The notes under the pieces: model-generated
Told to the model about the DNA's origin: nothing
Databases searched by the model: none
What the model saw: only the letters and a program-made list of their open reading frames with translations
Part shown: one piece after another, positions 1 to 64,000 of the stretch
Layout: every line of letters starts with the position of its first letter
Numbering within the stretch: position 1 is the stretch's first letter
Position numbers and translations under genes: made by a program
Source: a virus
Length of the DNA stretch: 64,000 bases
Direction: 5' to 3' (one strand)
Virus record (IMG/VR): IMGVR_UViG_3300028920_002946
Coordinates: 1 to 64,000 of that record

Positions 1-1197
1 CGAGGAACTCTGGCTCGTGATGTTCGACAGTCCCGAATCCCAATTCCCGTCATCCGCGCTCGCATCCGAACTCGCGTTGTTGTTCCCCGTCGCCGCGTCT
101 ATCTGGTCAAAGTCGGAATCGTTATCGAATCCGGCGTTGTTCTTGAGAGTGGCCGCCTGGATACCGCAATCCAGCCCGCAATAACAGTTATATGCCGTGC
201 AGTTCTCCACGCGCGAGGCTGCCGCCCCGGCCGTGAGGTAGAGAAAGATGCCGCCTTGTGCTATCCCGCCTTGGTCCCACACGGCGCAGTCGTGTATCTG
301 GTGCGACCCGTTTGTGGTCCCGGTGCAGATCCCGGTTCCTTTCTTCCCGTTCTTGTCTATGAGGCAGTTGTAAACCTTGAACAGGTAGCCGGTGGTCGGG
401 GTGGCCCCTGTAGTGACAGAATGGTAGTTGCTCGTCAGCGAGTATTGGGTGTAGACATACATGTCACGGAAGACAAATTGGCCGCTACCCTCCATATCGC
501 AGCTGAACATGAAGCCGTTGAAGTTGTGCGCGACCCGGTAGGTCGTGTCCGTCGGATCCCCGTAGTTCGGCTTCTCGGAGTAGGTGTTGAAAATGTTCCC
601 GTTCAAGTCCTCGGTGACGGCGGCCGTCGCGGTCTCCGTGGTCGACCCCTTGCCGACGTAGTTGAGGGTCCCGTTGAGGTCGCCCGTGTCCGAGTAGGCG
701 GCGCTCCACGTGGTGTAGTCCTGCCCGCTCCCCACATAGTAGGTCCCCGAGGTGCGCAGGTTGAAGTCCTTCACGCCCCTCCCGGCGTAGCCGTCGGCAT
801 CGTTGAAGATCGACGTGGTGAGGCCGTGGCCGCGCACGTCCAGAAGATCGACCGACTCGCCGCTGCGGAGGCTGGACTCCAGGCCGGCGATGCCCGTGGC
901 CGTCTCGAGCGCGGGCAGGTCGATGTACGCCGACCTCTCGCGCTTCACCACCCAGCCGGGCATGTTCTCCGCGTCCGGCTGGGACGCCTCCGGCACGGGC
1001 AGGAGAGCCTGCTGCACGGCGGGTTTCCAACTCGAGGGGGCGCGGAGGTACAGGTAGGGCACGCGGGCCTGCGGCGGGTACTCGGGCTGGAAGCCCCACT
1101 CGTCCGGGTCGATGTAGCAGACGGGCATCCCGTCCTTGATGCCGCGCGCGGCCTTCTTGTCCCCGACCTTCACGATTATGTCGATGTAGTCCGCCAT
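1..1197 (-). CDS. Beta-helix-like tail fibre/spike protein, 3' end cut by window
   Basis: The frame is open for all 399 codons from an ATG at 1197 down to base 1 with no stop, so the C-terminus lies outside the window. After about 120 N-terminal residues there is a Gly/Asn/Thr-rich stretch with recurring Asn-Cys steps (YNCLID, HDCAVWD, ENCTAYNC, KNNAGFD), the pattern of a right-handed parallel beta-helix, and it resembles the helix domains of the next genes upstream. It lacks their YVNT-AGGDGTTNAT cap; instead it opens MADYIDIIVK. Its start lies 2 nt after the preceding stop. Role inferred: receptor-binding spike or fibre, last of the adhesin array seen here. The start is supported by its position; enzymatic activity cannot be judged. 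Confidence 0.8.
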   Translation of the reverse strand, partial: MADYIDIIVKVGDKKAARGIKDGMPVCYIDPDEWGFQPEYPPQARVPYLYLRAPSSWKPAVQQALLPVPEASQPDAENMPGWVVKRERSAYIDLPALETATGIAGLESSLRSGESVDLLDVRGHGLTTSIFNDADGYAGRGVKDFNLRTSGTYYVGSGQDYTTWSAAYSDTGDLNGTLNYVGKGSTTETATAAVTEDLNGNIFNTYSEKPNYGDPTDTTYRVAHNFNGFMFSCDMEGSGQFVFRDMYVYTQYSLTSNYHSVTTGATPTTGYLFKVYNCLIDKNGKKGTGICTGTTNGSHQIHDCAVWDQGGIAQGGIFLYLTAGAAASRVENCTAYNCYCGLDCGIQAATLKNNAGFDNDSDFDQIDAATGNNNASSDASADDGNWDSGLSNITSQSSS

Positions 1198-1199
1198 GC

Positions 1200-1919
1200 T
1201 CAGCTCTTGTTGAAGTCGAACGAGAGGGAGGCGTTGGTGATGCTCTGCGACCCGTCTACCTCGACCCGCATTATCTCGCCCTTGCCCATCGATGTCGTGT
1301 CCCAATCCGAGATGTCCAAGTCCTGGTTTTTGATGCCGTTGACGATGTGCGGCCCGGTGAGCCCCGGGTGCATCTTGGAGGATGGCGGGAAGGCCGCGTA
1401 GGTGCCCTTGTAGATGTTGAAGTAGATGGTGCCCGTCTCCTCCGCCAGCACGGTCCAGTTCTGGAGCGTCAAGTCGAACGGCGCCCTGATATTGCCTTTC
1501 GTGCCGGACGATATGGCGCTCGAGCCGCCCTCGACGATGATGTTCATGGTGCCCGTGTAGCCGCCCTCGATGCCCCGGACGCCGGTGGCGCCGGATCCCG
1601 TCACGCCCACCGGGCCGGTCTCGCCCTGCGACCCCGTGAATCCGGCCTCTCCGGTGGCCCCCTGCGGCCCCGTCGCACCTTGGTCGCCCGTTATGCCGCC
1701 CTGCCCGGTGATGCCCTGGTAGCCGGTCAGCCCGAAGGTCCCGGTGTCCCCGGCGAGCCCCGTCAACCCCAGCGGGCCCGTTTCCCCCTGCGGTCCCGTG
1801 ACGCCCGAGACGGGGAATCCCACCTTGACCCACTTGTCGTCGGCCTCCGAGTATTGGTAGCGGGAGCCGTACGTCGTCTGATACTGCTCGCCGTTTGCCG
1901 GGCCGGTCGGAAATGCCAT
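1200..1919 (-). CDS. Collagen-like tail fibre protein with C-terminal head domain
   Basis: 239 aa. Residues 1-37 form a small domain (MAFPTGPANGEQY... DDKWVKVG), followed by Gly-X-Y repeats at about 38-120, many of the form G-x-T, typical of bacterial and phage collagen triple helices that lack hydroxyproline. Residues 121-239 are a globular head shared with the proteins at 5789, 3115 and 6470; shared signatures are TGPHI, DLSDW/DISDW and a C-terminal VTVSL-like strand. The architecture implies a homotrimeric fibre with a distal adhesive head. It starts at ATG 1919 in a 132-nt gap that carries one copy of the recurrent palindrome. Fibre role is from family knowledge; receptor unknown. Confidence 0.85.
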   Translation of the reverse strand: MAFPTGPANGEQYQTTYGSRYQYSEADDKWVKVGFPVSGVTGPQGETGPLGLTGLAGDTGTFGLTGYQGITGQGGITGDQGATGPQGATGEAGFTGSQGETGPVGVTGSGATGVRGIEGGYTGTMNIIVEGGSSAISSGTKGNIRAPFDLTLQNWTVLAEETGTIYFNIYKGTYAAFPPSSKMHPGLTGPHIVNGIKNQDLDISDWDTTSMGKGEIMRVEVDGSQSITNASLSFDFNKS

Positions 1920-1973
1920 TTCAGTCTCCCTGACTCTGCCAAAAGGTGCCGGGAAGGCGTCATCGACGCTCGG

Positions 1974-1994
1974 GGTGCGCCTTTCGGTGCACCG
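1974..1994 (-). other. Small hairpin in leader of collagen fibre gene
   Basis: The minus strand reads GGTGCACC-GAAA-GGCGCACC, an 8-bp stem with one A-C mismatch and a GNRA-type GAAA loop, between the palindrome and the start codon at 1919. No T-tract follows, so it is not a typical terminator. It may stabilise the leader RNA. Confidence 0.3.
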
Positions 1995-2012
1995 TACACG
2001 TTGGCTCCAGCA

Positions 2013-2027
2013 ATTAATAGACTATCA
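2013..2027. promoter_or_regulatory. Intergenic palindrome TAATAGNCTATTA, copy 1
   Basis: The plus strand reads ATTAATAGACTATCA, one mismatch from the perfect dyad TAATAG-N-CTATTA. It sits in the 132-nt gap after the stop at 2052 and about 95 nt upstream of the collagen-fibre start at 1919. It is one of at least seven copies, all in gaps upstream of minus-strand genes. Probably a promoter element or operator; not tested. Confidence 0.55.
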
Positions 2028-2051
2028 GGCTTTTCGGGGCGGCAGGGGGGT

Positions 2052-3104
2052 TTACACCAATCCGCTCTGTGTGCTCGCGGCGCCGAACCCCATCTTCGCC
2101 TTGTGGAACGAATATTGAAACGGCCCCGCGTCGCACACCAGGCCGTGCCTGTAGGCGCTGCGCATGCCGTCCACGGGGACGTTCGAGTCCGACGCGGGGC
2201 CTACCCCCGCCTTGATCAGCACCGAACCCGGCTTGAGGCGGAAGTCGCCGTCCTCCAGATAGTTGGGGTTGAGAAACTCGTTTCCCCAATCGCTGACCGG
2301 TATTGGATTCGTTCCGTCACCGTCATCGGAGGCGCAGTGGTCTATGACAACATTAGTTTCACCGACATGAATCCTGAAGTCATCACTACTGAAATAGAAA
2401 ACACTACAATTCTTAATCGTTACATTGCTTTGGTTAATCCAGAAGCCATACCCGCCCCCAGTAAGAATGTTGTTGTAGAAGAAAGCGGGTGTGTCATTGG
2501 ATGAGTTCAAATAAACAGGTGTAACAGTTCCTCCTGAACCACCATAGGACTGCATGACGTTATCATGGAAATACCATTTTCCTCCACTTGGGCTACCTGT
2601 GAGGAAGTCTTCTGTGCCTCCGTCCTTCGCCATTCTGAAGATACAGTTCTTGACCTCACAACCATCGATCCAGTTACCCGTCCATTGGAATAGTTCGTAC
2701 CGATTGTTGGTCATCGTAACTTGAAGGCCATCAAACACTATTCTGATCGGCTTCGTATCTGACCCGCCACATCCGAGAGCTATGTTTGAATTGTTGACAT
2801 TCAACCGATAGGTGCTGTCGTTCCAATGTCCTCCATGAAACCCGTCGGGTTCGGATCGATTCGCTTGGATAGTCAAGGTATAGCCAGAGCCGTCGAAGTA
2901 ATTCCAACCAGGGTCCCAATCCACTCGGTATTCGTCCTCGACCGACCCGCAACATAGCAGAAGGATGTCACTATCGTATAGTTTGTTGCGGAGGTTGTTC
3001 TCCGCCTGCGTCATCGTCGCAAAGGCACGATGGTCGCCTGTGGTGGCGTTGGTAGTACCGTCACCACCTGCAGTCGATGCTGTATTGACGTACCTGGTTA
3101 CCAC
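2052..3104 (-). CDS. Beta-helix tail fibre/adhesin protein (cap family)
   Basis: 350 aa from a GTG start at 3104; an AGAGG-type ribosome site lies upstream and the encoded start MVTRYVNTAS matches its paralogues. Residues 1-35 form the conserved cap (YVNTASTAGGDGTTNAT... RAFATM). Residues 60-270 show beta-helix rungs with IKNC, DGCEVKNC and DHCAS steps. The C-terminal module (DWGNEFLNPNYLEDGDFRLKPG) closes the helix. It is a close paralogue of 4729-5778, with long identical stretches and clustered differences. The central part is visibly more AT-rich than the flanks. Likely a trimeric receptor-binding or depolymerase-type spike; no catalytic residues can be assigned by eye. Confidence 0.85.
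   Translation of the reverse strand: MVTRYVNTASTAGGDGTTNATTGDHRAFATMTQAENNLRNKLYDSDILLLCCGSVEDEYRVDWDPGWNYFDGSGYTLTIQANRSEPDGFHGGHWNDSTYRLNVNNSNIALGCGGSDTKPIRIVFDGLQVTMTNNRYELFQWTGNWIDGCEVKNCIFRMAKDGGTEDFLTGSPSGGKWYFHDNVMQSYGGSGGTVTPVYLNSSNDTPAFFYNNILTGGGYGFWINQSNVTIKNCSVFYFSSDDFRIHVGETNVVIDHCASDDGDGTNPIPVSDWGNEFLNPNYLEDGDFRLKPGSVLIKAGVGPASDSNVPVDGMRSAYRHGLVCDAGPFQYSFHKAKMGFGAASTQSGLV
2114..2201. repeat. Direct repeat copy A (88 bp, identical to 4791-4878)
   Basis: The 88 bases here are identical to 4791-4878. Both encode the C-terminal closing module of the two beta-helix paralogues. Exact identity inside otherwise diverged genes implies recent duplication or gene conversion. Confidence 0.9.
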
Positions 3105-3114
3105 GTACTAGCCT

Positions 3115-4725
3115 CTACGTTTGGTGGCAGCCCAACGCCACCGTGACGCTCTCGGGGGAGTCCGACTCAATGACATTCAGCTGCATCCAATCCCCCGCCG
3201 CGCCGGTCGTCCCGGCCCAACCCGACAAATCGTAGTCGGCGTTCCTGAAAGCCTGTCCGATGTGCGGGCCCGTCGCCGACCCGTTCATGGAGAATGACGG
3301 GGGCCACGCGCTGAACGGGCCTATCCTCAAATCGGTGCGGATCGTCGTGCCGTCGCTCGACACCATCTCCCATGAATCGATCTGCAGATCATACGGCACC
3401 TGCAGCTGGCCCCCGATGCCGGTCGAGGGGTTGTTCATGACGAAGTTGAGGAAACCCGTCACCCCCGGGTCGGGGCCGGTCACGCCCTGCGGCCCCGTCA
3501 CGCCCGCGAGGCCGGTTACCCCGACCGGGCCTGTGGATCCGAAGGTCCCGACACCGGTCTCGCCCGTGGGTCCGGTGGGTCCCGGCACTCCCGTGTCCCC
3601 CGGCACTCCCGTGTCCCCTTGGACGCCGGGCACCGAAGCCCCGGTCGCCCCCGCCTGACCCGTCTCGCCCTTGCCGAGCGTGTCGGACTTCATCCAAACG
3701 CTGCGGTCGGAGTGGTAGACGTACAGGCTGCCGCTGGCCGTGCGGTGCTCCTGGCCGTCGTACGGGTCGGACGGGAAGGAGTAGTTCGGCACCGGGTTCT
3801 CGAAGGGCCCTATTGACGCTGTGCCGCCGGATCTGGCGTCCCCGACGATGTCGTCCGCGGGGACATCGGGGTCGGCGGAGGGCCCGATGCCGGCACCCTC
3901 GAGGTCGGAGCCGGATGCCAGCCTGTAGTCGATGCTCGCCACGTAGTCGGGGTTGTGGAACTGCTCGCCCCAATCCGATATGGTGACCGGGTTCGACCCC
4001 TCCCCGTTGGGCGTCGCGCAGTGGTCGACGACGACGCCCGTCCCGGAGAACACGCCCGCGTCGATTCTCGCGCAGTTCGTGACGTAGACGGTCCCGCTAA
4101 AGCGGGCCACCGGGTACGCCCAATTCACGAAGACGCAGTTCACCACGGATATGCCGCTGGCGTTAACCTGCACGCCGTTTGAACTGTTCGGCGTGTCCAC
4201 TTGGAAGACGCAGTTTTCGACATCGACGGCCCCGAAGTGGTCGTACCCCTTGATATTGACTGTTCGTACTATGCAGTTCCTGATCTTCGACCCAGAGAGC
4301 GCATTCGACCCGAAGGAGATGGCATGCCGGGTGTCGTTCTCCTGATATATCTGTATGCCCTCGACGATGAATATCCTGGAGGTGCCGTACGCGTTCTCGA
4401 TGCACGCCTTGCTGGACGTGTCGCATTGGATCCGATAGCGGTCGGTGCTCCAGACGCCGTCGTGCGCTCCGTTGGTGTCGTCCGGGTTGCCCCTGATGGC
4501 CATGGAGTAGGCGGCGTCGGTCGTCCACGATCCCCAGTTGTTGGCGTTCACCGTGTCGGCGGCCGCGCCGCAGCAGAGCACCTGCACGTCGTCCGAGACG
4601 GGAGACGAGTTGAGGGCCGTCATGGCCTCCATCAACGTGGCCCACGCACGGTTCCCGCCGCTGGTGGCGTTCGTGGTGCCGTCACCGCCCGCTGTACTCG
4701 CTGTGTTGACGTACTTGGTTATCAT
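3115..4725 (-). CDS. Fused beta-helix + collagen + head tail fibre protein
   Basis: 536 aa. Residues 1-310 are a beta-helix with the family cap (MITKYVNTASTAGGDGTTNAT) and closing module (GPSADPDVPADDIVG, GPFENP). Residues 312-350 (SFPSDPYDGQEH... RSVWMKS) match the N-terminal domain of the stand-alone collagen proteins. Gly-X-Y repeats run about 353-422 and the shared TGPHI-type head occupies 423-536. It therefore looks like an exact in-frame fusion of a helix-only gene and a collagen-only gene. Its ATG follows the preceding stop by 3 nt. Likely a receptor-binding fibre. Confidence 0.87.
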   Translation of the reverse strand: MITKYVNTASTAGGDGTTNATSGGNRAWATLMEAMTALNSSPVSDDVQVLCCGAAADTVNANNWGSWTTDAAYSMAIRGNPDDTNGAHDGVWSTDRYRIQCDTSSKACIENAYGTSRIFIVEGIQIYQENDTRHAISFGSNALSGSKIRNCIVRTVNIKGYDHFGAVDVENCVFQVDTPNSSNGVQVNASGISVVNCVFVNWAYPVARFSGTVYVTNCARIDAGVFSGTGVVVDHCATPNGEGSNPVTISDWGEQFHNPDYVASIDYRLASGSDLEGAGIGPSADPDVPADDIVGDARSGGTASIGPFENPVPNYSFPSDPYDGQEHRTASGSLYVYHSDRSVWMKSDTLGKGETGQAGATGASVPGVQGDTGVPGDTGVPGPTGPTGETGVGTFGSTGPVGVTGLAGVTGPQGVTGPDPGVTGFLNFVMNNPSTGIGGQLQVPYDLQIDSWEMVSSDGTTIRTDLRIGPFSAWPPSFSMNGSATGPHIGQAFRNADYDLSGWAGTTGAAGDWMQLNVIESDSPESVTVALGCHQT

Positions 4726-4728
4726 CTC

Positions 4729-5778
4729 TTACACCAATCCGCTCTGTGTGTTCGCCCCCGGAAAACCCGTCTTCGCCTTATGGAAAGAGTATTGAAACGG
4801 CCCCGCGTCGCACACCAGGCCGTGCCTGTAGGCGCTGCGCATGCCGTCCACGGGGACGTTCGAGTCCGACGCGGGGCCGACCCCGGCCTTGATCAGCACC
4901 GAGCCCGGCTTGAGCCGGAAGTCGCCGTCCTCCAGATAATTGGGGTTGAGGAACTCGTCGCCCCAATCGCTGACTGATATTGGATTCGTTCCGTAACCGT
5001 CATCGGAGGCGCAGCGGTCTACGACAACATTAGTTTGACCAACGGCGACTCTAATGTCCTCGCCAAATCCGAAAACAGTACAATTCTTGATAGTCACATT
5101 ACTCTGATATACACTGATCCCACGCCAACCTCTGGTTATAAGGTTGTTGTAGAAGTAAACAGGTGTGTCATTGGTTGAGTTCAAATAAACACTCTGGACA
5201 AGTCCTCCTGAACCACCATAGGACTGCACGACGTTATCATGGAAATACCATTTTCCTCCGCTTGGGCTACCTGAGATGAAATATTCATCGCCACCATCCA
5301 TCGCCATTCTGAAGATACAGTTCTTGACCTCGCAACCATCGATCCAATTACCCGTCCATTGAAACAGAACAAATCGATTGTTGGTCATCGTAACTTGAAG
5401 GCCATCAAACACTATTCTGATCGGCTTCGTATCCGACCCATTAAGAGGCATAGCTAAATTTGAGTCATTGACATTCAACCGATAGGTGCTGTCGTTCCAA
5501 TGCCCTCCATGGAACCCGTCGGGTTCGGATCGATTCGCTTGGATAGTCAGAGTATAGCCAGGGCCGTCGAAATAGTTGTAATCAGGGTCCCAATCCACTC
5601 GATATTCGTCCTCGACCGACCCGCAACAGAGCAGTAAGAGGTCAGAGTTGAACTGTTTGTTGCGAAGAGTACTTTCCGCCTGATCCATCGTTGCAAAGGC
5701 GCGGTGATCTCCAATGGTGGCGTTCGTGGTACCGTCACCGCCCGCTGTACTCGCTGTGTTGACGTATCTCGTTATCAT
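4729..5778 (-). CDS. Beta-helix tail fibre/adhesin protein, paralogue of 2052-3104
   Basis: 349 aa; ATG at 5778 preceded by AAGGGGAT, a good ribosome site. It shares the cap, rung pattern and C-terminal module with the protein at 2052-3104. Long blocks are unchanged (VEDEYRVDWDP, IQANRSEPDGFHGGHWN, KPIRIVFDGLQVTMTNN) while short patches differ, for example FYNNLITRGWRGISVY versus FYNNILTGGGYGFWIN. This fits a conserved scaffold with variable solvent-facing loops. A 10-nt gap separates it from the upstream collagen gene. Receptor binding is inferred. Confidence 0.85.
   Translation of the reverse strand: MITRYVNTASTAGGDGTTNATIGDHRAFATMDQAESTLRNKQFNSDLLLLCCGSVEDEYRVDWDPDYNYFDGPGYTLTIQANRSEPDGFHGGHWNDSTYRLNVNDSNLAMPLNGSDTKPIRIVFDGLQVTMTNNRFVLFQWTGNWIDGCEVKNCIFRMAMDGGDEYFISGSPSGGKWYFHDNVVQSYGGSGGLVQSVYLNSTNDTPVYFYNNLITRGWRGISVYQSNVTIKNCTVFGFGEDIRVAVGQTNVVVDRCASDDGYGTNPISVSDWGDEFLNPNYLEDGDFRLKPGSVLIKAGVGPASDSNVPVDGMRSAYRHGLVCDAGPFQYSFHKAKTGFPGANTQSGLV
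4791..4878. repeat. Direct repeat copy B (88 bp, identical to 2114-2201)
   Basis: Second copy of the exact 88-bp repeat, in the 3' part of the paralogous helix gene. The two copies lie about 2.7 kb apart in the same orientation and could mediate deletion or exchange of the intervening fibre genes. Confidence 0.9.
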
Positions 5779-5788
5779 GCCTATCCCC

Positions 5789-6466
5789 TTAAAGCGTCCG
5801 CGAGTACCCGAGGGACACGGTTACACTCTTGATGCCCGTGGCGCCCTGGATCAGGAACTGCACATAGTCCCCGGCCCCCACCGAGACATCTGACCAATCC
5901 GAGAGATCCGTGGCCTGTCCCTTAGTGCCTCCCGTGATGTGCGGCCCCGTCGCACCGGAGTTCATGGTCGCGATGCCGGGCCAATCGGAGTACGGCCCGC
6001 TCTTGACATCCGACCAAAAGAATCCCGTTTCCCGCGAAACCGCCTCCCACGAGTCGAGATCCATCTTGCATGGCACTTTCACGCTCGCCTGGAACCCCGG
6101 CGCGAGGTAGTCGCCGTTCCCGTCGAACGTCATGCCGAGGACACCCGTCGCCGACCCATAGTAGCCCTGCGGCCCGGCCGGGGAGTATCCCGTCTCGCCC
6201 TGCGGCCCGGCGACACCCGTCGCGCCCGGACCACCCGTGGGGCCGGCGGCGCCCTGCGGGCCGTCGATTCCCGTGGCGCCCTGGTCGCCCGTCGGGCCCT
6301 GCGGGCCTGTGGGGCTTTGCGGGCCGGTCGCCCCGCGCAGCCCGGCCTCGCCCCGCAGCTCGGTGCCGTATTTCACCCATCGGTTGCGGTCGGAGCGGTA
6401 GACGTACCTCGACCCGTACTTCGTGGTGTGCGTCTGCCCGTCGTTCGGCCCTGTAGGGAATGCCAT
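5789..6466 (-). CDS. Collagen-like tail fibre protein with C-terminal head domain
   Basis: 225 aa, same plan as the protein at 1200-1919: N-terminal domain [13 protein letters not shown]... RNRWVKYG, Gly-X-Y repeats at about residues 40-108, then the TGPHI/DLSDW head ending [11 protein letters not shown]. It lies between a fused helix-collagen gene and a helix-only gene. The stop is 3 nt before the next-downstream ribosome site. Predicted trimeric fibre; receptor unknown. Confidence 0.85.
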
Positions 6467-6469
6467 GCT

Positions 6470-8140
6470 CTATCTCTTCTCGTAGTGCTTCAGGGAAATT
6501 GACGCCTGTCTGACATCTGACTCGAGAACGTTCACGTGCAGATACTCGCCAAACGCCCCCGTGGTGCCCGACCAATTGGAAAGATCCGACGAACTATCCT
6601 TGAACCCGTCGATGACGTGCGGGCCGGTGTCCCCCGCGTTCATGAGCGCCGCGGAGGCCCAACCGTCGTACGTGCCGCGCGAAAGCTCGGTGACGAACGT
6701 CCCCGTTTCCGGCAGCACCGTCTCCCACGCCCCGATCATAAGATCGTACGGCAGCCTCATCTGCGATCGGTATCCAACCTGTATGGAGGTGTCGCCCCCG
6801 TCGAACGAGAACTGTAGGATCCCCGTGACGCCCGGCGGGACGCCGAGCTCCCCCCGGACTCCCCCGGTGCCATCAAGCCCGGTTTCGCCCTGCATCCCCG
6901 TGGCGCCGTCAAGGGCGGCGCCGGTCAGTCCCTTTTCCCCCTGCACCCCCTGCGCGCCCGTCACGCCTTGGACCCCTTGGACGCCCACCTCCGGCGCCCC
7001 GGTCGCGCCCTCCCCCCCGGTCGCGCCCGCGTTGGATCCCTGCGCCAGGCTGTACTTCACGTAGTGCTTGGACGGCGAGCAATCCGTCAGCCAGGACTGC
7101 CCGAACGATGACGTGTGCAGATCGCCGTCGGTGCAGGTGGGGTATTGGTTCTCAAACGGTCCGACGCTCGCCGTGCCGCCCGACCTCGACTCCCCGACGA
7201 TGTCGTCCGCGGGGACGTCCGAGTCCGCGGAAGGCCCGACCCCGGCGTCCCTGAGGTGCGAACCGAGAGACATCCTGTAGTCGAGATCCGCCGTGTAGCT
7301 CGCGTTGTAGAACTCGTCGTCCCAATCCGATATGGAAACGGGGTTAGTGCCCTCGCCGTCGTCTGCGGCGTTGTGATCTACCGTGGAGGGTCCGGACAGG
7401 CTCAAATCGTCACTGCAGTTGAGGATTGAGCTGTTCTTAATCGTTGCCGTGCAGTCGCTGTGGGTGTAAATCCCCGTGCTCAATGAGTCCAGCACGTTGT
7501 TGTAGAAGTCCAAGCGGATAGTGCCCCCGGCGGTGCTGATGCCCTGTCCCGCATTCGACACATACAAATTCGTGAAGACGTTGTTGCGCACCACCATCGT
7601 TGCGTTGAGGTTGGCCGCATCCTCCGCGCGAAAACAGCTATAATTCGTGACGTTGTTGCTCCACTTGAACAGCGTCTTTTCGCACGAGCTTCCGTCCGAC
7701 AGCCTCGTGAACGTTATTCCGTAGGCGCCTCCCCCTGCCGTCCTCGAACACAGGACTTGGACGCCCTCCACATGATATTCTCTGGATTGGTAGCTGTCCC
7801 TGTGGCAGTTGAAATAGATGCCGTACTGCGAGTTGGCGTTGTCGAAGGTGTACTTCGAGTCGTCCCAAACGCCCCCATGCGCCCCGTTCGCGTCATCGGG
7901 GTTGCCCCTGACGGTGAGGCTGTACCCCGATTGGATCGTCCCCGGGCGGAATTGGGGAATCGAAGAGTCAACGGCATCGCCGCAGCACAGAACCTCATAG
8001 TCATCGTTTACGGGCTGCGCCGCGCGTATCTGCTCCTCCGCCTCCTGCAGGGTCGCGAAAGCACGGTTCGCCCCCGACGTGGCGTTCGTGGTGCCGTCAC
8101 CGCCCGCGCTGCTCGCCGTGTTCACGTATCTCGTTACCAT
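6470..8140 (-). CDS. Fused beta-helix + collagen + head tail fibre protein
   Basis: 556 aa, second fused architecture. Residues 1-325 form the helix with the MVTRYVNTASSAGGDGTTNAT cap, internal rungs (VRNNVF, DFYNNVL, IKNSSILNC) and closing module (DVPADDIVGESRSGG). Residues 330-367 match the collagen-protein N-domain, Gly-X-Y repeats run about 368-443, and the head spans 446-556 (TGPHV, SSDLSNW). ATG at 8140. Its 5' end and upstream flank are repeated nearly exactly at 10205-10327. Likely receptor-binding fibre. Confidence 0.87.
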   Translation of the reverse strand: MVTRYVNTASSAGGDGTTNATSGANRAFATLQEAEEQIRAAQPVNDDYEVLCCGDAVDSSIPQFRPGTIQSGYSLTVRGNPDDANGAHGGVWDDSKYTFDNANSQYGIYFNCHRDSYQSREYHVEGVQVLCSRTAGGGAYGITFTRLSDGSSCEKTLFKWSNNVTNYSCFRAEDAANLNATMVVRNNVFTNLYVSNAGQGISTAGGTIRLDFYNNVLDSLSTGIYTHSDCTATIKNSSILNCSDDLSLSGPSTVDHNAADDGEGTNPVSISDWDDEFYNASYTADLDYRMSLGSHLRDAGVGPSADSDVPADDIVGESRSGGTASVGPFENQYPTCTDGDLHTSSFGQSWLTDCSPSKHYVKYSLAQGSNAGATGGEGATGAPEVGVQGVQGVTGAQGVQGEKGLTGAALDGATGMQGETGLDGTGGVRGELGVPPGVTGILQFSFDGGDTSIQVGYRSQMRLPYDLMIGAWETVLPETGTFVTELSRGTYDGWASAALMNAGDTGPHVIDGFKDSSSDLSNWSGTTGAFGEYLHVNVLESDVRQASISLKHYEKR

Positions 8141-8182
8141 GTGCTAAAGCTCTCCCCTAGAAATCCGCCCCGAACCATATGG
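8062..8182. repeat. Cassette-flanking direct repeat, left copy
   Basis: About 121 bp covering the 5' end of the fused fibre gene, its leader and the last codons of the next gene upstream (encoding WFGADF). It matches 10205-10327 with few differences, one of them a C-tract of 5 here versus 6 there on the plus strand. The pair flanks the propeller-helix gene and the short relic. Confidence 0.88.
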
Positions 8183-10070
8183 TGTTTGGGGGGATAGGGT
8201 ATTGGTTCTCAAACGGTCCGACACTTGCCGTTGCGCCAGAGCGCGTATCGCCAACGATATCGTCCGTGGGGACGTCCGAGTCCACGGAGGGCCCGACCCC
8301 GGCGTCCCTGAGGTGCGAACCGAGAGACATCCTGTAGTCGAAATCCACCGTGTAGTTCGGGTTGTAGAACTCGTCGTCCCAATTTGATATGGATACAGGG
8401 TTAGTGCCGTTTCCGTCATCGGAGGCGCAGTGGTCAACCGTCCCGCCTGCGAAATCAGTGGTATTGTCAAACACGATGCTGTTTTTAACCGTGTATGTTC
8501 CTATATTGAACCCCTTGACGAAACCACGAACCAAACTGTTGTACATGGTGCAGCCACCGACGACACCGGCCCCCGACAAGGGGGGAGTACCTCCAAAGGC
8601 GAGCACACTATTTGTAATCTTGAGAACGCTCAACGCTTGATTCCAAGCGACGGCAGTATCGTTGCTTGTCCTCCCTGACGGTATCACCAAGATGCTCTTG
8701 TCTACAGTCACGTTGCATACGGATCCGACATCGATGTGAAATGGGGTCATATTGGCCGTGGCATAGATTTGAAGAGAAAGGACTGTCACCTGAGACAGGA
8801 CATCCGAAACCCGTATGCCTTCACCGTAAGTTACGTCTTGAATCTTGGTATACTTGCTGGCATCATACACACCGCTGTTGTTTGCTCCGTTACTCACTGC
8901 AGGGTTTCCTCTGACCGTGAATGACACCCCTGTTTCAGTATATGAGAGAAGGTCAACTGTCGAACTGTCCTGCACCGATCCACAGCAAAGAATCTCAAGG
9001 TTCTCGTCTGACCCACAATAGGCAAGCTGGTCTGTGGCTTCTCCCAATGAGGCATAAGCACGGTCGTCCCCTGTGGCGGCGTTCGTAATACCTGTCCCGC
9101 CCGCTGTGCTTCCCGTGTTCACATAAAAGGTCGTCGCTGACGAATAGTCCCCAAGATAGAGTCTTCCCCCCAACACCCCGGTCATCCACTTCGAGGCATC
9201 AGCGGAAATGGCGCAGCAGTATCTCCAATCCGAAGCCGCCGTCTTACCGGGGCGAATCTGACACCAGGTGCTCCCCGAATCAAAGGATCGGTACACATAC
9301 CCGCCCCCGTAGATCTGGAGCATAATGTCCGAACCGTCCGACGATATAGCGCATCCGTGCCAATTCTTGTTCCCTGCTCCCGCTGGTTCCACCGCGGACC
9401 AGTCTGCCCCGGAGTTGTATGAGATGTAGGATCCACCACCGATTTCGATGGCTACGATTGTCGCACCATCATCGGACATTGCAAATCCCTGCCACGTGCC
9501 CGTTGTGTTCCCCTTCGGCTGCACCTCATCCCAATCAGTACCGTAGTTTGAGGAGTAGTAGCAACGGCTCCCATATCCTCCCACAATGACTCTTGACCCA
9601 TCCCCGGAAGCCGCCATACGTCCTGCGCTGTGAACATTTGACCATGAAGATCCGGAATTTCCAGAGTACCACAAATTGCCGCCGGTTTCAGATATGTAAA
9701 GCTTTGTGCCATCATTGGAAAGAGCACAGTAGCTGTAGTTGTAGTTCTTGTCCCCTGCGGGGCGGACCTCGGACCAACTTGAACCGGAATTTGATGTGTA
9801 CCACAAACGGCCATTGTACGCCGTCACCAACATCTTCGTTCCGTCTGAGGACATGGAAGCCCAGAACCATCCGCGGGCGACTGCGTCGTTGTAGGGATCC
9901 GTTGTTCCCCACGAAGACCCACCATCCGAGGAGTAGTACAGATAGCCGCTGGCGGACAACCCGCCTGCCCCGGCAAGGATGCATCCACCGTCATCGGAAA
10001 TGGCGCTGACGTACCAATTGTTGTTGGACGCCCCGCTTGGTTGAGTTTCTGACCATTTAACTAATGCCAC
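8157..10070 (-). CDS. Asp-box beta-propeller fused to beta-helix adhesin
   Basis: I place the start at GTG 10070, not at the in-frame ATG 10097, because a perfect AAGGAGG lies 9 nt upstream of the GTG; this gives 637 aa. Residues 1-305 carry six Asp-box repeats (SSDGGSSW, TSNSGSSW, SGNSGSSW, SSNYGTDW, SYNSGADW, SFDSGSTW) spaced by about 45-50 residues, indicating a BNR/sialidase-type propeller. From about residue 315 the helix family cap recurs in altered form (YVNTGSTAGGTGITNAAT), followed by rungs and the closing module. Asp-boxes are structural, so sialidase activity is not implied. The start overlaps the relic ORF upstream by 14 nt. Likely carbohydrate-binding adhesin. Confidence 0.82.
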   Translation of the reverse strand: MALVKWSETQPSGASNNNWYVSAISDDGGCILAGAGGLSASGYLYYSSDGGSSWGTTDPYNDAVARGWFWASMSSDGTKMLVTAYNGRLWYTSNSGSSWSEVRPAGDKNYNYSYCALSNDGTKLYISETGGNLWYSGNSGSSWSNVHSAGRMAASGDGSRVIVGGYGSRCYYSSNYGTDWDEVQPKGNTTGTWQGFAMSDDGATIVAIEIGGGSYISYNSGADWSAVEPAGAGNKNWHGCAISSDGSDIMLQIYGGGYVYRSFDSGSTWCQIRPGKTAASDWRYCCAISADASKWMTGVLGGRLYLGDYSSATTFYVNTGSTAGGTGITNAATGDDRAYASLGEATDQLAYCGSDENLEILCCGSVQDSSTVDLLSYTETGVSFTVRGNPAVSNGANNSGVYDASKYTKIQDVTYGEGIRVSDVLSQVTVLSLQIYATANMTPFHIDVGSVCNVTVDKSILVIPSGRTSNDTAVAWNQALSVLKITNSVLAFGGTPPLSGAGVVGGCTMYNSLVRGFVKGFNIGTYTVKNSIVFDNTTDFAGGTVDHCASDDGNGTNPVSISNWDDEFYNPNYTVDFDYRMSLGSHLRDAGVGPSVDSDVPTDDIVGDTRSGATASVGPFENQYPIPPNTIWFGADF

Positions 10071-10284
10071 AGGACCAACCCTCCTTGTAGCACCCATACA
10101 TCCCCGATGCCGCGCAGTTTTCCGAGATGTAATCGTACATGTCGGCGGTCACGGTGCCGCCCGATTGTATCACGGCAAAGCCGTGCCCGACCGAACTCGA
10201 CAAGCACGGTTCGCCCCCCGATGTGGCGTTCGTGGTGCCGTCACCGCCCGCGCTGCTCGCCGTGTTCACGTATCTCGTTACCAT
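10057..10284 (-). pseudogene. Truncated helix-cap relic (75 aa), probably frameshifted
   Basis: The first 23 residues are the family cap MVTRYVNTASSAGGDGTTNATSG, then the sequence departs (GEPCLSSSVGHGF...) and stops after 75 aa with no rungs or head. Compared with 6470-8140, a run of five Gs on the minus strand has become six, shifting the frame exactly where the proteins diverge; removing one G restores ANRA but soon meets a stop. The ORF has a normal ribosome site (GGGGGAGAG) and its end overlaps the propeller gene, so it may be translated and couple translation downstream. Most likely a recombination relic; a functional small protein cannot be excluded. Confidence 0.6.
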
Positions 10285-10327
10285 GTGCTAAAACTCTCCC
10301 CCTAGAAATCCGCCCCGAACCATATGG
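10205..10327. repeat. Cassette-flanking direct repeat, right copy
   Basis: Right copy of the repeat at 8062-8182. It covers the 5' end of the relic ORF, its leader and the last codons (WFGADF) of the LamG gene. Recombination between the copies would remove about 2.1 kb carrying the propeller-helix gene and the relic, leaving both neighbours intact. Confidence 0.88.
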
Positions 10328-11363
10328 CATTGGGGGGCGCGGTATATTCACCAGAGGATGCGAAACTTGCGGCGTTCTTTTGATTCTCATACTCGGTGGC
10401 GATCTCTTCGTCGCTCATCACGTGGTCCATGACAACCAGTTCGTCAACCCTACCGTTTAGGTATAGTTGGCTTGAACCGGATCGGCTGTATTTGCCGATA
10501 AATACCGTGGCACTCTCATCAGAAGACATCCCTAAGTCACCAAACCACTTCCCGTTATCGACCGAGTTCGACCAAAAGGATAAGGTTTTCTTCACTCCGT
10601 TTATGTACATGTTGTACGAATCGCCGTCAGAGGTCAGCGCAATGTGAAAAAACTCATCCTCCGTTGGTACGTAATCCGAATATCCAAGTATGTAGTTACC
10701 TCCAAACGCACCGTCAACTAAGCGCCATACGAAATACATATTGTAATTATTGACGGTATTATAGGCTAGATAAAAGTAAACGCTTGTGGAGTTCATTTTT
10801 GTCAGAATAAAAATCGCACCGGGCACTACTGTGTTGTAGCGGACCCACGCCTTGATCGTGCCCCGGTCACTCGTGAGGTGCTGGCGAAGATCGGGAACCT
10901 CAACGAAACCGTCCCCTGCAAACTCCACAGCATCATTTATCTGGCCCTCAGCTTCCGAGGCGTTTGTGAGCGAGCTTGCCTCATCGTTCGATGAGGAGTC
11001 CGATGCTCCGCTGTCTACATCCTGATAGTGGTGTACGAGCTGGGCGTCCCTGGCATCCCACACCCCCACATCGTTGGACCTTTCATCCCCTCCGTAATGG
11101 CACAGTATAGCCGTATCCTTCGTGGAGGATACTGAAGGTATGTTGACCCATGCCTCCACCTTCTCGGAGTCGCTGTCGAACAGGACTATTTCACGGTCAA
11201 GTTCAGTAACATTTGCAGAGTCGTAGAACCTGATGCCCTGCTTTGTCCCGGCCCAGAAATCATCAGGGATCCCAAGCATCTCCTCATTGAAGAGAAAGGC
11301 GTAATTGGTCAGATTGCCCGACACCTTCGTGTGGTCAATCGTTATTTGAAATATAGAACTCAT
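10302..11363 (-). CDS. DUF2341 + LamG-like lectin domain adhesin
   Basis: 353 aa. Residues 1-95 match the DUF2341 pattern (NYAFLFNEE, GIRFYDSANVTELDREI, VEAWVNIPSV, ILCHYG). Residues 145-335 look like a concanavalin-A/LamG jelly roll (VEFAGDGFVEVPD, TIKAWVRYN, FFHIALTSDGDSYNMYING, GRVDELVVMDHVMSDEEI). The C-terminal WFGADF tail is the same as that of the propeller-helix protein, probably because the shared repeat runs through both gene ends. This pair of domains is common in surface and fibre proteins that bind carbohydrate. The coding sequence is more AT-rich than neighbours, suggesting separate origin. Role as lectin-type adhesin is inferred. Confidence 0.85.
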   Translation of the reverse strand: MSSIFQITIDHTKVSGNLTNYAFLFNEEMLGIPDDFWAGTKQGIRFYDSANVTELDREIVLFDSDSEKVEAWVNIPSVSSTKDTAILCHYGGDERSNDVGVWDARDAQLVHHYQDVDSGASDSSSNDEASSLTNASEAEGQINDAVEFAGDGFVEVPDLRQHLTSDRGTIKAWVRYNTVVPGAIFILTKMNSTSVYFYLAYNTVNNYNMYFVWRLVDGAFGGNYILGYSDYVPTEDEFFHIALTSDGDSYNMYINGVKKTLSFWSNSVDNGKWFGDLGMSSDESATVFIGKYSRSGSSQLYLNGRVDELVVMDHVMSDEEIATEYENQKNAASFASSGEYTAPPNAIWFGADF

Positions 11364-11394
11364 CTTTACGCCCTAGAAATATTGCCCATACCAA

Positions 11395-13851
<2,457 letters not shown>

Positions 13852-13865
13852 TTGGCCGCCCTCAC

Positions 13866-14594
13866 TTATACCGTGTCCTGGACGTTGTCCTCAGAGTCGT
13901 CCACGGTGTCGATCCACGTGTCCATGCTGCTGTCCACCACGTCCTGAACGTACGAGGCCAGGCTACTCTGGTACGCCGGGACGGAACTGCCCTCGGGCCC
14001 CTTCACCCCCGTGGCCCCCTGCACCGCGAACCCTCCAAGGCCCGTGTGGCCGCGCGGGCCGGTCAGCCCCATATAGCCGGTCAAGCCGCCGCCCCCGGTG
14101 ACCCCCGGGAAGCCCGTGGACCCCCTTGGGCCCGTCGCGCCCCTCGCCCCGCGAAGGGTGAAGTTGCCGTACCCCCTGTACACCTCGATGTCCCCGGCCG
14201 TGACCGGGAGCATCGCGCTCAAGTCCTCCGACCCGTCGTGGCGCAGCCTCACCAGCATCAGCGGCAGCATCCCCGACAAATCCGGGAAGGTCTTCACGAC
14301 GCCGAAGCTGCGCCTGTTCATCGCTATGCTCGGCACCACCTCCACGGCGCCGGCCTCGTCGAGGCAGACCAGCACGTACATCACGTCGCCGCGGTTGTTG
14401 AACACCCGGCGCGACGACGCCGCCATCCGGGCCGCGACCGCACGCGGTATGTCGATGCGGACATCCCCGTACCGCACCCAATGGTCGCCGACGACCACCA
14501 TGCCGCCCTTGGCTGACGCGGTGTCTTCGGCGCGGAGGGAGTCGTCTCTGACCTTAAGGCCGAAATCCCTCTTGTTCTTGGGTATTATCGCCAT
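13866..14594 (-). CDS. Short collagen-like fibre with virion-anchor domain
   Basis: 242 aa. Residues 1-150 form an anchor domain shared with the next two collagen fibres upstream; common elements are a GxVVVxxxWVxY strand, [18 protein letters not shown], a PL(M/V) strand, a DGSEDL turn and YRGYGNF. Gly-X-Y repeats run about 151-205, and an acidic tail ([16 protein letters not shown]) ends the protein. It starts at ATG 14594, 36 nt after the preceding stop, with a palindrome copy in between. Likely a short fibre or connector; no obvious receptor-binding head. Confidence 0.82.
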
Positions 14595-14621
14595 TCGCGT
14601 ACCCGTCTTGAATGCGCGGCT

Positions 14622-14636
14622 ATCAATAGACTATTC
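14622..14636. promoter_or_regulatory. Intergenic palindrome TAATAGNCTATTA, copy 2
   Basis: The plus strand reads ATCAATAGACTATTC, matching the dyad at 11 of 13 core positions. It overlaps the stop codon of the gene ending at 14631 and lies about 30-40 nt upstream of the ATG at 14594. The short distance fits a promoter serving that gene. Confidence 0.5.
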
Positions 14637-15290
14637 CGCCGCCTGGAAAAAGGATGTCAGCGGCACGTGCACCTGCCAGTTGATGCCCGTCATGCCCCGC
14701 ACGCCCGTCTCGCCCCGCGGGGCGACGGGCTGCGGGCCCGTGTGCCCGGCCATACCGGACGCGCCCAAGGCCCCCCTGTCCCCCTCCGGCCCGGTCGCGC
14801 CCTGGGGTCCTGTCTCGCCCGCCACGTCGCTGTCGACGCCGGTTATGCCCTTCCGCCCGGCGTCGAGGACGTTGCCCGCGCCGTTGAAGTACTCCAAATT
14901 CTCGTTTCTCAGCGGCAGATAGCCGAGGTTGAGGTCGTCCGACCCGTCCTGGACCGCCACGACGCCGACCAGGGGCACGATGTCGAAGGCGACCGGGCGC
15001 GGCACCGACCGCACGCTCGTGAACGGCACCTGCCTGCCCTCCACGACCTTGATGCCCTCGTCGAGATCCAGCCCCACCATGAGGTAGACGGCGTAATTCC
15101 GGTTCTGGAAGAACCTCGTGCGGGGCGGCACGACGGCCCGGCCGATGTACGCCGACAGCCTGAACAGCACCGCGTCGTAGTTGACCCAGCTGTTGTCGAC
15201 GACCACCGAACCCGCCTCTATGCGCACCGAGTCGTCGGAGTAGCCCGGGGTCGTCCCCGCCGTCACCTGTGCCGATCTTGGCTTGAGCAT
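14631..15290 (-). CDS. Short collagen-like fibre with virion-anchor domain
   Basis: 219 aa. The frame stays open further upstream, but I choose ATG 15290 (MLKPRSAQVTAG) because AGGGGAAGG precedes it and it begins 8 nt after the previous stop. Residues 1-140 are the shared anchor domain (SVVVDNSWVNYDAVLF, RTRFFQNRNYAVYLMVGLD, AFDIVPLVGVVAVQDGSDDL, YFNGAGN). Gly-X-Y repeats follow to about 205, then a short hydrophobic end. Paralogue of the genes at 13866 and 17232. Structural fibre or connector, inferred. Confidence 0.82.
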   Translation of the reverse strand: MLKPRSAQVTAGTTPGYSDDSVRIEAGSVVVDNSWVNYDAVLFRLSAYIGRAVVPPRTRFFQNRNYAVYLMVGLDLDEGIKVVEGRQVPFTSVRSVPRPVAFDIVPLVGVVAVQDGSDDLNLGYLPLRNENLEYFNGAGNVLDAGRKGITGVDSDVAGETGPQGATGPEGDRGALGASGMAGHTGPQPVAPRGETGVRGMTGINWQVHVPLTSFFQAAE

Positions 15291-15298
15291 GCCTTCCC

Positions 15299-16003
15299 CT
15301 AGTCGAAGATCAGAGACGGCCCCGCCGGCCGCCGGAACCCGTTCTCGCCCGGCGACGAGCCGGACTGCACGTAGCACCTGACGCCGTTCGGGAGTATGTT
15401 GGTCAAACAGTCGCCCACCTTGGGCATGTGGGCGAGTATCTCGTCGACCTGCGGCGGCGCGATGTCGTACGTGTACAGCGTGGCCTCGCCCTGCACCACC
15501 GTTATGTAGGCCGCCTTCGCCTCCGTGTCCTGCCTCCCCACGGCGTTCGTGACCAGGAGCGTGACGGTGTACGTCCCCGGCTGGTCGTAGACGTGCGTCG
15601 GGCTCTCCAGCGTGGACGTGCGGCCGTCGCCAAACGTCCAGAGCCACGAGACGATGGGGTTCGACGACGTGCTGGTGTCCGTGAACTTCACGCTCAGGGG
15701 GGTGTAGCCCGTCACCTTGTTGGCCGAGAAGTCGGCGACCGGCGTGTCAGCGTAGACATCGATGTAGTCGATCTTGGTCTCGTCGTCGCTGCCGTCGGCG
15801 TTGAACGAGTCCAAGGTGACGGTGTACGTCCCCGCGCCCGTGTACGTGTGATACGGGTTCTGCTCCACGCCCGTGGGGCTTCCATCCCCGTAGTCCCAAT
15901 ACCACCCGGTCGGGGAGTTGGTGGAGAGGTCGATGAACGTGACGCCCAGCGGCTCTATGCCCGTTACTGGATAACCTTCAAAATCAGATATTGGTGCGGC
16001 CAT
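15299..16003 (-). CDS. Two-PKD-domain adhesin with unknown C-terminal domain
   Basis: 234 aa. Residues 1-85 and 88-170 are PKD domains, each with the signature WxWxxGDG...P.HxYxxxGxYTVTL (YWDYGDGSPTG / HTYTGAGTYTVTL; WLWTFGDG / HVYDQPGTYTVTL). The last 65 residues (PPQVDEILAHMPKVGDC... GPSLIFD) are unassigned. PKD domains are Ig-like modules of surface and secreted proteins and probably aid attachment or extend the fibre. A 93-nt AT-rich gap precedes it; the ATG at 16003 follows AGGGGTAGGA. Confidence 0.85.
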   Translation of the reverse strand: MAAPISDFEGYPVTGIEPLGVTFIDLSTNSPTGWYWDYGDGSPTGVEQNPYHTYTGAGTYTVTLDSFNADGSDDETKIDYIDVYADTPVADFSANKVTGYTPLSVKFTDTSTSSNPIVSWLWTFGDGRTSTLESPTHVYDQPGTYTVTLLVTNAVGRQDTEAKAAYITVVQGEATLYTYDIAPPQVDEILAHMPKVGDCLTNILPNGVRCYVQSGSSPGENGFRRPAGPSLIFD

Positions 16004-16096
16004 TCCTACCCCTGTTATACATCTATTGACCCTTGAATCTAGTCATCTATCTAATGCCATATATTCAAAAAATTCAATATATTAGAAATATTATAG
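16004..16096 (-). promoter_or_regulatory. AT-rich intergenic segment, probable promoter region
   Basis: 93 nt of strongly AT-rich DNA in an otherwise GC-rich module. The minus strand contains TATAAT just after the upstream stop, two TTGAAT repeats separated by TTT, and at 16079-16093 a weak relative of the recurrent palindrome (ATATTAGAAATATTA). No convincing -35 box at standard spacing from TATAAT. A promoter for the PKD and short-fibre genes downstream is likely, exact start unknown. Confidence 0.45.
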
Positions 16097-16567
16097 CTAT
16101 TCATTCTTCCGGATCTTCGAACCCAACTCGACGTTGTAGTTCCCGTACGCCCCATAGACATGGGACGGCCCCGTCGCGCAGGAGTGCAGCGAGGCGTCGC
16201 CGAAGTCCCAATCCCAATCGTAGAACTCGTACCCCGTGGGCGCGGAACTCGTGTTTGTGAACGAGGCCGTCACCGGGGGTTCGCTCTCCTCATTGTAGGA
16301 GGCCGAGAAGGAGAGTTCGCCCACCCGTATCCAAGCGCGCATTATCACCGACGAACTGGACCCGCCCGGGGCGTAGGCGGTCACGACAACCGTGTGATAT
16401 CCCGCGGTCGTGTAGACGTGCGTGGGATTCTGGACGGCGCTCGTGGCACCGTCTCCGAAATCCCACACGTACGAAAGCCACGTGCCGGACAGGACGGTGA
16501 CGCCGAAGTTCACCGTAAGCGGGGCCGCCCCCAACACCACATCCGCCGTAGGTCGTATGTCTGCCAT
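16097..16567 (-). CDS. PKD-domain adhesin (two PKD-like repeats)
   Basis: 156 aa. The first PKD domain (residues 5-80) has YVWDFGDGATSAVQNP and THVYTTAGYHTVVVTA; the second (about 85-150) has YDWDWDFGDASLHSC and HVYGAYGNYNVEL and ends abruptly in SKIRKNE. The abrupt end one strand early may mean C-terminal truncation. The frame ends at a TAG inside the AT-rich gap. Ten nt separate its start from the upstream stop. Confidence 0.82.
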   Translation of the reverse strand: MADIRPTADVVLGAAPLTVNFGVTVLSGTWLSYVWDFGDGATSAVQNPTHVYTTAGYHTVVVTAYAPGGSSSSVIMRAWIRVGELSFSASYNEESEPPVTASFTNTSSAPTGYEFYDWDWDFGDASLHSCATGPSHVYGAYGNYNVELGSKIRKNE

Positions 16568-16577
16568 CGGCTATCAC

Positions 16578-17222
16578 CTAGTCAAGGACGCCCGCCATCG
16601 CGCGCGTCTCGTAGTAATACTCCCGCAAATCCCTGTCGCCGAGCCATATCTTGAACTCATCTATCTTCAGCGTGCTGTTCGGCGCGAGTCGGAAGACGTT
16701 CGAGTTCAGGGCCGGCGGGGATCCGTTCACGGACTTGGCCACGGACAGGGCGCGCCTGACCGTCGAGTAGGTGCCGGCGTACATCCCGTCCGCGCCCGCG
16801 TGGAACTCAACCAGGACCCACCGACCGACAGCCGTCACGGGATCGGCGGATCTGTGGACGTAGTTGTAGTCCTCGTACACGAGCCTGAGGTTGGAGTCGA
16901 GGCGGAATCTCCAATACTCCGTGTCGGAGTAGCTGACCCCCTCGGCTATGACGAAATCGGGTCGAGGATGGTTCTCGTTGACCACCACATAGCCCGATCT
17001 CGTCAAGGTGTCCTGCGACGAGGCGTCCTCGACCACCAACGTCACATCGTACTCACCGGGGAGATAGGTGTGGTTCACGGCCGTGAGGTTGCCGTCCACC
17101 GACGTTCCGTCGCCGAATATCCACTTGCGCGACACTATCGTGCCGACGGAGGCGTCGTTGAACGTAACGGTGACCAAGCCGTCGCCCACCCTGTTCGTCG
17201 CTGTGAACCCCGCTGTCGCCAT
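16578..17222 (-). CDS. PKD + LamG-like C-terminal domain adhesin
   Basis: 214 aa. Residues 1-80 are a PKD domain (RKWIFGDGTSVDGN, NHTYLPGEYDVTLVVEDASS). Residues 90-214 resemble the second half of a LamG/concanavalin-like fold (WVLVEFHAGADGMYAGTYS, LKIDEFKIWLGDRDLREYYYETR). It starts 9 nt after the upstream collagen-PKD gene. One of four consecutive or near-consecutive PKD-bearing genes. Binding role inferred. Confidence 0.8.
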   Translation of the reverse strand: MATAGFTATNRVGDGLVTVTFNDASVGTIVSRKWIFGDGTSVDGNLTAVNHTYLPGEYDVTLVVEDASSQDTLTRSGYVVVNENHPRPDFVIAEGVSYSDTEYWRFRLDSNLRLVYEDYNYVHRSADPVTAVGRWVLVEFHAGADGMYAGTYSTVRRALSVAKSVNGSPPALNSNVFRLAPNSTLKIDEFKIWLGDRDLREYYYETRAMAGVLD

Positions 17223-17231
17223 CGCCCGCCC

Positions 17232-18299
17232 CTACGGCTGCACTATCAGCTTCGTCTTGTCCATGTACCCGGCCACGTTCGTGGCCCTCAGCTTCACCAA
17301 ATGCTCGCCCGTCGTCACCGTCGCCGTGAATATCTCGGCCGTGGACACGGGCGCGCCATCCATCGTCCATTGGAACGAGTCGGGGAAGTAGGAACACCTC
17401 TCCGAGAACCGCAGGACGCCGGTCACCCCGTTGACCCCCGTGTAGTAGAAGTCGGACTCGGGCTTGATATCCACCCTCACCCACGCCTGCAGCACTCCAG
17501 TGAACCCCGAGAAGTCGACGTACGCGTCATGCTCGTACGACGAGTAATCCCCTTGGTTGACCACCGAGTGGCAGTTGTCCACAATTCCCGTTTCCCTCGT
17601 GTACGAGGAGGTCAGATCCGACCCGGTGACGCCGAGGCCCGTGGCGGACCACGTGCAGTCCCTGGCGCGAGCCGAGTAATCCGTTTGCACCTCGCCGTCC
17701 GACTTGAATTTCATGTACATCAGCAGGTCGAGATCCGGGTACACGCCCGTCACGCCCCCGACGCCCTGCATGCCGGTGACGCCGACACCCGTGGGGCCGC
17801 CATCTCCCGTGACGCCCTGCCACCCGTCCATGCCGGTCCAGCCCTGCGCCCCCGAATGGCCCTGCCACCCCGTGGGGCCGAGCGGCCCCTGGAGGCCCGG
17901 TTCCCCGGTCACGCCCCCGTCGCTTATGGTGAAGCACGACATCCGGGAGTATTCGTTGACCCTGACCACCGAGTTGCCGCCGAGCGACTGCAGGACCACA
18001 AACTGGGCCACGGGCACGAGGTTCGGCAGAACGCGCGACGTGGCCGAGGATATAAACCTGGTGGACAGGGCAACCCGGTCGTAAACCAAGCGGCCCGACT
18101 CTACCTCGTAGTACACGTTCACGACGGCGTAGTGGCCCTTCTCGGACGGCAAGCTGAATATGCCCCGCCGCTGGATGGGCACAACCACCTTTCCGATCGG
18201 CACCACGCGGTCGTTGTAGAGTATGTTGCCCAAATCGGCGACATAATCAACCGTGCCGTCCGCGTTCCTGCGCTCCGTGACCGTGTTGGTCCTTACCAT
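17232..18299 (-). CDS. Anchor + collagen + lectin/PKD-like tail fibre
   Basis: 355 aa. Residues 1-128 form the anchor domain shared with the two short collagen fibres downstream (GHYAVVNVYYEVESG, LVPVAQFVVLQSLGGNS, EYSRMSCFTISDGG). Gly-X-Y repeats span about 129-186. The C-terminal part has a LamG-like stretch (LLMYMKFKSDGEVQTDYS, YVDFSGFTGVLQAWVRVD) and ends in a PKD-like segment (SFQWTMDGAPVS, EHLVKLRATNVAG). ATG at 18299 lies directly after the preceding stop. Likely a receptor-binding fibre fixed to the baseplate by its N-domain. Confidence 0.84.
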   Translation of the reverse strand: MVRTNTVTERRNADGTVDYVADLGNILYNDRVVPIGKVVVPIQRRGIFSLPSEKGHYAVVNVYYEVESGRLVYDRVALSTRFISSATSRVLPNLVPVAQFVVLQSLGGNSVVRVNEYSRMSCFTISDGGVTGEPGLQGPLGPTGWQGHSGAQGWTGMDGWQGVTGDGGPTGVGVTGMQGVGGVTGVYPDLDLLMYMKFKSDGEVQTDYSARARDCTWSATGLGVTGSDLTSSYTRETGIVDNCHSVVNQGDYSSYEHDAYVDFSGFTGVLQAWVRVDIKPESDFYYTGVNGVTGVLRFSERCSYFPDSFQWTMDGAPVSTAEIFTATVTTGEHLVKLRATNVAGYMDKTKLIVQP

Positions 18300-18300
18300 G

Positions 18301-21300
18301 CTACTTCCTCAGCATAGGCTTGTTCGTCAGCCTGTACACGCAGATCGCGGTGTCCGCCTCCTCGGTGTAGCCGGGGGAGTACTCCTCGTTCCCGTCCTCG
18401 AAGTAGCCCGCTGCGTTCTCGGTGCGGGCCTTGTAGACCTTCGACATCAGGATGAGCACCACCTCGCCCCTCGACACGGGGGAGGTCAAGTCGGATCTCA
18501 CCCTCGCCACCATCGGCACGAACACTTTTCGGGGAGTGCTTATCGCCATGCCCTCAGCCTGCGCGTAAACGTCGACGTCGCAGGTCGTGTAGAACGTGCG
18601 GCCGAGCCTGTCGCCCACGTTGTTCGGGGACGAGAGCGTAATGTCCTCCCCCACGTAGTTCGCTATGGTCGCCGGCAGCTTCACGAACCCCGTGTCGACG
18701 CTGTACGTCGCGAAGTCCATGTCGTCCACGTTGGAGAACATGTTGTCGCTGTCCACACCGTCGTCGTTCACGCCGATCTGCTCCGCGGGCACCACATAGG
18801 GGACCCCCTCGATGAAGTTGCTCGACCCGGTGCCGAGGTTCGTGACGAACACGAAGTCGGATGTCTTCAAGACCTCGAGCTTCATCGAGCCCGGAAGGCT
18901 GCCGACCGTCTGCACCGGACGGAACTTGTAGAAGGCATAGGCCAGCGAGTCGTCCGCCAGGGCCGGAAGCGTGTTGAACTTGACCAAGAGCGGCACGAGC
19001 ACCGTCCCGGCATTGACCGACTTCTCGGGCGACAGATGAACCGTCACGGCGGACGTGCCGAGACCGTCGACGCTCTCTATCGGTATGACCGTGTAGTAGT
19101 CCTGGGCGACGTCGTTCGACTTGTACCACGCATACATCTGATAGTCCGACTCCCTCGTCGTCATAGACGGGAAACCGAGTATCGTTGCGTCCTGCAGCCC
19201 CGGCACAGCCGCCGTGCCGAGATCGATGTCGAACTGGTTCTGCAGGCTTGTGAACGTGAGCGGGTAGAGGATGCCGGTGTACAGCCCGCCGATTCCCTTG
19301 GAGGCGACGTGGTAGTTGCTCGTGAAGGATGTCTTGATGGCATCCTGCACCTCGCCCCGGTTGTCCGCGGTGATGCCCACACCTATGTCGGCGCCGCCGA
19401 GATCGGCCGGCTGCACGACCACCTCGCAGACGACCTCGACAACCGCGTTCGCGGGTATGGTGTACGCCTCGTCTGTGTGCACGACGAGGTTTGCCGTGAC
19501 GACGGAGCCGTCCACGGTTTCCCTGTCCCGCATGCTCATGTTCGCGGCGTACTCGGTCGATATCTTGTACTCGGCCCCGCTCACGACGTTGGAGATGCTG
19601 CGCACGGCGAATACGGAGTAGCCGTTGAGGTTCTTCGGCACCCGGACGGTGTTCGTCGCGTCCTCGTTCCGGAAGAAATGGTGGTACTCCACGAGGCTGC
19701 CGCGGAACTGCTGCCCGCCGTACTTGCGGAAGCTTTTCCTCCAATCCGAGTCGGAGTGTCCCGTGTTTCCGGCGAGCTCATAAAGCTCCCGATCCTCGAC
19801 GTTGTCCCGTATCTCCTTGGCGGAGTAGGCCGTCACATAGTCCGGATAGCCGTCGACATCCTCCGAAAGCGTTTCAAGCACCCTGCTCGCATCCGAGGCC
19901 CTTGTCGCGTTGAACCAATACGTCTGCGCGCTGTCCGACGGCGTGGCGATGTACTTCACGGACACGGGCTCGTTAGGCACCCTCGACAGGCCGTCGCCGG
20001 AGTAATCGAGGTAGTGGGCCGTGAACTGGTACTCTATGCCCTCGAGGGAACCGCCCTGCGGGACATAGTCGTCCGCGATGGTGGCTTTGACCGTATCCGT
20101 GCCGAGGCCCTCCCAGACGACCTGGACGGGCTCCTCGGTGACAGTCCCCTCGCGCACAACGACAGCCTTGTAGAAAGCCGGGTCGTTGTGGAAAAGGCCC
20201 TGGTCTATGGGTCCGAAGGTGAGTTCGGAGGAGGTGATGACTATGTTCGGGTCGAAGGTCTTCACCTGCTCGGTCAACACGGCCGTCGACGTGACCCCGC
20301 CGGACACGAGGCTCGTTATGGCCGTGGTGCCCTCGAAGCTGTCCGCCGCCAATATAGAGGTCCCGTACTGGAGGCCCTGCTGATCCTTGTCGGTCATGTT
20401 TGTGCGGAGCCTGTTCGCCAGGAGCTTGTCGAGGTTCTTCTCGAGCAGGTAGCTGTAGGAGTTGACCACCACCGAGCGCCTCACATCAACGACATCCTCG
20501 TCGACGATCCTCTCGTACGTGAGGCCGTCGGGGCGTATGGCGTTGTATTCGTAGTACGTCGACCCGTTGATGTTCGTGTCGGCGTTGAACGGCGCCGAGT
20601 TGCGCCTCGTGACCATGAACATGGGCACCGCCCAGGAATAGCCGTCCACCGTGTTGCGGCAGCTGGCCCTCCACAGGCCGTAGTCGCCCGTGTCGCCCCC
20701 TTGGTTCTCAAAGGAATAGCCCCCGGCGGACTCCTCGTCGGTGTTCGGGCCGAGGCTGCGGACGTAGGTCATCCCCAAACCGGATTCGGGGTAGCCGAAC
20801 GGATCGATGCCCTCCGCGACCCGGATCCGATACTGGATCTGGACCCTCTTGGTGGTCTCCACGCCCACTTGCGGGCTGATGATGTTCTCCACCAGGTAGT
20901 CGTCCGCCTCCGAGAGTATGTTGCCCTCCGGATAGATCCTGCCTCTCGTGCGAACCTCGAGGTCGCTGTCCTGCTCCCCGGACCCTCCGGCGGGGTCGTA
21001 CTTGTAGACCAGGCCGTCGTCCCCGACTATCCAGCCGAGGTTGCTCTCGACGAAGCTCGCGTCATGCAAATCGACGCCCGTGCCGATGTCCAGGATCTCC
21101 CACTTCGAGCCGCTGTTGGCGGTGACCAGCACGGTTCCGTACTCGCCGACGACCCATGCCCTGTCCTCGACGGAAAAGCTTATCTGCGCCGGTGAGAGGC
21201 TTGTGATGGACCCGCTGGTGGGCCTGAAGTCGGAGGGCGAGCTGAACGGCTCGTACGACACGGTGGCCTCGAACACCCTGACCTTCGCCCTGTCCTCGTC

Positions 21301-22716
21301 CGGCAGCGAGGCGTCGCTGGCGAGATAGGGGTTCGTGATGTCGTTGATCGCGTCCCGGAGGTCCTCCGCGGTCGCGTAGAGGTCGAGGTCGAGCACGTGT
21401 ATGTAGTTGAGGCTGTCCTGCACCCCCGTGAACTCCAGGACGACAGAGTTCGGGTAGTTGGAGGGCGAGATCCTGTACGTGATGTTGGTGAAATAGTTGC
21501 GGCTGTCGGGATAGACCGCGATGGTGAACTTCATCGGGAAGTCGCGCTGGATGATGACCCTGTCGAGGTTCGTGGTGCGCGTCGGGTACAGGTCAGCGAG
21601 CGACGTGTAGGCGCCCCCCTCCCACACCCTGTCGGTCATGGAGGCCCATGTGTAGCCGCTGTCGGACGTCCTCATGATGAGGCCGCCCTCCCCGACGATC
21701 AGGCCGTCGTTGAGGTTGTAGAAGCCTATCGAGGTGATGTTCGAGGTGACCTGGAGGCCCGTCCTCGAGTCCGTGACCGTGTAGTCCTCCCAGGTGCGCC
21801 CGCCGTCCTTGGTGACTATGAGCGCCCCGCCGTCTCCGACAGCCCACCCCACGAAGGCGTCGAAGAACGTGACGCCGTTGAGGTTCGCCGTGACGCCGGA
21901 GACCTGCGTGATGACGGAAAACTCGGTGCCGTCGATCGACAGGAGCACGGTCCCGTTCTCCCCGACCGCAACGATATTCTGCGAATCTATGACGAACACA
22001 TCGCGGAGGTCGTCGACGGTGTCCGCGCTGAGCCGTATCCACGACTCGCCGCCGTCGTTGCTTTTCAAGACCTCCCCCCCGTCCCCGACCAGATAGCCGA
22101 TCAAGTGGTCGAGGAAGAAGATTCTGTTGAAGTTGACGTTAACCGGGACATCCTTCGAAACCCAGTTGACGCCCCCGTCGATCGTCTTCAGGACTACGCC
22201 GTTGGCCCCCGCCGCCCATCCGAGGTTCTCGTCGTTCATGTCCACGGAGCGGATGTCCGCCACTTTCATGACGGGGGTCGGCTGCGCGGCCCCCTCGCTT
22301 CCGTTTTCGGGGGATATCAGCGACCTCCAGACCTCCAGGAAAACGCCGTCCGTGCGGGACCCCGATCTGAGGACGGAGTCGCTCAGGTCGATCTCGTTGA
22401 CGTGGGTCTCGTTCGTCCCGGTGTTTGTGACATAGACGGGCCACCCGTTCACCAGCGCGACCTCGGGCTTGGCGCCAGCCGGATCCTGCGTGTAGAAGCT
22501 GTTCTGCAGATCCGCCGAACAGTAGTTCGGCCTGTAGCTGAGCCAGCCGGAGGGCAGATGCGCCGTCGACTTCTGGGTGAGAATCTCCTGCAACTCCTGC
22601 GCGAGGTTCAGTTCCGAGTCGAGTATCGGAATGTCCTTCTGGAAGACCACCTTGTCGAAGGCGTACCCCTGCCCCTCGTACGTGGTGGAAACCCCTTCAC
22701 CTAGATTTTTGGCCAT
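18301..22716 (-). CDS. Giant baseplate/fibre protein with interrupted Asp-box propeller
   Basis: 1471 aa. The N-terminal 60 residues (GYAFDKVVFQKDIPILDSELNLAQELQEIL) resemble phage fibre-attachment domains of the DUF4815 kind. About residues 150-360 contain successive Asp-box blades of the Ycf48/BNR type (KTIDGGVNW, KSNDGGESW, VTKDGGRTW, RTSDSGYTW), each preceded by a G-x-x-VGxxG strand. A roughly 150-residue segment then interrupts the propeller before further blades (VTANSGSKW, GWIVGDDGLVYKYD). The remaining 900 residues are beta-rich and unassigned. It lies directly downstream of the J-like gene with a 2-nt gap, so a wedge-to-fibre adaptor or baseplate-peripheral role is likely. Confidence 0.8.
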   Translation of the reverse strand: MAKNLGEGVSTTYEGQGYAFDKVVFQKDIPILDSELNLAQELQEILTQKSTAHLPSGWLSYRPNYCSADLQNSFYTQDPAGAKPEVALVNGWPVYVTNTGTNETHVNEIDLSDSVLRSGSRTDGVFLEVWRSLISPENGSEGAAQPTPVMKVADIRSVDMNDENLGWAAGANGVVLKTIDGGVNWVSKDVPVNVNFNRIFFLDHLIGYLVGDGGEVLKSNDGGESWIRLSADTVDDLRDVFVIDSQNIVAVGENGTVLLSIDGTEFSVITQVSGVTANLNGVTFFDAFVGWAVGDGGALIVTKDGGRTWEDYTVTDSRTGLQVTSNITSIGFYNLNDGLIVGEGGLIMRTSDSGYTWASMTDRVWEGGAYTSLADLYPTRTTNLDRVIIQRDFPMKFTIAVYPDSRNYFTNITYRISPSNYPNSVVLEFTGVQDSLNYIHVLDLDLYATAEDLRDAINDITNPYLASDASLPDEDRAKVRVFEATVSYEPFSSPSDFRPTSGSITSLSPAQISFSVEDRAWVVGEYGTVLVTANSGSKWEILDIGTGVDLHDASFVESNLGWIVGDDGLVYKYDPAGGSGEQDSDLEVRTRGRIYPEGNILSEADDYLVENIISPQVGVETTKRVQIQYRIRVAEGIDPFGYPESGLGMTYVRSLGPNTDEESAGGYSFENQGGDTGDYGLWRASCRNTVDGYSWAVPMFMVTRRNSAPFNADTNINGSTYYEYNAIRPDGLTYERIVDEDVVDVRRSVVVNSYSYLLEKNLDKLLANRLRTNMTDKDQQGLQYGTSILAADSFEGTTAITSLVSGGVTSTAVLTEQVKTFDPNIVITSSELTFGPIDQGLFHNDPAFYKAVVVREGTVTEEPVQVVWEGLGTDTVKATIADDYVPQGGSLEGIEYQFTAHYLDYSGDGLSRVPNEPVSVKYIATPSDSAQTYWFNATRASDASRVLETLSEDVDGYPDYVTAYSAKEIRDNVEDRELYELAGNTGHSDSDWRKSFRKYGGQQFRGSLVEYHHFFRNEDATNTVRVPKNLNGYSVFAVRSISNVVSGAEYKISTEYAANMSMRDRETVDGSVVTANLVVHTDEAYTIPANAVVEVVCEVVVQPADLGGADIGVGITADNRGEVQDAIKTSFTSNYHVASKGIGGLYTGILYPLTFTSLQNQFDIDLGTAAVPGLQDATILGFPSMTTRESDYQMYAWYKSNDVAQDYYTVIPIESVDGLGTSAVTVHLSPEKSVNAGTVLVPLLVKFNTLPALADDSLAYAFYKFRPVQTVGSLPGSMKLEVLKTSDFVFVTNLGTGSSNFIEGVPYVVPAEQIGVNDDGVDSDNMFSNVDDMDFATYSVDTGFVKLPATIANYVGEDITLSSPNNVGDRLGRTFYTTCDVDVYAQAEGMAISTPRKVFVPMVARVRSDLTSPVSRGEVVLILMSKVYKARTENAAGYFEDGNEEYSPGYTEEADTAICVYRLTNKPMLRK

Positions 22717-22718
22717 TG

Positions 22719-25700
22719 CTAGAGCCCTCTCTTGACAATGCGCTCATCGACCACTTCCACGTTCTTCGTCGCGAGGGAGTCGATGGTCAGATATTCTATC
22801 TGGCTGGTTTCGATGTCGGCCGCGGCTATGTCGTCGGCGCTGTAGTACGCGTAGTACGAAACCTTGTACCCCTTCTCCTGCGGGGGCCTGCCGTCAGTCG
22901 TGCTGACGATTATCTTGCCGTCGTCCTGTATGTACGCCCTGCCGGGGCCGCGGCCCACAAGGGAGGGGTCGGACACGAGTTCGAGCGGCCTGCTGTCCTC
23001 GTAGACGCCCCTGAACAGGTTCGAGGGGCCGCCGTTGTCGATGGTCTTGTATGTGAGCGCCGGCCGCAGGGTCCTGTAGGACGAGATCCCCCCGGCCGCC
23101 GTCCTCTGGAAAATCTCGAACGCCGGGGACCCTATGTCGTCCAAAGGGATGAAGGACCCGTTCCGCTTCATCATCTTCGTAAGCGGCATCTGCACGCTGC
23201 GCACGCCGCTGACACCCCTCACGACATCCACGACATCGTCCTGGGTCAGCGGCCCCCCCATGTTGAGCCTGCGCACGAAATTCGACAGGGTCTTGTTGAT
23301 CCTCGACTTGAGCTGCAGTTTGTCCACCCCCGACCTGCGCACGACGCGGAAGCTGAGATCGACCTTGTTCTCGACGCCCTGCTTTATCGCGATGTCCGCG
23401 CAGGAACTCCTCATGGACGAAACGGCCGTGTCCACCTGCCCTATGACGCTGTTGACGGTGTAGGTCACGTTGAAGTTCTTGCTTGCGTTGTAGTCCACGC
23501 TGACCCTGTCCCCGTGCCGTATCTTGCCCGTGGAGACGAGGCCCAGATAGGTGTACTCCGTCTCGCTCCCCGTTATCACGGTGTAGTCCACGTCCTTGAC
23601 GTAGATCTCCGTGTCGTCGCTGGGGTCGCTGACGACTATCGACGCCACGTCCACGCCCTTGTACAGCAGCCGCGCGTCCGTGCCGACGAGCATGTCGTGC
23701 TCCTCGTCGACGACCGTCTCGAACTCGTCTATGTCGTCGCTGTCGCCGAAGAGGAACTGCACGCCGTCGTGGGCGATGGAGGAGTTGCCGTCCTGGAGGG
23801 GGTCCTCCAGCTTTACGATTTGGTATCTCGACGAGTCTATGAGCGTGCCGGACGAGTCCGTCACCTCATCCACGGACAGGACGGGCTGGGTGCTCAGCGT
23901 CAGTATGTTGGAGCTGCGGTAGCGGTAGTCGACCTCGACGACGTCCCTCGTGGCCATGCCGATCGTCTGGTTCGCGAGGGACGATGCGAGCACGATGGTG
24001 TCCCCGTCGCCGATGATTTGAAGCGACCCCAAGTCGTAGTCGGCCCCCCTCGTGACGTTCCTGACCGCGTGAACGATCACTATCGGGCTGTTCTCCGTCA
24101 CCTTGGGGTTCCGGGTGCGGATACGGAACGAGGACGCGTCGACCACGTCGAACTGCTCGCCGATCTGGTTGCCGTAGGTGTCGACCGGGTGTTCGTACTT
24201 GAACGCCACCTGGTCGACGATCTGCACGAGCCTGGCCCCCTTGATGTAGATATCGACCTTCCCGCCTATGTGTCTGTTGGTCGGCTCGTCGTAGTCGCGC
24301 ATCATCAGGGGGTCGCCCTCCTCCTCGACGCGCGCCTGCAGGACACCGGGGACGTCATACGCTGCAGAGGCGTACCCCGACTCGTTGCCGCTGTCGAAAG
24401 ACGTGCGGGCCAGCTTGACCCTGTTCGCCACTTCCTGGTTCGTCTCCCTGTCCGAGCCGTACAGAGTCGGGCTCCCGTTGGTGACCTGCAGGAGGCTGTT
24501 CCCGTCATTCACCCTGGTGATGGAGCGGGCCGGCACGTTGCCCGCCGATCCGGGTAGCTGCGCCTCTATGTTGACCGTGATCTCCCACCTCTGCTCAGAC
24601 GGGCTGAAGTAGTAGTCGAGGTTCGCGGAGTCCATGACGTAGGAACCCTTGACCACGAACGTCACGGCCGCGATGCCCCTGTCCACGTCGCCCGGATAGC
24701 TTATCGTGCTGCCGTCCGTGATATACACGTCGTTGGTCGGCGGCGACGTAGTGAACATGACGGCGGTCCCCACGGCCTTCCTCGACGAGTGCCTCGTGAG
24801 GTCGTAGTTCGCGGCGTACTTGTCGAACTGCTCGTCTATGAGAAGCTGCAGGGTCACCGCGTCGGAGACCCCCAAGGCGGCGGCGAGCCTCCTCTTGTTG
24901 ATGCTCGTGGCCACGGGGTCGCTGACGCCGTCGTTGTCGGCGTCGTCGTAGCGCACGAGCGTGTCCAGCGACATGGTGGCGAATATGAAATCCTGTATCG
25001 TGTAGAAACGCTCGAACTGCAGGGAGATGGGATCCATCAAGTCGCGTATGACCGACCCGGCCACGACCGAGACCGATGTGTTGTTCGACATCAAGTCGCG
25101 GCTCATGGAGAAGATGACATCGTTCCTGGATCTCGTCGGAAGCGTCTTGTAGTCCGTGGAGAACTCTATGAAGCTCCCCGGGAGCTCTATCGAGTACGGA
25201 CTCTCCGTGGCCTCGTTGAGTACGTTGTCGAAGACGGTCACCGAAGCCACGAAGTAGAACCTCTGCCCCTGGCTGAGCGTCGTCCCGTCGGTGAGGAAGA
25301 CGTTCGGGAACCTGCCCTCGGAGATCAGCTTCGTGAGCACCGTGGTGGTGAACGAGAACGTGTAGAACTTGTTCTCGACGACCCTCGACCGGACCGTGTC
25401 CACGCGGATCCCCCCCGCCGACTCGTCGTACTCTGTCTCGTTGAGGATGGCATCTATCGTCTCGGACTCGTCCGGGTCGGTCACCAAGACATCGTTCATG
25501 CGCACGTAGCCCGAACCCCCGCCGGCGTCCAAACTGACGTAGAAGCTGCATCCGGCGAAGTCGCTGTCGTCGTTCAAGCGGATGGCGCTCTCCGGCACCA
25601 TGATCTTGATGTACTCCTGGGCCCTGTGCATCTGCACCGAGGTTGGAAGATCCGCGGAGGCGCTCATGGCGGACTCGGACACGACGACCACCGCCACCTC

Positions 25701-26090
25701 CGACACCGCGCTCTCCTCGACAACCGAGCCTATCATGCTCTGCACGCTGCGCCGCGTGACGGTCTTGAACTCCAAATGCACCGTGTCGCCCGCGGACGGC
25801 TCGACGACGTATTCGCCCTCGAACGACCACGGGATCTCGATTGCGGTCGCGGTCGTCGGACCGACGACCATGCCGTCGTCCGACCAGCTGCTGTACGCCC
25901 CGTAGACGCCCTCGCGCTCGATCCTGAAGCGCTGCTGCACGGTGTAGACGACCTCCTCGTCGTAGTCGGCCATGACGACGGGGACGGTGCCGGACATCAT
26001 TATGTCCGTGTCGGAGGTCCGGTAGGTGTCCGGGCCGCCAGCCTGCCAGTTCGTCATGGGATACCGTATGACCGGGGCTGCTATTGTCAT
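22719..26090 (-). CDS. Baseplate J / gp6-like wedge protein
   Basis: 1123 aa, longer than most J-family members. The diagnostic segment is at about residues 510-600: AQLPGSAGNVPARSITRVNDG, then TNQEVANRVKLARTSFDSGNESGYASAAYDVPGV, the GSAGN...R-x-R pattern of Baseplate_J (P2 gpJ, T4 gp6). Long beta-rich N- and C-terminal extensions flank it. In T4-like baseplates this protein forms the wedge iris around the hub. The ATG overlaps the stop of the gp25-like gene (ATGA), the classical W-J gene order. Confidence 0.85.
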   Translation of the reverse strand: MTIAAPVIRYPMTNWQAGGPDTYRTSDTDIMMSGTVPVVMADYDEEVVYTVQQRFRIEREGVYGAYSSWSDDGMVVGPTTATAIEIPWSFEGEYVVEPSAGDTVHLEFKTVTRRSVQSMIGSVVEESAVSEVAVVVVSESAMSASADLPTSVQMHRAQEYIKIMVPESAIRLNDDSDFAGCSFYVSLDAGGGSGYVRMNDVLVTDPDESETIDAILNETEYDESAGGIRVDTVRSRVVENKFYTFSFTTTVLTKLISEGRFPNVFLTDGTTLSQGQRFYFVASVTVFDNVLNEATESPYSIELPGSFIEFSTDYKTLPTRSRNDVIFSMSRDLMSNNTSVSVVAGSVIRDLMDPISLQFERFYTIQDFIFATMSLDTLVRYDDADNDGVSDPVATSINKRRLAAALGVSDAVTLQLLIDEQFDKYAANYDLTRHSSRKAVGTAVMFTTSPPTNDVYITDGSTISYPGDVDRGIAAVTFVVKGSYVMDSANLDYYFSPSEQRWEITVNIEAQLPGSAGNVPARSITRVNDGNSLLQVTNGSPTLYGSDRETNQEVANRVKLARTSFDSGNESGYASAAYDVPGVLQARVEEEGDPLMMRDYDEPTNRHIGGKVDIYIKGARLVQIVDQVAFKYEHPVDTYGNQIGEQFDVVDASSFRIRTRNPKVTENSPIVIVHAVRNVTRGADYDLGSLQIIGDGDTIVLASSLANQTIGMATRDVVEVDYRYRSSNILTLSTQPVLSVDEVTDSSGTLIDSSRYQIVKLEDPLQDGNSSIAHDGVQFLFGDSDDIDEFETVVDEEHDMLVGTDARLLYKGVDVASIVVSDPSDDTEIYVKDVDYTVITGSETEYTYLGLVSTGKIRHGDRVSVDYNASKNFNVTYTVNSVIGQVDTAVSSMRSSCADIAIKQGVENKVDLSFRVVRRSGVDKLQLKSRINKTLSNFVRRLNMGGPLTQDDVVDVVRGVSGVRSVQMPLTKMMKRNGSFIPLDDIGSPAFEIFQRTAAGGISSYRTLRPALTYKTIDNGGPSNLFRGVYEDSRPLELVSDPSLVGRGPGRAYIQDDGKIIVSTTDGRPPQEKGYKVSYYAYYSADDIAAADIETSQIEYLTIDSLATKNVEVVDERIVKRGL

Positions 26091-26842
26091 GAGAAGGCCA
26101 ACCTCGTGCGTATCGTGGACTGCAGGTCAACGGGCTGCTCGTACACGAGGCCCTTGCCGGATTGCGCCGTGAACCTGACCACTATGTTGAATGCGGACGG
26201 ATCCTCCATCTGGGTGACCGTCAGGGACAACAGATCCCCGAACAGCTCCCCGGGCGTGACCTCGCGCCCGGACGCCTGCAGCTGCCTCTGGACGGTCTTC
26301 AGCTTGTCTATGGCGGAGTTGACCTGCTCCGTCATCCTGGTGATCAGAAGGTCGGCGTCGAGCACCTTGGATCCGACGACCGTGTGCAGCCCCGTGCCCA
26401 TCCAGCTGTGGAAGGGGTTGCTCTGTATTTTCGTGACTATGTACTTCTCGACGTTCTGCAGGAGCAGCTCCTCGTCCCGCACGGAGCTGAGGTCCTTGTC
26501 GTTCACGTATTCGAAGTCGTCCACATACTTGAGTCCGAGGCACTTCCTGCAGAATGTTGGAATCGTCGTATATTGCGCCTCCACAAGGGGTTGGAACAAC
26601 TTCGTCCTCTGCTTGAAAACCACGAGGAACGGCCTGTCGGATGCCAAGATATCATAATCGACCTCCACCGAGTACTGCGAGGGGCTGATTATGACGTTGT
26701 TCATCCGAACCGACAGGCTGGCCTTCGACGCTATGGGTTTTTGGAAAAGGACGGACCTCCGGTCCGCCTGCAGGGCGCCCTGCTCCCAATTGACCACGTG
26801 GTCGCACAGGTTCTGTATTTTGATGTCCAATGACATATTCAC
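26087..26842 (-). CDS. gp25/W-like baseplate wedge protein with CxxC motif
   Basis: 251 aa. Residues 120-245 resemble the gp25/lysozyme-like wedge family: SNPFHSWMGTGLHTVVGSK, a helix (ITRMTEQVNSAIDKLKTVQ), then a strand pair (LLSLTVTQME, FNIVVRFTAQSG). An N-terminal extension contains a single CxxC (C98, C101, TFCRKCLGLKYVDDF), a feature I associate with a phage-specific branch. It immediately precedes the J-like gene with a 4-nt overlap, which supports the call. Expected role: joins the wedge to the tube/sheath start. No lysozyme activity is implied. Confidence 0.72.
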   Translation of the reverse strand: MNMSLDIKIQNLCDHVVNWEQGALQADRRSVLFQKPIASKASLSVRMNNVIISPSQYSVEVDYDILASDRPFLVVFKQRTKLFQPLVEAQYTTIPTFCRKCLGLKYVDDFEYVNDKDLSSVRDEELLLQNVEKYIVTKIQSNPFHSWMGTGLHTVVGSKVLDADLLITRMTEQVNSAIDKLKTVQRQLQASGREVTPGELFGDLLSLTVTQMEDPSAFNIVVRFTAQSGKGLVYEQPVDLQSTIRTRLAFS

Positions 26843-26877
26843 CCGCCGGAGGCGTTGATGTTCGTATATCCCCGCAG

Positions 26878-26892
26878 ATTAATAGGCTATTA
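26878..26892. promoter_or_regulatory. Intergenic palindrome TAATAGNCTATTA, copy 3 (perfect)
   Basis: The plus strand reads ATTAATAGGCTATTA, a perfect TAATAG-G-CTATTA dyad. It occupies the 47-nt gap between the stop at 26890 (with which it overlaps) and the gp25-like start at 26842, about 36 nt upstream of the ATG. Confidence 0.6.
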
Positions 26893-28509
26893 TTGCCCGA
26901 GGGTGTTGTTCTCCTCCCTCACCATCCCCTCCACGAGGCCCATCCTGACGGTCGACTTGAGCGCCCACCGTTCCGTGACGGCCCCGTCCTGACTTTTTAC
27001 TTTGACCTGCTCGCAGTACTTCTCCTTTGCCCATATGGGTTCCTCTTGGGTGCCTATGTTGACCTCGTCCTCGAAGGGGATGTTGCCGTACCGCTTCCTG
27101 ACTCTTGCACGGATCGCGTCCTCCACCGGCATGAGGCCTTTCCGGTTGTTCTTGGTTGGCATGTCCCGCCGCAGCAGTATCTTGCGTATGGTGTCCCTGG
27201 AGGCCTCCTCGGCCTTTTTCGCGAGCGCCTCCCTGATCTTGTCCGGGGTCTGCTCCATGAACTGCCGGGCCTTCTTCACGCCCTCGACGGCCTTCTTGAA
27301 GTCCTGAAGGGAACCTTCTATGTAGGCGTCCCTTTTTAAGGGTGATGTGGTGGTTGCCCGAACGGGCGAAAGCACTGCCTGACGGGCCTTGTCTATGATC
27401 TTCTTGACCGCCGGGTTCGAGGAGGCATGGGCGGCCCCTCCGGACCACTTCACAAGTTCCTCGGACAGGGACGATTCGAACGTAGATAGGGCTCTCGAAA
27501 GGGAGTATAGCGCCAAGGTCGTATCTGCCTTCATACCCGGGATGCCTGTGAAATGCTTCGGTATGTATTTCCTGTTTTCGAACATCTCCTTGATCGATGT
27601 CAGCAGCCTCGCAGGGGCCCCTTCGTACTTGTATTGGCCGACTGTTGTATCGTATGTTATGTTGTACATTTTAGTCAAGACGTCCTTCAGATCCTTAAAA
27701 CTGATTCCCGGCTCCGAAGCTTGGCTCTCCGCACAGAACCCCAATTCCTTGGCCATCTGAAGAACCTTTGACTCATTGTACATAGCGCTATATTTCTCGA
27801 CAAAGTTGCCAACAGCCTTGAAAAGCCTCCGCCTGTACCTTATCCAAGTGATGCAGGCCCTGTCGAACTGCTCGTTGGTGGTCCGAATTGCCCTGTCGGT
27901 CGTCGTGGACTCCGGATACGACTGCACGAGCGAGATGAGGGCCTCCAGATAACCCCTCATCTCCGCGACCGCTATGATTTGGTCGCGTAGCTTGTCGAAC
28001 TCCTCCGGGAAGTCCCTCTTCCTTTGCTCAAACTTCTTCCTCACATTTTCGGTGGCTTTCATGCCACGTTCGATGTTCTTGATGTGGGAGTTGAGGAATC
28101 TTATCTCACGGATGAGTTTCATGATGCGGTTATAGGTGTCCCCGCTGATCCACTCGACCTGCTCCTTCAACTCGGTAACCGAGCTCACCGAGTGGTTGAT
28201 CTTTCGAGCCTCCGAGGAGTTCACCTTGCTCGATGACTCGGCCACGGTGTCGGGAATCACATCGTCCCCGAGAATGTCCTTGAACACCCCGACCGACGTC
28301 GAGGATACGCCCAATTCGTCCAAAACGTAACGCAGTTCGTCCTTAAGCTTGCGCAGGCGAACTTCTAACCTATAGACGGCCGACCTCTTGTGGTCAACGA
28401 CCTCGGAGGAAACGATGGACTGCACGGCCTTGTCCGCGATGCTGACCATGTTGTCGACATCGGCTACCGAAATCTCCTTGTAGAACAGACCGCGGTCATA
28501 GAAGTCCAT
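26890..28509 (-). CDS. Helical coiled-coil virion-associated protein, function unknown
   Basis: 539 aa, not recognised. Mostly charged alpha-helix, with heptad-like stretches at about 40-75 (RLEVRLRKLKDELRYVLDEL), 120-180 and 395-430, a Gly/Ala-poor core and a Lys/Arg-rich C-terminal third. No membrane segment or signal. It lies 3 nt after the 582-aa gene and upstream of the gp25-like gene. Position between hub/giant genes and the wedge suggests a baseplate or assembly role. Confidence 0.75.
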   Translation of the reverse strand: MDFYDRGLFYKEISVADVDNMVSIADKAVQSIVSSEVVDHKRSAVYRLEVRLRKLKDELRYVLDELGVSSTSVGVFKDILGDDVIPDTVAESSSKVNSSEARKINHSVSSVTELKEQVEWISGDTYNRIMKLIREIRFLNSHIKNIERGMKATENVRKKFEQRKRDFPEEFDKLRDQIIAVAEMRGYLEALISLVQSYPESTTTDRAIRTTNEQFDRACITWIRYRRRLFKAVGNFVEKYSAMYNESKVLQMAKELGFCAESQASEPGISFKDLKDVLTKMYNITYDTTVGQYKYEGAPARLLTSIKEMFENRKYIPKHFTGIPGMKADTTLALYSLSRALSTFESSLSEELVKWSGGAAHASSNPAVKKIIDKARQAVLSPVRATTTSPLKRDAYIEGSLQDFKKAVEGVKKARQFMEQTPDKIREALAKKAEEASRDTIRKILLRRDMPTKNNRKGLMPVEDAIRARVRKRYGNIPFEDEVNIGTQEEPIWAKEKYCEQVKVKSQDGAVTERWALKSTVRMGLVEGMVREENNTLGQ

Positions 28510-28512
28510 GGG

Positions 28513-30261
28513 TCACTCCCCGAGTCCGAGAAGACCGAGAAAGGCCTTCAGCGCCTTTTTCGACCTCTCCAGACTCTTCGTCAGCTGCTCCGCCTGGTCC
28601 TCGGCGGCGAGGTTCTGGAAATATCCGCTGTCGATGGAGGGATATCCGTAGACGAACATCACCCCGGCCATGATGCCCTCCTCCGTCAGGGACGCGATGC
28701 TGGGCGTCTTCTTGTCCTTCGACCCTATCTGCAGTCCGCCGACCTCCTCGGTGAGGACGGCGCTGTTGAACTTGTCGACGAAGCCCTGCATGCCCCCGTC
28801 CTCCGGATGGACGGACAGCAGCAGGAAGGTGCCGGAGAGGCGCAGCCGGGAGAGCCTCTCGATGATGTCGGCGACCTTGTTGATGATGTCCAGGTAGAAC
28901 TTGATCTTCTTCTGGATGAAGTTGAGGTACTCCGTCATCGCATCGCTCGATGTGTCCACCATGCCGAGGAGCTTGTCCGTCAGCCTGTCCATGAGGGAGA
29001 ACAGCCTGTCGACCTCCGGCCCGAGAAGGGTGCGAATCGACAGCGACTGCCAATCGGACTCCATCTCCTCCGAGTCCACACGGTTCCCGTCGTCGTCGTA
29101 GAGCGTCTCCTTGGCGAGTTCCGAAAGCGGTATCTTGTTCCTCGGTATGGCGTAGACGGCCTTCGAGGCGGTCGGGGACTCGATCCTCTGGTAGAACGCG
29201 TTCTTGTCCCAGAAGTCGTACCCGACCTCGGTGAAGACCTTGTAGAAGTACATCTCGTTTTCTTTCAGGTCCGTGAAATCCACGTAGCTGTACCGCGGCC
29301 TGCCCACGACCGCGGGGAACCTCTTGATACCCTCGGCGTCGAACTTCTCGTCACGGTAGACCCTGACGACCTCGGTTTCCTCTTTCGCGCCCTTTGGCGC
29401 GCTCACCCTGACCTTGACGCCGTCTCTGTATCTTGACCTCCGCAGCACAAATCCAGACAGCGGGGTGCCGGGGTGATCCCACATGACCTTCACCCCCATG
29501 GCGAGATGGGTGGAGCCGTCCTCCTCCTTTTTCTTGTAGAATCCGGGCACCGCCCTCACGTTCTTGGCCGGGGAGGGGGTGGGGTTGCGGAGCCTGAAGA
29601 GGCTAGACAGCACTTGGAAGTTCTCGATGAGATCCTGCAGGAACCTCGGGTCGTTGGCCCCGCCGATCATGGCCAGCACGAGGCCGCCGACGGTGTCCTC
29701 CTTGCCGAACTTGGGGGCATCCTCGTCCTTGCTGTTGAGGCACGTGGCGTTGACGCGCTGCACAAACTCTCTATAGCCGCCGTTGACCGGAAGCACGAAG
29801 TCCTCGGAGCGAATGTCGAAGTCCGGGAAGATGAGGGAGACGTAGATGCCCGTCGATGCGAAACTGTCGATTATCTCCTGCACCTGCTTCACGATGATTT
29901 TCAACAGCACCTTCAGCAGGCGCGAGATCGACTTGAAGTCGCTTGAGAACATGCGTATGAGCTTCAACAGCCCCACGACCACCTTGGTCAGCTTGTCAGC
30001 GGCCTCGAGGAACCTCTCGATGCCGTCCGTCACCCCGCCGAGGTCGCTGAAGTCCAAGGCGAGGGACCAACTGCTCCATGCGTACCCCTTGCCCTTGACC
30101 TCCTCCGGCGAGTCCCCGCCGCCGGAGTCCGGTGGGGTGAGGTCGCCCGACAGGTCGGGCACCCCGACCACGGCGCTGTAGTCAACGGAGGGTATGTCGA
30201 GGTCGTCTAGCTTCGGCCTGACGTACTCCGGCGGCTCGTCGTATTTTATTCTCGTGCCCAT
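28513..30261 (-). CDS. Baseplate-region protein with central fibronectin-III-like domain
   Basis: 582 aa. The N-terminal part is helical (about 75-130: VTDGIERFLEAADKLTKVVVG, LLKVLLKIIVKQVQEIID). Residues 235-345 look like an Fn3-type domain (MGVKVMWDHPGTPLSGFVLRR, YSYVDFTDLKENEMYFYKVFT). Another helical block (residues 390-460) and a C-terminal amphipathic run (LERSKKALKAFLGLLGLG) follow. The ATG overlaps the preceding stop by 1 nt (TGATG), implying translational coupling with the 51-aa gene. Function unknown; structural by context. Confidence 0.77.
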   Translation of the reverse strand: MGTRIKYDEPPEYVRPKLDDLDIPSVDYSAVVGVPDLSGDLTPPDSGGGDSPEEVKGKGYAWSSWSLALDFSDLGGVTDGIERFLEAADKLTKVVVGLLKLIRMFSSDFKSISRLLKVLLKIIVKQVQEIIDSFASTGIYVSLIFPDFDIRSEDFVLPVNGGYREFVQRVNATCLNSKDEDAPKFGKEDTVGGLVLAMIGGANDPRFLQDLIENFQVLSSLFRLRNPTPSPAKNVRAVPGFYKKKEEDGSTHLAMGVKVMWDHPGTPLSGFVLRRSRYRDGVKVRVSAPKGAKEETEVVRVYRDEKFDAEGIKRFPAVVGRPRYSYVDFTDLKENEMYFYKVFTEVGYDFWDKNAFYQRIESPTASKAVYAIPRNKIPLSELAKETLYDDDGNRVDSEEMESDWQSLSIRTLLGPEVDRLFSLMDRLTDKLLGMVDTSSDAMTEYLNFIQKKIKFYLDIINKVADIIERLSRLRLSGTFLLLSVHPEDGGMQGFVDKFNSAVLTEEVGGLQIGSKDKKTPSIASLTEEGIMAGVMFVYGYPSIDSGYFQNLAAEDQAEQLTKSLERSKKALKAFLGLLGLGE

Positions 30262-30416
30262 CAGGGTTTCATCCTCTTTATCTGCGCCTCTGCCGTTTTG
30301 ATTTCCTTCCTCACCATTCGAGCGAGGAGGTTGAGAAGCATCCGCAACTCGTCCTCCAGAAACCCTTTGGACGAGTCATCAACCGTCACCAATTTCCATT
30401 TTGGTCTTTCGCTCAT
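30261..30416 (-). CDS. Small 51-aa helical protein between giant and 582-aa gene
   Basis: MSERPKWKLVTVDDSS... KRMKP. The frame extends upstream, but the ATG at 30416 overlaps the stop of the giant gene as ATGA, the usual coupling here. One amphipathic helix (FLEDELRMLLNLLARMVRKEI) and a basic tail. No known family. Its overlaps on both sides argue it is really translated. Confidence 0.65.
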   Translation of the reverse strand: MSERPKWKLVTVDDSSKGFLEDELRMLLNLLARMVRKEIKTAEAQIKRMKP

Positions 30417-33400
30417 AGCCCTGTGTCCCACACGGTTCTTTGATCGTCCTCGTTGGACTCTATCCTCTTTCGCAGCTGGTACGCCCTCTGATCGGCGCCG
30501 TACTCCCTGTGCATCTTGAGGAAGAGCCAAAGATGCTTGTTCGACACGAGCGCCTCGTCCACCACCCCCCGGCGTATCTGCGCGTACCTCGTGTTGCGGA
30601 GCCACCCAAGAAAGTTTTTGGAATCTATGGCGTTCGGGTTGTTCTCGTCATACCTCTCGGGAGTGTAGTAATCCGTCTCCCCCTCCCAGGGCTTGCCGAG
30701 CCTCCTCTTCACGTTGTTCAGCTGCGTGTGAAGGTTGTGGTCGGATACTTGCACGAACTTGATATCGCCCATGACGCCGAAATAGACATGGGACGGCTCG
30801 TTGTACGGCAGAGCCTGCGAGCTCTCCTCCGGCACCCCGTAGGGGACGGCACTGACTTTTATCGGCAACACCTGCACCCCGACCATGCCGGACCCGAAGT
30901 CACCCCTAACGGCATCGATCCATTCGTGGAGATCCTTGGTGTCCAAAGGCAGATCCCCTTGGTAATCGCCATCGGCCACGATTCCCACGTAATCGCTGTA
31001 GATGGTGGCATAGGAGGGGTTGAACATGTTGAGCAGGCGCATCCCCACCAAGCCCCTGAAGTCGGCCGTCAGCTCGACCGTGGCGCCCATCGGGAGGAAC
31101 GACGGCGAGGGCACGAGCAGGCGCGACTCGGCGACCCCGTAGTCGCCGGCGACCTCGGCCGAAACCCCCGTGAGCGCCGTGTCCGAGTTGATCGCCGCCG
31201 CGAGCCCGTCGAACGTGTATCCCGTGAGGTCGTAGGTCTCCGTCGCATTCAGACGGGCGTATCCGGTGGCCGCGAGGCTCGTGGTCACATCCAGAAGACC
31301 GGAGGCGTCCTCCCCCGAATAGTCCCCGTTGAACACGGACGACGGGAATATGGGGTTGAATGCGGGGTCGGCATAGGGCTTGAGGGCCGATATGTACGAT
31401 GCCAGCGACAGGATGGTGTAGTTGCCGGAACTTATGTCTATCGCCCCAGACGAGTACGGTCCGGTGTAAGTGACCGTGCACGACAACGTTATCTGCGACC
31501 TTGCCGCCGGGATGCTGAATGTCGCGTTCGACACGGCATAGCCGACGCCGCCGGAGGAAACCGACAAGGTGAACGCGGCCGTGGGCGCCGTCTGCTTGTA
31601 CAGCTGGGTCGCGACACCGGACAGCGACCCGGACGCCTGCACGAGATCCGTGCTGTCGTCGTCGTTGCTCAATGCCGCCGTGAATATCGCGCCGCCCACC
31701 CCGGGGAAGGTCTCCAGGTTGATGGCGTTCACCAACTCCGATATGGTGTCGTAGGAGGCGTCCGAGAAATCAAACGTCCGGCTGTACTGGTACGGGTACG
31801 AATAGGTCGCCGAGAGGGTCAGCGTGTCCGCCGCGTCGTTCACGACCATCGAGGACGCGGAGAACGTGTAGCCGTCCCCTTCGCCGACACCCAGGACCCT
31901 CACGTCGGACGAAAGGTTCAACTGAAGGGAGCTGAAGACGGTGTCCGGATCGGCCGGGTTGTAGGGGCCGTCGGGGACGATCTGGTATTCTGTCGACTCG
32001 GTCGAGCGGAGTCGCAGGGCGACATCCTTCCGAAGCACGAAATCGCGCAAATCGGCCTTGGGGACATCTTGCTTAAAGTCCGGAAGGTATCCGTATTCGA
32101 AGTAGCCCGGGTCGCGCGCATCGTCTCGCGTGTACCGCAGATTCGCGAAGAACCAGCTGCTCACGATGGGGTAGGAGTTTATCCTATCCACCAGGTCGAT
32201 GAGCGACTCCCTGTCGGGCGCCAGCGGGTCGCCCGAACCCGCCAAAGGCACCGCGATGTCAGCGACATTCGCACTACGGAAGTGCATGTGGTTGTCTATC
32301 ACCTCGTATTCCCGCCGGCCCTCCCCGTCCTCGTCGTCCCAGCAGTACAGGTCGAAGGCGACTATGTCCTGCCGCAGCCCGAGCGGGAACTTGTTGAGGG
32401 ACGTGTCGTGCGCCGCCTCCGGCCCGTCCATGAGGAACCCGGCCGTGGCATCCTCGCTGTACCTCTGGGTGCCGACGCTCAGTTGGACGTCGAGGCCCTT
32501 GCGGACGGAGAGCCTTTGCAATTCGTATCCGACGACGTAGCCGTACTTGTACTGCTCAACCCCGTTGTCGAACCGCACCCCGAAGTTCTTCTTGATCGGC
32601 ACGTACGAGGCATGGATCTCGTAGCTTTTGAACTCTCCTTGGATCGCGGGGTCTCCTATGAGTTCCGCCTCGAACAGCTGCAGGGCGGCCCCCGGCGTCT
32701 GGTTGCCCTCGCTGTCGAACCTCGCGGCGTTGATGGCCGACACGAGGTCGTTTATAGTGTCATGCTCGCGCAGATCTATCTGCAGGGCGGTTTCCGACAC
32801 GCCCCTCCTGACGAGCCTGAGGTATTTCAGGATGGTGACGCTCGGGGGATCCATCTGCTTTATATCCTCGAACTCGGACTCGGTGAGGACATCGCCCGCG
32901 TCTATCTTGTCGATGACCTCCTGCGGACCCATATACTCCTTCGTGTCGCCCTCGTCCATATCCACGAACTCTACGAACATGGACGCGTCCGGGCAGCGTA
33001 TGTTGATGACCTCGAAGAAGTCGGACGGCAGCGTCTCCCACTCCCCGGCGACGGGAAGCCCCTCTATGGCCCTCTTCGCGAGGTTGCCACCGTCGGTGTA
33101 CACGGGCCAAACCCAATAAGGGTTCTCGGGGTCGTCCTGGTTGTCCGTCGGGAACTTGTCCTCGATCATCTTGTCGAGGAACAGAATCCTCGGATCCGAC
33201 CCCCTATGGTCGGCGACGTTAGTCATCGATATGTAGTTCGGGTCAGACAGCGACAGGGCCGTCGTCGACCGCACCAGCAGTTCACAGCTGGCCGCGTCGT
33301 ACGGGTAGTGCGGGTACACAACCCCGACGAACATTGGCGTGAAACCATCGATGTCCGATGAGTTGATGAAGCCCGCGAGCGCATCCAAGCTGATGTAATC

Positions 33401-36400
33401 GCCCCCCTCGACGTCCTTCAATGAGAACGTGCGGAGATAAGGCGACACAACCGCATCCGGATCCGTAGGATCCGACAGGACGGCGTAGACAAGCATGGAG
33501 TCGCCCGCCACGGTCACCGATGCGGAGTCCACACGGTACCGCCCCGGATCCGAAACATCGAACCGAAGCGCGCGCGACTCCACAAGCCCGATCTCCAGCT
33601 TCCTCTGGCTCTCGTACATCGCCCTCGCGGTCCTCTGGTGCATGACCCCTATGCTAAGCCCCGTCACCCACCGGACATAATCGTTCTTCCAATCATCGTT
33701 GTTCTGGTAGTTGATGGCCTTGAACTCCTGCAGGGCGCCGTAGAACGACTCATACTTCGAGTACGCCGCCGACGCGTCCCGGTAGGATTGCGCTATCTGC
33801 GGCGTGGCGTCGTCCTCGTCGTGCACCCCGTCGGGCTTGATGACATCGAGGAGCGGGCCCCGGTCTCCGTAGCCCGCATACCCGCCGATGAGGAAGTACA
33901 GCGCGCGCTCGTACTTGACGAGCCGGGCGGCGAGCCAATCCGACACGCCCGCCGGCTCCCCCTCTTGGTAGTAGGCAAGATATCCCTTGTAGGCGCTCAC
34001 GTTGTCGAGCCGGATCCTGCCCATGGAGTACGCCCGCGCGATCTTGTCGTTGTAGTCGTACAGGTCGCGCAGGATGAGTTCCTCGAACTGCCATGCCTGC
34101 TTCTCCATGAGCAGCCAGCGGTAGACGTTGTCCGGGTCGTAGAAGTTCCTGTAGACCTGGTTGCCCACGAACCCGTACTCCTCCGAGACATCGGTGGCGA
34201 GCGGGTCGCCGTCATTGTCCAATTCGATGATGAGGCGCACCCACAGGTCACGATCCCTGGCCCTAAGGACGTACCCCTCGCGGTAGCCGCCCCTTTCGGA
34301 GACATCGTAGATGCGGTCAAACGACATATAGAAGTACTTCTCGAAGCCGTCCGTGTCCGCAAGTGCGAAATCGTTCTTGTAGAGCGCGTTCTGCGTCGAG
34401 GATATCTTGCGCTCCTCGATGAAGCTTAGATTCCTGAGATTGACCTCAAGTTCCTCAAGCTTCACGAACGCCAACGTGTCCTCGTCGTACCGCCCCGCCT
34501 GCAGGCGAACGTTCTTGTTGAGTTCGGGGATGCCGGGGAAAAGAAGGCGCAGGAAGTCGATCAAGGAGAACTTCCGTATCCTGTCCTTGTGCTTGACGTG
34601 ACCCTCGACCTCGCCGCCCTCGATGCGGGCGCCGTACATCCCCTCGTCGTCGAACATCGGGAACGCCTCGGCAGACGAGCGCGTGACCGACACGACGCGC
34701 CCCTCCCCGGGAAGCGCGGAATTGAATTGGTCCTCACTCGATGTCCGCTTGTCGTTCCTATCAATATTCACGCTGTATTGAAAGACACCGAGGGAGTTCT
34801 GCTTCAGCTTGTAGGTCTTGACGCCCTTCTCGGAGAGAGCCCTGTCGAGGGTAATCATCTCGTAGGTGTACCCCAGGCGCGACCCGTCGGGGCCGGATAT
34901 GATCGATTTGATCTCGTACTTGTTGTCATATCCCAACAGCCTCATCCTGTCGCCGACGGACACCCTCTTCAGCCAAGAGTATTTGTCGTCGTTCGCGCCG
35001 AAGGTCCTCTCGTCCTCCGGTATTTCGACGTTGTAGTAGGCGATCAGCCTGTCGTTGGTGTTGCGCAAAATCACGTGGTCGAGGTTCTGCGTCCAATAGG
35101 GGGTCACCGACTTTATTTTTCCGACGGTTTCCACCCTCCCGTCCGCATACTTGTACTGCACGTTGAAGCAGTAGACCTCGTTGTAGAGCCTGTACTCCGT
35201 GCCGAATCTGGGATAGTAGTGGGGGGCCTGCTTGTCGTAGCCCACAGGGAAGAACTTCGTGTACGTTGCAGGCACGCGCTCTATCTCCGCGTCCGTCGTC
35301 AAGGTGTAGTCGTCCGTGTCCTCCACGTACGCGTCCTGCAGGGTCAGCCTGCCGTCGACCTCCCCCACGGCGTTGCTGCGCGCGAACTTGAAGCCCATCC
35401 CGAGCTGGAGTTCGGCGCTGAAGGCCCGCAGGCGCCTCTTGTACCAATGGTAGAACTTGAGGAACAGCTCTTTCTTGATCTCCTCGTCCTGCAGTAGGTA
35501 TCGGTTGCCAACCACGCCCGCCGCCCAATTCGGCACCTGGTCGTCGGTGGGGGCGGTGTCCGACCCCTGCCCGTTGCCCGACCCCACGCGCTCCAGCAGT
35601 TCCTCGATCTGCGGGACGACGACAATCTCCGAGAAGTCCCTCTCCGTCAGCTTCTGGAGGTAGAATTGGTCGATGTTGAGATAGTCGAGGTAGACATCCA
35701 GCCTCGACCCCGCGGGCAGATTCGTGAAGTAGCGGCACGACACGTAGACCGACTCGCCCTCGTCCTCGGATCGCAGATCCCTGCCCATGTAGGACATCGC
35801 GAAGCGATCCAAATCCTCGATGGCCCCTTCCAGCGTCACGAGTCCAGCGTCGATGCTGTAGTCCTCGTCAAGAGTGAGGCGCCGGAAGTTCAGCGGCCCG
35901 AGTTCCTGCCACGACTCGAACCCCGTCGTCACGTGCACGTAGGACGGCAACCCCTCGTATCCGCCGTACGCGGCGCTCGGATACGTGTGCGACCAGTCCC
36001 CGTCTCCCACCAAACTGGCCGCGCCGGCGGAATCGACCGAGAACGGGAAATTGCCGGCGACAACCGACTCCACACGACCGATTCCCTCGTTGGCGAACTT
36101 GAAAAGGTCGCCGTAGTCCGAATAGGCCACGGTGGTGGTCTTGGTCTGCGACGCGCCCATCACATCGGTCACGGACTCCCTCAGCGTCACGCCGGAGGAT
36201 GTCACAACCATCGAGGCCGACCCGGTGTACCCGCCCGGCGCGGAGTATGAAACCCGTAGCACCCCGGTCGCCACATACGCGACCGCGGGTAGCGCGGTCG
36301 TCCCGATCGGGGCGAGGCGATATCGATCAAAATCGTCGCCGTCAAACAGATCCCTGTATGAGTCCGGCATCGTCACCGTGAAGGGATTGCCCCCCTCGAG

Positions 36401-39400
36401 GGACTCGACCCGGCCTATGGCATCCACCAAACCGTTCAGACCGTCATACTCCGAGTATTCCAGGACCGTCGTTTTCGTCTTGAACCCATCGACGGTCTCG
36501 ACGAGCGTCACAGACGACACCCCGGCCTCCATCGTGGCCGCGCCCGTGTGCGTCTCGGGGGCGGTGTACGACACCGACATGTAGGGCTGGGTCGGATCGG
36601 AGCCGAGGGGCACGGGCAGCGACGACTGTTGCACCCTGTAACCGGGCCTGCCGGACACCTTGTAGCCGGAGGGCAGCGCGGGGGTCACCCCCAGAGTCAT
36701 CGAGCCGCCGCCGGATTCGACGGAGGAAACGGATCTGACGATCCCGCCCTCCAAACGCAGAAGCGTGCCCGCGACAATGTTGCTCCCCAAGTTGCCCCGG
36801 AACGTAAGCGACGCGCCGTCCTCCGACCTGCTCAGCGGGTCGTTGGGCACGTCCTCCCAAACCACCCCGCGCTTGAAATAGACGGAGGGGTCGAGCATGT
36901 TCTCGGAGAAGGGCTCCAAGACTCCCACGGACGAATACTGCCTCCCGTCCCGATCCTCGACCGACACGCCCCCGACGCCCATATACTGCAGGGTGTTGGA
37001 GGGGGCGTCGGAAAACGCAAGGAGATCGCCGCCGACGAACCTCCACGTCAGATCCGCATCCCTCACCGTGAAGGACGACTGCCCGCGGTACGTGCGCAGG
37101 AGCGACCAGCGGAACAGCTCCGGACCCACAGTCAACGTGTAAGGCAGCCTTTGCGTTTGGAAGTCGTCGAACTCCTGCACCAAGTCGGCGCTGTAGGTGC
37201 CGCTCGCGAGGTAGTACTGCTCCGAGGACTCGCCCGACGGCGAAATCGTGAACGGGAGGTAGTCGGGGACCCTCGGGCCTATCGTCACGTTGTCGTTGTA
37301 CGTCGACTTGGTAGCCTGTATGGCGAGGGCCAAGTCATGGACGGTGGCGTAGTCGGATTTGCGGAACACGTACGGCACCGGGTTCGTCGTGCCGCCCACG
37401 GTCTCCGTGAGTGACACCGACTCAGGATCCACGAAGACGGTACCCGAACCCTCAAACCCCTCGGGCGCCTCGTAGCTGAGCGTGAATGCGGGTTCGGGCG
37501 TGTCATCGAGGATGGAGTTTCGCATGATGAGCGTGGTTTCGCCCACGCCGTAGACGGGCGTCCTCGAATACACCACCTCGGAGGGGGACCCCTCCTGCAG
37601 CGGGGGCTGTATGCTGATGACGGCCTGCCCGTCCTCGGCATCCACCGACATCACGCTGTAGACATATTTTCCGCCCACCATGAGAAGGGAGTCGACCTTG
37701 ATGCCCTGCAGTATCTCCAGCACCCCCCCGCTGAACGTCAAACTCTCCGCCCCGACAAGCGGCTCGCCGACCAAGGACGACGCGTCCGGCATCCGCTGCC
37801 ACGAGACGGGGCCGTCAAGGACGTGGAAGACCGGCGCGTTCAAGTCCTCGGGGAAGGATCCATGGACGGCGACCCTGGTGCCCTCGTCCCCGTACGCCGA
37901 TGACCGCACGCGGTAGTAGTAGACGGCGACCGGGTCGCGGTTCTCTATGCGCAGGACGGAGTCGGGCTTGATAGAGTCGGTGCGGTCGAAACCGTCGATA
38001 AGGAACTCGCTGCCGCCGGCGGGCAGCACGGGGTAGAATATCTGGATCGGCGCGTAGGGCAGCACCTCGGACTCGAAGCTGTAGGTGGCCACGACCGTGT
38101 CGTCGGGCAAGATCTCCAGCGTGTTTCGCTCCGCGTCCAGGGCGATCTGCCTGTTCTGGTCGGTGTACGCCGCGCCGCCGGTGTCCAGAGCCGCGCCCGA
38201 CCCCAGCACTTTCGCGTAGACGGGCGAGCCCATGAGTATGGACCCGCTGAAGGACACCCTGCCGGGGTCGCCGGGCTTCTTGAAGTAGTCCCGCACCGGG
38301 ATCGACACGACGGGGTTGTTGACCTTGAACAGGTACTGCCCGTCCTCGACGGCCTCCAAGGCGTCATCGATGACGGTCATGCGGTAGTTGCCAACCTCGC
38401 CCGGCTTGGACTGCAGTATGCAATGCATCTGCGACAGGGGCGTGTAGGTGGCCTCCAAGGACAAAACGTCCTCCGAGTAGACCGAGGGGTCGACCAGGGT
38501 GACCCTGCCGGTGAAATGGCTTATCTCGAAGTCCTCGCCCTCGGTCAAAACCGAACTCCCCGTTTCGACCCTCCCATATTGATCCGTCCTGCTCCACTTC
38601 TTGACGATGCTGACCGAGTCCGCGAGCACCGGGTACTTGGAGAGCCGCGGCGCGGCGCGGTCGATCTTCTCCACCTCGACATCCTCGCCCTCGACGTAAT
38701 AGCTGACCAGGACGGACTCGCCCTTTTTTAGCGGGGTGGTCATGCGGGCGGCTCCGGACGTGTACTCGATCATGTAGTCCACGCCGACAACCATGTTGTT
38801 CTCGTCCGTGTCCTCGTAGTAGACGATGTCCCCGTCCGGCACCCCGAACAGGCCCGTCACCCCCGGTATCACCAAGTCATCGGGGTTCCGGACATCCGCG
38901 GCTCCGACGCCCTTGATCACGCTGATGCCGTTCCATATCAGTTCCCGCGGGACGGCGACGTGGTCGCAGGGCTCCTCCCTGTTCGCATGGTCAATGAATA
39001 CCAGCGTGCCAGCGTCGTAGTCCATGAGGTACTCGGAGTACCTCGGGACGTCGCCCTGGCCCACGGACACGGAGTCCGTTCCGTAGATGATCCTCTGCAC
39101 CGGCTTGCGCGCGGCGGATCCGCTCGATTCGACCTCGACCGCCTTCGAAACGGCCACGATGCCGCCGACATCGCCGTTGATCCCGGTCACCTGCAGTTCG
39201 TCGCTCAGGGTGCCCAAGAACTTGATGTACGCCGACAGCCTCTCCTCGTACGGGGGGTAGGGGTAGGAGAACTCGGGCGAGTTGCTGTAGTTGACGACGT
39301 AGTCCTCGAACTCCGTCCTCCGCCGCACCTCCCCCTGCGCGTCGCCCCAATAGACCTGCAGGCTGGCGTGCGGGTACGGCAGGGGGCTGAGGCCGACATC

Positions 39401-40075
39401 GCTGTACTCCTGCGTGCTGCTCTCGATGACGGTCTTGTGGACGCTGCCGACGGTGAAGAGGTCGGGCAGCGACGGGCTGGCCCCCTTGTTGAACTGTATC
39501 TCGATGCCGGTCGAGAACTCGATGACCCCCGAATAGGCCACGTACGGCCCCATGGCGTCCGCGCCGGTCGGCGTCCACTCGCCCTTTTCCTTGTCGTAAT
39601 AGAACGGGACCCCCGTCTCCCCGCCCTCGTAGGCCTCGTACATCGCGCCGTCAAGTTTGGTCCTGCGCACGCTGCACTGCCCGGTGTAGAGATCCGGGCC
39701 GGATTCGGATGACTTCGCGTAGTTCTCCGTAAGATAGACGTCCTGGCCGTCGATCCCGGTGACCGTGTAGAATCTAGTGTCCCCGTCATGGCGTATGGAG
39801 TCCCCGTTCCCGGGGGCGTACGGCCCGGAGAACCCAGAGGCGACGAAGCTGCCGTCTGTGAAGTCGGCGGTGCCCTTGTAATCGTTCCTCTGGAGGGACG
39901 ACTCAATGAGGTACTGCGCCTCGACGCCGCGCTCGCCCGAGTGGGTGGTCGCCTCGTCACCGGGGTTCACCGACAGGCCGGCCGTGCTACGGGCGTTCTT
40001 GACGCCCGAGCGCGCGCCGCGCACGACGGTGGGCTCAAGATCGAGCGATTTCAATCTGAATACTTCCGATCCCAT
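30413..40075 (-). CDS. Giant 3220-aa virion protein with repeated small domains
   Basis: 3220 aa, largest gene in the window. The N-terminal 1300 residues are beta-rich with extended YTPL/SYxAP strands. A small alpha/beta module recurs at about 866, 1168 and 1276 (SYEAPEGFEGSG, SYTAPETHTGAA, SYSAPGGYTGSA, each followed by a Y-x-D-L-x-x-A-I helix) and, in a related form with a T-I-x-x-L-V-x-A-I-N helix, near 2420, 2760 and 2870. Regions around 1460-1560 and 1950-2200 are mainly helical. The C-terminal 250 residues again are mixed, ending DDQRTVWDTGL. No enzymatic motif was found. ATG at 40075 directly follows the previous TAG. Its place after the spike genes and before the wedge genes suggests a baseplate arm or giant fibre; uncertain. 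Confidence 0.75.
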   Translation of the reverse strand: MGSEVFRLKSLDLEPTVVRGARSGVKNARSTAGLSVNPGDEATTHSGERGVEAQYLIESSLQRNDYKGTADFTDGSFVASGFSGPYAPGNGDSIRHDGDTRFYTVTGIDGQDVYLTENYAKSSESGPDLYTGQCSVRRTKLDGAMYEAYEGGETGVPFYYDKEKGEWTPTGADAMGPYVAYSGVIEFSTGIEIQFNKGASPSLPDLFTVGSVHKTVIESSTQEYSDVGLSPLPYPHASLQVYWGDAQGEVRRRTEFEDYVVNYSNSPEFSYPYPPYEERLSAYIKFLGTLSDELQVTGINGDVGGIVAVSKAVEVESSGSAARKPVQRIIYGTDSVSVGQGDVPRYSEYLMDYDAGTLVFIDHANREEPCDHVAVPRELIWNGISVIKGVGAADVRNPDDLVIPGVTGLFGVPDGDIVYYEDTDENNMVVGVDYMIEYTSGAARMTTPLKKGESVLVSYYVEGEDVEVEKIDRAAPRLSKYPVLADSVSIVKKWSRTDQYGRVETGSSVLTEGEDFEISHFTGRVTLVDPSVYSEDVLSLEATYTPLSQMHCILQSKPGEVGNYRMTVIDDALEAVEDGQYLFKVNNPVVSIPVRDYFKKPGDPGRVSFSGSILMGSPVYAKVLGSGAALDTGGAAYTDQNRQIALDAERNTLEILPDDTVVATYSFESEVLPYAPIQIFYPVLPAGGSEFLIDGFDRTDSIKPDSVLRIENRDPVAVYYYRVRSSAYGDEGTRVAVHGSFPEDLNAPVFHVLDGPVSWQRMPDASSLVGEPLVGAESLTFSGGVLEILQGIKVDSLLMVGGKYVYSVMSVDAEDGQAVISIQPPLQEGSPSEVVYSRTPVYGVGETTLIMRNSILDDTPEPAFTLSYEAPEGFEGSGTVFVDPESVSLTETVGGTTNPVPYVFRKSDYATVHDLALAIQATKSTYNDNVTIGPRVPDYLPFTISPSGESSEQYYLASGTYSADLVQEFDDFQTQRLPYTLTVGPELFRWSLLRTYRGQSSFTVRDADLTWRFVGGDLLAFSDAPSNTLQYMGVGGVSVEDRDGRQYSSVGVLEPFSENMLDPSVYFKRGVVWEDVPNDPLSRSEDGASLTFRGNLGSNIVAGTLLRLEGGIVRSVSSVESGGGSMTLGVTPALPSGYKVSGRPGYRVQQSSLPVPLGSDPTQPYMSVSYTAPETHTGAATMEAGVSSVTLVETVDGFKTKTTVLEYSEYDGLNGLVDAIGRVESLEGGNPFTVTMPDSYRDLFDGDDFDRYRLAPIGTTALPAVAYVATGVLRVSYSAPGGYTGSASMVVTSSGVTLRESVTDVMGASQTKTTTVAYSDYGDLFKFANEGIGRVESVVAGNFPFSVDSAGAASLVGDGDWSHTYPSAAYGGYEGLPSYVHVTTGFESWQELGPLNFRRLTLDEDYSIDAGLVTLEGAIEDLDRFAMSYMGRDLRSEDEGESVYVSCRYFTNLPAGSRLDVYLDYLNIDQFYLQKLTERDFSEIVVVPQIEELLERVGSGNGQGSDTAPTDDQVPNWAAGVVGNRYLLQDEEIKKELFLKFYHWYKRRLRAFSAELQLGMGFKFARSNAVGEVDGRLTLQDAYVEDTDDYTLTTDAEIERVPATYTKFFPVGYDKQAPHYYPRFGTEYRLYNEVYCFNVQYKYADGRVETVGKIKSVTPYWTQNLDHVILRNTNDRLIAYYNVEIPEDERTFGANDDKYSWLKRVSVGDRMRLLGYDNKYEIKSIISGPDGSRLGYTYEMITLDRALSEKGVKTYKLKQNSLGVFQYSVNIDRNDKRTSSEDQFNSALPGEGRVVSVTRSSAEAFPMFDDEGMYGARIEGGEVEGHVKHKDRIRKFSLIDFLRLLFPGIPELNKNVRLQAGRYDEDTLAFVKLEELEVNLRNLSFIEERKISSTQNALYKNDFALADTDGFEKYFYMSFDRIYDVSERGGYREGYVLRARDRDLWVRLIIELDNDGDPLATDVSEEYGFVGNQVYRNFYDPDNVYRWLLMEKQAWQFEELILRDLYDYNDKIARAYSMGRIRLDNVSAYKGYLAYYQEGEPAGVSDWLAARLVKYERALYFLIGGYAGYGDRGPLLDVIKPDGVHDEDDATPQIAQSYRDASAAYSKYESFYGALQEFKAINYQNNDDWKNDYVRWVTGLSIGVMHQRTARAMYESQRKLEIGLVESRALRFDVSDPGRYRVDSASVTVAGDSMLVYAVLSDPTDPDAVVSPYLRTFSLKDVEGGDYISLDALAGFINSSDIDGFTPMFVGVVYPHYPYDAASCELLVRSTTALSLSDPNYISMTNVADHRGSDPRILFLDKMIEDKFPTDNQDDPENPYWVWPVYTDGGNLAKRAIEGLPVAGEWETLPSDFFEVINIRCPDASMFVEFVDMDEGDTKEYMGPQEVIDKIDAGDVLTESEFEDIKQMDPPSVTILKYLRLVRRGVSETALQIDLREHDTINDLVSAINAARFDSEGNQTPGAALQLFEAELIGDPAIQGEFKSYEIHASYVPIKKNFGVRFDNGVEQYKYGYVVGYELQRLSVRKGLDVQLSVGTQRYSEDATAGFLMDGPEAAHDTSLNKFPLGLRQDIVAFDLYCWDDEDGEGRREYEVIDNHMHFRSANVADIAVPLAGSGDPLAPDRESLIDLVDRINSYPIVSSWFFANLRYTRDDARDPGYFEYGYLPDFKQDVPKADLRDFVLRKDVALRLRSTESTEYQIVPDGPYNPADPDTVFSSLQLNLSSDVRVLGVGEGDGYTFSASSMVVNDAADTLTLSATYSYPYQYSRTFDFSDASYDTISELVNAINLETFPGVGGAIFTAALSNDDDSTDLVQASGSLSGVATQLYKQTAPTAAFTLSVSSGGVGYAVSNATFSIPAARSQITLSCTVTYTGPYSSGAIDISSGNYTILSLASYISALKPYADPAFNPIFPSSVFNGDYSGEDASGLLDVTTSLAATGYARLNATETYDLTGYTFDGLAAAINSDTALTGVSAEVAGDYGVAESRLLVPSPSFLPMGATVELTADFRGLVGMRLLNMFNPSYATIYSDYVGIVADGDYQGDLPLDTKDLHEWIDAVRGDFGSGMVGVQVLPIKVSAVPYGVPEESSQALPYNEPSHVYFGVMGDIKFVQVSDHNLHTQLNNVKRRLGKPWEGETDYYTPERYDENNPNAIDSKNFLGWLRNTRYAQIRRGVVDEALVSNKHLWLFLKMHREYGADQRAYQLRKRIESNEDDQRTVWDTGL

Positions 40076-40693
40076 CTAGCTTACCTTCGTGGTGATGGAC
40101 GGCACCCCCGCTACCGCCAATGGACCCGTGGGAGGAACGGGCGCTATCGCCCCCGCGGCCACCACGGAAAACGTCGCGCTCGCCTTGAGGTGCGTGACAA
40201 CCCCGAACGACACGCTATCGCACACATTCCCGACGTTCCTTCCCATCATGTTCTTCAAAGTCATCTTTCCCTTCATGAGGGTGGACAGAGTCGAAGAGTT
40301 CAAGGCGGTGAACTTGCCCGTGCCGGCCCCGACGGCGCATCCCGCCGCCGTCCCGGTGAGCACCATGCCCATGAGCACCTGCGAAATCCCGGCGGAAACA
40401 CCATCGAACAGCTTTGAAAGATCCCTGCCCCTCAGATTCAATATGGTCGCCCTGCCGAGCATCGTTGCGGACATCGCCTTGCTCACGATACCCGCCACCG
40501 CGAGGCTCGTTATCGTGCCCGTGGGGCCGGCAGTCCCCGCCAACGTGCACGTCACCATGTTCGGGGACGTGACATGCGCGGCGACGGATGACCCTATGGC
40601 ATCCGCTATCGCGCCTATGTCACGCCCCTTGATGCCGCGCGGCGCGCAGTTGGCGACGATGGCGGCGGCTATCAGCTTCCCCGTGACAGGCAT
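40076..40693 (-). CDS. Small spike-region protein with three tandem repeats
   Basis: 205 aa, Gly/Ala/Thr-rich, no charged core. Three repeats of 62-66 residues begin at 23 (GRDIGAIADAIGSSVAAHV), 89 (GRDLSKLFDGVSAGISQVL) and 151 (GRNVGNVCDSVSFGVVTHL); each is a G-R helix followed by an Ala/Gly/Thr-rich beta segment. An internal pseudo-threefold protein beside the trimeric spike could match the spike's symmetry, as PAAR-type tips do by other means, but no PAAR signature is visible. Two nt separate it from the spike gene. Confidence 0.7.
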   Translation of the reverse strand: MPVTGKLIAAAIVANCAPRGIKGRDIGAIADAIGSSVAAHVTSPNMVTCTLAGTAGPTGTITSLAVAGIVSKAMSATMLGRATILNLRGRDLSKLFDGVSAGISQVLMGMVLTGTAAGCAVGAGTGKFTALNSSTLSTLMKGKMTLKNMMGRNVGNVCDSVSFGVVTHLKASATFSVVAAGAIAPVPPTGPLAVAGVPSITTKVS

Positions 40694-40695
40694 CG

Positions 40696-42699
40696 CTACC
40701 CCGGCAGCCCCGCCGCCTTGACGGTCTTCGACCCGACCAGGGGCGCGCCCGTCACGTAGTCGAAATGGGTCTTCTCGGTTATCACGCCGCCCATCAGGCG
40801 CTCCTTGCTCTTCAGCTTGATGCTCCCCCCCTCCACGTTCACCGATCCCGCGAGACTCGCCTTCACGGTGGCTTTGAACTTCGACTTGGCCGTGAAAGAC
40901 CCGACCTTCGTGGACAGATCCACATTCCCCGACTTGATCGCCACCTTGTAGTCGCCAAGCTTTATCGAGGTTTCGCTGTCCCCTGCGGTTATCTTCGTTT
41001 CCCTGTCGCCGGCGCGTATCGTCTCCTTGATCTTCCCAAGCCTCACGGATGTCTCGCGCGACCCTACCTTGGTGATTGACTCGGTTATGTTACCCACAAT
41101 CGAGTTCACCTCAAGTTCGCTGTCGCCCGAGGTTACCGTTGTGAGACGGCTGCCGTACGTCTCCTGCTTCTCTTTGACGGCCCTCTCGGCATAGACGCTC
41201 GCGACGGCGACGTTCATGTCCTGCCCGACATTGAGCGTGTAGGCGCCGGCGACCCCCTCCCTGTGCATGCCGCCGACGCTCTTGAGGTCGGACGACTCGA
41301 TGAGCGCCTCGCGGTTCCCCCCGATTTCGACTCTCTCTCCGCCATCGACCTTCTCGATCTTGCGGTAGCGCCGCAATGTCTCCAGCAGTTCCTCGTCGTC
41401 GTCGAAGTCGTAGACATCCGGGTCGGCTGCGCCGTACATGTAGAAGGCCGTACCGCTGGTTCTGATGTCGATGCTGCGTCCCGCGTAGGGGTTGCCGATC
41501 CTGTCGTTGTGATCCCCGATGGACCAATGCAGGCCGCCCCTGGTGGACAGATCCCAAGACGCGCCGTACTTCGAGTCCCTGCCGTACACCTCTTTCTTGC
41601 TACCGTCGGCAAGGATCGACATGGACCGGCCCTTGCCGATCCCCCCGCCCGTCCCGCTGGGGGCGTACATGTAGAGGTGGCCCTCCTTGTCGATTCCTAT
41701 GAACCCGCCCTTTTCCGGGTTGCGGCGGTTGGGGGCGAATATGCTGACGGCCATGCCGTACCTCTGGGCATCGTCCGGGCTCATCGCGTCGAGGGAGAAC
41801 AAGCCCTCCCTGTCGTCAGCGGTCGAAAACAGATTCGCCTTGAGGATCTGCCCGTACGATTCCCTCGACGAGTTGTTCCCGACGAGGTTGCCCATGGCGA
41901 GAACGGCGGCCGGGTTTCGGTTGTTGTCAGAGAGGCCGGAGTTCACCTCGTTCTTCGGCGTCTCGTCCGTCACGAGATCCTCCACCTCTATCAGATACTC
42001 CGAGAAGTACCTGTTGCCGCCGGTTTCGAAGGGGAGCCTCGTGCGCTTGGCGCCGCCAGCCGTGATCTCGGTCTCGGCGAAGCTGCTCTCGTCCTCCCTC
42101 GTGCTGTCGTAGAGGTTCCTCGTGACGATGCCGCAGCTTTGCCACACGCCGCCCGAGAACATGAAGCTGCTCGCCGAGGACGAGATTGTGTGCCCCGCCA
42201 GGCCGTCCATGATAAACTCGACGTCGAGGTGCCTGGCGGCGTACCTCTCGTTGAGGGTGACCTCCGCGCCGTTCGAGGACGACATCGCGATGTCGCCGCG
42301 CTTGAGCTTCGGGAAGTTGAACACCAGCTCGTTCGACTGGGGCAGGTTTATCCCCTCGGGGTAGGTCTTGACGTTCTTCCCGTCAAGCGCGTAGATGTAG
42401 TCGGGAAGGTAGAAGATGGGGTACATCAGGTTGTACTCGTTGGCGAGTATCACCCTGCTCCCGATCTGCGGCATCGCGGCTATGTAGCTGTTGGTCCCGG
42501 CGTACGGGTGCGTTATGGGGATGCCCTCGAACGAGCCGTATCCCCCGTACGTCTGCACGTCCATGGTCTGACGGTCGTCGTCCACGGCCGTGACGACGGC
42601 CATCAGAAATGTGTTATCCTCCCTCTTGCGCATCCCGAGGGAGGGCTTCGTGTCGGGTCCGGGCGACCACCCGACTCTTTTCAGGTCATTGTAGGCCAT
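40696..42699 (-). CDS. gp5/VgrG-like central spike protein
   Basis: 667 aa. Residues 30-110 fit an OB-fold of the gp5/VgrG kind (FLMAVVTAVDDDRQTMDVQTYGG, IPITHPYAG, MPQIGSRVILANEYN). The C-terminal third (about 480-620) consists of short regular repeats (ITESITKVGSRETSVRLGK, IKETIRAGDRETKITAGD, SETSIKLGDYKVAIKSGN), the signature of the triple-stranded beta-helix needle. No lysozyme domain is evident between them, in contrast to T4 gp5; the neighbouring hub gene carries an L,D-transpeptidase-like domain instead. Expected to form the membrane-puncturing trimer. Confidence 0.83.
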   Translation of the reverse strand: MAYNDLKRVGWSPGPDTKPSLGMRKREDNTFLMAVVTAVDDDRQTMDVQTYGGYGSFEGIPITHPYAGTNSYIAAMPQIGSRVILANEYNLMYPIFYLPDYIYALDGKNVKTYPEGINLPQSNELVFNFPKLKRGDIAMSSSNGAEVTLNERYAARHLDVEFIMDGLAGHTISSSASSFMFSGGVWQSCGIVTRNLYDSTREDESSFAETEITAGGAKRTRLPFETGGNRYFSEYLIEVEDLVTDETPKNEVNSGLSDNNRNPAAVLAMGNLVGNNSSRESYGQILKANLFSTADDREGLFSLDAMSPDDAQRYGMAVSIFAPNRRNPEKGGFIGIDKEGHLYMYAPSGTGGGIGKGRSMSILADGSKKEVYGRDSKYGASWDLSTRGGLHWSIGDHNDRIGNPYAGRSIDIRTSGTAFYMYGAADPDVYDFDDDEELLETLRRYRKIEKVDGGERVEIGGNREALIESSDLKSVGGMHREGVAGAYTLNVGQDMNVAVASVYAERAVKEKQETYGSRLTTVTSGDSELEVNSIVGNITESITKVGSRETSVRLGKIKETIRAGDRETKITAGDSETSIKLGDYKVAIKSGNVDLSTKVGSFTAKSKFKATVKASLAGSVNVEGGSIKLKSKERLMGGVITEKTHFDYVTGAPLVGSKTVKAAGLPG

Positions 42700-42706
42700 G
42701 GCTCAC

Positions 42707-45226
42707 CTAGTTCTCCGTCGGCGTCTGGTTGCCGGAATCGGCCCCCACCTGTATCTCGACGGCCCTGTCAAGCTGCTGATCGTTGGCGATGTTTTTCGAG
42801 TCCGGCTTGGTCGTGTAGTAAAGTTCCGGATCGTTGTCCGGGTTCGGGGACTGCAAATCCAGGTCGTTCAGTTTGCGCCTCTGATCGACGCCCCTCTCGA
42901 ACTCCTCGGGGTCGGTTTCCTGCGGGTTCGACAGGGGGTTGATCGAGGAGGGCGGCTTGGAGGCGGATTCGGCGTTGCCGGACGTCGTGACGGACTGCCC
43001 CGTCCCGGAGGCGCCGAGCACGGCGTTCGTCTGCGCGTCCCGTGCATCGCGGGGGTTGCTGCTGTCCACCAGATCGCTCGCCCTCGTCACCTTGAGGTTC
43101 GCGCCGTACGGGAACGCCCCGATGTGCTTGTACCCCCTTTTGTCGCTGAAGGGCACCGTGTCGTCCGTTATCATGAGAAGCTCGTTCGAAATTATGGCCT
43201 GCGTCTCAGCCCTCTGGTCGTCTATCGGCACTGGGTTTTTGGCGGCGGCCTTTTCGTCCCCCTCCTGAAGCTTGGACACCTTCGTCTGGTTGTCGACGAC
43301 GTAGCCCCCGGTCTTGTTGGCCGCCACCCTCTTCACGCGCGCGTCCGACACCTTGTAGAAGCCCTGCGAAGGGGGGCCGGCGAGGAACCCGCTCGCCCTC
43401 TTGAAATCATCCTTGAGTATGTCGTTGACCATCATCTGGAGCTCCCCCTCCGGCAGGCTGCCCCCCTTGATGGCCTCCCTCAGCTCGATGACGGCCTCCT
43501 GCATCTTCTCGTCGGCGGTCTTCTCCGGCGCCTCCTTGTCCTCATCGTTTTTGGACTTGTCCTCGTTCACGACAAGGCCCAGATTGGTCTTGGGGTCGAA
43601 CCGAAGGACCTTCGACTTCAAAAGCGTGCCGGCGGTGCCCGTAACCGACCCGTCGTCCCACACCCTGTCCCTGCGGAACTCGAGCCCCAGGGTGGTAGTC
43701 GCGGAGGACCCGAAGGACACGGAGTGGCTCACCGATGTCACGTAATAGTAGGCGTCTATGTGCTTCACGTACACCGGGTAGCCCAGCCTCAACTCGGGGC
43801 GCAGCGGGGTGGAGAGGCTCCCCGTGTAGGCCCTGCCGTTGACCCTCGTCATCTCGGCGCAGGCTACGAGGCGCAGCGAGCGGGCGTCGTTGCCGTAGCG
43901 CATGGCGACGTGCTGAAACCTTATGCCGTAGCGCTTCACGCTGTCGACGTCGATGTGATACCCTATGTTCTCCAAGTCGGGTATCTCGTAACGCAGGGGC
44001 GCGGTGACCTCGAGGTAGTTCACGATTGCGTCGCTGTTCGTGTCCGCCCCGAAGGTGATGATGTCCTCCGGCTTGAACGTGTAGTAGGGCACGTCCTCGG
44101 CGTTCACGTCGAGGTTGTAGAGCGGCGGCTTGAACACCAGCCGGCCATTCGAATCGAGGAAGAACTCCATGTGCGTCTGTTCGCAGACCTGGTTGGCTAT
44201 CTCGAGCTTCGTGGTTTCCAGGGCCGTCGCGCCATCGCCGAAGAGGTTGAAGGCCCCGTAGGGCTGTATCCTCGCAAGTATGCCGTAGTCGAGGGTCAGG
44301 CGGGCGCGTATGCTCGACTGCCTGTCCATTCGGGCCGTGCTGCGGAAGGTGGACACCGACTCCCTCACCGACTCGATGGATATCGGGCCGCGGAGCCCGA
44401 ACATCTCCAGCGGCATCCTGTCGGGATCCGCTATGGGCGAGTCGGCATCGAACCCGAAGCGCCTGTTCCAATAGTCTATGATGTTCATCGAAAGCGCTGT
44501 GAAGGTCCTTTTCCGCTCCGCGCCGCTGAGCCCGCCGAAGTCCGGCGCGAACTCGGACTTGGAAAGCTTCGGGTAGATGAAGTTGTACGCCCGGCCGCTG
44601 TCGGAAACGAAGAAGGTGTCCATGAACAGCGCGTAGATGAGCTCCCACGGGGTCATGTTCTCGAAGACGGTCGGGAACCTGTTCATCCCCGGCGCACCAA
44701 ACAAGCTCTGTATGGCGGCCGGCTTCAGGGTCAGCTTCTGGTACTTCCACCAGGTCAGTATGTCGCCGCAGGTGATCGAGAACGTGTTGACCCCACCGCT
44801 GTAGCTCTCGGAAACGTTCGTGATCATGCCCCAGAACACGGGGTAGTACTGTGGTACGTACCCGGTGCTCTCGTCGAGGTAGCGCCCCTTCATGTATACC
44901 TTCACTTCCATCATGGGGGCGAAGTATGGCATCTTCGTGCCGTTCGGGAGGTTGATGTAGTAGTCCTCGTGCAGCCCCTTGTACTGCGGGGCGACAACGT
45001 CGAACGTGCATTTCGAGGCGCCGGGCGGCGACAGGGCTAGGCTCACATTAACGGAGGTGATGCCGCCCCTTATCTCGAGCCCCTTCAGCCCCTTCTTGCT
45101 CACGGGGGACAGCACGCGCGCGCCAAGTGCCCCGTTCACGGACACGAAGGCGTCCGGCGCGAGCCGCAGCAGCCCCCTATTGCGGAATTCGTTCGGCGTG
45201 AACAGGCCTGATCTTGTCTCTGCCAT
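42707..45226 (-). CDS. Baseplate hub protein (gp27 / gpD-like)
   Basis: 839 aa. The N-terminal half fits hub proteins of the late-control-D/gp27 class: a first barrel (VNVSLALSPPGASKCTFDVVAP), PMMEVKVYMKG, YPVFWGMITNVSESYSGGVNTFSITCGD and LTWWKYQKL. The middle continues with hub-like segments (LIYALFMDTFF, LEIANQVCEQTHMEFFLDSNGRLVFKPP, YYVTSVSHSVSFGSSATTTLGLEF). The last 300 residues are low-complexity and polar (DDQRAETQ..., PNPDNDPELYYTT), possibly a flexible extension. It precedes the spike gene, as in many myoviruses. The hub forms the trimeric base on which spike and tube sit. Confidence 0.8.
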   Translation of the reverse strand: MAETRSGLFTPNEFRNRGLLRLAPDAFVSVNGALGARVLSPVSKKGLKGLEIRGGITSVNVSLALSPPGASKCTFDVVAPQYKGLHEDYYINLPNGTKMPYFAPMMEVKVYMKGRYLDESTGYVPQYYPVFWGMITNVSESYSGGVNTFSITCGDILTWWKYQKLTLKPAAIQSLFGAPGMNRFPTVFENMTPWELIYALFMDTFFVSDSGRAYNFIYPKLSKSEFAPDFGGLSGAERKRTFTALSMNIIDYWNRRFGFDADSPIADPDRMPLEMFGLRGPISIESVRESVSTFRSTARMDRQSSIRARLTLDYGILARIQPYGAFNLFGDGATALETTKLEIANQVCEQTHMEFFLDSNGRLVFKPPLYNLDVNAEDVPYYTFKPEDIITFGADTNSDAIVNYLEVTAPLRYEIPDLENIGYHIDVDSVKRYGIRFQHVAMRYGNDARSLRLVACAEMTRVNGRAYTGSLSTPLRPELRLGYPVYVKHIDAYYYVTSVSHSVSFGSSATTTLGLEFRRDRVWDDGSVTGTAGTLLKSKVLRFDPKTNLGLVVNEDKSKNDEDKEAPEKTADEKMQEAVIELREAIKGGSLPEGELQMMVNDILKDDFKRASGFLAGPPSQGFYKVSDARVKRVAANKTGGYVVDNQTKVSKLQEGDEKAAAKNPVPIDDQRAETQAIISNELLMITDDTVPFSDKRGYKHIGAFPYGANLKVTRASDLVDSSNPRDARDAQTNAVLGASGTGQSVTTSGNAESASKPPSSINPLSNPQETDPEEFERGVDQRRKLNDLDLQSPNPDNDPELYYTTKPDSKNIANDQQLDRAVEIQVGADSGNQTPTEN

Positions 45227-45232
45227 AACGGC

Positions 45233-46573
45233 TCACTCCGTGACAACCACCACCGCGCCGCCCGACCCGGCCCACATGGCAAGTTCGTCGCGAAGATCTT
45301 TGCCCTCCATGATGATGCATCCCCGCGAGGCGTTAAGGTTGCCCGGGCCGTATCCCCCATGGATGCGGAACACGCTCCGCCCGTATTGAAAGGTGTTGTT
45401 ATCACCGACGGGGGTCAGCGTAACGGTGGAGTCGGACGGGGCGCCATTGTTTCTGTCCCTCGTCTCCGGCTCTATGACCCAGACCCCCCTCGGTATGGGG
45501 CCGACCTCGACCACATACTCGAGCGTGGGATTGTTTATTCCCTCGCCCTTCCCGGAGTAGCAATCCTTCGTCCAGAGCACCTTGCCCGTCTTGTCGGTCA
45601 CCACGAACTCGCCCGTGGACTGAGAGTACGTGCATATGATTTCCGGGTCAAGATCCCCGGGGATGTCATGAACCTGCCGGGACACGACGGACGGATCCAC
45701 CGGCTCGTACGTCCGGGCGTTCCCGGGGGTCGACGGCAGCGGCGGCACGTTGTAGTACTTCTGCATCTGATCCTCGTTCATGCGCACGGTCTTGGCCAGC
45801 TCCATGTCGCCCCCCTGGATGCTGACCTGCACGTTGCCGACCTTCTCGTTCCCGTCCTTGCGGAGATGGCCGTCGAAGGAGTCGCCACGTAGCCCAGCCA
45901 CCACGAACTCGAAGTTGTAGTTGATGCGGTACGGCGTGCTCGCGGTGTCGTCCAGCGTGAACGTGTTGAACGCGCCCACGTGGTCGGCGCCGTCGTAGGA
46001 AACCATGACGAAGTCCATGACGTTGATGACCCTGCTGGTGCCGTCGTTCCAGAGGGTCTGGTCCGCTGTGTCCGTCAGGAAGTAGGCGCCGTTGCGTTTG
46101 AAGAACGACACGAGGGCCAGCAAGTTCGCGAACTCGAGGGAGTTCCGGCGGTTGTAGTTCGTGAGGCCGCCCGTGCGTATCCGCAGCCCGCGGACGGTGT
46201 TCGCGACCTCGTTCGGGTTGTAGTAGAACCCTGCCGAACTGCCGGAGACGGTCAGCGTCTGGAGCTGCTGGCCCCAATAGGTGGTCACCCAGCTCCTCCG
46301 CGTGTACGCGTTCTGGACGGCGTGGGTGTGGCCGTACTGTATGTCGCTCGGGTTGACCATCAGCGTGAGCGGGTATCGCGCCTCGCCCGTCTCGACGTTA
46401 TAAAGCGAGATTACGAACGGTATGTAGTTCGCCGGGGGCCGCATGGCGGACATGAAGGTCGTCGAGTACCCCGGATAGGTCGTGCCCGCCGGGTCGACGT
46501 GGTAGTCCCCGCCCTGGGATTTGATGAGTCCCTTCAGCGACTCCGTCGTGTCGAGATGGTACGGCACCGCCAT
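45233..46573 (-). CDS. Tail hub protein with C-terminal L,D-transpeptidase-like domain
   Basis: 446 aa. Residues 1-240 are related to the 275-aa protein upstream (PLTLMVNPSDIQYGH, QTLTVSGSSAGFYY, a Y-x-I-N-Y-N-F-E-F strand). Residues 310-446 look like the DUF2778/Tlde1-type L,D-transpeptidase fold: FVVTDKTGKVLW, CYSGKGEG, VGPIPRGVWVI, VFRIHGGYGPGNLNASRGC. H405 and C419 are the expected catalytic pair (HG-x11-SRGC). This implies a virion-borne enzyme that cuts or exchanges peptidoglycan stem peptides during DNA entry, the role filled by lysozyme in T4 gp5. The 7-nt gap leads into the hub gene. Activity is inferred from motif only. Confidence 0.8.
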   Translation of the reverse strand: MAVPYHLDTTESLKGLIKSQGGDYHVDPAGTTYPGYSTTFMSAMRPPANYIPFVISLYNVETGEARYPLTLMVNPSDIQYGHTHAVQNAYTRRSWVTTYWGQQLQTLTVSGSSAGFYYNPNEVANTVRGLRIRTGGLTNYNRRNSLEFANLLALVSFFKRNGAYFLTDTADQTLWNDGTSRVINVMDFVMVSYDGADHVGAFNTFTLDDTASTPYRINYNFEFVVAGLRGDSFDGHLRKDGNEKVGNVQVSIQGGDMELAKTVRMNEDQMQKYYNVPPLPSTPGNARTYEPVDPSVVSRQVHDIPGDLDPEIICTYSQSTGEFVVTDKTGKVLWTKDCYSGKGEGINNPTLEYVVEVGPIPRGVWVIEPETRDRNNGAPSDSTVTLTPVGDNNTFQYGRSVFRIHGGYGPGNLNASRGCIIMEGKDLRDELAMWAGSGGAVVVVTE

Positions 46574-46574
46574 C

Positions 46575-47402
46575 TTACTTGCCCCCCGCTATCGATCCTT
46601 GCCGGTACGTGGTCTTCTCAGACTTGAACACCATCGTGTAGGTCATCCTGAAGGGGGAGGCGCTGTCCTCCGACAGGTCGAACGTGTCGAGGTAGCCCAT
46701 GCACGACAGGTAGTCGAAGACCAGGTTCACGTACAGCCTCTCCTTTATCAGCCCCTCCCGGGGGTGGTTGTTGATGAACCCGGCGTTGTCCGGGTCGCCG
46801 AGGAACCCCTCGACCACGGGGCTGACGTAGCCCTCCATCCGCAGCGTGCCGACGCTCCCCTCGTATGTCCTGTTGTCCTGTATGATGAATCCGTCGTAGG
46901 TGAAGACCGTCTTGAGCTCGCGCAGGAACTTGTAAGCCTCGGTGAGGCCGCGCCTCTCGGTCAGCAGGCCCGGGAACTTGCCGTTGAGGGCGTACCCGAA
47001 GAAACTAAACGACGACCCCGACAGGGTGAGAAGGTCGATCTCGTCGCCCCAATGTTCCTCCACCCAACGCGTCATGGTCTGATATCTGTTCGTCATCTTC
47101 GCCGAGTTCACCGTGATCTGCTCGGGGTTCGGGGACATCTTGATGGCGGTCACCACCAAGCCGCTCCTCATGACTATGCCGTAGGGCTGCATCGAGGAGT
47201 CCATCATGCGCAGGAACATCGGCATCTCGTTCGGCGTGCGGCGGAGCCAGGGGCGTATCTCCCGCTCCCTGGTGAGGCCGAGGTCGGCGTTCGACACCTT
47301 CCGCATCATAGCCCGGGACTCATCGAAGTATAGAAGCCCGCCCGTGACCGGATCCTCCATAAGGATCCGCTGCTGGCTCGGCGTCACGTCCTCTATCGAC
47401 AT
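46575..47402 (-). CDS. Tail hub/tube-initiator protein, paralogue of LDT-hub N-domain
   Basis: 275 aa. It shares the order of elements with the N-terminal half of the next protein: MSPNPEQITVNSAK, LLTLSGSSFSFFGY, a helical region with FLRELKTVFTYDGF, a long loop and a final FRMTYTMVFKSEK strand. Such proteins follow the tape measure in many contractile tails and cap the distal end of the tube or bind the tape measure. Gap to the tape-measure stop region is 4 nt. Exact role not recognised. Confidence 0.7.
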   Translation of the reverse strand: MSIEDVTPSQQRILMEDPVTGGLLYFDESRAMMRKVSNADLGLTREREIRPWLRRTPNEMPMFLRMMDSSMQPYGIVMRSGLVVTAIKMSPNPEQITVNSAKMTNRYQTMTRWVEEHWGDEIDLLTLSGSSFSFFGYALNGKFPGLLTERRGLTEAYKFLRELKTVFTYDGFIIQDNRTYEGSVGTLRMEGYVSPVVEGFLGDPDNAGFINNHPREGLIKERLYVNLVFDYLSCMGYLDTFDLSEDSASPFRMTYTMVFKSEKTTYRQGSIAGGK

Positions 47403-47406
47403 GGCC

Positions 47407-50400
47407 CTATACCCTCATCTCGTCCTTGTACTTCATTCTGTTGACCACGTCCTCGACCGCCTCGACGAACACGCGGCGGTACTCCTCGGGCTTGCCCTCC
47501 ATCGGTGCGTTGAAGTTGAGGGTCACCCCGTTCATGGCCAGCCCCCCGGCCGCGCCGCCCCTCATGATGCCCGGGCCGTAGTTCATCAGCTGCCCGGCCC
47601 CCATGCCGAGGCCCTTCGCCAGGGAGGAGCTGTCTATGGCCATGTCGCCCCTCTTCAAGTTGACGAGGCCGCCCCTCTTCACGAGGAAGTCCTGCTCTTC
47701 ACCGAACAGTGCATCAGCCGCTTCATCGAAACCTATTTTCGACCTGTACCCCGCTTTGGTTTTTGCGCCGAGAGACTCAACAAGCCTATTGGCGAAATCG
47801 GGGTCGCGTTTATTGGCGGCGGTCCCCCCGTACGCGCCGGTGGCCGATTTTCCCAACTTTTTCAAATCAGCATTGAGTCCGCGCACTGCAAGGTTATACG
47901 CTTCGGCCGCGCCCTCACGGGCCCTCTCGAGCTGCATTTGGCTGTAGACGCCGCCTTCGGTGGCCTCCGGGGCTGACATGACCGCCCGATGCAGTTTCCC
48001 CAACTCCTTAATCTCCTCCTTTTGCTTATGCACGCTGGCGAGCTGCTCGTCGGCGGACATGCGCGCCTCGCGCCGCACCTCCTCGAGGATCGAGGGTATG
48101 AGGCTGTATTTTTTCTCGATTTCCGCTATCTGCTCGCGCCCCGTTGACAGAGAGGCGGACACGCTCTTTATGGCTTTTTCATCGGCGCCAGCCCTCTTCA
48201 TGGCTTCCAGGAGTTCGCCTCCGGTGTACTGCTGTATCTGAAGCTGCTTGTATCTGGCGGCCGCATGGGTCTCGGCGCTGACGAACCTCTCCTCCTGTTC
48301 CCCCCTCTTGCGTTTCGTAAGGAACCTGAAAAGCCCTATAAGCTCCTGGAGTATGCTTCCGGCCCTCTTGGCCGTCTCCGCCGTGGCCACCGATATGCTT
48401 GCCATGAAGTCGCTGCTCGCCAAGGCGAACTTCACGTTCTCCTTGCCTATGTCGAGGTACTTGGCGATGGGGGTGGTCTGCTTCACCAACTCCTCCATCC
48501 GCCGATCCGTGACCTCAGCCTCCTTGCCGGCGGTGACCACCGCAGCCACCCTACTCGCCCAATCCTTGACCTCGCCCTGCGATATCGCCTTGTATTCCTT
48601 CTCGCTCCATTTCGTGCCCGCTTTCTTGCCCGCCTGCTTGCCCGCTACGACTTCCTCGACCCTGTTGACCATGTGCATGAAAACCGGGCCGCCCTCCCTT
48701 ATCAAGGAGAGGATGCGCTCCAATTCGTCGGCGCCAATCCCCCCCGCTTTAAGCTTCCCACGGGCCTCCGAAAGCAAGTCCTCCAATGACTTGATGGGGC
48801 TGAGCTTCGGGTGGTTGAAGAACAAGTTCACGTCGCTCGCGACATCGCTCAAGGCGCTCCCCTGCACGGCATCGTTCATGATGGTTTCGAAATGCCCGAT
48901 CTCCTCCTCCATCAAGGAGAACGTGGCGTTCGCCCTCTTCATCGCCTTGTTGACCGTGTCGAGGTTCCATCCCATCGTCTTGCTCAACACCTCATACGCG
49001 GCGGCCTTGTCCTCAAAGAAGTCCACGTTGAACTTCTCCATGACCCTGTACGCCATCTTCATGACATCGTCCGAGAGCACGTCGAGCATGCCCGCCATGC
49101 CCGTCAAGTCGCCCCTCCTGGCGGCCTCCTGGAGATTCCTTTTGTCCATCTCGGCGGCGTGCAGGCGCGTCCTGGCCGCCTCCAGCTCCTTTTTGGCCCC
49201 CTCCGTCTTTGGGCCGCCCCCGCCCTCGAGTTCCCTGACGATGCTCTTCTGCTCCTGGATGGCCTGATCCATCTCGGCGACGCGCTGGTCCATCATCCTC
49301 TTGACCTCGTCCTCGCCGAGTATGTTGACCAGCTGCCGGCGCTGGTCCATCCCCATGCCCTTGATGCTCCCCATCAGCGTCTGGACGGTCTCGGAGGCGT
49401 CCTTGAAGCCCATGAGGCCCGTCTCCGAGAAGGTGCGCAGCATGTCCGAGGTGGACTTGAGGTAGTTCCCGTAGAAGGACAGCGACGTGCTGACGTTCTC
49501 GACTATCTGGTAGAACTTCTGCGAGTTCACGCCGGCCATCGCGGCGTCGTACGACAGGCCCTTGAAGGCGTCGCTCACGTCGTCGAGGCTGCTCCGGAGG
49601 TTCATCATCTGGCGGCTCATCATCTGCCCCATCTCGCTGAACGAAACCCCGAACTGCTTGCTCAGCTTGAAGCCCTCCTCTATGGCCTGGTTGTAGCCCC
49701 CGGCCCTCTTCGCGATGCCCTCGAGCGAAAGTCCGCCCGTGGACATGGCCTTGAAGAACCCCGTGATGTCCTTCTCCTGCAAACCGAGCCTCATGTTGCG
49801 GCCGACATCGAATATGGCCTTGTTGAAATCCGCCATGGACTTGCTGACATCCTTCATGAGGACGGTGGATCCCGCCATCGTCATCCAGGACTTGTTGAGA
49901 TCCTTCATGAACTTGTCGAGCTCGTTGACGGCGCTGACCGCGGCCCTGATGGTCCCGACGAGCATGCCTATCCAATTCAAGCCCTTGAGGGCATTGCCGA
50001 GCGCCTTGAGCCCGCCCGAAAGCTTCAGTATGCCCCCCCCGGCATCCTCCGCTATGGCCTTGAACTCCTTGAAGCCCTCGCGGACACTCTCCATCGACCC
50101 GTAGCCGCCCTTGAACGCCCCGCCCATGGCCCCCAGCGTCTTCGACTTGATGCCGACGGCCCCGACAAGGCCCCCCGCCACGCCCCCGAGAGCCTTCTCC
50201 CCGAAAACCTCCTTTCCCCACTTACCGTAGGCTTCCTTCCTCTCCCCGCGGGTGCCCGTCCTCATAGTGTGGAGGAGCTTCGTCCTCTCGCTGGCGTTCT
50301 TCATGGCCTTATCGTGCAGCTTGTCCTCGTAGGACATGAGCGCCTTGTACATCGACTCGCCGATGACCTTGCGCGCCTTGAGCTGGTCGAGCTCCGCGCG

Positions 50401-50766
50401 GAACACCTTGGATATCTGCTTGGTGTGGCTCACATATTCGGCGACCGACTTGGTGCTCGCCGAGGCCATATCGTCCATCCTCTTGCCGACTTTGTTGACC
50501 TCGTCCTGCACGTTCTGGATCACGCCCCTCAATTTTTCCCAAGCCCGCAGGGACCGCGTTGCGACCGTCTTTTTCTTCTCGAGCTTGTCGTATTCCCGGT
50601 TTATCCTCTCGACCTGCTTCGAATAATCTGCGGCGCTCCTGTCGAGCATGTTGAGCTTCTGGGCCAGCCTGGACTGCGCGTTGGTCACGTCCGAGATAAC
50701 GTTCCGATGCCGGGTCATGGCATCGGTCAGCTCATTAAGCTTCCGGGGATCCTGATAAATATTCAT
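47407..50766 (-). CDS. Tape measure protein
   Basis: 1119 aa. An N-terminal coiled coil (residues 20-110, ...NREYDKLEKKK...), small-residue hydrophobic stretches at about 190-215 and 250-290 (GGVAGGLVGAVG, LNWIGMLVGTIRAAVSAV), then long amphipathic helices (residues 480-700 and 790-960) and a Gly-rich C-terminal part (GMGAGQLMNYGPGIMRGGAAGG). This fits tape-measure proteins, which lie between chaperones and hub genes and set tail length. By the known rule of about 0.15 nm per residue the tail would be roughly 165-170 nm. ATG at 50766 lies 6 nt after the preceding stop. Confidence 0.85.
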   Translation of the reverse strand: MNIYQDPRKLNELTDAMTRHRNVISDVTNAQSRLAQKLNMLDRSAADYSKQVERINREYDKLEKKKTVATRSLRAWEKLRGVIQNVQDEVNKVGKRMDDMASASTKSVAEYVSHTKQISKVFRAELDQLKARKVIGESMYKALMSYEDKLHDKAMKNASERTKLLHTMRTGTRGERKEAYGKWGKEVFGEKALGGVAGGLVGAVGIKSKTLGAMGGAFKGGYGSMESVREGFKEFKAIAEDAGGGILKLSGGLKALGNALKGLNWIGMLVGTIRAAVSAVNELDKFMKDLNKSWMTMAGSTVLMKDVSKSMADFNKAIFDVGRNMRLGLQEKDITGFFKAMSTGGLSLEGIAKRAGGYNQAIEEGFKLSKQFGVSFSEMGQMMSRQMMNLRSSLDDVSDAFKGLSYDAAMAGVNSQKFYQIVENVSTSLSFYGNYLKSTSDMLRTFSETGLMGFKDASETVQTLMGSIKGMGMDQRRQLVNILGEDEVKRMMDQRVAEMDQAIQEQKSIVRELEGGGGPKTEGAKKELEAARTRLHAAEMDKRNLQEAARRGDLTGMAGMLDVLSDDVMKMAYRVMEKFNVDFFEDKAAAYEVLSKTMGWNLDTVNKAMKRANATFSLMEEEIGHFETIMNDAVQGSALSDVASDVNLFFNHPKLSPIKSLEDLLSEARGKLKAGGIGADELERILSLIREGGPVFMHMVNRVEEVVAGKQAGKKAGTKWSEKEYKAISQGEVKDWASRVAAVVTAGKEAEVTDRRMEELVKQTTPIAKYLDIGKENVKFALASSDFMASISVATAETAKRAGSILQELIGLFRFLTKRKRGEQEERFVSAETHAAARYKQLQIQQYTGGELLEAMKRAGADEKAIKSVSASLSTGREQIAEIEKKYSLIPSILEEVRREARMSADEQLASVHKQKEEIKELGKLHRAVMSAPEATEGGVYSQMQLERAREGAAEAYNLAVRGLNADLKKLGKSATGAYGGTAANKRDPDFANRLVESLGAKTKAGYRSKIGFDEAADALFGEEQDFLVKRGGLVNLKRGDMAIDSSSLAKGLGMGAGQLMNYGPGIMRGGAAGGLAMNGVTLNFNAPMEGKPEEYRRVFVEAVEDVVNRMKYKDEMRV

Positions 50767-50772
50767 CGGGGC

Positions 50773-51810
50773 CTACCTTATCACCCTCGTGCTCACCTTT
50801 TTCATGAATCGGTCGTCCTTCTCGTCCTTCTCGTAGCCCTCGTACGCGCTCATGTACCTCACGACGTGCGACTTCGGGGCGCTCGAGAGGGCCTCGATCT
50901 CCTCGGGGGTCGCCTGGCGCGAGTCCTCCTCATCCAGGGACGCGGGATCCACCCTCATGCCCTCGCGGAAGGCCCGCGCGCGCTCCTCGGCGCGCCGCTT
51001 CATCTCCTCCGCGCGCGACCGCTGCCTCTCCATCCACTTGTCGATGAAAAGATCATGTTTGTCCTTCTCGCCCCTCATCTGGCGGTACAGCTCGCGTACG
51101 ATGTCCTCCCTGCTACGGATGGGCATGGTCCACTCGGCCGCCCTCTTCTCCTCGTCGCGGCGCTTCTTGTCGTACCCCCACTTCCTTATCTCTGCCCGCA
51201 GGGACTCCAATTCGTCCCTCTGCTTGTCGTAGTTGCGGGAGATGACCCTCGCGCCCTTGTAGTTCAGGGAGGACGCCACCATGAGGGAGAGGTTGAACTG
51301 CTTGGCGTACTCGTGCTCCTCGTCCAGCTGCCTGTTCACGAGCGCCCAGTTCTCCTGGACTGCGTTCAGGCCCGCCACACGCGCGCCCGGGAAGCTGAGC
51401 AGGCCGTCCTCCTTGTAGACCCTCCACAGATAGCGGGATCTCTCGGTGTAGCAGAAGCCCTCGAGGAATCTGAGGACATCGTAGTAATGCCCGCTGAGGA
51501 ACTTGACCGCCGCGTTGAGGGACGACACGAGGCTCACGGGGGATCGCCTGTACATGCCCATGAGCGCCGGCACGGCCTCCGACCTCGCGTCCAGCATGGA
51601 CTCCCCGTCGATGGAGAACGTGCAGAACGCCAGCTTGCACGAAAGGTCGGCGACGGGATCCTTGGCGTCCCTGTACATGCCGAGCATGGACGACTCCCTG
51701 TCCGTCATGCTCTTTATGACCACGTAGGACCCGTCGATCCGCAACTCGGCCGTCAGAAAGCCCTGTGTGATGATCCTCTCGACGATCGGGTATGCCGTCT
51801 CCGCGTCCAC
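50773..51810 (-). CDS. Tail assembly chaperone-like protein (second of pair)
   Basis: 345 aa from GTG at 51810, 2 nt after the preceding stop. Globular first half (YPIVERIITQGFLTAELRIDG, LSGHYYDVLRFLEGFCY), then long charged helices (RAEIRKWGYDKKRRDEEKRA, KRRAEERARAFREGM). The position between tube and tape measure is where tail assembly chaperones lie. In many phages the pair is joined by a programmed frameshift; here the second ORF has its own start, so coupling by reinitiation is more likely. No named domain recognised. Confidence 0.65.
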   Translation of the reverse strand: MDAETAYPIVERIITQGFLTAELRIDGSYVVIKSMTDRESSMLGMYRDAKDPVADLSCKLAFCTFSIDGESMLDARSEAVPALMGMYRRSPVSLVSSLNAAVKFLSGHYYDVLRFLEGFCYTERSRYLWRVYKEDGLLSFPGARVAGLNAVQENWALVNRQLDEEHEYAKQFNLSLMVASSLNYKGARVISRNYDKQRDELESLRAEIRKWGYDKKRRDEEKRAAEWTMPIRSREDIVRELYRQMRGEKDKHDLFIDKWMERQRSRAEEMKRRAEERARAFREGMRVDPASLDEEDSRQATPEEIEALSSAPKSHVVRYMSAYEGYEKDEKDDRFMKKVSTRVIR

Positions 51811-51812
51811 GC

Positions 51813-52415
51813 CTACGCCTTGGGCCTCTCGCTCGCATCGCTGTAGTCGTCGGGCAGCCTCTCAAGCTGTATGTCGGCGTCGGGCGAGGGGACGTTCGAT
51901 GCCCCGGTCTCCCCCGACTCCGGGCCTGCGGCCGCCTCGGGTGTCGCCTCCGCCCTGGACTGCGCCTCGTTAATCCTGGCCTCGCGTTCCTTCTCCCTCT
52001 GCTCGGGGGTCTTGTACCACGAGTAGGACAGCGACTTGTTTATCTCCTCCTCCTTCTGCTCGCGCAGATCGACGTACACGTCGAACAGGGTGTCCGTGAC
52101 CTTGTTCGGGAGCGTGTTCAGCAGCTCCTTGACGTAGACGGCCCTCTCCTTCGACGAGTTCGCGCCCCTCTCGCCGTCCTCAACCACCTCCGGCAGCTCC
52201 TCGCCGTCTATGGTCCGTATGGCGTAGGACAGCATGTTCTTCTGCATCTCGCTGTAGAAGGCCATGCCCTCCATATCCTCCGAGGGCGTGGCCTGGACCC
52301 TCTGCTCCTCGTTGAGGGACAGGACCTGCAGCCCGAACTTGACGCCGCCGATTTCGGCCTCCGTCCGGTACTGGAACTTCATCTGCAGCTTTTTGATGGA
52401 ATCTGGTATAGGCAT
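51813..52415 (-). CDS. Tail assembly chaperone-like protein (first of pair)
   Basis: 200 aa. The start MPIPDSIKKLQMKFQYRTEAEIGGVKFGLQVLSLNEEQ matches the plan of phage proteins that recognise the tape measure: a beta-hairpin domain followed by helices and a late SLSYSWYKTPEQREKEREAR segment. The C-terminal 45 residues are acidic and low-complexity. ATG at 52415 is preceded by GGGGAGA. It follows the tube gene after 187 nt that hold a probable terminator hairpin, which would keep chaperone levels below tube levels. Confidence 0.7.
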   Translation of the reverse strand: MPIPDSIKKLQMKFQYRTEAEIGGVKFGLQVLSLNEEQRVQATPSEDMEGMAFYSEMQKNMLSYAIRTIDGEELPEVVEDGERGANSSKERAVYVKELLNTLPNKVTDTLFDVYVDLREQKEEEINKSLSYSWYKTPEQREKEREARINEAQSRAEATPEAAAGPESGETGASNVPSPDADIQLERLPDDYSDASERPKA

Positions 52416-52448
52416 GTGAATCTCCCCACGCGGAATCCGCCGCGCGCG

Positions 52449-52470
52449 AAAAAGTGAACAGAAGCTGTTC
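52449..52470 (-). terminator. Candidate intrinsic terminator/attenuator after tube gene
   Basis: The minus strand reads GAACAG-CTT-CTGTTC, a perfect 6-bp stem with a 3-nt loop, then AC and a TTTTT run. It lies 130 nt after the tube stop and about 35 nt before the chaperone ATG. The short AT-rich stem predicts partial termination, consistent with needing many tube subunits and few chaperones. Confidence 0.5.
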
Positions 52471-52586
52471 TGGGAGTTCGCAGCCTAGAGGTACTGCTCG
52501 GAAGGATGTGTATCTAATTATCTTATTTGTATATACAGGTGCAGCTATGGAGATTTGATTTTATGTAGATATCACGACCTGTCCGA

Positions 52587-52604
52587 AAGCGCCCCTATGC
52601 GCTT
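52587..52604 (-). terminator. Weak hairpin overlapping tube stop codon
   Basis: The minus strand reads AAGCGC-ATAGGG-GCGCTT followed by T and C. The stem overlaps the tube TAA at 52603. The T-run is short, so it may protect the 3' end of the tube message more than terminate. Confidence 0.3.
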
Positions 52605-53298
52605 ATCCCTGGGCCGCCGCCAAACCGGGAGTCGACGAAGTTATGATCCTGGACACCGAGCCGATGTTGAACAGATCGCTGTCATCGAACTCGTTGTAGT
52701 CGGCCGTCGGGCTCTGGATGATGTCCGTGACGTTGACAGTGCAGTTCTCCTGCACCAGCGCCGCGTCGGCCGCATAGCTGGAGTTCACGTCGGACAGCCA
52801 GCACCCCTCGTAGTAGGTGACGATAGCCGCCAAGTTTCCTTCAGCCGCGTAGTCCCCGTACGCTTCCGAGAAATTTGAGTTCTCGCTGAAGTTCGCCTGG
52901 AAGTTGTCCGACACGAGGCGGCTGATGACCAACTCCTGCACGATGTCGAACGGCCACTTGTGGTGCCTGAGCGACCGCACGATGCCGTCGATGCCCCCTT
53001 TGTACCCGAACACCTGGAAAATCATGCTCAGGTACTGCGCGGTCCTCGTAACGGCGAGTGTCATCGGCTCGGTCACGCCCGGCACAAGCTCGGCGACGTG
53101 GTCGCCGTAGCCGACGCCGCGCACGGGCTCGATGGCCCTCGTCTCAGAGGGGTCGAACGTCGCCACGACCCCTATCTGGGTCGCCACCGTCTGGTTGTCC
53201 GCCGGGGTCGCGTAGATCTTGTTCTTCTGACTGATGACCGACGCGGTCTCGGGCGTGACACCCAAACGGTGTATGTAAGTGTCCCTGTCTCTTGCCAT
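52603..53298 (-). CDS. Tail tube protein
   Basis: 231 aa, compact and Cys-poor, starting MARDRDTYIHRLGVTPETAS. Beta-rich core with VGVVATFDPSETRAIEPVRGVGYGDHVAELVPG, LAVTRTAQYLSMIF and NFQANFSENSNFSEAY, ending in a flexible tail. Size, position after the sheath and before the chaperones, and a strong AAAGGAG ribosome site (high expression expected) all support the inner tail tube. Hexameric rings stack inside the sheath. The 187-nt downstream gap is the largest in the window. Confidence 0.82.
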   Translation of the reverse strand: MARDRDTYIHRLGVTPETASVISQKNKIYATPADNQTVATQIGVVATFDPSETRAIEPVRGVGYGDHVAELVPGVTEPMTLAVTRTAQYLSMIFQVFGYKGGIDGIVRSLRHHKWPFDIVQELVISRLVSDNFQANFSENSNFSEAYGDYAAEGNLAAIVTYYEGCWLSDVNSSYAADAALVQENCTVNVTDIIQSPTADYNEFDDSDLFNIGSVSRIITSSTPGLAAAQG

Positions 53299-53316
53299 GT
53301 GCTGGGCTCCTTTGGG

Positions 53317-54411
53317 TTACTGGAAGAGCTTCCCAAGCGTGTCGACATCGTCCTTGGTGAGTTCCACATCGGCCATCGGCGCTGTCAGCTCGATGCCTTT
53401 GAACACCATCGAGGACTCACTCCGGTCGCTGGCTTCCTTCTTCATCTCGCCGAGTTCCTCGAGCGCTTTGGCGGCCTGCTCGGCCCCCTTGGTGGCCTCC
53501 TCTTCCTTCTTCTCGGCCTTCTCCTCCTTGCGCTCCTCCTTCTGCTCCTGCGCCTTGGTCGGCTCGGCCTCGTCCTTCTTCGGCGCCGGCTCCTCGACCA
53601 CGGCCTCCTCGGCTACCTCCTCGGCCTCCCCGGCCTCGGCTTGCTTCGGCTCCTCGGCCTCCGCGGCCTCGGACTGCTTTGGCTCCTCGGCGGCCTCCTT
53701 GGAGGCCTCCTTGCGGACCTCGCCCTTGGACTTGGAGTACATGTCCGTGTCGAGGGCCTCGGCGACGTCAGGCGTCTGCTCCGGCTTCAAGGTCGAAGGC
53801 TTCTCGGCCTTCTTCTCCCCGTCCGGGGTCTGCTCCTTGGTGAGGTGCGCGTTGGTGTCGCAGCACTGCACCTTGTCCATGGCCTCCTTGCCGAGCACGT
53901 CGCCGACAAGGTTGCGGATGACCGCGTCTGTGGCCTCGCGGCTCCACGAGTTGACTGTTCCTTCCCTCTCGGGGGTCGCTTCATCAGACACGGTTTCCTC
54001 CTCCTCGCTTGCGCTCTTCAAGATCCCTTGTATCTTCGGATCCTGTAGTAGTTTCTGCACCTCAGGCTTTGTCAAGAGAGCCTGCATGACAGCGTGAGCC
54101 TTCTTTGGGTCACTCATCAGTGCGAGCTGCTGTTGCGGGTTCCTCGGCTCGAAAGCCGGGTCGACATGCTGGCGTCCCACCGTGGCTGGTCCCTTCGGGG
54201 CACTCATTTGGACACCGAATCCGCCGCCGAGTTGCGCCGCCTGCGCCTCGTCAGCGTCGAACCCCTCGCCCAGAAGGGTGGCGAACTTCTCGTCCGGCAT
54301 GAGTTCCAGGGCGCGGGACATGGCCAGAAGCTCGTTCCTCATCTGACTGTCGTTGGCAAACACGTCCGCGAGCCCACCGATTCTCTTCGAAAGTGCGATG
54401 CGATCCATCAT
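53317..54411 (-). CDS. Acidic low-complexity protein between sheath and tube
   Basis: 364 aa if started at ATG 54411 (or 363 aa at 54408); GAGGAG lies just upstream of this ATG pair, whereas the frame's more distant ATG at 54450 lacks one. Residues 1-170 are mixed and helical (ALSKRIGGLADVFAND, AHAVMQALLTKPEVQKLLQD); residues 210-335 are Glu/Lys/Ala-rich low complexity (KKEEEATKGAEQ), likely disordered or coiled. No known domain. Could be a tail-assembly or terminator-like scaffold. Unusual to see a gene between sheath and tube. Confidence 0.7.
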   Translation of the reverse strand: MMDRIALSKRIGGLADVFANDSQMRNELLAMSRALELMPDEKFATLLGEGFDADEAQAAQLGGGFGVQMSAPKGPATVGRQHVDPAFEPRNPQQQLALMSDPKKAHAVMQALLTKPEVQKLLQDPKIQGILKSASEEEETVSDEATPEREGTVNSWSREATDAVIRNLVGDVLGKEAMDKVQCCDTNAHLTKEQTPDGEKKAEKPSTLKPEQTPDVAEALDTDMYSKSKGEVRKEASKEAAEEPKQSEAAEAEEPKQAEAGEAEEVAEEAVVEEPAPKKDEAEPTKAQEQKEERKEEKAEKKEEEATKGAEQAAKALEELGEMKKEASDRSESSMVFKGIELTAPMADVELTKDDVDTLGKLFQ

Positions 54412-54479
54412 TCTCTCCTCGTGATTGGTATTCTCGCTTCGGTATTTCACTCCCGGCCAGGGAGCCGAAGCCCCCTACC

Positions 54480-57428
54480 CTAGATCGAAGTGCTCATGTT
54501 GAGTGTGACAAGTATCCAATCAAGCTCCGGCACCGGCGAGTAGTAAGCCTCGACGTCCACCGTGCTTATGTCCGTTGCATTCGGCGTGACCTTGATCCCC
54601 TTGTACTCGACGATCAGCTCCGACTGCTTCAATGACTTGAAGTACGCACCCACCGTGTCCTTGATCTGCGGCAGGATCCTCGGCAGGTTCTTCGAGCCGA
54701 TGTACCTGCGCAGCACCCTGCGGAGGCCCTGCTGCACGAAGTGCTTGACCTCGACGATGCGCGGGTTCCTGGTGAGCTGGTTGCTGAGGTCCGTCGTCAG
54801 GTAGAACATGATGTCGATGACGGGGTTCCTCTCCTCCAGGACCGTGCAGCCCGCCTGCGCCACCTGCGCCGCCGTGACGTTGTCGAGCCTGCGGTACAGC
54901 CTCGTGAAGCCCGTCACGCTCTGCCCGGTGAGGGGCGTCGCGATGTCGTAGGCCGGCGAGACGTCCAGGCCCGCGACCGCCGCGGCCACGATCGACCCGT
55001 CCATGAGGTACTCGACGTCGTTGCCGTACACGTCCGTGATGGTGTACACCGCCGCGTCCGGATAGACCGCCGTGACCTTCTCGGTCTTCAGATTCTTCAC
55101 GCTGGAGATGACCGTGTCGGGATCCGTGCCGATCTCGAAGCCGATGATGCTCGTGCGCTCGTTGCGGTAGCGCTTGCTCGACTGGATCGCGTTCGATGTC
55201 TTCAGATACGAATGGATCTCCGAATCGGTGCTCAACGGCTGGATGAGCGCGGGCCTGAGGCCGTTGGCCAGAGGCTCGTTGAACTCGTCGATTCCGTCGA
55301 TGTAGTCCTGGACGCTCGCGTCCGTGCCGCCCGACACCTTCTGGATCTGCTTCACCGCTATGGCCCGGGCGCCGTTCTTGAACGCCAAGTCGCACGCGAC
55401 GGTGACTCGGTTGTTGACGTCGTAGGGGCCGTACAGCTTCTGCACCTGGCCCATGTCCGTGACGTACTTCACCGTGAAGTCGATCTTGTTCTTGTCGAAC
55501 GTGACGTAGTAGATGTCGCCCACGTCCGGCTCGTTGCCGGACTTGTTGTAGGTGTAGATGAGCACCGTGTCGTCAGTGTTGTCCTCGGCGCCGCCGTCTG
55601 TCGTCAAAACCGTGAGATTGACTCCCGGGATGACGCGCACGATGTTCGTGTTGGCGGTGATGTAGTACTTCGCCGGACTGGTCGCCGAGGTCGGGTCGCC
55701 CACGTAGTAGTAGACGTAGGTGCCCACGCCGGGCGCGAACCCGGTGTCGGCGAACGCCACCCTGAACCCGGTCGCCGGGTCGATGTAGGTCTTCCCGAGG
55801 TAGCCCTTGTTCTGGTTGTAGGTCGTGACCGAGCCGGTCTTCCCGTCCGTCGTGAAGGCGGGGCCGACCTTCGAACTGACCGTGAAGCCGCCCACGCCGT
55901 CGAAGGTGACCTTCACCCTCTCGACCTGCGCGAGGAGCGGGTCGACTTCGGTGTTGACCGCGCCCGCGCCCGCGTAAACCGGGGTCACCGTGCCGCCGGC
56001 GGCCTGCTGCACATCCAAGGCCCACCCGTTGAGGTTGGATTGGATCGTGTACTTGCCGACCGTGGCCGCCCCCGGGACCCTGTTCGTCAGAGTCCAGGTG
56101 TCGTCGCGGAGGTTGTTCTCGTGGTACGTGACGTAGACCTTCTCCTCCATCGCCTCCGAGGGGGCCGTCGCCAGCGTGATGGTCTGCCCGCTGATGCTCA
56201 GGACGGGCACAGCGCCGGCCGTCTTGGCGGCTGACCATGTGGCGCCCACGTAGGCGATGATGTCGTCGGGGTCCTCGGTCGCTTTCCCGGTATCGTCTCC
56301 GTTAACCGGCGCGCTCGGCAACGTGAATTCCTTGTTTGTGCCGGAGTTGATCTTGTTGCCGTTCGCGTCGTAGACCGGGTTGCCGGATCCGTCCGTCTTG
56401 TAGACGACCGGGGCGGCCACGCGGCCGTAAACGTATGTGTCGACAATCGACATGAACACATTGTCGTTGAGCGCATCGGATCCCACCGTGTAAACGCCCG
56501 CCTCCTGGCTGTAGGAGTTGCCCCAGTGGATGGCGGGGGAACCCGTGGCCGGGTCGGTGCTGAGCACGCAGTCGTTGCCGATGGAGTAGTCGTTCGTGTC
56601 CTGGCTCAGGCCGGCCTTGATCAGCCTGTTCACCTGCGCGGCGGGGAGCACGTCGAACGTGTCCTGCCAGGTGTTGGTGAAGTACCAGACGCGGACATCG
56701 TCATCGGTATCAGGGGCGGTTTCGAGCGCGAACATGCCGTCCGACCCGTCCAGGTCGGTGATGGTCGCCTCGATGTCGTTGACCGTGACCTTGATGATCT
56801 GGACGGTCGCCTCGACCTCGTCGCCCGGCGAGCCCGGGGTCGGGTCGTAAAGGATGACGACTGTCTTGCCGATGTCGGTGTCGGTCGCGGCGCGGCCGTC
56901 GTTGTCGCCCTTGACGATCCTGGCGTTCTTCACCTTGAACGACGTGTTGCTCCCGTCAGCCTGGTCGGAGAGATCCTCGTCCTCGACGTAGGTGTCGCGG
57001 CGCTTCATCCAGTAGTTCGCGCGCACGTCCGCCCCAGTCGGGGGTATCCTCTGCAGGGTGACCTCGCCGGTCAGCCCGTCGACCGAGTTGACCGCGACGG
57101 GCACGCTGTCGACGGTCACGATGACCGCCCGGGGGTCGTCGGAGACCGTGCCGGATCCGTCGCCGGTCACGATCGGGAAGTATTCGACGTTGAAGTTCTT
57201 GTTGGTCCCCGTGAACTTCGCCGATTCGTCCTCTTCGAGAATCAGATTGTCGGCGATCGCCGAAGATCCGCGCGGCACCTCGAAGTTGGAGATCCTCGTC
57301 TCCTCGGAGGATGTCCCGATGATAGCGGGGATCCTCACGTCACCGGCCGCGGTGACTCCCGGCGCCTCTAGCCTTGTCTCCACGATCACAGACGGGAAGA
57401 CAAAAACTTCAAGTGGTCCTATGGCCAT
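54480..57428 (-). CDS. Contractile tail sheath protein, very long
   Basis: 982 aa, well above the usual 400-700 aa. The C-terminal 130 residues are diagnostic: VLEERNPVIDIMFYLTTDLS, RRVLRRYIGSKNLPRILPQIKDTVGAYFKSLKQSEL, then VDVEAYYSPVPELDWILVTLNMS, the conserved core that links sheath subunits. The N-terminal 600 residues have many beta-strand insertions (VKVTFDGVGGFTVSS, VRVWYFTNTW), so a bulky outer domain is predicted. AAGGAGAAGG precedes ATG 57428. A 136-nt leader carrying a perfect palindrome copy precedes it, suggesting its own strong promoter. Confidence 0.88.
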   Translation of the reverse strand: MAIGPLEVFVFPSVIVETRLEAPGVTAAGDVRIPAIIGTSSEETRISNFEVPRGSSAIADNLILEEDESAKFTGTNKNFNVEYFPIVTGDGSGTVSDDPRAVIVTVDSVPVAVNSVDGLTGEVTLQRIPPTGADVRANYWMKRRDTYVEDEDLSDQADGSNTSFKVKNARIVKGDNDGRAATDTDIGKTVVILYDPTPGSPGDEVEATVQIIKVTVNDIEATITDLDGSDGMFALETAPDTDDDVRVWYFTNTWQDTFDVLPAAQVNRLIKAGLSQDTNDYSIGNDCVLSTDPATGSPAIHWGNSYSQEAGVYTVGSDALNDNVFMSIVDTYVYGRVAAPVVYKTDGSGNPVYDANGNKINSGTNKEFTLPSAPVNGDDTGKATEDPDDIIAYVGATWSAAKTAGAVPVLSISGQTITLATAPSEAMEEKVYVTYHENNLRDDTWTLTNRVPGAATVGKYTIQSNLNGWALDVQQAAGGTVTPVYAGAGAVNTEVDPLLAQVERVKVTFDGVGGFTVSSKVGPAFTTDGKTGSVTTYNQNKGYLGKTYIDPATGFRVAFADTGFAPGVGTYVYYYVGDPTSATSPAKYYITANTNIVRVIPGVNLTVLTTDGGAEDNTDDTVLIYTYNKSGNEPDVGDIYYVTFDKNKIDFTVKYVTDMGQVQKLYGPYDVNNRVTVACDLAFKNGARAIAVKQIQKVSGGTDASVQDYIDGIDEFNEPLANGLRPALIQPLSTDSEIHSYLKTSNAIQSSKRYRNERTSIIGFEIGTDPDTVISSVKNLKTEKVTAVYPDAAVYTITDVYGNDVEYLMDGSIVAAAVAGLDVSPAYDIATPLTGQSVTGFTRLYRRLDNVTAAQVAQAGCTVLEERNPVIDIMFYLTTDLSNQLTRNPRIVEVKHFVQQGLRRVLRRYIGSKNLPRILPQIKDTVGAYFKSLKQSELIVEYKGIKVTPNATDISTVDVEAYYSPVPELDWILVTLNMSTSI

Positions 57429-57538
57429 CTCGCCTTCTCCTTTTTCATTCCTCGCTGGACTCTGCCCTGAAAGCTGTCTTTGTCATGTGATGTCGATGTG
57501 GGACAAGACTGATTTGGGATGTACATTTCATATGGTGC

Positions 57539-57553
57539 ATTAATAGACTATTA
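57539..57553. promoter_or_regulatory. Intergenic palindrome TAATAGNCTATTA, copy 4 (perfect)
   Basis: The plus strand reads ATTAATAGACTATTA, a perfect dyad, 111 nt upstream of the sheath ATG and 12 nt after the FmdB-like gene stop. The intervening leader has no convincing gene. Confidence 0.6.
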
Positions 57554-57564
57554 GCCCAGCCTCT

Positions 57565-58014
57565 TCAGGCTTCGATGGCCCCCGGGCCGTCAAACTGCCC
57601 GAGGCCCTTTCGCTTCCTCTCCGCCCGGTGCTCGGACAACGCCTCGCTGAACTCCCTCCGGATCCCCTTGGACCTCTCGTCCCCCAAGGCCGCCATCGGC
57701 CTCAAGGTGCCGTCCTTGCCCCTCGGGACCTCAATCGGTACGGGCTTCAAACCGGCCCTTCTCTTGCCCTTCCGGCTCTCGAGGTACTCCCAGCGCCTGT
57801 CGGCGTCGGCGCCGATTGCCCTGTCAATCTCCTTGGGTGTCGTCAGGGTCTCGCCCGCGGCAACCTTGGACGCTATGCCGAAGGTCGTCGCCTCCACCCT
57901 CTTGGAGTCGGCCTTGCACTTCGGGCAGGGCCTCTCGTCGTCCCTCCTGTCGTAGGGGACAATCTCCTCGAACTCGTGTCTGCACCCGGCGCAGCGGTAG
58001 ACGTACAAAGGCAT
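57565..58014 (-). CDS. FmdB-type zinc ribbon protein
   Basis: 149 aa starting MPLYVYRCAGC. I choose ATG 58014, because the FmdB signature starts there and AAAGGGAG precedes it, over a start at 58071 that would add an atypical leader. Four cysteines (C8, C11, C30, C33) form a zinc ribbon: YRCAGCRHEFEE... RPCPKCKAD. The rest is basic and helical (GIRREFSEALSEHRAERKRKG). FmdB-like proteins are small putative regulators; here it lies just before the sheath and could regulate late genes or act in assembly. Confidence 0.78.
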   Translation of the reverse strand: MPLYVYRCAGCRHEFEEIVPYDRRDDERPCPKCKADSKRVEATTFGIASKVAAGETLTTPKEIDRAIGADADRRWEYLESRKGKRRAGLKPVPIEVPRGKDGTLRPMAALGDERSKGIRREFSEALSEHRAERKRKGLGQFDGPGAIEA

Positions 58015-58075
58015 GTCGGCTCCCTTTCCATGTGGATTTATATATGTGGCGCACCCGCGCCGATAGACCAAACCT

Positions 58076-58089
58076 ATTAGCAGATTATT
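58076..58089. promoter_or_regulatory. Intergenic palindrome, copy 5 (degenerate)
   Basis: The plus strand reads ATTAGCAGATTATT, matching ATTAATAGACTATT at 11 of 14 positions. It lies 62 nt upstream of the zinc-ribbon ATG and 7 nt after the preceding stop. The same leader holds TATATAAAT on the minus strand nearer the gene. Confidence 0.4.
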
Positions 58090-58095
58090 CCCGCC

Positions 58096-59547
58096 CTAGA
58101 CATACCGCGGGTAGCCCACTTTGGGGTACTTCACCTCGAACTCCGTCCCCATCGGCGTAAGCTGGAGCTCGAACACGCGGTTATCGGGTGTTACGACGTA
58201 TTTGTTGGTCTTCAAGTACTCGTAGAGATTCTCGTCGAAGTCGAGGATCTCCCACAGGACGGGCACGAACTTCTTCCATTCCGTCATCATCTGCATCGAG
58301 AGGGACTGTATGTAGTGCAGATCGTTGGTGTTCGAGTCATACACGTTCTCGGACTCGCCGGCCTGGTCGAACTCCTCGAGGGTAAGCCCCTCGTCCACGA
58401 GCAGATATCTGCGGTTGTCCCAGATCTCGTTGATGAGGAAGTCGGCCATCTCGGCGGACTCCTCGGGGTGCCGCGAGAACGCGTCGATGTCGAAGTTCAT
58501 GGTGTGGTGGCCGCTGTACACGCTCGCCGACACCTGCCTCTCGGGGTAGACTATGACCACGACCTTGTCGCCCACCTCGATCTGGCTGTTGAAGCACAGG
58601 ACGGCGCCGGGTATGCTGGTGTCGTCGTAATGGAGGGGGTCGGGTATCGGGAAAGGCCCCGTGGAGGCCCCCACGTACCTGTAATCGGCGTACAACGTGT
58701 ACTTCACGGGCAGCGGCTCCAAGAACGTGATCAAGCCGCTCTCCGTGACCGTGTAGTCCGTGCCCCTCTCGAGGTATATCTTGTCGTCCAACCGCCCCTT
58801 GGTGATGTACAGCTTGTCGAAGTCCCCGAAAAGGCCCCCGTGATCGAGCTGGGCGGTCATCTCAAGGCCCGTCGTGGACTCTATGACCTCCTCCTTGAGC
58901 ACCTGCAGGAGCCTGTCGACCATGAAGTGCGTGCCGGCCCCCGTGGAGCCGGGGTCGACTATCTGGATGTAATACCGCCCCGGGGGGCTCATGATGCCGC
59001 GGTAGTAGGACACCGTGAGCGTGTCGCCGACGACAGGCGGCGTGTCGAGCACTATCATCCCCCTGGAGCCGTCGAGGTAGTCCGCATGCACGACATCGCC
59101 GTTCAGGAGCAGGTCGACTTGGCGGAAGTTGTCCGCCACCGTGTCGTTGTTCCAGCCGGCGAGGATGGGCTTGTGCTGGGTGTAGAAGAACCTGTTCGTG
59201 CCGTGCGTGGGCGTCCCGGTTATCTGCGCCGAAAGATCCTCGTCCTCGACCCGCTCGCTCGTCTTCTCGCGGTTCTCCCACACCCACTGCATGAATTTGC
59301 CGCCGTAGTTCCCCGCCCGCGCGAGGGCCACGTAGCTCTTCATGGTGAAGGCGAAGTCGTCGGGGGACAGCTTGATGCGCGACGTTGTGGCGTTGCGCAG
59401 GACGATGCCGCGCTCCGGCCTCTCGGTGTACGGGAACTTGTGGTACACCTCCGTGCCCCGGTAGTTGACGTGCTCGTTGATGGCGCTGCGCAGCTCGTAC
59501 ATGACGCGGCGCTTAACGGCCGTCAGCAGGTTCACATCCATCATCAT
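58096..59547 (-). CDS. Probable neck or tail-completion protein
   Basis: 483 aa. It begins MMMDVNLLTAVKRRVMYELR with an N-terminal helix, followed by beta-rich sequence (FPYTERPERGIVLRNATTSRIKL, VLDTPPVVGDTLTVSYYRG, YYIQIVDPG, VVVIVYPERQVSAS) and a helical region (AEMADFLINEIWDNRRYLL). The C-terminus (VFELQLTPMGTEFEVKYP) is a strand pair. Position immediately before sheath and tube in transcription order suits a neck/terminator protein, though no family was identified with certainty. Any of three consecutive ATGs may be the start. Confidence 0.7.
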   Translation of the reverse strand: MMMDVNLLTAVKRRVMYELRSAINEHVNYRGTEVYHKFPYTERPERGIVLRNATTSRIKLSPDDFAFTMKSYVALARAGNYGGKFMQWVWENREKTSERVEDEDLSAQITGTPTHGTNRFFYTQHKPILAGWNNDTVADNFRQVDLLLNGDVVHADYLDGSRGMIVLDTPPVVGDTLTVSYYRGIMSPPGRYYIQIVDPGSTGAGTHFMVDRLLQVLKEEVIESTTGLEMTAQLDHGGLFGDFDKLYITKGRLDDKIYLERGTDYTVTESGLITFLEPLPVKYTLYADYRYVGASTGPFPIPDPLHYDDTSIPGAVLCFNSQIEVGDKVVVIVYPERQVSASVYSGHHTMNFDIDAFSRHPEESAEMADFLINEIWDNRRYLLVDEGLTLEEFDQAGESENVYDSNTNDLHYIQSLSMQMMTEWKKFVPVLWEILDFDENLYEYLKTNKYVVTPDNRVFELQLTPMGTEFEVKYPKVGYPRYV

Positions 59548-59591
59548 GGCGCCGCGCCTTCCCTGGCATGGGTTTACGATAGGGTCTGGGG

Positions 59592-59606
59592 ATTAACAGA
59601 GAATTA
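59592..59606. promoter_or_regulatory. Intergenic palindrome, copy 6 (degenerate)
   Basis: The plus strand reads ATTAACAGAGAATTA, 12 of 15 positions of ATTAATAGACTATTA. It lies 45 nt upstream of the ATG at 59547 and just below the strong GC hairpin at 59618-59645, so a terminator-then-promoter arrangement is plausible. Confidence 0.4.
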
Positions 59607-59617
59607 CGGGACGAAGC

Positions 59618-59645
59618 GGGGCGCGGGTACTGCGCCCCGCGCCCC
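59618..59645 (-). terminator. Strong GC hairpin after Nudix-like gene
   Basis: A 10-bp perfect stem GGGGCGCGGG / CCCGCGCCCC with an 8-nt loop lies in the 163-nt gap. No T-run follows on the minus strand, so termination would be factor-dependent or incomplete. A second inverted repeat GCCCGG / CCGGGC at 59650-59675 precedes it. Confidence 0.4.
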
Positions 59646-59710
59646 TTGTGCCCGGTGAAAGGAGTAAGTCCGGGCGTATGGGCCCCCAGCGGAGGGGAGG
59701 CCCGAAAAAC

Positions 59711-60247
59711 CTATCCAAGCACGAGCCTCATGAACAGCATCGGCAGGAGCGGATCCTCGGCCTTGGCGACCTCGGACGGCTTGACCCACACGCACCTGGC
59801 CAAGGACTCCAAGTGGGACCCGTCGCCCTCGGCCTCGACCTCCTCGGCCTTGGCCGCGTCCACCGCGAAGAGATGGTACACCGTGTCCACGGATTTGGTG
59901 CCCCGGCAGGTCCCCAGCTTTCTCAGGGCCCCGGCGGGGGCCTTGAGGCCGCCCTCCTCGCGCAATTCCATGACGGCCGTCCCCAAGATGTCCTGCTTGC
60001 CGCCCTTCTTCTCGACGCCCCCGGTGATGGAACTCATTGCCTCGTCCATGCCCCAGCATGGGGTGACCTCCATCCTGACCATCACCTCGACGAGGTTGCC
60101 CCCCGGATCGACCCTGTAGGGCATTATGGACACTATGTCGCCATCGCAGCGCTTTTCATGAAGGTAGGAATACCCGTTCACGCCCTTCTCGGGTAGCACC
60201 AATTCCCGTAGTTCCACCCAATCGTTGCCGTATAGCTTCCGTATCAT
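59711..60247 (-). CDS. Nudix-like hydrolase with atypical Nudix box
   Basis: 178 aa from ATG 60247, chosen because GAGGGG lies 5-6 nt upstream; an ATG at 60265 overlaps the previous gene and lacks a good site. Residues 76-101 read GGVEKKGG... AVMELREEGGL, resembling the Nudix box with the catalytic ELxEExG part intact but Met where Arg is usual and a longer loop after GG. Family members cleave nucleoside diphosphates linked to another group (NDP-sugars, caps, ADP-ribose). Flanking strands (VEVMVRMEVTPCWG, SVDTVYHLFAVDA, RCVWVKPSEV) fit the fold. Substrate unknown; it may clean up nucleotide metabolites or act on NAD/ADP-ribose in host conflict. Confidence 0.75.
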   Translation of the reverse strand: MIRKLYGNDWVELRELVLPEKGVNGYSYLHEKRCDGDIVSIMPYRVDPGGNLVEVMVRMEVTPCWGMDEAMSSITGGVEKKGGKQDILGTAVMELREEGGLKAPAGALRKLGTCRGTKSVDTVYHLFAVDAAKAEEVEAEGDGSHLESLARCVWVKPSEVAKAEDPLLPMLFMRLVLG

Positions 60248-60257
60248 GGACACCCCT

Positions 60258-61262
60258 CTATTCATTCATGGCGGCTATGAGCAACCCCTTCGCCACGTCG
60301 TTGAGCGGGTCCTTCGCCATGCGTATCTCACTGATTTCTATGGGGAAGGAGGCCCTGTCATGCTCGAACTCCCTCTTGAAGAACTCGAGGAAGTTTCGGG
60401 CGAGGGCCGTGCCGCCGCTGATGACCCACGGTATCGGGTCGGTCAGCTCGATCGAGCCGCTGTCCTTCTTGAACTCCCTCTTGATGGCGTCGATGACATG
60501 GTGTATCAGGTTGCGGTAGTACACCACGATGGCCTCGCGCTCGCGGACGTTCTTGGGGTCGCCCGCCCCGGGGTCGAGGAGGTCGACGCCCTTCTCCTTG
60601 ATCGACATGATGCGCGTGGCGGTCGTCCCGACGGCTTTGGCGGCGCTCCCGTCGATCCAGTCGCCCGATTCGGAGAGGCTGAAGCTCATGCCCACCATGG
60701 TGCGGTAGACCAAAGAGGTGTTCACCATGCCGGCGCCGAAGCTGCTCGCCAGGGCCGTGAAGCCCTCCGGGGCGCAGTTCGAGTAGACGATGGCGGCCGC
60801 CTCGTTCATCGATGTGGCCTTGTACCCCAGGGACTCGATGATCTTCTTGAACATGGCCTCGTGGTAGATGACATCCATGTCCCTGTCGATCGCCTTCGCC
60901 GGGATCGAGTAGAACACCTTCTCGTCGTCCACGGAGGGGTCCTTCAAGATGGTCCGCAGGAGGATGACGAGCATCTTCTCCGCGTCCCGCTCCCCGGCCG
61001 ACATGACCCCCTTGCTCAAGGGGCGCCGGGCCTCGCGCTTGAGGAGGTTGGCCACGCTCATCGCCGGCTCGCCCACGATGTAGACGGTGTCCCCCTCCTG
61101 CACGTAGTTCACGTTCGACATCTTGAGCATGTTCAGGGTGGAGGCCTCCGCCTCTATGTCCAGGAAGGCGTCCCTCACCGACTCCACATGCACATCCGAC
61201 TGGTCGGACCCCCTCGAGGCGCAAGCCAAAAAGCAGGTACCGCAATCCAATCCGCGTGCCAT
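60258..61262 (-). CDS. Actin-like ATPase (ParM/MreB superfamily)
   Basis: 334 aa. ATP-cradle motifs: phosphate-1 GLDCGTCFLACA (4-15), connect-1 NEAAAIVY (153-160), phosphate-2 SSFGAGMVNTSLVY (173-186) and adenosine motif ISGGTALARN (281-290). The phosphate-2 loop lacks the usual leading Asp (D-x-G-x-G-T), having Ser or Phe instead. Family members form filaments for plasmid or phage DNA segregation or act as ATP-dependent switches. AAAGGAGATTGTT precedes ATG 61262, 14 nt after the coiled-coil gene, which could be its partner. A cytoskeletal or DNA-positioning role is inferred; a non-filamentous scaffold is the alternative. Confidence 0.82.
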   Translation of the reverse strand: MARGLDCGTCFLACASRGSDQSDVHVESVRDAFLDIEAEASTLNMLKMSNVNYVQEGDTVYIVGEPAMSVANLLKREARRPLSKGVMSAGERDAEKMLVILLRTILKDPSVDDEKVFYSIPAKAIDRDMDVIYHEAMFKKIIESLGYKATSMNEAAAIVYSNCAPEGFTALASSFGAGMVNTSLVYRTMVGMSFSLSESGDWIDGSAAKAVGTTATRIMSIKEKGVDLLDPGAGDPKNVREREAIVVYYRNLIHHVIDAIKREFKKDSGSIELTDPIPWVISGGTALARNFLEFFKREFEHDRASFPIEISEIRMAKDPLNDVAKGLLIAAMNE

Positions 61263-61276
61263 AACAATCTCCTTTC

Positions 61277-61963
61277 CTACGACTTACCCTTTTTCAGATC
61301 CTTCAAGGCCTTGAGGCTGTCGTCTATGTCGCTTCCGCCCTGCACCGTTCGCACATCGAGCTTGATGTGGGTGTTGGCGTCCTCGACGGAGACGGTCGGC
61401 ACGTAGACCTCCTCGGGCCTGGTCGGCCCCCCCGAACCTGATTCCCGGCCGTCCCCCGCCCGATCCAATATACTTTCCAAACGGTCGAGAATCGCAGTAT
61501 CCTTGGTGGAGGACTCCACCTTCTCGGCCAACTGCCTGAGGGACTCCTGCAGCGAGTCGCTCGCCCCCGATCCTGAAAGGCCCGATATCCTCTCCTCGAG
61601 CCTGCCTATGCGCTCCAGGAGGGCGTCCACGACACCCTGGTCGGTCTTGGGGCCGGACGACTCCCGCAGGGACGACTCCAGGGCCGTCATCCTCTCGAGG
61701 ACGAGGTCAAGCTTCGAGGTGTCCTGCGCCCGCCGCCGCGGGGCCGTCGACGTGGCGGGCAAATCGATCTCCCCGTCGATGTCGCCATACCGCTGAAGGA
61801 CGGTGATCCTGCCGGCCTTCTCGGCCCTCTTGAGGTCGTTCGACCTCGCGTACTGCGCGTTGGAGTAAATCTTCTGCTGCTTGTAATAAATCACGTCCCC
61901 GAGGTCGCTGACCTCCACCTTGTTCGGGTCGTTTCCTATTACAAGAATCATCCTGGCGGGCAT
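61277..61963 (-). CDS. Coiled-coil protein upstream of actin-like gene
   Basis: 228 aa, not recognised. Residues 1-62 form a small globular domain (MILVIGNDPNKVEVSDLGDVIYYKQQKIY... ARSNDLKRAEKAGRI) that could bind DNA or protein; residues 85-165 are a coiled coil (LDLVLERMTALESSL, LLERIGRLEERISGLSG, LQESLRQLAEKVESS). Acidic spacer and a basic tail (LKALKDLKKGKS). Adjacent upstream of the actin-like gene, it is a candidate adaptor for the filament, by analogy with ParR-type genes, but ParR genes usually follow parM. Function uncertain. Confidence 0.65.
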   Translation of the reverse strand: MPARMILVIGNDPNKVEVSDLGDVIYYKQQKIYSNAQYARSNDLKRAEKAGRITVLQRYGDIDGEIDLPATSTAPRRRAQDTSKLDLVLERMTALESSLRESSGPKTDQGVVDALLERIGRLEERISGLSGSGASDSLQESLRQLAEKVESSTKDTAILDRLESILDRAGDGRESGSGGPTRPEEVYVPTVSVEDANTHIKLDVRTVQGGSDIDDSLKALKDLKKGKS

Positions 61964-62030
61964 CTTATCTGTTGCGCGCGCCCCGGAGGGCGGGCGTCAT
62001 GTCTATATGGGCGGAGGATCCCGCGGCCGC

Positions 62031-62753
62031 CTACAGGTACTTCTTGGCGAGGTCGTCGATGTCTGCGCTCGCCTTCTTCGGGAACTCGAACTTCGGCGTC
62101 TGATCCTTCGGGAGGCTCGGCTTGCCGTCGTCGGGCTTGTCCTTCTTCTTGGGCTTCTTCTTCGGTTCCTCAACCTCCCCTTCGGCCTCCTCCGAAACCT
62201 CCTCCGAAACCTCCTCCGGGGCTTCCTCGTCCCCGTCGCCCGGCGCGGATTCGTCCTCCTCCCCGTCGCCCTCGTAATCGAGGTTGATCTCCTCCTCCTC
62301 GTCCGGCTCGGCCATCTCCTCCTTCTGCTCGTCGACGGGCTTGAAGATTTCCCCCCCGGAGTCGTCCTCGTCGCCCTCAGGCTTCTTCTTCGGCGGCTTC
62401 GGCACACCCTGCCCCTCGGGGGCCGGGACCGGTGTCTCCTCGACTGCCCCGGCCGGGACGGCCAGCGGGTCGTCGCCCTCGGCGGCCTCCACGTAGAACC
62501 GCTCGCTCATTTCCGTCGGCACGTACCTCATGTCGCCCTGGCAGGCCGGGCAGCCGATGACCTCGTTCACCGTGACCGGCTCGACATCCGGGATGCCCTC
62601 TGCCGCGGCGGCCTTGGCGCGCCTCGCGTTGATGGAGGCGAGGCTGGCGGTGTGGTTGCAGGACGCGCAAACGAAGTAGGAACTCTCGGCGGCTTCCTTG
62701 TCGATGGCGTCCGCTATCTCAAGCAGCTTCTGCGCGGCGGTCTTGCGATCCAT
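62031..62753 (-). CDS. Acidic protein with N-terminal zinc ribbon
   Basis: 240 aa. C29xxC32 and C68xxC71 form a split zinc ribbon (FVCASCNHTAS... VIGCPACQGDM). Residues 100-215 are Glu/Asp/Pro-rich low complexity with Lys patches (EEEEINLDYEG, EEPKKKPKKKD), and a short conserved-looking end (KFEFPKKASADIDDLAKKYL) follows. No family known to me. Could be a regulator or scaffolding factor. AAGGGAG precedes ATG 62753. Confidence 0.7.
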   Translation of the reverse strand: MDRKTAAQKLLEIADAIDKEAAESSYFVCASCNHTASLASINARRAKAAAAEGIPDVEPVTVNEVIGCPACQGDMRYVPTEMSERFYVEAAEGDDPLAVPAGAVEETPVPAPEGQGVPKPPKKKPEGDEDDSGGEIFKPVDEQKEEMAEPDEEEEINLDYEGDGEEDESAPGDGDEEAPEEVSEEVSEEAEGEVEEPKKKPKKKDKPDDGKPSLPKDQTPKFEFPKKASADIDDLAKKYL

Positions 62754-62815
62754 TTGTCAACTCCCTTGAATCCGTGGGTATATGCCCTGCATATCGATGC
62801 CTGCATGAATAGAAA

Positions 62816-62830
62816 ATTAATAGACATTAA
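62816..62830. promoter_or_regulatory. Intergenic palindrome, copy 7
   Basis: The plus strand reads ATTAATAGACATTAA; the left half-site TAATAG is exact and the right half is shifted by one base (ATTAAT follows). It overlaps the stop of the rightmost gene (62827) and is 63 nt upstream of ATG 62753. Confidence 0.5.
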
Positions 62831-64000
62831 TAAACAATGTTCTCGAACGTTACCGTCCTGCCCTTCAGCTGGTACTGCTCCGGTATCTCCGGCTTGTCCG
62901 GGATGGTCGGGCTGGCGTCGGTCGGCCTGCCCGTCCTGTAGGCGTTCCAGGCCGGCGGCACGCCGTCCTCGCCGCCCGTTATCGGCACCTTGTACCGGAC
63001 ATCGTTGTGGTCCAGCGGCGCCAGGTTGAAGTGCTGCTGGAAAATCGCCCCGCGCGCCCCCTGGGGGTTCACGTGGGCTATCGAGTAGCGGTCGTTGTTC
63101 TGGCGGACCACGAAGTCCCTGTCGTTGATGAGCGGGTACGGCCCCGTCCACGTGGTCCAGTCGTAGTTCACGTGCAGGCCGACGTCCATCAGCTCCACGA
63201 TCTTCTCCGTCTCCGGGGGCGCCACGAGGATGTCGTACGGGCCGTAGTAGCCGCCGACATAGCCCGTGCCGTAGCACCTCAGGCAGCTGGCCCTCCCCGT
63301 GCGGTACTCCTGGTCCCAGCAGGAGCACCTCTGGCCGGCCCAGCGCCGGATGAACAACCTCACCCGCTCGCCGCCCTGCTCGAGGATGAACCTGTTCCTG
63401 CGGATGGACTCGGCCCAAATCCAGTCGATCCGCTCCATGTCGTAGGGGTTCACGGGCACGGTCTCGGCGAGCGGGGTCTCCCTGCCCTCCCCCGTGTCGG
63501 GGTCAACGGCCACCGACGTGACCCGGTAGTAGATCTTGCGGTTGATGTCGGTCTGGATCCAATTGTTGATGTACGTGTACGTGACGCGTATCTCGCCCCC
63601 GCGCGCGAGGTCGGGCAGGATGGGGTCGTCCAATCGGTTCGTCGTGTGGTTGTAGACCTTGTTCTTGATGAGGAATATCTCGCCCGTCTCGCCCATGACC
63701 CTGAACGCCGGCACGACCTGCCAATCGGACGACGAGGTTTCCTTGATCCGGACAATGACGCTGTCGATGCCGTCGGCGACCTTGCCGTTCGTCCCCGGGA
63801 TGACGATGGGCTGGTGGTACGTCTTCACTATCCAGTCGCCCGTGGCGTTCGTCCCGGCGATGAAGCGGCCGCCGGCGACGGGGTCCTCGTCCACCACCTC
63901 GACCTCGCGCGTCTGGTCCCTGTAGAACATGACGCCGACGGGCGTCGCGTTCAGCTTCTCGTAGGGCGCGTCCGGGGCGTCGAACGCGCGGTACACGTTG
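62827..64000 (-). CDS. Virion protein with Cys4 motif, 5' end cut by window
   Basis: The frame is open to base 64000, so the true start lies outside; a GTG at 63996 is only an internal codon candidate, and numbering here counts from it. Beta-rich N-half (VEVVDEDPVAGGRFIAGTNATG, WIVKTYHQPIVIPG, RVTYTYINNWI). A zinc-binding-like cluster C224, C226, C238, C241 (CSCWDQEYRTG... CLRCYGTGYVGGY) resembles the DnaJ-type CxxCxGxG repeat. The C-half (PPETEKIVELMDVGLHVNYDW, VVRQNNDRYSIAHVNP) looks like a phage structural protein. Likely a neck, head-tail connector or tail protein. Confidence 0.78.
   Translation of the reverse strand, partial: NVYRAFDAPDAPYEKLNATPVGVMFYRDQTREVEVVDEDPVAGGRFIAGTNATGDWIVKTYHQPIVIPGTNGKVADGIDSVIVRIKETSSSDWQVVPAFRVMGETGEIFLIKNKVYNHTTNRLDDPILPDLARGGEIRVTYTYINNWIQTDINRKIYYRVTSVAVDPDTGEGRETPLAETVPVNPYDMERIDWIWAESIRRNRFILEQGGERVRLFIRRWAGQRCSCWDQEYRTGRASCLRCYGTGYVGGYYGPYDILVAPPETEKIVELMDVGLHVNYDWTTWTGPYPLINDRDFVVRQNNDRYSIAHVNPQGARGAIFQQHFNLAPLDHNDVRYKVPITGGEDGVPPAWNAYRTGRPTDASPTIPDKPEIPEQYQLKGRTVTFENIVY

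What the first reader, a model, noticed from the sequence alone, without database searches (positions are those of the whole stretch)
1..18299. 18-kb array of shuffled adhesin cassettes
About 15 consecutive genes mix a limited set of modules: beta-helix with YVNT cap, collagen rods, a shared TGPHI head, a shared anchor, PKD, LamG, DUF2341 and Asp-box propellers. Helix-only and collagen-only genes alternate with two genes (3115-4725, 6470-8140) in which the same two units are fused at the same boundary. This looks like an evolving library of receptor-binding proteins rather than one fixed fibre.
Basis: partly seen in the sequence, partly recalled or inferred. Interest (0 to 1): 0.75.

Follow-up and report, generated by a model that had tools for sequence, protein, structure and literature searches.

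The report
Jumbo-phage adhesin operon capturing cassettes
A row of fibre genes next to the tail baseplate of an uncultured jumbo phage consists of a fixed set of slots, shared in the same order by all relatives found, and an outer zone where foreign adhesin genes have recently been captured and spliced at conserved ends, which shows how large phages may rebuild their host-recognition gear.

Summary
But the 18 kb is not one shuffled library. (1) 13866-18299 (anchor+collagen genes gP, gL, gK; PKD genes gO, gN, gM) is a fixed spine behind a Baseplate_J gene. The same order occurs in five other lineages at roughly 30-52% identity, and anchor trees group by orthologue. There, variation means display domains swapped on, or genes inserted between, constant slots. 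(2) 1-13851 is a variable distal zone. Its first gene (gJ) recurs in two relatives, but the YVNT-helix and TGPHI-head genes occur in none of the six related records. Four genes (gC, gE, gH, gI) have foreign composition (GC3 about 0.60 against 0.87±0.04). Splice marks sit at module ends: a 136-bp direct repeat (95% identical) brackets gH and leaves an orphaned helix start; synonymous-site identity is confined to helix caps; GC3 steps sharply at the C-cap in gC and gE. The five helices form one clade, so the zone grew by capture, duplication and cap-to-cap recombination. No reverse transcriptase or resolvase was found; a RecA-family protein was. The principle is known from T-even and Ackermannviridae fibres; this architecture is a new variant. 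Virion incorporation and receptor binding are untested.

The parts
22719..26090 (-). gR, Baseplate_J-like baseplate wedge protein; fixes the array next to the baseplate
   Evidence: Pfam PF04865 E 1e-16; matches the annotated 'baseplate wedge subunit' of Tunturi_5 and Bacillus phage G; same place in five relative lineages
18301..22716 (-). gQ, 1471-aa protein with PSII_BNR repeats, first gene of the conserved block
   Evidence: 48-58% identical in five relative lineages, always next to gR; Pfam PF14870 E 1e-25
17232..18299 (-). gP, spine slot: N-terminal anchor + collagen + C-terminal domain
   Evidence: orthologue at the same place in G001, G003, G004, G005/6, G007, 32-40%; orthologue clade 100/100
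16578..17222 (-). gO, spine slot: PKD plus C-terminal domain; carries a 620-aa N-terminal extension in relative G004
16097..16567 (-). gN, spine slot: two PKD; a LamG-like domain is fused behind it in G003, G004 and G007, and sits on the next gene in G005
15299..16003 (-). gM, spine slot: constant C-terminus (..GFxRxxGPxLIFD), swapped N-terminal part (PKD here; Asp-box propeller, BspA-like, or giant PKD-rich in relatives; none in G007)
14631..15290 (-). gL, spine slot: anchor + collagen
   Evidence: 39-52% in all five relative lineages; orthologue clade 98/97
13866..14594 (-). gK, spine slot: anchor + collagen + short C-tail; a PKD domain is inserted behind the collagen in relatives
   Evidence: six-genome alignment
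11395..13851 (-). gJ, first gene of the distal zone: own N-terminus + long collagen with internal repeats
   Evidence: Pfam Collagen 1e-64; N-terminus at the same place in G007 (E 1e-15) and on another body in G003 (E 6e-5); internal 492-nt repeat 92%
10302..11363 (-). gI, DUF2341/LamG gene of foreign composition, ends PPNAIWFGADF
   Evidence: GC3 0.59 against 0.87±0.04; Pfam
10202..10337 (-). junction repeat copy 1 (136 bp): 3' end of gI, stop, ribosome-binding region, start and N-cap of a helix gene
   Evidence: 94.9% identical to 8059-8192
10057..10284 (-). orphan 75-aa ORF: YVNT N-cap that shifts frame and runs out; remnant of a helix gene
8157..10097 (-). gH, propeller + YVNT helix chimera of foreign composition, bracketed by the junction repeats
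   Evidence: GC3 0.61; Sortilin-Vps10 4e-9
8197..8441 (-). helix C-cap of gH, 86.5% identical in DNA to gG's C-cap (7140-7384)
8059..8192 (-). junction repeat copy 2: 3' end of gH, stop, start and N-cap of gG
6470..8140 (-). gG, fused helix + collagen + TGPHI head
5789..6466 (-). gF, linker + collagen + TGPHI head
4729..5778 (-). gE, helix-only; foreign core (GC3 0.48), high-GC3 C-cap, N-cap matching gD
5715..5778 (-). N-cap of gE, 93.8% identical in DNA to N-cap of gD (4662-4725)
3115..4725 (-). gD, fused helix + collagen + TGPHI head
2052..3104 (-). gC, helix-only duplicate of gE (84% DNA), homology from start codon to stop codon and no further
1200..1919 (-). gB, linker + collagen + TGPHI head
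1..1191 (-). gA, start of a further gene cut off by the record end; no recognised family

Best explanation
The array is the tail-fibre/adhesin operon of an uncultured jumbo myophage. Its baseplate-near part is a constant set of fibre subunits (slots gP-gO-gN-gM-gL-gK) onto which different display domains are swapped during evolution. Its outer part (gJ onward) is a variable zone. There, foreign adhesin genes are captured, duplicated and spliced by homologous recombination at conserved module ends: the YVNT N-cap, the helix C-cap and the gene-end/gene-start junction. Shown: fixed synteny, domain swaps and insertions between relatives, foreign composition of four genes, and splice marks at caps and junctions. 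Inferred: that phage RecA-type recombination does it, that the proteins are on the virion, and that they bind host surfaces.
For: Synteny: gR-gQ-gP-gO-gN-gM-gL-gK in the same order in six lineages; the anchor tree of 18 rows splits into gP (100/100) and gL (98/97) clades away from gK. Swaps: gM keeps its C-terminus but has different N-terminal parts; a PKD is inserted in gK in four of six; the LamG-like domain sits on gN or on the next gene; extra genes lie between slots, including a papain-like protease in G007. Capture: GC3 0.59-0.61 in gC, gE, gH, gI against 0.87±0.04 in 15 other late genes. Splicing: 136-bp junction repeat at 94.9% bracketing gH with an orphan N-cap. Synonymous codons identical at the gD/gE N-cap 17/19 against 35/89 elsewhere (p 7e-5), gG/gH C-cap 51/67 against 38/80 (p 6e-4), while the otherwise recent duplicates gC/gE are saturated at the N-cap (codons 1-50: 19/39 against 198/241, p 2e-5). 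GC3 step near codon 268 in gC and gE (permutation p 0.002 each, the floor of the test). gC/gE homology runs exactly start to stop. RecA family at 145196 of the record; no reverse transcriptase or resolvase. Published precedent that conserved 5' ends of spike genes allow exchange (PMC11414711).
Against: No close relative with the gA-gI zone was found, so gain and loss of those particular genes is read from one contig. The only closer contig (80-84% to gR/gQ) stops before the array. The spine shows that part of the array is not shuffled. Two near-identical records (1 difference in 40 kb) show no movement, but may come from the same site. Most distal-zone genes carry no recognised anchor, so how they would sit on a fibre is unknown. 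The orphan N-cap could also result from a simple deletion.
Confidence: 0.72

Rival explanations
1. A fixed multi-fibre apparatus: all genes are stable, specialised subunits descended vertically by old tandem duplication, and similarity at caps is only protein-level constraint on the helix fold.
For: True for the spine: same order and orthologues in six lineages. The five helices form one clade.
Against: Cap identity is at synonymous sites, and gC keeps the N-cap protein (92%) with saturated synonymous codons, so the protein does not force the DNA. The 136-bp repeat runs through a stop codon and non-coding DNA. GC3 of 0.6 in four genes and a step inside gC/gE. The helix and TGPHI-head genes are missing from all relatives examined.
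Confidence: 0.15
2. Programmed diversification: a diversity-generating retroelement or a site-specific invertase/shufflon reshuffles the genes.
For: Multiple similar cassettes next to each other; head domains vary.
Against: No RVT_1 and no resolvase in the 182-kb record; every array gene is on one strand; repeats are direct, gene-sized and of different ages. The record may be incomplete, and tyrosine recombinases were not searched.
Confidence: 0.04
3. The distal zone is a metagenome assembly chimera: low-GC genes from another phage were joined at shared caps by the assembler.
For: The composition change coincides with repeats; single contig; the array is at the contig end.
Against: Low-GC genes alternate with resident ones over 10 kb (gI, gH low; gG, gF high; gE low; gD high; gC low; gB, gA high), which would need many separate errors. 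Repeat copies differ by 5% or more and gC/gE by 16%, so they are not the identical stretches at which assemblers jump. gJ is found at the same place in G003 and G007.
Confidence: 0.07

Closest known systems
[quoted passage not shown] Tetart, Desplats, Krisch 1998, cited in PMC11414711 and PMC10408124)
   Same: Short conserved segments at module edges mark recombination points around variable adhesin parts.
   Different: Here the edges are beta-helix caps and gene-end/gene-start junctions in an operon of many genes, and whole foreign genes are captured beside a constant slot set; gp37/gp38 homology was not specifically tested.
Ackermannviridae branched tail-spike complex (four tsp genes, conserved 5' ends; PMC11414711)
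   Same: Several adhesin genes in a row, conserved N-terminal assembly parts with exchanged receptor domains, and recombination between neighbouring genes giving deletions and truncations, comparable to orf75.
   Different: More genes (at least 16), collagen rods, three paralogous anchors each fixed as an orthologue, and variation that can also be N-terminal on a constant C-terminus (gM).
Conserved DNA motifs flanking O-antigen tailspike receptor domains in lytic phages (PMC10408124)
   Same: Conserved DNA on both sides of the exchanged domain, proposed there as recombination hotspots.
   Different: There a spike gene region; here a multi-gene zone with intragenic composition steps and a bracketed captured gene.
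Jumbo myophages Tunturi_5 (Acidobacteriota host, PMC11924767) and Bacillus phage G
   Same: Homologous baseplate wedge and a shared domain of gQ.
   Different: No homologue of the collagen/anchor spine or helix genes in the Tunturi_5 tail region; gK and gG have no match in the phage collection.

Membership tests
Adhesin locus evolving by homology-guided module exchange (T-even / tail-spike type) | conserved DNA at the edges of variable segments, beyond what the protein requires | tested here: met
   synonymous-site tests and 136-bp junction repeat
Adhesin locus evolving by homology-guided module exchange (T-even / tail-spike type) | different display domains on a constant structural part in relatives | tested here: met
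   gM, gK, gN across six lineages
Adhesin locus evolving by homology-guided module exchange (T-even / tail-spike type) | exchange changes host range | not testable with these tools
   no isolate
Ackermannviridae branched tail-spike complex | N-terminal assembly domain shared by all spike genes | tested here: not met
   anchor shared by only three genes, gP/gL/gK; XD/TD domains themselves not searched
Diversity-generating retroelement target | reverse transcriptase in the genome | tested here: not met
   no RVT_1 in the record, controls positive; record may be incomplete
Invertible / shufflon-type fibre switch | serine recombinase and gene segments on both strands | tested here: not met
   no Resolvase match; all array genes on the - strand
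Phage G / Tunturi_5-type jumbo myophage | homologous baseplate wedge and neighbouring tail proteins | tested here: met
Phage receptor-binding proteins | present in virions and binding the host surface | not testable with these tools
   only position behind Baseplate_J and the domain types speak for it

The most novel reading that the evidence does not exclude
The operon is a dedicated cassette-capture site: a constant docking scaffold (gP, gL, gK anchors) followed by a landing zone that opens with gJ. Conserved helix caps and gene junctions act as general landing sequences for foreign adhesin genes, and the short gK C-tail, present in exactly the three lineages that have gJ behind gK and absent in the three that do not, is the connector for the outer fibre set.
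Probability: 0.25. Interest if true: 0.75.

Novelty: new variant of a known kind. Interest (0 to 1): 0.58.

Why it matters
The well-studied cases of changed host recognition swap the tip of one fibre or a few spikes. This clade keeps a constant row of slots and varies what hangs on them, with recent captures whose splice points can be read to within a few codons. It gives a concrete, testable picture of how large uncultured phages could gain many adhesins at once, and of which stretches (helix caps, gene junctions, gM C-terminus, gK tail) are the reusable connectors.

Tried and rejected
A single-protein scan with gE found nothing. gK and gG have no match in the phage collection. The IWFGADF gene end is not a general motif: no exact match in viral contigs. 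The gR scan of genome contigs gave no relative. The gL anchor model is poor (pLDDT 53) and its fold search has no match below E 0.001, so no anchor fold is claimed. Independent double fusion of gD and gG was considered and not preferred, because they are full-length homologues with sister heads (weak support); trees of the helix front and C-cap separately do not resolve gD/gG/gH. Selection on translation start as the cause of N-cap DNA identity was rejected, because gC has saturated synonymous codons there. Comparing the near-identical records G005 and G006 for population-level movement was uninformative: one difference in 40 kb.
Full report
What is there. The window is the first 64 kb of a 182,677-bp virus record. 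In 1-18299 there are 16 genes on the - strand plus one remnant, directly behind gQ (18301-22716) and gR (22719-26090, Baseplate_J). I name the genes gA to gP from left to right; transcription runs from gP to gA. The fused genes gD (3115-4725) and gG (6470-8140) are exact. gA is cut by the record end, so the array is longer than seen.

The array has two parts. Relatives were found with gR (G001, G003) and, decisively, with an alignment of gP (G004, G005, G006, G007). In all of them the order is gR-gQ-gP-gO-gN-gM-gL-gK. Identity to the window is 45-52% for gR, 48-58% for gQ and roughly 30-52% for the fibre genes. The three anchored paralogues gP, gL and gK are older than the clade: in a tree of 18 anchors gP (100/100) and gL (98/97) are separate clades from gK. 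This part is fixed, not shuffled.

Variation hangs on these slots. gM keeps a C-terminus ending ..GFxRxxGPxLIFD but has in front of it PKD (window), Asp-box propellers (G001, two copies), BspA-like repeats (G003), very long PKD-rich parts (G004, G005) or nothing but its PKD-like stem (G007). gK has a PKD inserted behind its collagen in four of six lineages. A LamG-like domain is fused to gN in G003, G004 and G007, but sits at the end of the next, 1621-aa gene in G005 and is absent in G000 and G001. Extra genes stand between slots, among them a papain-like protease in G007. The names Asp-box, BspA-like and LamG-like for parts of relatives rest partly on my reading of the sequences, not on a Pfam match for each.

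Behind gK lies the distal zone. In G001, G004 and G005/6 gK is followed at once by other tail genes. In G000, G003 and G007 it is followed by gJ, weakly but positionally conserved (E 6e-5 in G003, 1e-15 in G007). The YVNT-helix and TGPHI-head genes are in none of these relatives, as far as their contigs reach (G007 ends inside gJ). YVNT helices are, however, widespread in other viruses: 36 loci, alone or fused to other C-terminal parts. The five helices of the array form one clade apart from a sample of those (99/98), so the zone expanded in place.

Foreign genes and splice marks. GC3 is 0.59-0.61 in gC, gE, gH and gI against 0.87±0.04 in 15 other late genes. Inside gC and gE GC3 jumps from about 0.5 to above 0.8 near codon 268, at the start of the helix C-cap (p 0.002 each). 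A C-cap block of 245 bp is 86.5% identical between gG and gH although the rest of the helices is far more different. gD and gE share their first 64 bp at 94%, at synonymous sites too (17/19 against 35/89 elsewhere, p 7e-5). gC and gE, duplicates at 84% over the exact length of the gene, are saturated at just that N-cap. So gE looks like a foreign core with a resident-type N-cap and a high-GC C-cap.

The clearest mark is the junction repeat. The 136 bp at 10202-10337 and 8059-8192 are 94.9% identical. They run from the last codons of the upstream gene (IWFGADF) through stop, gap and start into the N-cap of a helix gene. The second copy opens gG. The first copy opens a frame that shifts in a G-run and ends after 75 aa: an orphaned helix start. 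gH, the propeller-helix chimera, lies between them. I read this as capture of gH at the junction, with a crossover in the shared cap. A deletion after duplication is an alternative for the remnant, but not for the repeat.

Statistics and limits. Of 16 pairs tested by a permuted segment scan of synonymous identity, gG/gH (p 0.0005), gE/gG (0.0025) and gD/gE (0.003) stand out; after Bonferroni correction for 16 pairs these are about 0.008, 0.04 and 0.05. The 136-bp repeat and the GC3 contrast do not rest on these tests. The record is a metagenome contig with the array at its end; reads could not be examined. The closest contig (80-84%) stops before the array. Two records with one difference in 40 kb show stability over whatever time separates them.

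Mechanism. A RecA-family gene is in the record; no reverse transcriptase or resolvase was found. Homologous recombination between short conserved ends is the simplest agent. Published work shows this for tail-spike genes with conserved 5' ends, including truncations after adding a gene (PMC11414711), and proposes conserved motifs around receptor domains as hotspots (PMC10408124). That the proteins are on the virion and bind hosts is inferred from their place behind the baseplate and their domain types only.

Verdict. Observation confirmed; interpretation partly supported. A new variant of a known kind: a constant multi-slot adhesin scaffold with domain swapping, plus an outer zone of captured and spliced cassettes.

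Noticed in passing
window 13866-14594 and L025:7450-8430, L088:847-1833: The short C-tail of gK (QDxxD...W...) is present in exactly the three lineages with gJ behind gK and absent in the three without; n is small.
   Followed up: partly
L088:4052-4954: Papain-family cysteine protease (PF00112, E 2e-16) inserted between gO and gN in relative G007.
   Followed up: no
window 45233-46573: Tail-region protein with Tlde1/YkuD-type domain (PF10908, E 4e-11), a peptidoglycan-acting domain type in the tail module.
   Followed up: no
record G000 139462-139966 and 140984-141488 (outside the window): 505-bp direct repeat at 81% identity outside the array.
   Followed up: no
record G000 near 67.1-67.5 kb (outside the window): A further PKD-containing stretch outside the array (tblastn of gM).
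   Followed up: no
L014:12561-15242 and homologues in G004 and G006: A helicase-like gene of relative G001 carries an extra segment of about 300 residues, missing in the G004 and G006 homologues, that reads like an intein; a related stretch seems to sit in the DNA-polymerase-like gene of G004.
   Followed up: no

What the first reader, a model, noticed from the sequence alone, without database searches (positions are those of the whole stretch)
8062..10327. Excisable 2.1-kb adhesin cassette between 120-bp direct repeats
The repeat at 8062-8182 recurs at 10205-10327, each spanning a fibre-gene start and the preceding gene's last codons. A single crossover would remove the propeller-helix gene plus the relic and leave the LamG gene and fused fibre intact. 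This gives a mechanism for reversible tropism change or cassette acquisition.
Basis: partly seen in the sequence, partly recalled or inferred. Interest (0 to 1): 0.6.

Follow-up and report, generated by a model that had tools for sequence, protein, structure and literature searches.

The report
Duplicated junction in phage fibre array
A virus of microbes carries a row of host-attachment genes built by copying and swapping parts at shared end pieces; the two repeats described are a scar of that process, and nothing found shows that the piece between them switches in and out.

Summary
The repeat is real: 8056-8193 and 10198-10337 match at 132 of 140 columns, longest exact run 70 bp. Each copy joins the last codons of one gene to the start of the next. 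A 2,144-bp deletion between them leaves both outer genes open (in silico only).

The pair is one footprint among several in a tail-fibre array, not a dedicated excision device. Another pair in the array shares 89 bp exactly. A second repeat (7140-7384 / 8197-8441) shows that the cassette and the neighbouring fibre also share 3' caps. Cassette, LamG and two helix genes have third-position GC of 0.59-0.61, against 0.815-0.913 for the nine other genes measured, so they look imported. No serine resolvase, tyrosine integrase or reverse transcriptase was found in the 182,677-bp record.

The array sits in a variable slot: relatives have it empty (3 of 6 loci, 2 of 4 lineages) or filled with other genes. 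A 3.4-kb contig binned with an archaeon has the same tail-peptide/start-cap junction upstream of the baseplate gene. Best reading: adhesin gain by duplication and homologous recombination at conserved junctions. Excision is possible; reversible switching is unsupported.

The parts
8056..8193 (-). Junction repeat, copy A: 3' tail of the propeller-helix gene (PPNTIWFGADF*), ribosome-site-like stretch, start cap of the fused fibre gene
10198..10337 (-). Junction repeat, copy B: 3' tail of the LamG gene (PPNAIWFGADF*), ribosome-site-like stretch, start cap of the relic
   Evidence: 132/140 identical to copy A, longest exact run 70 bp (8079/10223)
7140..7384 (-). Helix C-cap of the fused fibre; other end of the shared unit
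   Evidence: 212/245 identical to 8197-8441, spacing 1057; inner tract 7197-7326 at 94%
8197..8441 (-). Helix C-cap of the propeller-helix gene; meets the LamG-type tail at 8193/8197
10302..11363 (-). LamG / concanavalin-A-like fibre gene (353 aa), GC3 0.596
   Evidence: Pfam Laminin_G_3 1.6e-14; GC3
10057..10284 (-). Relic: frameshifted start cap (75-aa ORF) followed by ~100 bp of unmatched sequence
   Evidence: the 49 aa after the cap have no match in 61 other loci
8157..10070 (-). Propeller-helix gene (637 aa from GTG 10070; AAGGAGG at 10080-10086): seven-bladed propeller, right-handed beta helix, floppy C-terminal tail
   Evidence: Sortilin-Vps10 3.5e-9; AlphaFold2 mean pLDDT 73; Foldseek YCF48 5ojp 9.7e-12; start site from sequence
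6470..8140 (-). Fused fibre gene: helix + collagen-like stalk + C-terminal domain (556 aa), GC3 0.815
5789..6466 (-). Collagen-like + C-terminal-domain gene of the array
4729..5778 (-). Short helix gene, GC3 0.591 with high-GC3 C-cap
   Evidence: 84.8% DNA identity to 2052-3104
3115..4725 (-). Second fused helix + collagen-like + C-terminal-domain gene
2052..3104 (-). Short helix gene, GC3 0.607 with high-GC3 C-cap
1200..1919 (-). Collagen-like + C-terminal-domain gene of the array
11395..13851 (-). Long collagen-like fibre gene, first gene of the array
   Evidence: Pfam Collagen 1.4e-64; its first 70 aa match L069, 43% over 65 columns
13866..14594 (-). Conserved gene at the upstream border of the adhesin slot
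   Evidence: homologues in 6 of 6 loci, each upstream of the baseplate gene

Best explanation
The 2.1-kb piece is one unit of a tail-fibre (adhesin) array that occupies a variable slot between two conserved structural genes of a large contractile-tailed virus. The repeats are copies of a conserved junction module: C-terminal tail peptide, ribosome site, start cap of a beta-helix. I propose that a unit running from the LamG 3' end to the helix C-cap was duplicated in tandem, and that a foreign, lower-GC propeller-helix gene replaced the middle of one copy. On the 3' side it recombined within the conserved C-cap; on the 5' side it left a broken start cap (the relic) and brought its own ribosome site and GTG start. 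Shown: both repeat pairs, the frameshift, the in-frame fusions, the GC3 contrast, and the variable slot in relatives. Inferred: order of events, foreign donor, homologous recombination as the agent, adhesin function. Loss of the cassette by recombination between the 140-bp copies is mechanically possible but not shown, and no switch is indicated.
For: Two repeat pairs share the same two neighbouring units (8056-8193/10198-10337 and 7140-7384/8197-8441). F2 and the propeller-helix gene fall to 23-51% nucleotide identity per window in the helix body but reach 75-93% in the C-cap, with a 94% tract inside it (16 of 1000 permutations as extreme). GC3 is 0.59-0.61 for four adhesin genes and 0.815-0.913 for nine others; in the two short helix genes ends and body differ (Fisher 1e-5 and 2e-4). 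The slot is empty in L066, L067 and L068, holds 5.1 kb in L069, and one gene in L070/L071. L059 has the same tail/start-cap junction, alignable at DNA level. No resolvase, integrase or reverse transcriptase family match in the record, while controls matched.
Against: For the propeller-helix gene itself the GC3 contrast between C-cap and body is weak (p 0.02). The two repeat pairs differ in identity (94% and 87%), so a single duplication needs later conversion or two events. L059 already has the tail peptide on a helix gene, so that fusion may be older than this virus. No donor was found: propeller, LamG and relic have no match in 61 other loci, nor do the propeller and LamG proteins in IMG/VR by peptide pattern or in the phage collection. 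A metagenome assembly error at the repeat cannot be excluded.
Confidence: 0.7

Rival explanations
1. Reversible excision/duplication switch: recombination between the 140-bp copies regularly removes or restores the propeller-helix gene and changes host tropism.
For: Both product genes stay open after a 2,144-bp deletion. A 70-bp exact run is a plausible substrate for general recombination (established knowledge).
Against: No resolvase or integrase match. Copies have diverged at 8/140 columns. Other pairs in the array are as good or better substrates. No variant found, although no relative carries the array, so this is weak. Re-insertion needs a donor.
Confidence: 0.08
2. Whole-gene acquisition: the propeller-helix gene with its tail arrived intact from a related virus and recombined at the conserved junctions; no tandem duplication of the local unit took place.
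For: L059 shows that helix + WFGADF tail + start-cap junctions exist in another virus of the group. The slot differs between relatives. Foreign GC3.
Against: The two local junction copies are 94% identical but only about 75% alignable to L059. The C-cap shares a 94% tract with the neighbouring gene. This suggests local copying.
Confidence: 0.17
3. Assembly artefact: misjoined contig at repeated start caps.
For: Single metagenome-derived record; repeats of 70-140 bp; a homopolymer-length difference inside the repeat; the contig ends inside the array.
Against: Reading frames and ribosome sites are coherent on both sides, copies differ at 8 columns so they are not collapsed, and a similar junction exists in an independent contig.
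Confidence: 0.05

Closest known systems
Conserved DNA motifs flanking receptor-binding domains of lytic E. coli phages (Pas et al. 2023, PMC10408124; read: abstract and section 20)
   Same: Conserved stretches before and after a variable receptor-binding part, proposed as recombination hotspots for swapping it
   Different: There 44-, 95- and 20-nt motifs across genera; here a ~140-nt gene-end/gene-start junction duplicated inside one array
Tail-spike gene cluster of Ackermannviridae (Sorensen et al. 2024, PMC11414711; read: abstract, sections 10 and 11)
   Same: Several receptor-binding genes in a row; recombination between copies sharing a domain gave a chimera, or deletion of one gene and truncation of the next
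   Different: Engineered insertion in a cultured phage with known receptors; here sequence only, other folds (propeller, helix, LamG, collagen-like)
T-even distal tail-fibre locus, adhesin swapping between conserved motifs (recalled from memory, not read)
   Same: Adhesin specificity exchanged through short conserved motifs
   Different: Motifs inside one gene, not gene-to-gene junctions
Invertible fibre segments of Mu and P1 (recalled, not read)
   Same: Alternative fibre parts in one genome
   Different: Those use inverted sites and a serine invertase; here direct repeats and no resolvase-family match

Membership tests
Receptor-binding-protein mosaicism by recombination at conserved flanks | Conserved ends, divergent middle among related fibre genes | tested here: met
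   Caps 63-82% versus mostly 23-54% in body windows for nine of ten gene pairs; the 84.8% pair is the exception
Receptor-binding-protein mosaicism by recombination at conserved flanks | Different content at the same place in relatives | tested here: met
   Slot empty in 3 of 6 loci, filled with other genes in 3 of 6
Receptor-binding-protein mosaicism by recombination at conserved flanks | A donor virus with the same body | tested here: not met
   No match for propeller or LamG; a donor may simply be unsampled
Receptor-binding-protein mosaicism by recombination at conserved flanks | Genes bind host receptors | not testable with these tools
   Only domain resemblance
Site-specific excision/inversion system | Resolvase/invertase or tyrosine recombinase encoded | tested here: not met
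   0 matches in the record; controls matched in 10 and 14 of 14 genomes; the record may be incomplete
Site-specific excision/inversion system | Alternative states present in population or relatives | tested here: inconclusive
   No relative with the array; no read data
Diversity-generating retroelement | Reverse transcriptase encoded | tested here: not met
   RVT_1: 0 matches in the record; controls matched in 3 of 14 genomes

The most novel reading that the evidence does not exclude
The tail peptide (…IWFGADF*) plus ribosome site plus start cap (M[VI]TRYVNTAS…) is a dedicated plug-in port: a module kept by selection both as protein (a docking tail and a helix cap) and as DNA (a recombination target), into which this virus group loads adhesin genes at one slot next to the baseplate gene.
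Probability: 0.15. Interest if true: 0.55.

Novelty: new member of a known kind. Interest (0 to 1): 0.32.

Why it matters
It gives a readable record of how a large environmental virus adds attachment genes: copying of a gene-to-gene junction and replacement of gene bodies between conserved caps, at a defined genomic slot that is empty or differently filled in relatives. The principle is known from cultured phages; the slot, the tail/cap junction and the propeller-helix fusion were not matched to a described case in the six paper searches made here.

Tried and rejected
Close relatives of the cassette and of LamG: none in IMG/VR by peptide pattern, none in the phage collection for cassette, LamG or fused fibre. 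PHROGs gave collagen-type tail-fibre hits for the fused fibre only, and mostly nothing for neighbouring structural genes. Solved-structure sequence search: nothing for the cassette, a weak S-layer hit for LamG (4qvs), an unconvincing one for the helix profile.

The WFGADF* tail as a widespread tag: rejected. A scan of IMG/VR gave 2 stretches; in neither was the motif the end of a listed ORF of 100 aa or more, so I take them as chance. It was seen only in this record and in L059 (that scan preceded loci L060-L075).

Dedicated excision by a site-specific enzyme, and a diversity-generating retroelement: no family match in the record. Propeller search in records G001-G003: empty, and the tool warns that an empty answer without a positive control shows nothing. 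The baseplate gene next to the slot was not found in the window's own record, probably because the contig ends inside the array.

Population evidence: L070 and L071 are identical over 22,631 bp; L067 and L068 are 96.4% identical and both empty at the slot. Neither says anything on switching of this cassette.

Paper searches with all-terms filters returned no paper in two of six cases.

Full report
OBSERVATION. The window is bases 1-64,000 of a 182,677-bp virus record. The gene at 54480-57428 matches tail sheath proteins, best in an uncultured 485-kb phage record (LR745208, 31.5%) and in Tunturiibacter phage Tunturi_5, so this is a contractile-tailed virus. All fibre genes are on the minus strand. 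The repeat reported at 8062-8182 and 10205-10327 is real and runs from 8056 to 8193 and from 10198 to 10337; 132 of 140 aligned columns are identical and the longest exact run is 70 bp. In gene order each copy is: the last ~11 codons of a gene (PPNAIWFGADF* for LamG, PPNTIWFGADF* for the propeller-helix gene), a purine-rich ribosome-site-like stretch, and the start MVTRYVNTASSAGGDGTTNATSG. In the 10-kb copy the start is dead: an extra G in a G run shifts the frame, and ~100 bp later the propeller gene begins, most likely at GTG 10070 behind AAGGAGG (sequence; that this is a ribosome site is inference from the consensus). A script that removes 2,144 bp between the copies leaves LamG at 353 aa and the fused fibre at 556 aa. 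A crossover beyond the extra G would instead carry the frameshift into the fused fibre (inference from the alignment).

NOT A LONE PAIR. The start cap occurs at five places in the window by a degenerate motif. The longest exact direct repeat among the genes at 1-11,400 is another pair, 89 bp at 2113/4790; the cassette pair is second with 70 bp. Two short helix genes (2052-3104, 4729-5778) are 84.8% identical throughout. So general recombination could act at several places, and the cassette is not singled out.

WHAT THE PIECES ARE. The genes are a long collagen-like fibre (11395-13851), a LamG gene, the propeller-helix gene, a fused helix-collagen-C-terminal-domain gene (6470-8140) and further helix, fused and collagen genes down to the contig end. 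The propeller-helix protein was modelled from 19 sequences (5 window rows and 14 of the 36 loci): mean pLDDT 73, a propeller up to about residue 305, a helix domain from about 313 to 622 and a low-confidence tail 625-637. The propeller resembles YCF48 and other propellers (best 5ojp, E 9.7e-12). Receptor binding is inferred from domain type and position only.

HOW IT WAS BUILT. A second repeat pair, 7140-7384 with 8197-8441 (212 of 245), joins the same two units at their other end. The propeller-helix gene and the fused fibre are thus alike at both ends and unlike between: 23-51% nucleotide identity in body windows, 75-93% in the C-cap windows. Within the C-cap a 130-bp tract is 94% identical with lower flanks (16 of 1000 permutations as extreme). 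The LamG-type tail meets the helix C-cap at 8193/8197. Third-position GC is 0.607, 0.591, 0.613 and 0.596 for the two short helix genes, the propeller-helix gene and LamG, and 0.815-0.913 for the nine other genes measured. In the short helix genes the ends are higher than the body (Fisher 1e-5 and 2e-4); for the propeller-helix gene this contrast is weak (0.02), and the two fused genes show none (0.23 and 0.80). I read this as duplication of a native unit and import of lower-GC bodies between native caps. The order of events is inference, and the unequal identity of the two repeat pairs means that one duplication alone does not explain everything.

RELATIVES. Helix relatives: 36 loci from 147 matched stretches in IMG/VR. 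The start cap was found in 33 of these 36 at 61-85% identity (best copy), while the ten alignments longer than 300 columns have 27-34%; the search patterns lay in the cap, so cap conservation is partly built in. Two of 61 non-own loci hold two caps. One genome-collection hit is telling: L059, a 3,446-bp contig binned with a Candidatus Altiarchaeales archaeon (2 of 59 stretches confirmed), has a helix gene ending GTNTIWFGADF*, 8 bp, a helix gene starting MITRYVNTAS, then a large gene homologous to a baseplate-region gene of the relatives. The junction aligns with the window's at DNA level. I take it to be a viral contig (inference).

THE SLOT. That large gene has homologues in 6 IMG/VR loci (6 of 113 stretches), in four lineages (L067/L068 96.4% identical, L070/L071 identical). 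In all six, homologues of the window genes 14631 and 13866 lie upstream. Between the 13866 homologue and the large gene there are 17 bp in L066 and 3 bp in L067 and L068; 5.1 kb in L069 (a collagen-like gene whose start resembles the window's long collagen gene, other ORFs, and a 114-aa ORF with a short helix match, 45% over 42 aa); and one 627-aa gene in L070 and L071. In the window at least 13.8 kb of array follow the 13866 gene and the contig ends inside it; the large gene is not in the record. Hence adhesin genes are gained and lost at this slot over evolution. None of these relatives carries the propeller or LamG genes, so they cannot test excision of this cassette.

MECHANISM. No match to the resolvase (PF00239), phage integrase (PF00589) or reverse transcriptase (PF00078) families in the record; the controls matched. 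General homologous recombination acting on the caps and junctions is the simplest agent; its genes were not searched. Published parallels: conserved motifs around receptor-binding domains proposed as swap points (PMC10408124, section 20), and recombination or deletion among tail-spike genes sharing a domain (PMC11414711, sections 10-11).

VERDICT. Observation confirmed; acquisition supported; reversible switch unsupported. A new member of a known kind, with a well-defined slot and junction as the most interesting part.

Noticed in passing
L066-L071, between the homologues of window genes 13866-14594 and the L059 large gene: A variable adhesin slot next to a baseplate-region gene in large contractile-tailed viruses: empty in 3 of 6 loci, other genes in 3 of 6.
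   Followed up: partly
L069:5501-7707: ORFs in the slot of this relative whose starts look like glycosyltransferases (my reading of the sequence, no family search), placed between a collagen-like fibre gene and a further ORF.
   Followed up: no
L059:1-3446: Viral-looking contig with fibre and baseplate genes binned in a Candidatus Altiarchaeales genome; either mis-binned or a virus of that archaeon.
   Followed up: partly
L031:7953-10124 and L040:7995-13907: Two start caps within a single ORF each, i.e. tandem helix modules inside one protein.
   Followed up: no
window 15299-17222: Run of PKD-domain genes beside the array; similar PKD repeats are expanded in L009 and L022.
   Followed up: no
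window 18301-22716: 1,471-aa structural gene with segments that look like propeller blades (my reading of the sequence), conserved at 57-84% identity in L007, L008 and L009.
   Followed up: no
window 1-1181: Another helix-like fibre gene runs off the contig start; no match in 61 other loci.
   Followed up: no

Follow-up and report, generated by a model that had tools for sequence, protein, structure and literature searches.

The gene for a 446-aa protein, situated among the tail genes of a large contractile-tailed phage, raises the question of how this phage breaches the cell wall at entry, and which of its tail proteins carries the enzyme for this purpose. The window analysed here, i.e. the whole stretch of DNA under study, comprises bases 1-64000 of a 182,677-base IMG/VR virus record. 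Within this window, the genes for the tape measure, a 275-aa paralogue, the 446-aa protein, the hub and the spike follow one another in that order (Table 1). A 3220-aa protein is encoded downstream of the spike (30413-40075, minus strand), while collagen-repeat matches were found in four window proteins (best 1.4e-64) and a YCF48-like propeller match in one.

Table 1. Features of the tail region and of the 446-aa protein, in window coordinates
Feature	Position	Strand	Basis
Predicted tail-tube initiator with C-terminal Tlde1 (L,D-transpeptidase-fold) domain, 446 aa	45233..46573	-	ORF (ATG start), translation, Pfam, PHROG, structure models, Foldseek
Tail-tube-initiator domain (predicted fold), residues 1-285	45719..46573	-	Orthologue identity, Foldseek
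Tlde1/DUF2778 predicted catalytic domain, residues 312-446	45236..45640	-	PF10908 4.2e-11, model pLDDT 81, Foldseek
H405 codon, predicted catalytic histidine	45359..45361	-	H in 50/50 phage Tlde1 sequences
C419 codon, predicted catalytic cysteine (S416-R-G-C)	45317..45319	-	C in 50/50; S416 and G418 also invariant
275-aa paralogue of initiator domain	46575..47402	-	Own-genome search, alignment
Probable tape measure protein, 1119 aa	47407..50766	-	Size, position upstream of initiators and hub, order as in LR745208
Baseplate hub (gp27-like), 839 aa	42707..45226	-	PHROG 400, PHROG 196, orthologues
Spike, 667 aa	40696..42699	-	Weak Pfam matches Gp5_trimer_C 0.0075 and Phage_base_V 0.19 only
Probable sheath	54480-57428		Contractile-tail module; Phage_sheath_1C match in window scan

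The C-terminal Tlde1 domain and its relatives

The C-terminal region of the protein was matched by the Pfam family Tlde1_dom (PF10908) over residues 337-425, with 43.8 bits against a curated cut-off of 30.1 (4.2e-11), and the 446-aa protein was also matched by PHROG 24118 (1.7e-18). The YkuD family (PF03734) scored below its curated cut-off (17 bits versus 23.4; E 0.0092), with most of the profile covered, and tblastn returned stand-alone phage DUF2778 proteins at 8e-9 to 2e-4. The motifs GPIPRGVW, RIHGG and SRGC, to which a sequence-only reading of the window had drawn attention, are indeed located at residues 358-365, 403-407 and 416-419, respectively, with H405 preceding C419. Among 2361 other ORFs, a large share of them non-genes, a motif of the type HG-x(6,20)-[ST]xGC[IVLMF] occurred once. 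Given the Pfam, PHROG and tblastn scores and the rarity of this motif, the match is not due to chance, and the domain that had been described as L,D-transpeptidase-like is confirmed, at the sequence level, as a member of the Tlde1/DUF2778 family.

Alignment of 50 phage Tlde1 sequences revealed 18 invariant columns, all 18 of which are retained in the 446-aa protein; the invariant positions include Y339, N347, P361, G363, R399, F402, H405, G406, S416, G418, C419 and R428. The protein departs from the Tlde1 consensus at G407, where D or N is found elsewhere (HGG for the usual HGD), and its SRGC differs from the (S/T)HGC form published for Tlde1 effectors. Position 417, occupied by R here, is variable among phage relatives (S in 18, H in 15 and R in 4 of 49). 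By alignment, and on our own reading of the motifs, R399, H405 and C419 would correspond to R115, H121 and C131 of Salmonella Tlde1a, of which R115 has been linked to shared exchange activity (PMC9638812). A decrease at the domain boundary in third-position GC (0.92 to 0.80) was considered as a sign of recent acquisition and rejected, since 12% of the windows in neighbouring genes are equally low.

For structure prediction, the N- and C-terminal domains were folded separately, because N-domain orthologues and stand-alone Tlde1 proteins, when aligned together, were misaligned. The AlphaFold2 model of residues 294-446 attained a pLDDT of 80.7 and a pTM of 0.79, with H405 inside a strand (402-408) and C419 immediately ahead of another (420-423). 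When this model was compared with the PDB using Foldseek, YkuD (4a1i) ranked first (1.4e-5, probability 1.00), and each of the best 50 matches was an L,D-transpeptidase-fold protein, so that the fold assigned by the sequence-only reading survived a check in which a model lacking it would have counted as refutation; a phmmer search of PDB sequences gave chance matches only. The listed fold matches include Csd6, Pgp2 and Bd1075, which are L,D-carboxypeptidase-type enzymes. The amidase DpaA is also among them (PMC12729407). Since the matches mix such enzymes, the fold alone decides nothing among endopeptidase, carboxypeptidase and transpeptidase activity.

Stand-alone Tlde1/DUF2778 proteins were detected by tblastn in 57 large-phage records from Erwinia, Dickeya and Yersinia and in one Citromicrobium microvirus. 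Nearly all of the 80 viral Tlde1 loci are single-domain genes of 118-135 aa, and the few longer ORFs resemble frame read-through. In P2, the lysis genes are located between genes L and R. A stand-alone Tlde1 gene was found in one locus (L022:6813-9544) between P2-type genes L (head completion) and R (tail completion), where no other wall enzyme was detected, and such positions suggest that phage Tlde1 proteins may be able to act as lysins. Stand-alone Tlde1 genes near a P2-type gene L were also observed in L011, L019 and L026, while in the 4.4-kb Citromicrobium microvirus the Tlde1 protein (gpB) is encoded directly after the capsid gene (L005:1328-1738).

The domain also occurs as the C-terminus of a polymorphic-toxin-like RHS-repeat protein in a Terriglobia MAG (L202:315-1922), and L,D-peptidase domains have been mentioned among PVC-secreted and polymorphic toxins in comparative genomics (PMC3482391). 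T6SS ancestry of the present domain was considered and not upheld: a tree of 105 Tlde1 domains cannot place it, as it sits on a branch of 2.51 with no supported neighbour. T6SSs are not the sole plausible source, since stand-alone phage Tlde1 genes are common and some stand at the endolysin position. The relation to T6SS effectors is, as far as sequences can tell, limited to shared family membership.

The N-terminal domain and the enzymes exchanged behind it

The front half of the protein had been taken for a tail hub, an identity that is rejected because the fold search points elsewhere and the adjoining gene encodes the hub. The 839-aa product of that gene was matched by PHROG 400 (tail protein, 7.7e-7) and PHROG 196 (baseplate hub, 1.4e-3), and its orthologues show 24-48% identity. 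Foldseek matches of the AlphaFold2 model of residues 1-285 comprised chains of the phi812 baseplate (9euf_M, 3e-8), the PVC (6j0n_b, 3e-7) and the AFP (6rao_G, 2.6e-6), all with a probability of 1.00 but with TM-scores of 0.3-0.4; the PVC and AFP chains are Pvc7 and Afp7. Other PDB matches were to Algoriphagus 7aeb_M, diffocin, pyocin R2 and Mu 9ki1 (gp43), and these best matches are all contractile-tail baseplate proteins. The tail-tube initiator family PF23980 scored below its curated cut-off (16 bits versus 27; E 0.01). The domain thus combines a predicted tube-like fold with a gene position between tape measure and hub that is conserved in relatives, and appears to fold like tail-tube initiators of the Afp7/Pvc7/Mu gp43 type. 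The moderate quality of this model (pLDDT 60, pTM 0.56) and its low TM-scores do, however, count against the role proposed below.

In phage Mu, gp43 is a hexameric initiator in which a tube-like domain precedes a helix-rich part that contains a LysM module, and a helix-rich or LysM-type C-terminal part is also present in the initiators of Milano, A-1(L) and pyocin R2 (PMC11915804). The 275-aa protein encoded next to the 446-aa protein is a paralogue of its initiator domain (6.7e-5 over residues 69-138 in an own-genome search, plus alignment) and probably forms another ring where tube and baseplate meet.

Initiator orthologues were looked for in each of 80 viral loci retrieved by a hub profile, and more were obtained with an N-domain profile, the scan with which yielded 24 loci. 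In total, 16 distinct close orthologues were identified at the position between tape measure and hub, with 31-46% identity to the N-domain. Their alignments begin near residue 8, or further on where a sequence is partial or divergent, and end at about 265-290, except for L097, where the alignment to the 446-aa protein extends to residue 343.

Beyond this conserved half, the orthologues carry unrelated domains. SLT transglycosylases were identified in L093 (4.3e-30) and L095 (6.5e-28), and M23 peptidases by Pfam in L092, L094 and L169 (3.7e-11, 1.2e-6 and 1.3e-4) and by homology to the Pfam-assigned ones in L091, L097, L101, L102 and L179. A tail lysozyme (Phage_lysozyme2) was matched below the curated cut-off in L090 (4.7e-4), which has homologues in L106 and L089. 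The C-terminus of L107 appears M15-like by eye (HYQGLAADF ... HFHIEY), an assignment for which HMM searches gave no confirmation, and searches assigned no family to the C-termini of L099 and L105. Tlde1 similarity was absent from the C-termini of all 16 orthologues.

In a tree of the N-domains, SLT, M23 and lysozyme versions occur together in one supported clade (96/92) of four members, and six changes of enzyme type are required across the entire set. Since the structural half is conserved and the C-terminal domains are unrelated, the C-terminus of the initiator is, judged from these comparisons, an exchangeable wall-enzyme slot, which is filled here by Tlde1 and whose occupant has been replaced repeatedly.

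In the 485-kb phage LR745208, the gene order up to the hub is the same, with a tape measure gene followed by genes for proteins of 259 and 405 aa and a related hub, and the initiator is without an enzyme domain. The hub of this phage (L004:13871-18928) contains an internal glucosaminidase-like domain (PHROG endolysin 1.4e-9, Pfam 1.2e-4), and its wall enzyme is for this reason placed on the hub. Two more distant initiators of 625 and 730 aa (L118:695-2569 and L124:6784-8973) carry a long extension ahead of the tube-like domain, which appears glucosaminidase-like by eye and gave no match to Pfam or PHROGs.

A second Tlde1-initiator fusion was found neither by a single-protein scan of viral contigs nor by N-domain scanning of genome contigs, and none of the 24 loci of the N-domain profile scan carried Tlde1. 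Scanning viral and bacterial contigs for Tlde1 likewise revealed no tail fusion, the bacterial frame search having missed 23 of 79 loci. No published fusion of a Tlde1 or L,D-transpeptidase domain to a tail protein was found in the open-access literature, most subscription journals lying outside this search. The novelty of the fusion is accordingly provisional, and the absence of another Tlde1-bearing initiator from these scans also weighs against the wall-opening role considered next.

Predicted action at the cell wall

It is fairly probable that the 446-aa protein is a tail-tube initiator whose C-terminus bears the peptidoglycan enzyme of the virion and opens the wall at entry. By homology, the initiator part would form a ring between tail tube and hub, present in six copies in the case of Mu gp43, and a short linker would join this ring to a Tlde1-family thiol enzyme, for which H405 and C419 are the predicted catalytic residues. 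During infection, the baseplate would carry the enzyme domains to the wall, where they would attack peptidoglycan stem peptides at the bond that links the third (L-centre) residue to D-residue 4, so that the mesh would be loosened around the tube.

The strongest reason for reading the Tlde1 domain as the wall-breaching enzyme of this phage is the swapping at the slot. Orthologues in which this position is occupied by wall hydrolases of well-known classes strengthen the wall-opening role that the sequence-only reading had put forward. That reading had furthermore reported no lysozyme in the spike, and none is detectable: neither the spike nor the hub was found to contain a lysozyme or other enzyme domain with Pfam or PHROGs at E <= 1. 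SLT, M23 and lysozyme families were also absent among the matches listed for the other scanned window proteins, the tape measure included, and the Tlde1 domain of the 446-aa protein is the only one in the whole genome.

Conversely, the known activities of the family do not point directly to wall opening. Tlde1a, the one member studied biochemically, acts mainly by L,D-carboxypeptidase activity and D-amino-acid exchange at the fourth residue of tetrapeptide stems, with few crosslinks formed, and these activities do not directly open crosslinks (PMC9638812). If the tail domain were confined to such trimming and exchange, its action alone would leave the wall closed, whereas endopeptidase activity, which has been reported for some YkuD-type enzymes, would open it (PMC12729407).

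It is on this ground that an active enzyme that leaves the wall closed has to be weighed, although we regard it as unlikely. Such an enzyme would trim D-Ala from stems, exchange D-amino acids or form a covalent link between peptidoglycan and the tail or some other protein, and would thereby block repair or anchor the tail. The carboxypeptidase and exchange activities of Tlde1a are in line with it, as is the retention of R399, the counterpart of the exchange-linked R115, and other YkuD enzymes are known to attach proteins to peptidoglycan or to release them (PMC12729407). Against it stand the relatives, whose slot holds cutters of glycan strands or crosslinks, and the stand-alone phage Tlde1 gene at the lysis position of a P2-like element.

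A variant in which entry itself relies on transpeptidation appears quite unlikely. The stem-peptide bond would here be swapped for one that joins the stem to the enzyme itself, to a different tail protein or to a free D-amino acid, and this exchange chemistry would undo wall crosslinks or anchor tails; if true, phages would have a way through the wall that has not been described for them.

Because solved initiators end in a LysM or helix-rich module (PMC11915804), the domain could conceivably serve structure or binding alone. A catalytically dead or binding-only module of this kind, comparable to the LysM part of Mu gp43 and similar initiators, would grip peptidoglycan or brace the baseplate. 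The marked divergence of the domain (branch 2.51), which shows HGG in place of HGD and SRGC in place of SHGC, agrees with it and counts against the wall-opening role. We nevertheless consider it improbable: H405, S416, G418, C419 and R399 are all kept despite the divergence, R at position 417 is shared with some phage relatives, and the orthologues bear catalytic rather than binding domains.

That the protein is a lysis endolysin without a role in entry, placed among tail genes by chance, is highly improbable, as the stand-alone Tlde1 genes at the P2-like lysis position are outweighed by the single ORF with a tube-initiator domain, by its location between tape measure and hub, and by a separate Amidase_2 gene (162743-163195) that could serve lysis.

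Comparison with known systems

With Salmonella Tlde1a, a T6SS effector, and the PF10908 family, the C-terminal domain shares a Pfam score above the curated cut-off, the L,D-transpeptidase fold, the order of H and C, the S-x-G-C motif and an arginine six residues ahead of the catalytic H. It differs in being fused to a tail-tube initiator, in having R instead of H before GC and in its H-to-C distance of 14, as found in phage relatives. Unlike the gene for Tlde1a, that of the 446-aa protein lies outside a T6SS-effector context: it is flanked by paralogue, tape measure, hub and spike genes, no cognate immunity gene adjoins it, and no T6SS family occurs among the Pfam matches listed genome-wide (beyond the window, 25 of 41 families). 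The stand-alone DUF2778 proteins of Erwinia/Dickeya jumbo phages, P2-like prophages and the Citromicrobium microvirus contain the same domain at about 30-45% identity, but are mostly single-domain proteins of 118-135 aa, and a recognisable tail fusion was found in 0 of 80 viral loci.

Mu gp43 and Milano gp25 (and, by fold, Afp7 and Pvc7) resemble the 446-aa protein in the N-terminal tube-like fold, the position between tube and hub and the presence of an extra C-terminal module. This module is LysM or helix-rich in Mu gp43 and Milano gp25, whereas it is a wall enzyme of exchanged type here and in most close relatives.

The Tlde1-bearing initiator belongs with the virion-associated lysins and is no new type of system. 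As in the lysozyme of T4 gp5 and other tail lysins, a wall enzyme is contained within a tail structural protein by the hub and spike. Here, however, it is located on the tube initiator, not on the spike or tape measure, and has an L,D-transpeptidase fold instead of being a lysozyme, transglycosylase, amidase or M23 peptidase. While spikes, hubs and tape measures are already known to carry tail lysins, the tube initiator is a plug-in socket in this group of large phages, in which at least four recognisable enzyme classes are exchanged behind one conserved structural domain. Its Tlde1 version would bring into a phage tail an L,D-transpeptidase-fold class that is used as a T6SS toxin domain, and this divergent, predicted L,D-specific enzyme is a candidate lysin. 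One socket with different chemistries furthermore offers a direct comparison set for which peptidoglycan bonds matter at entry, and can show whether the choice of enzyme tracks host wall type.
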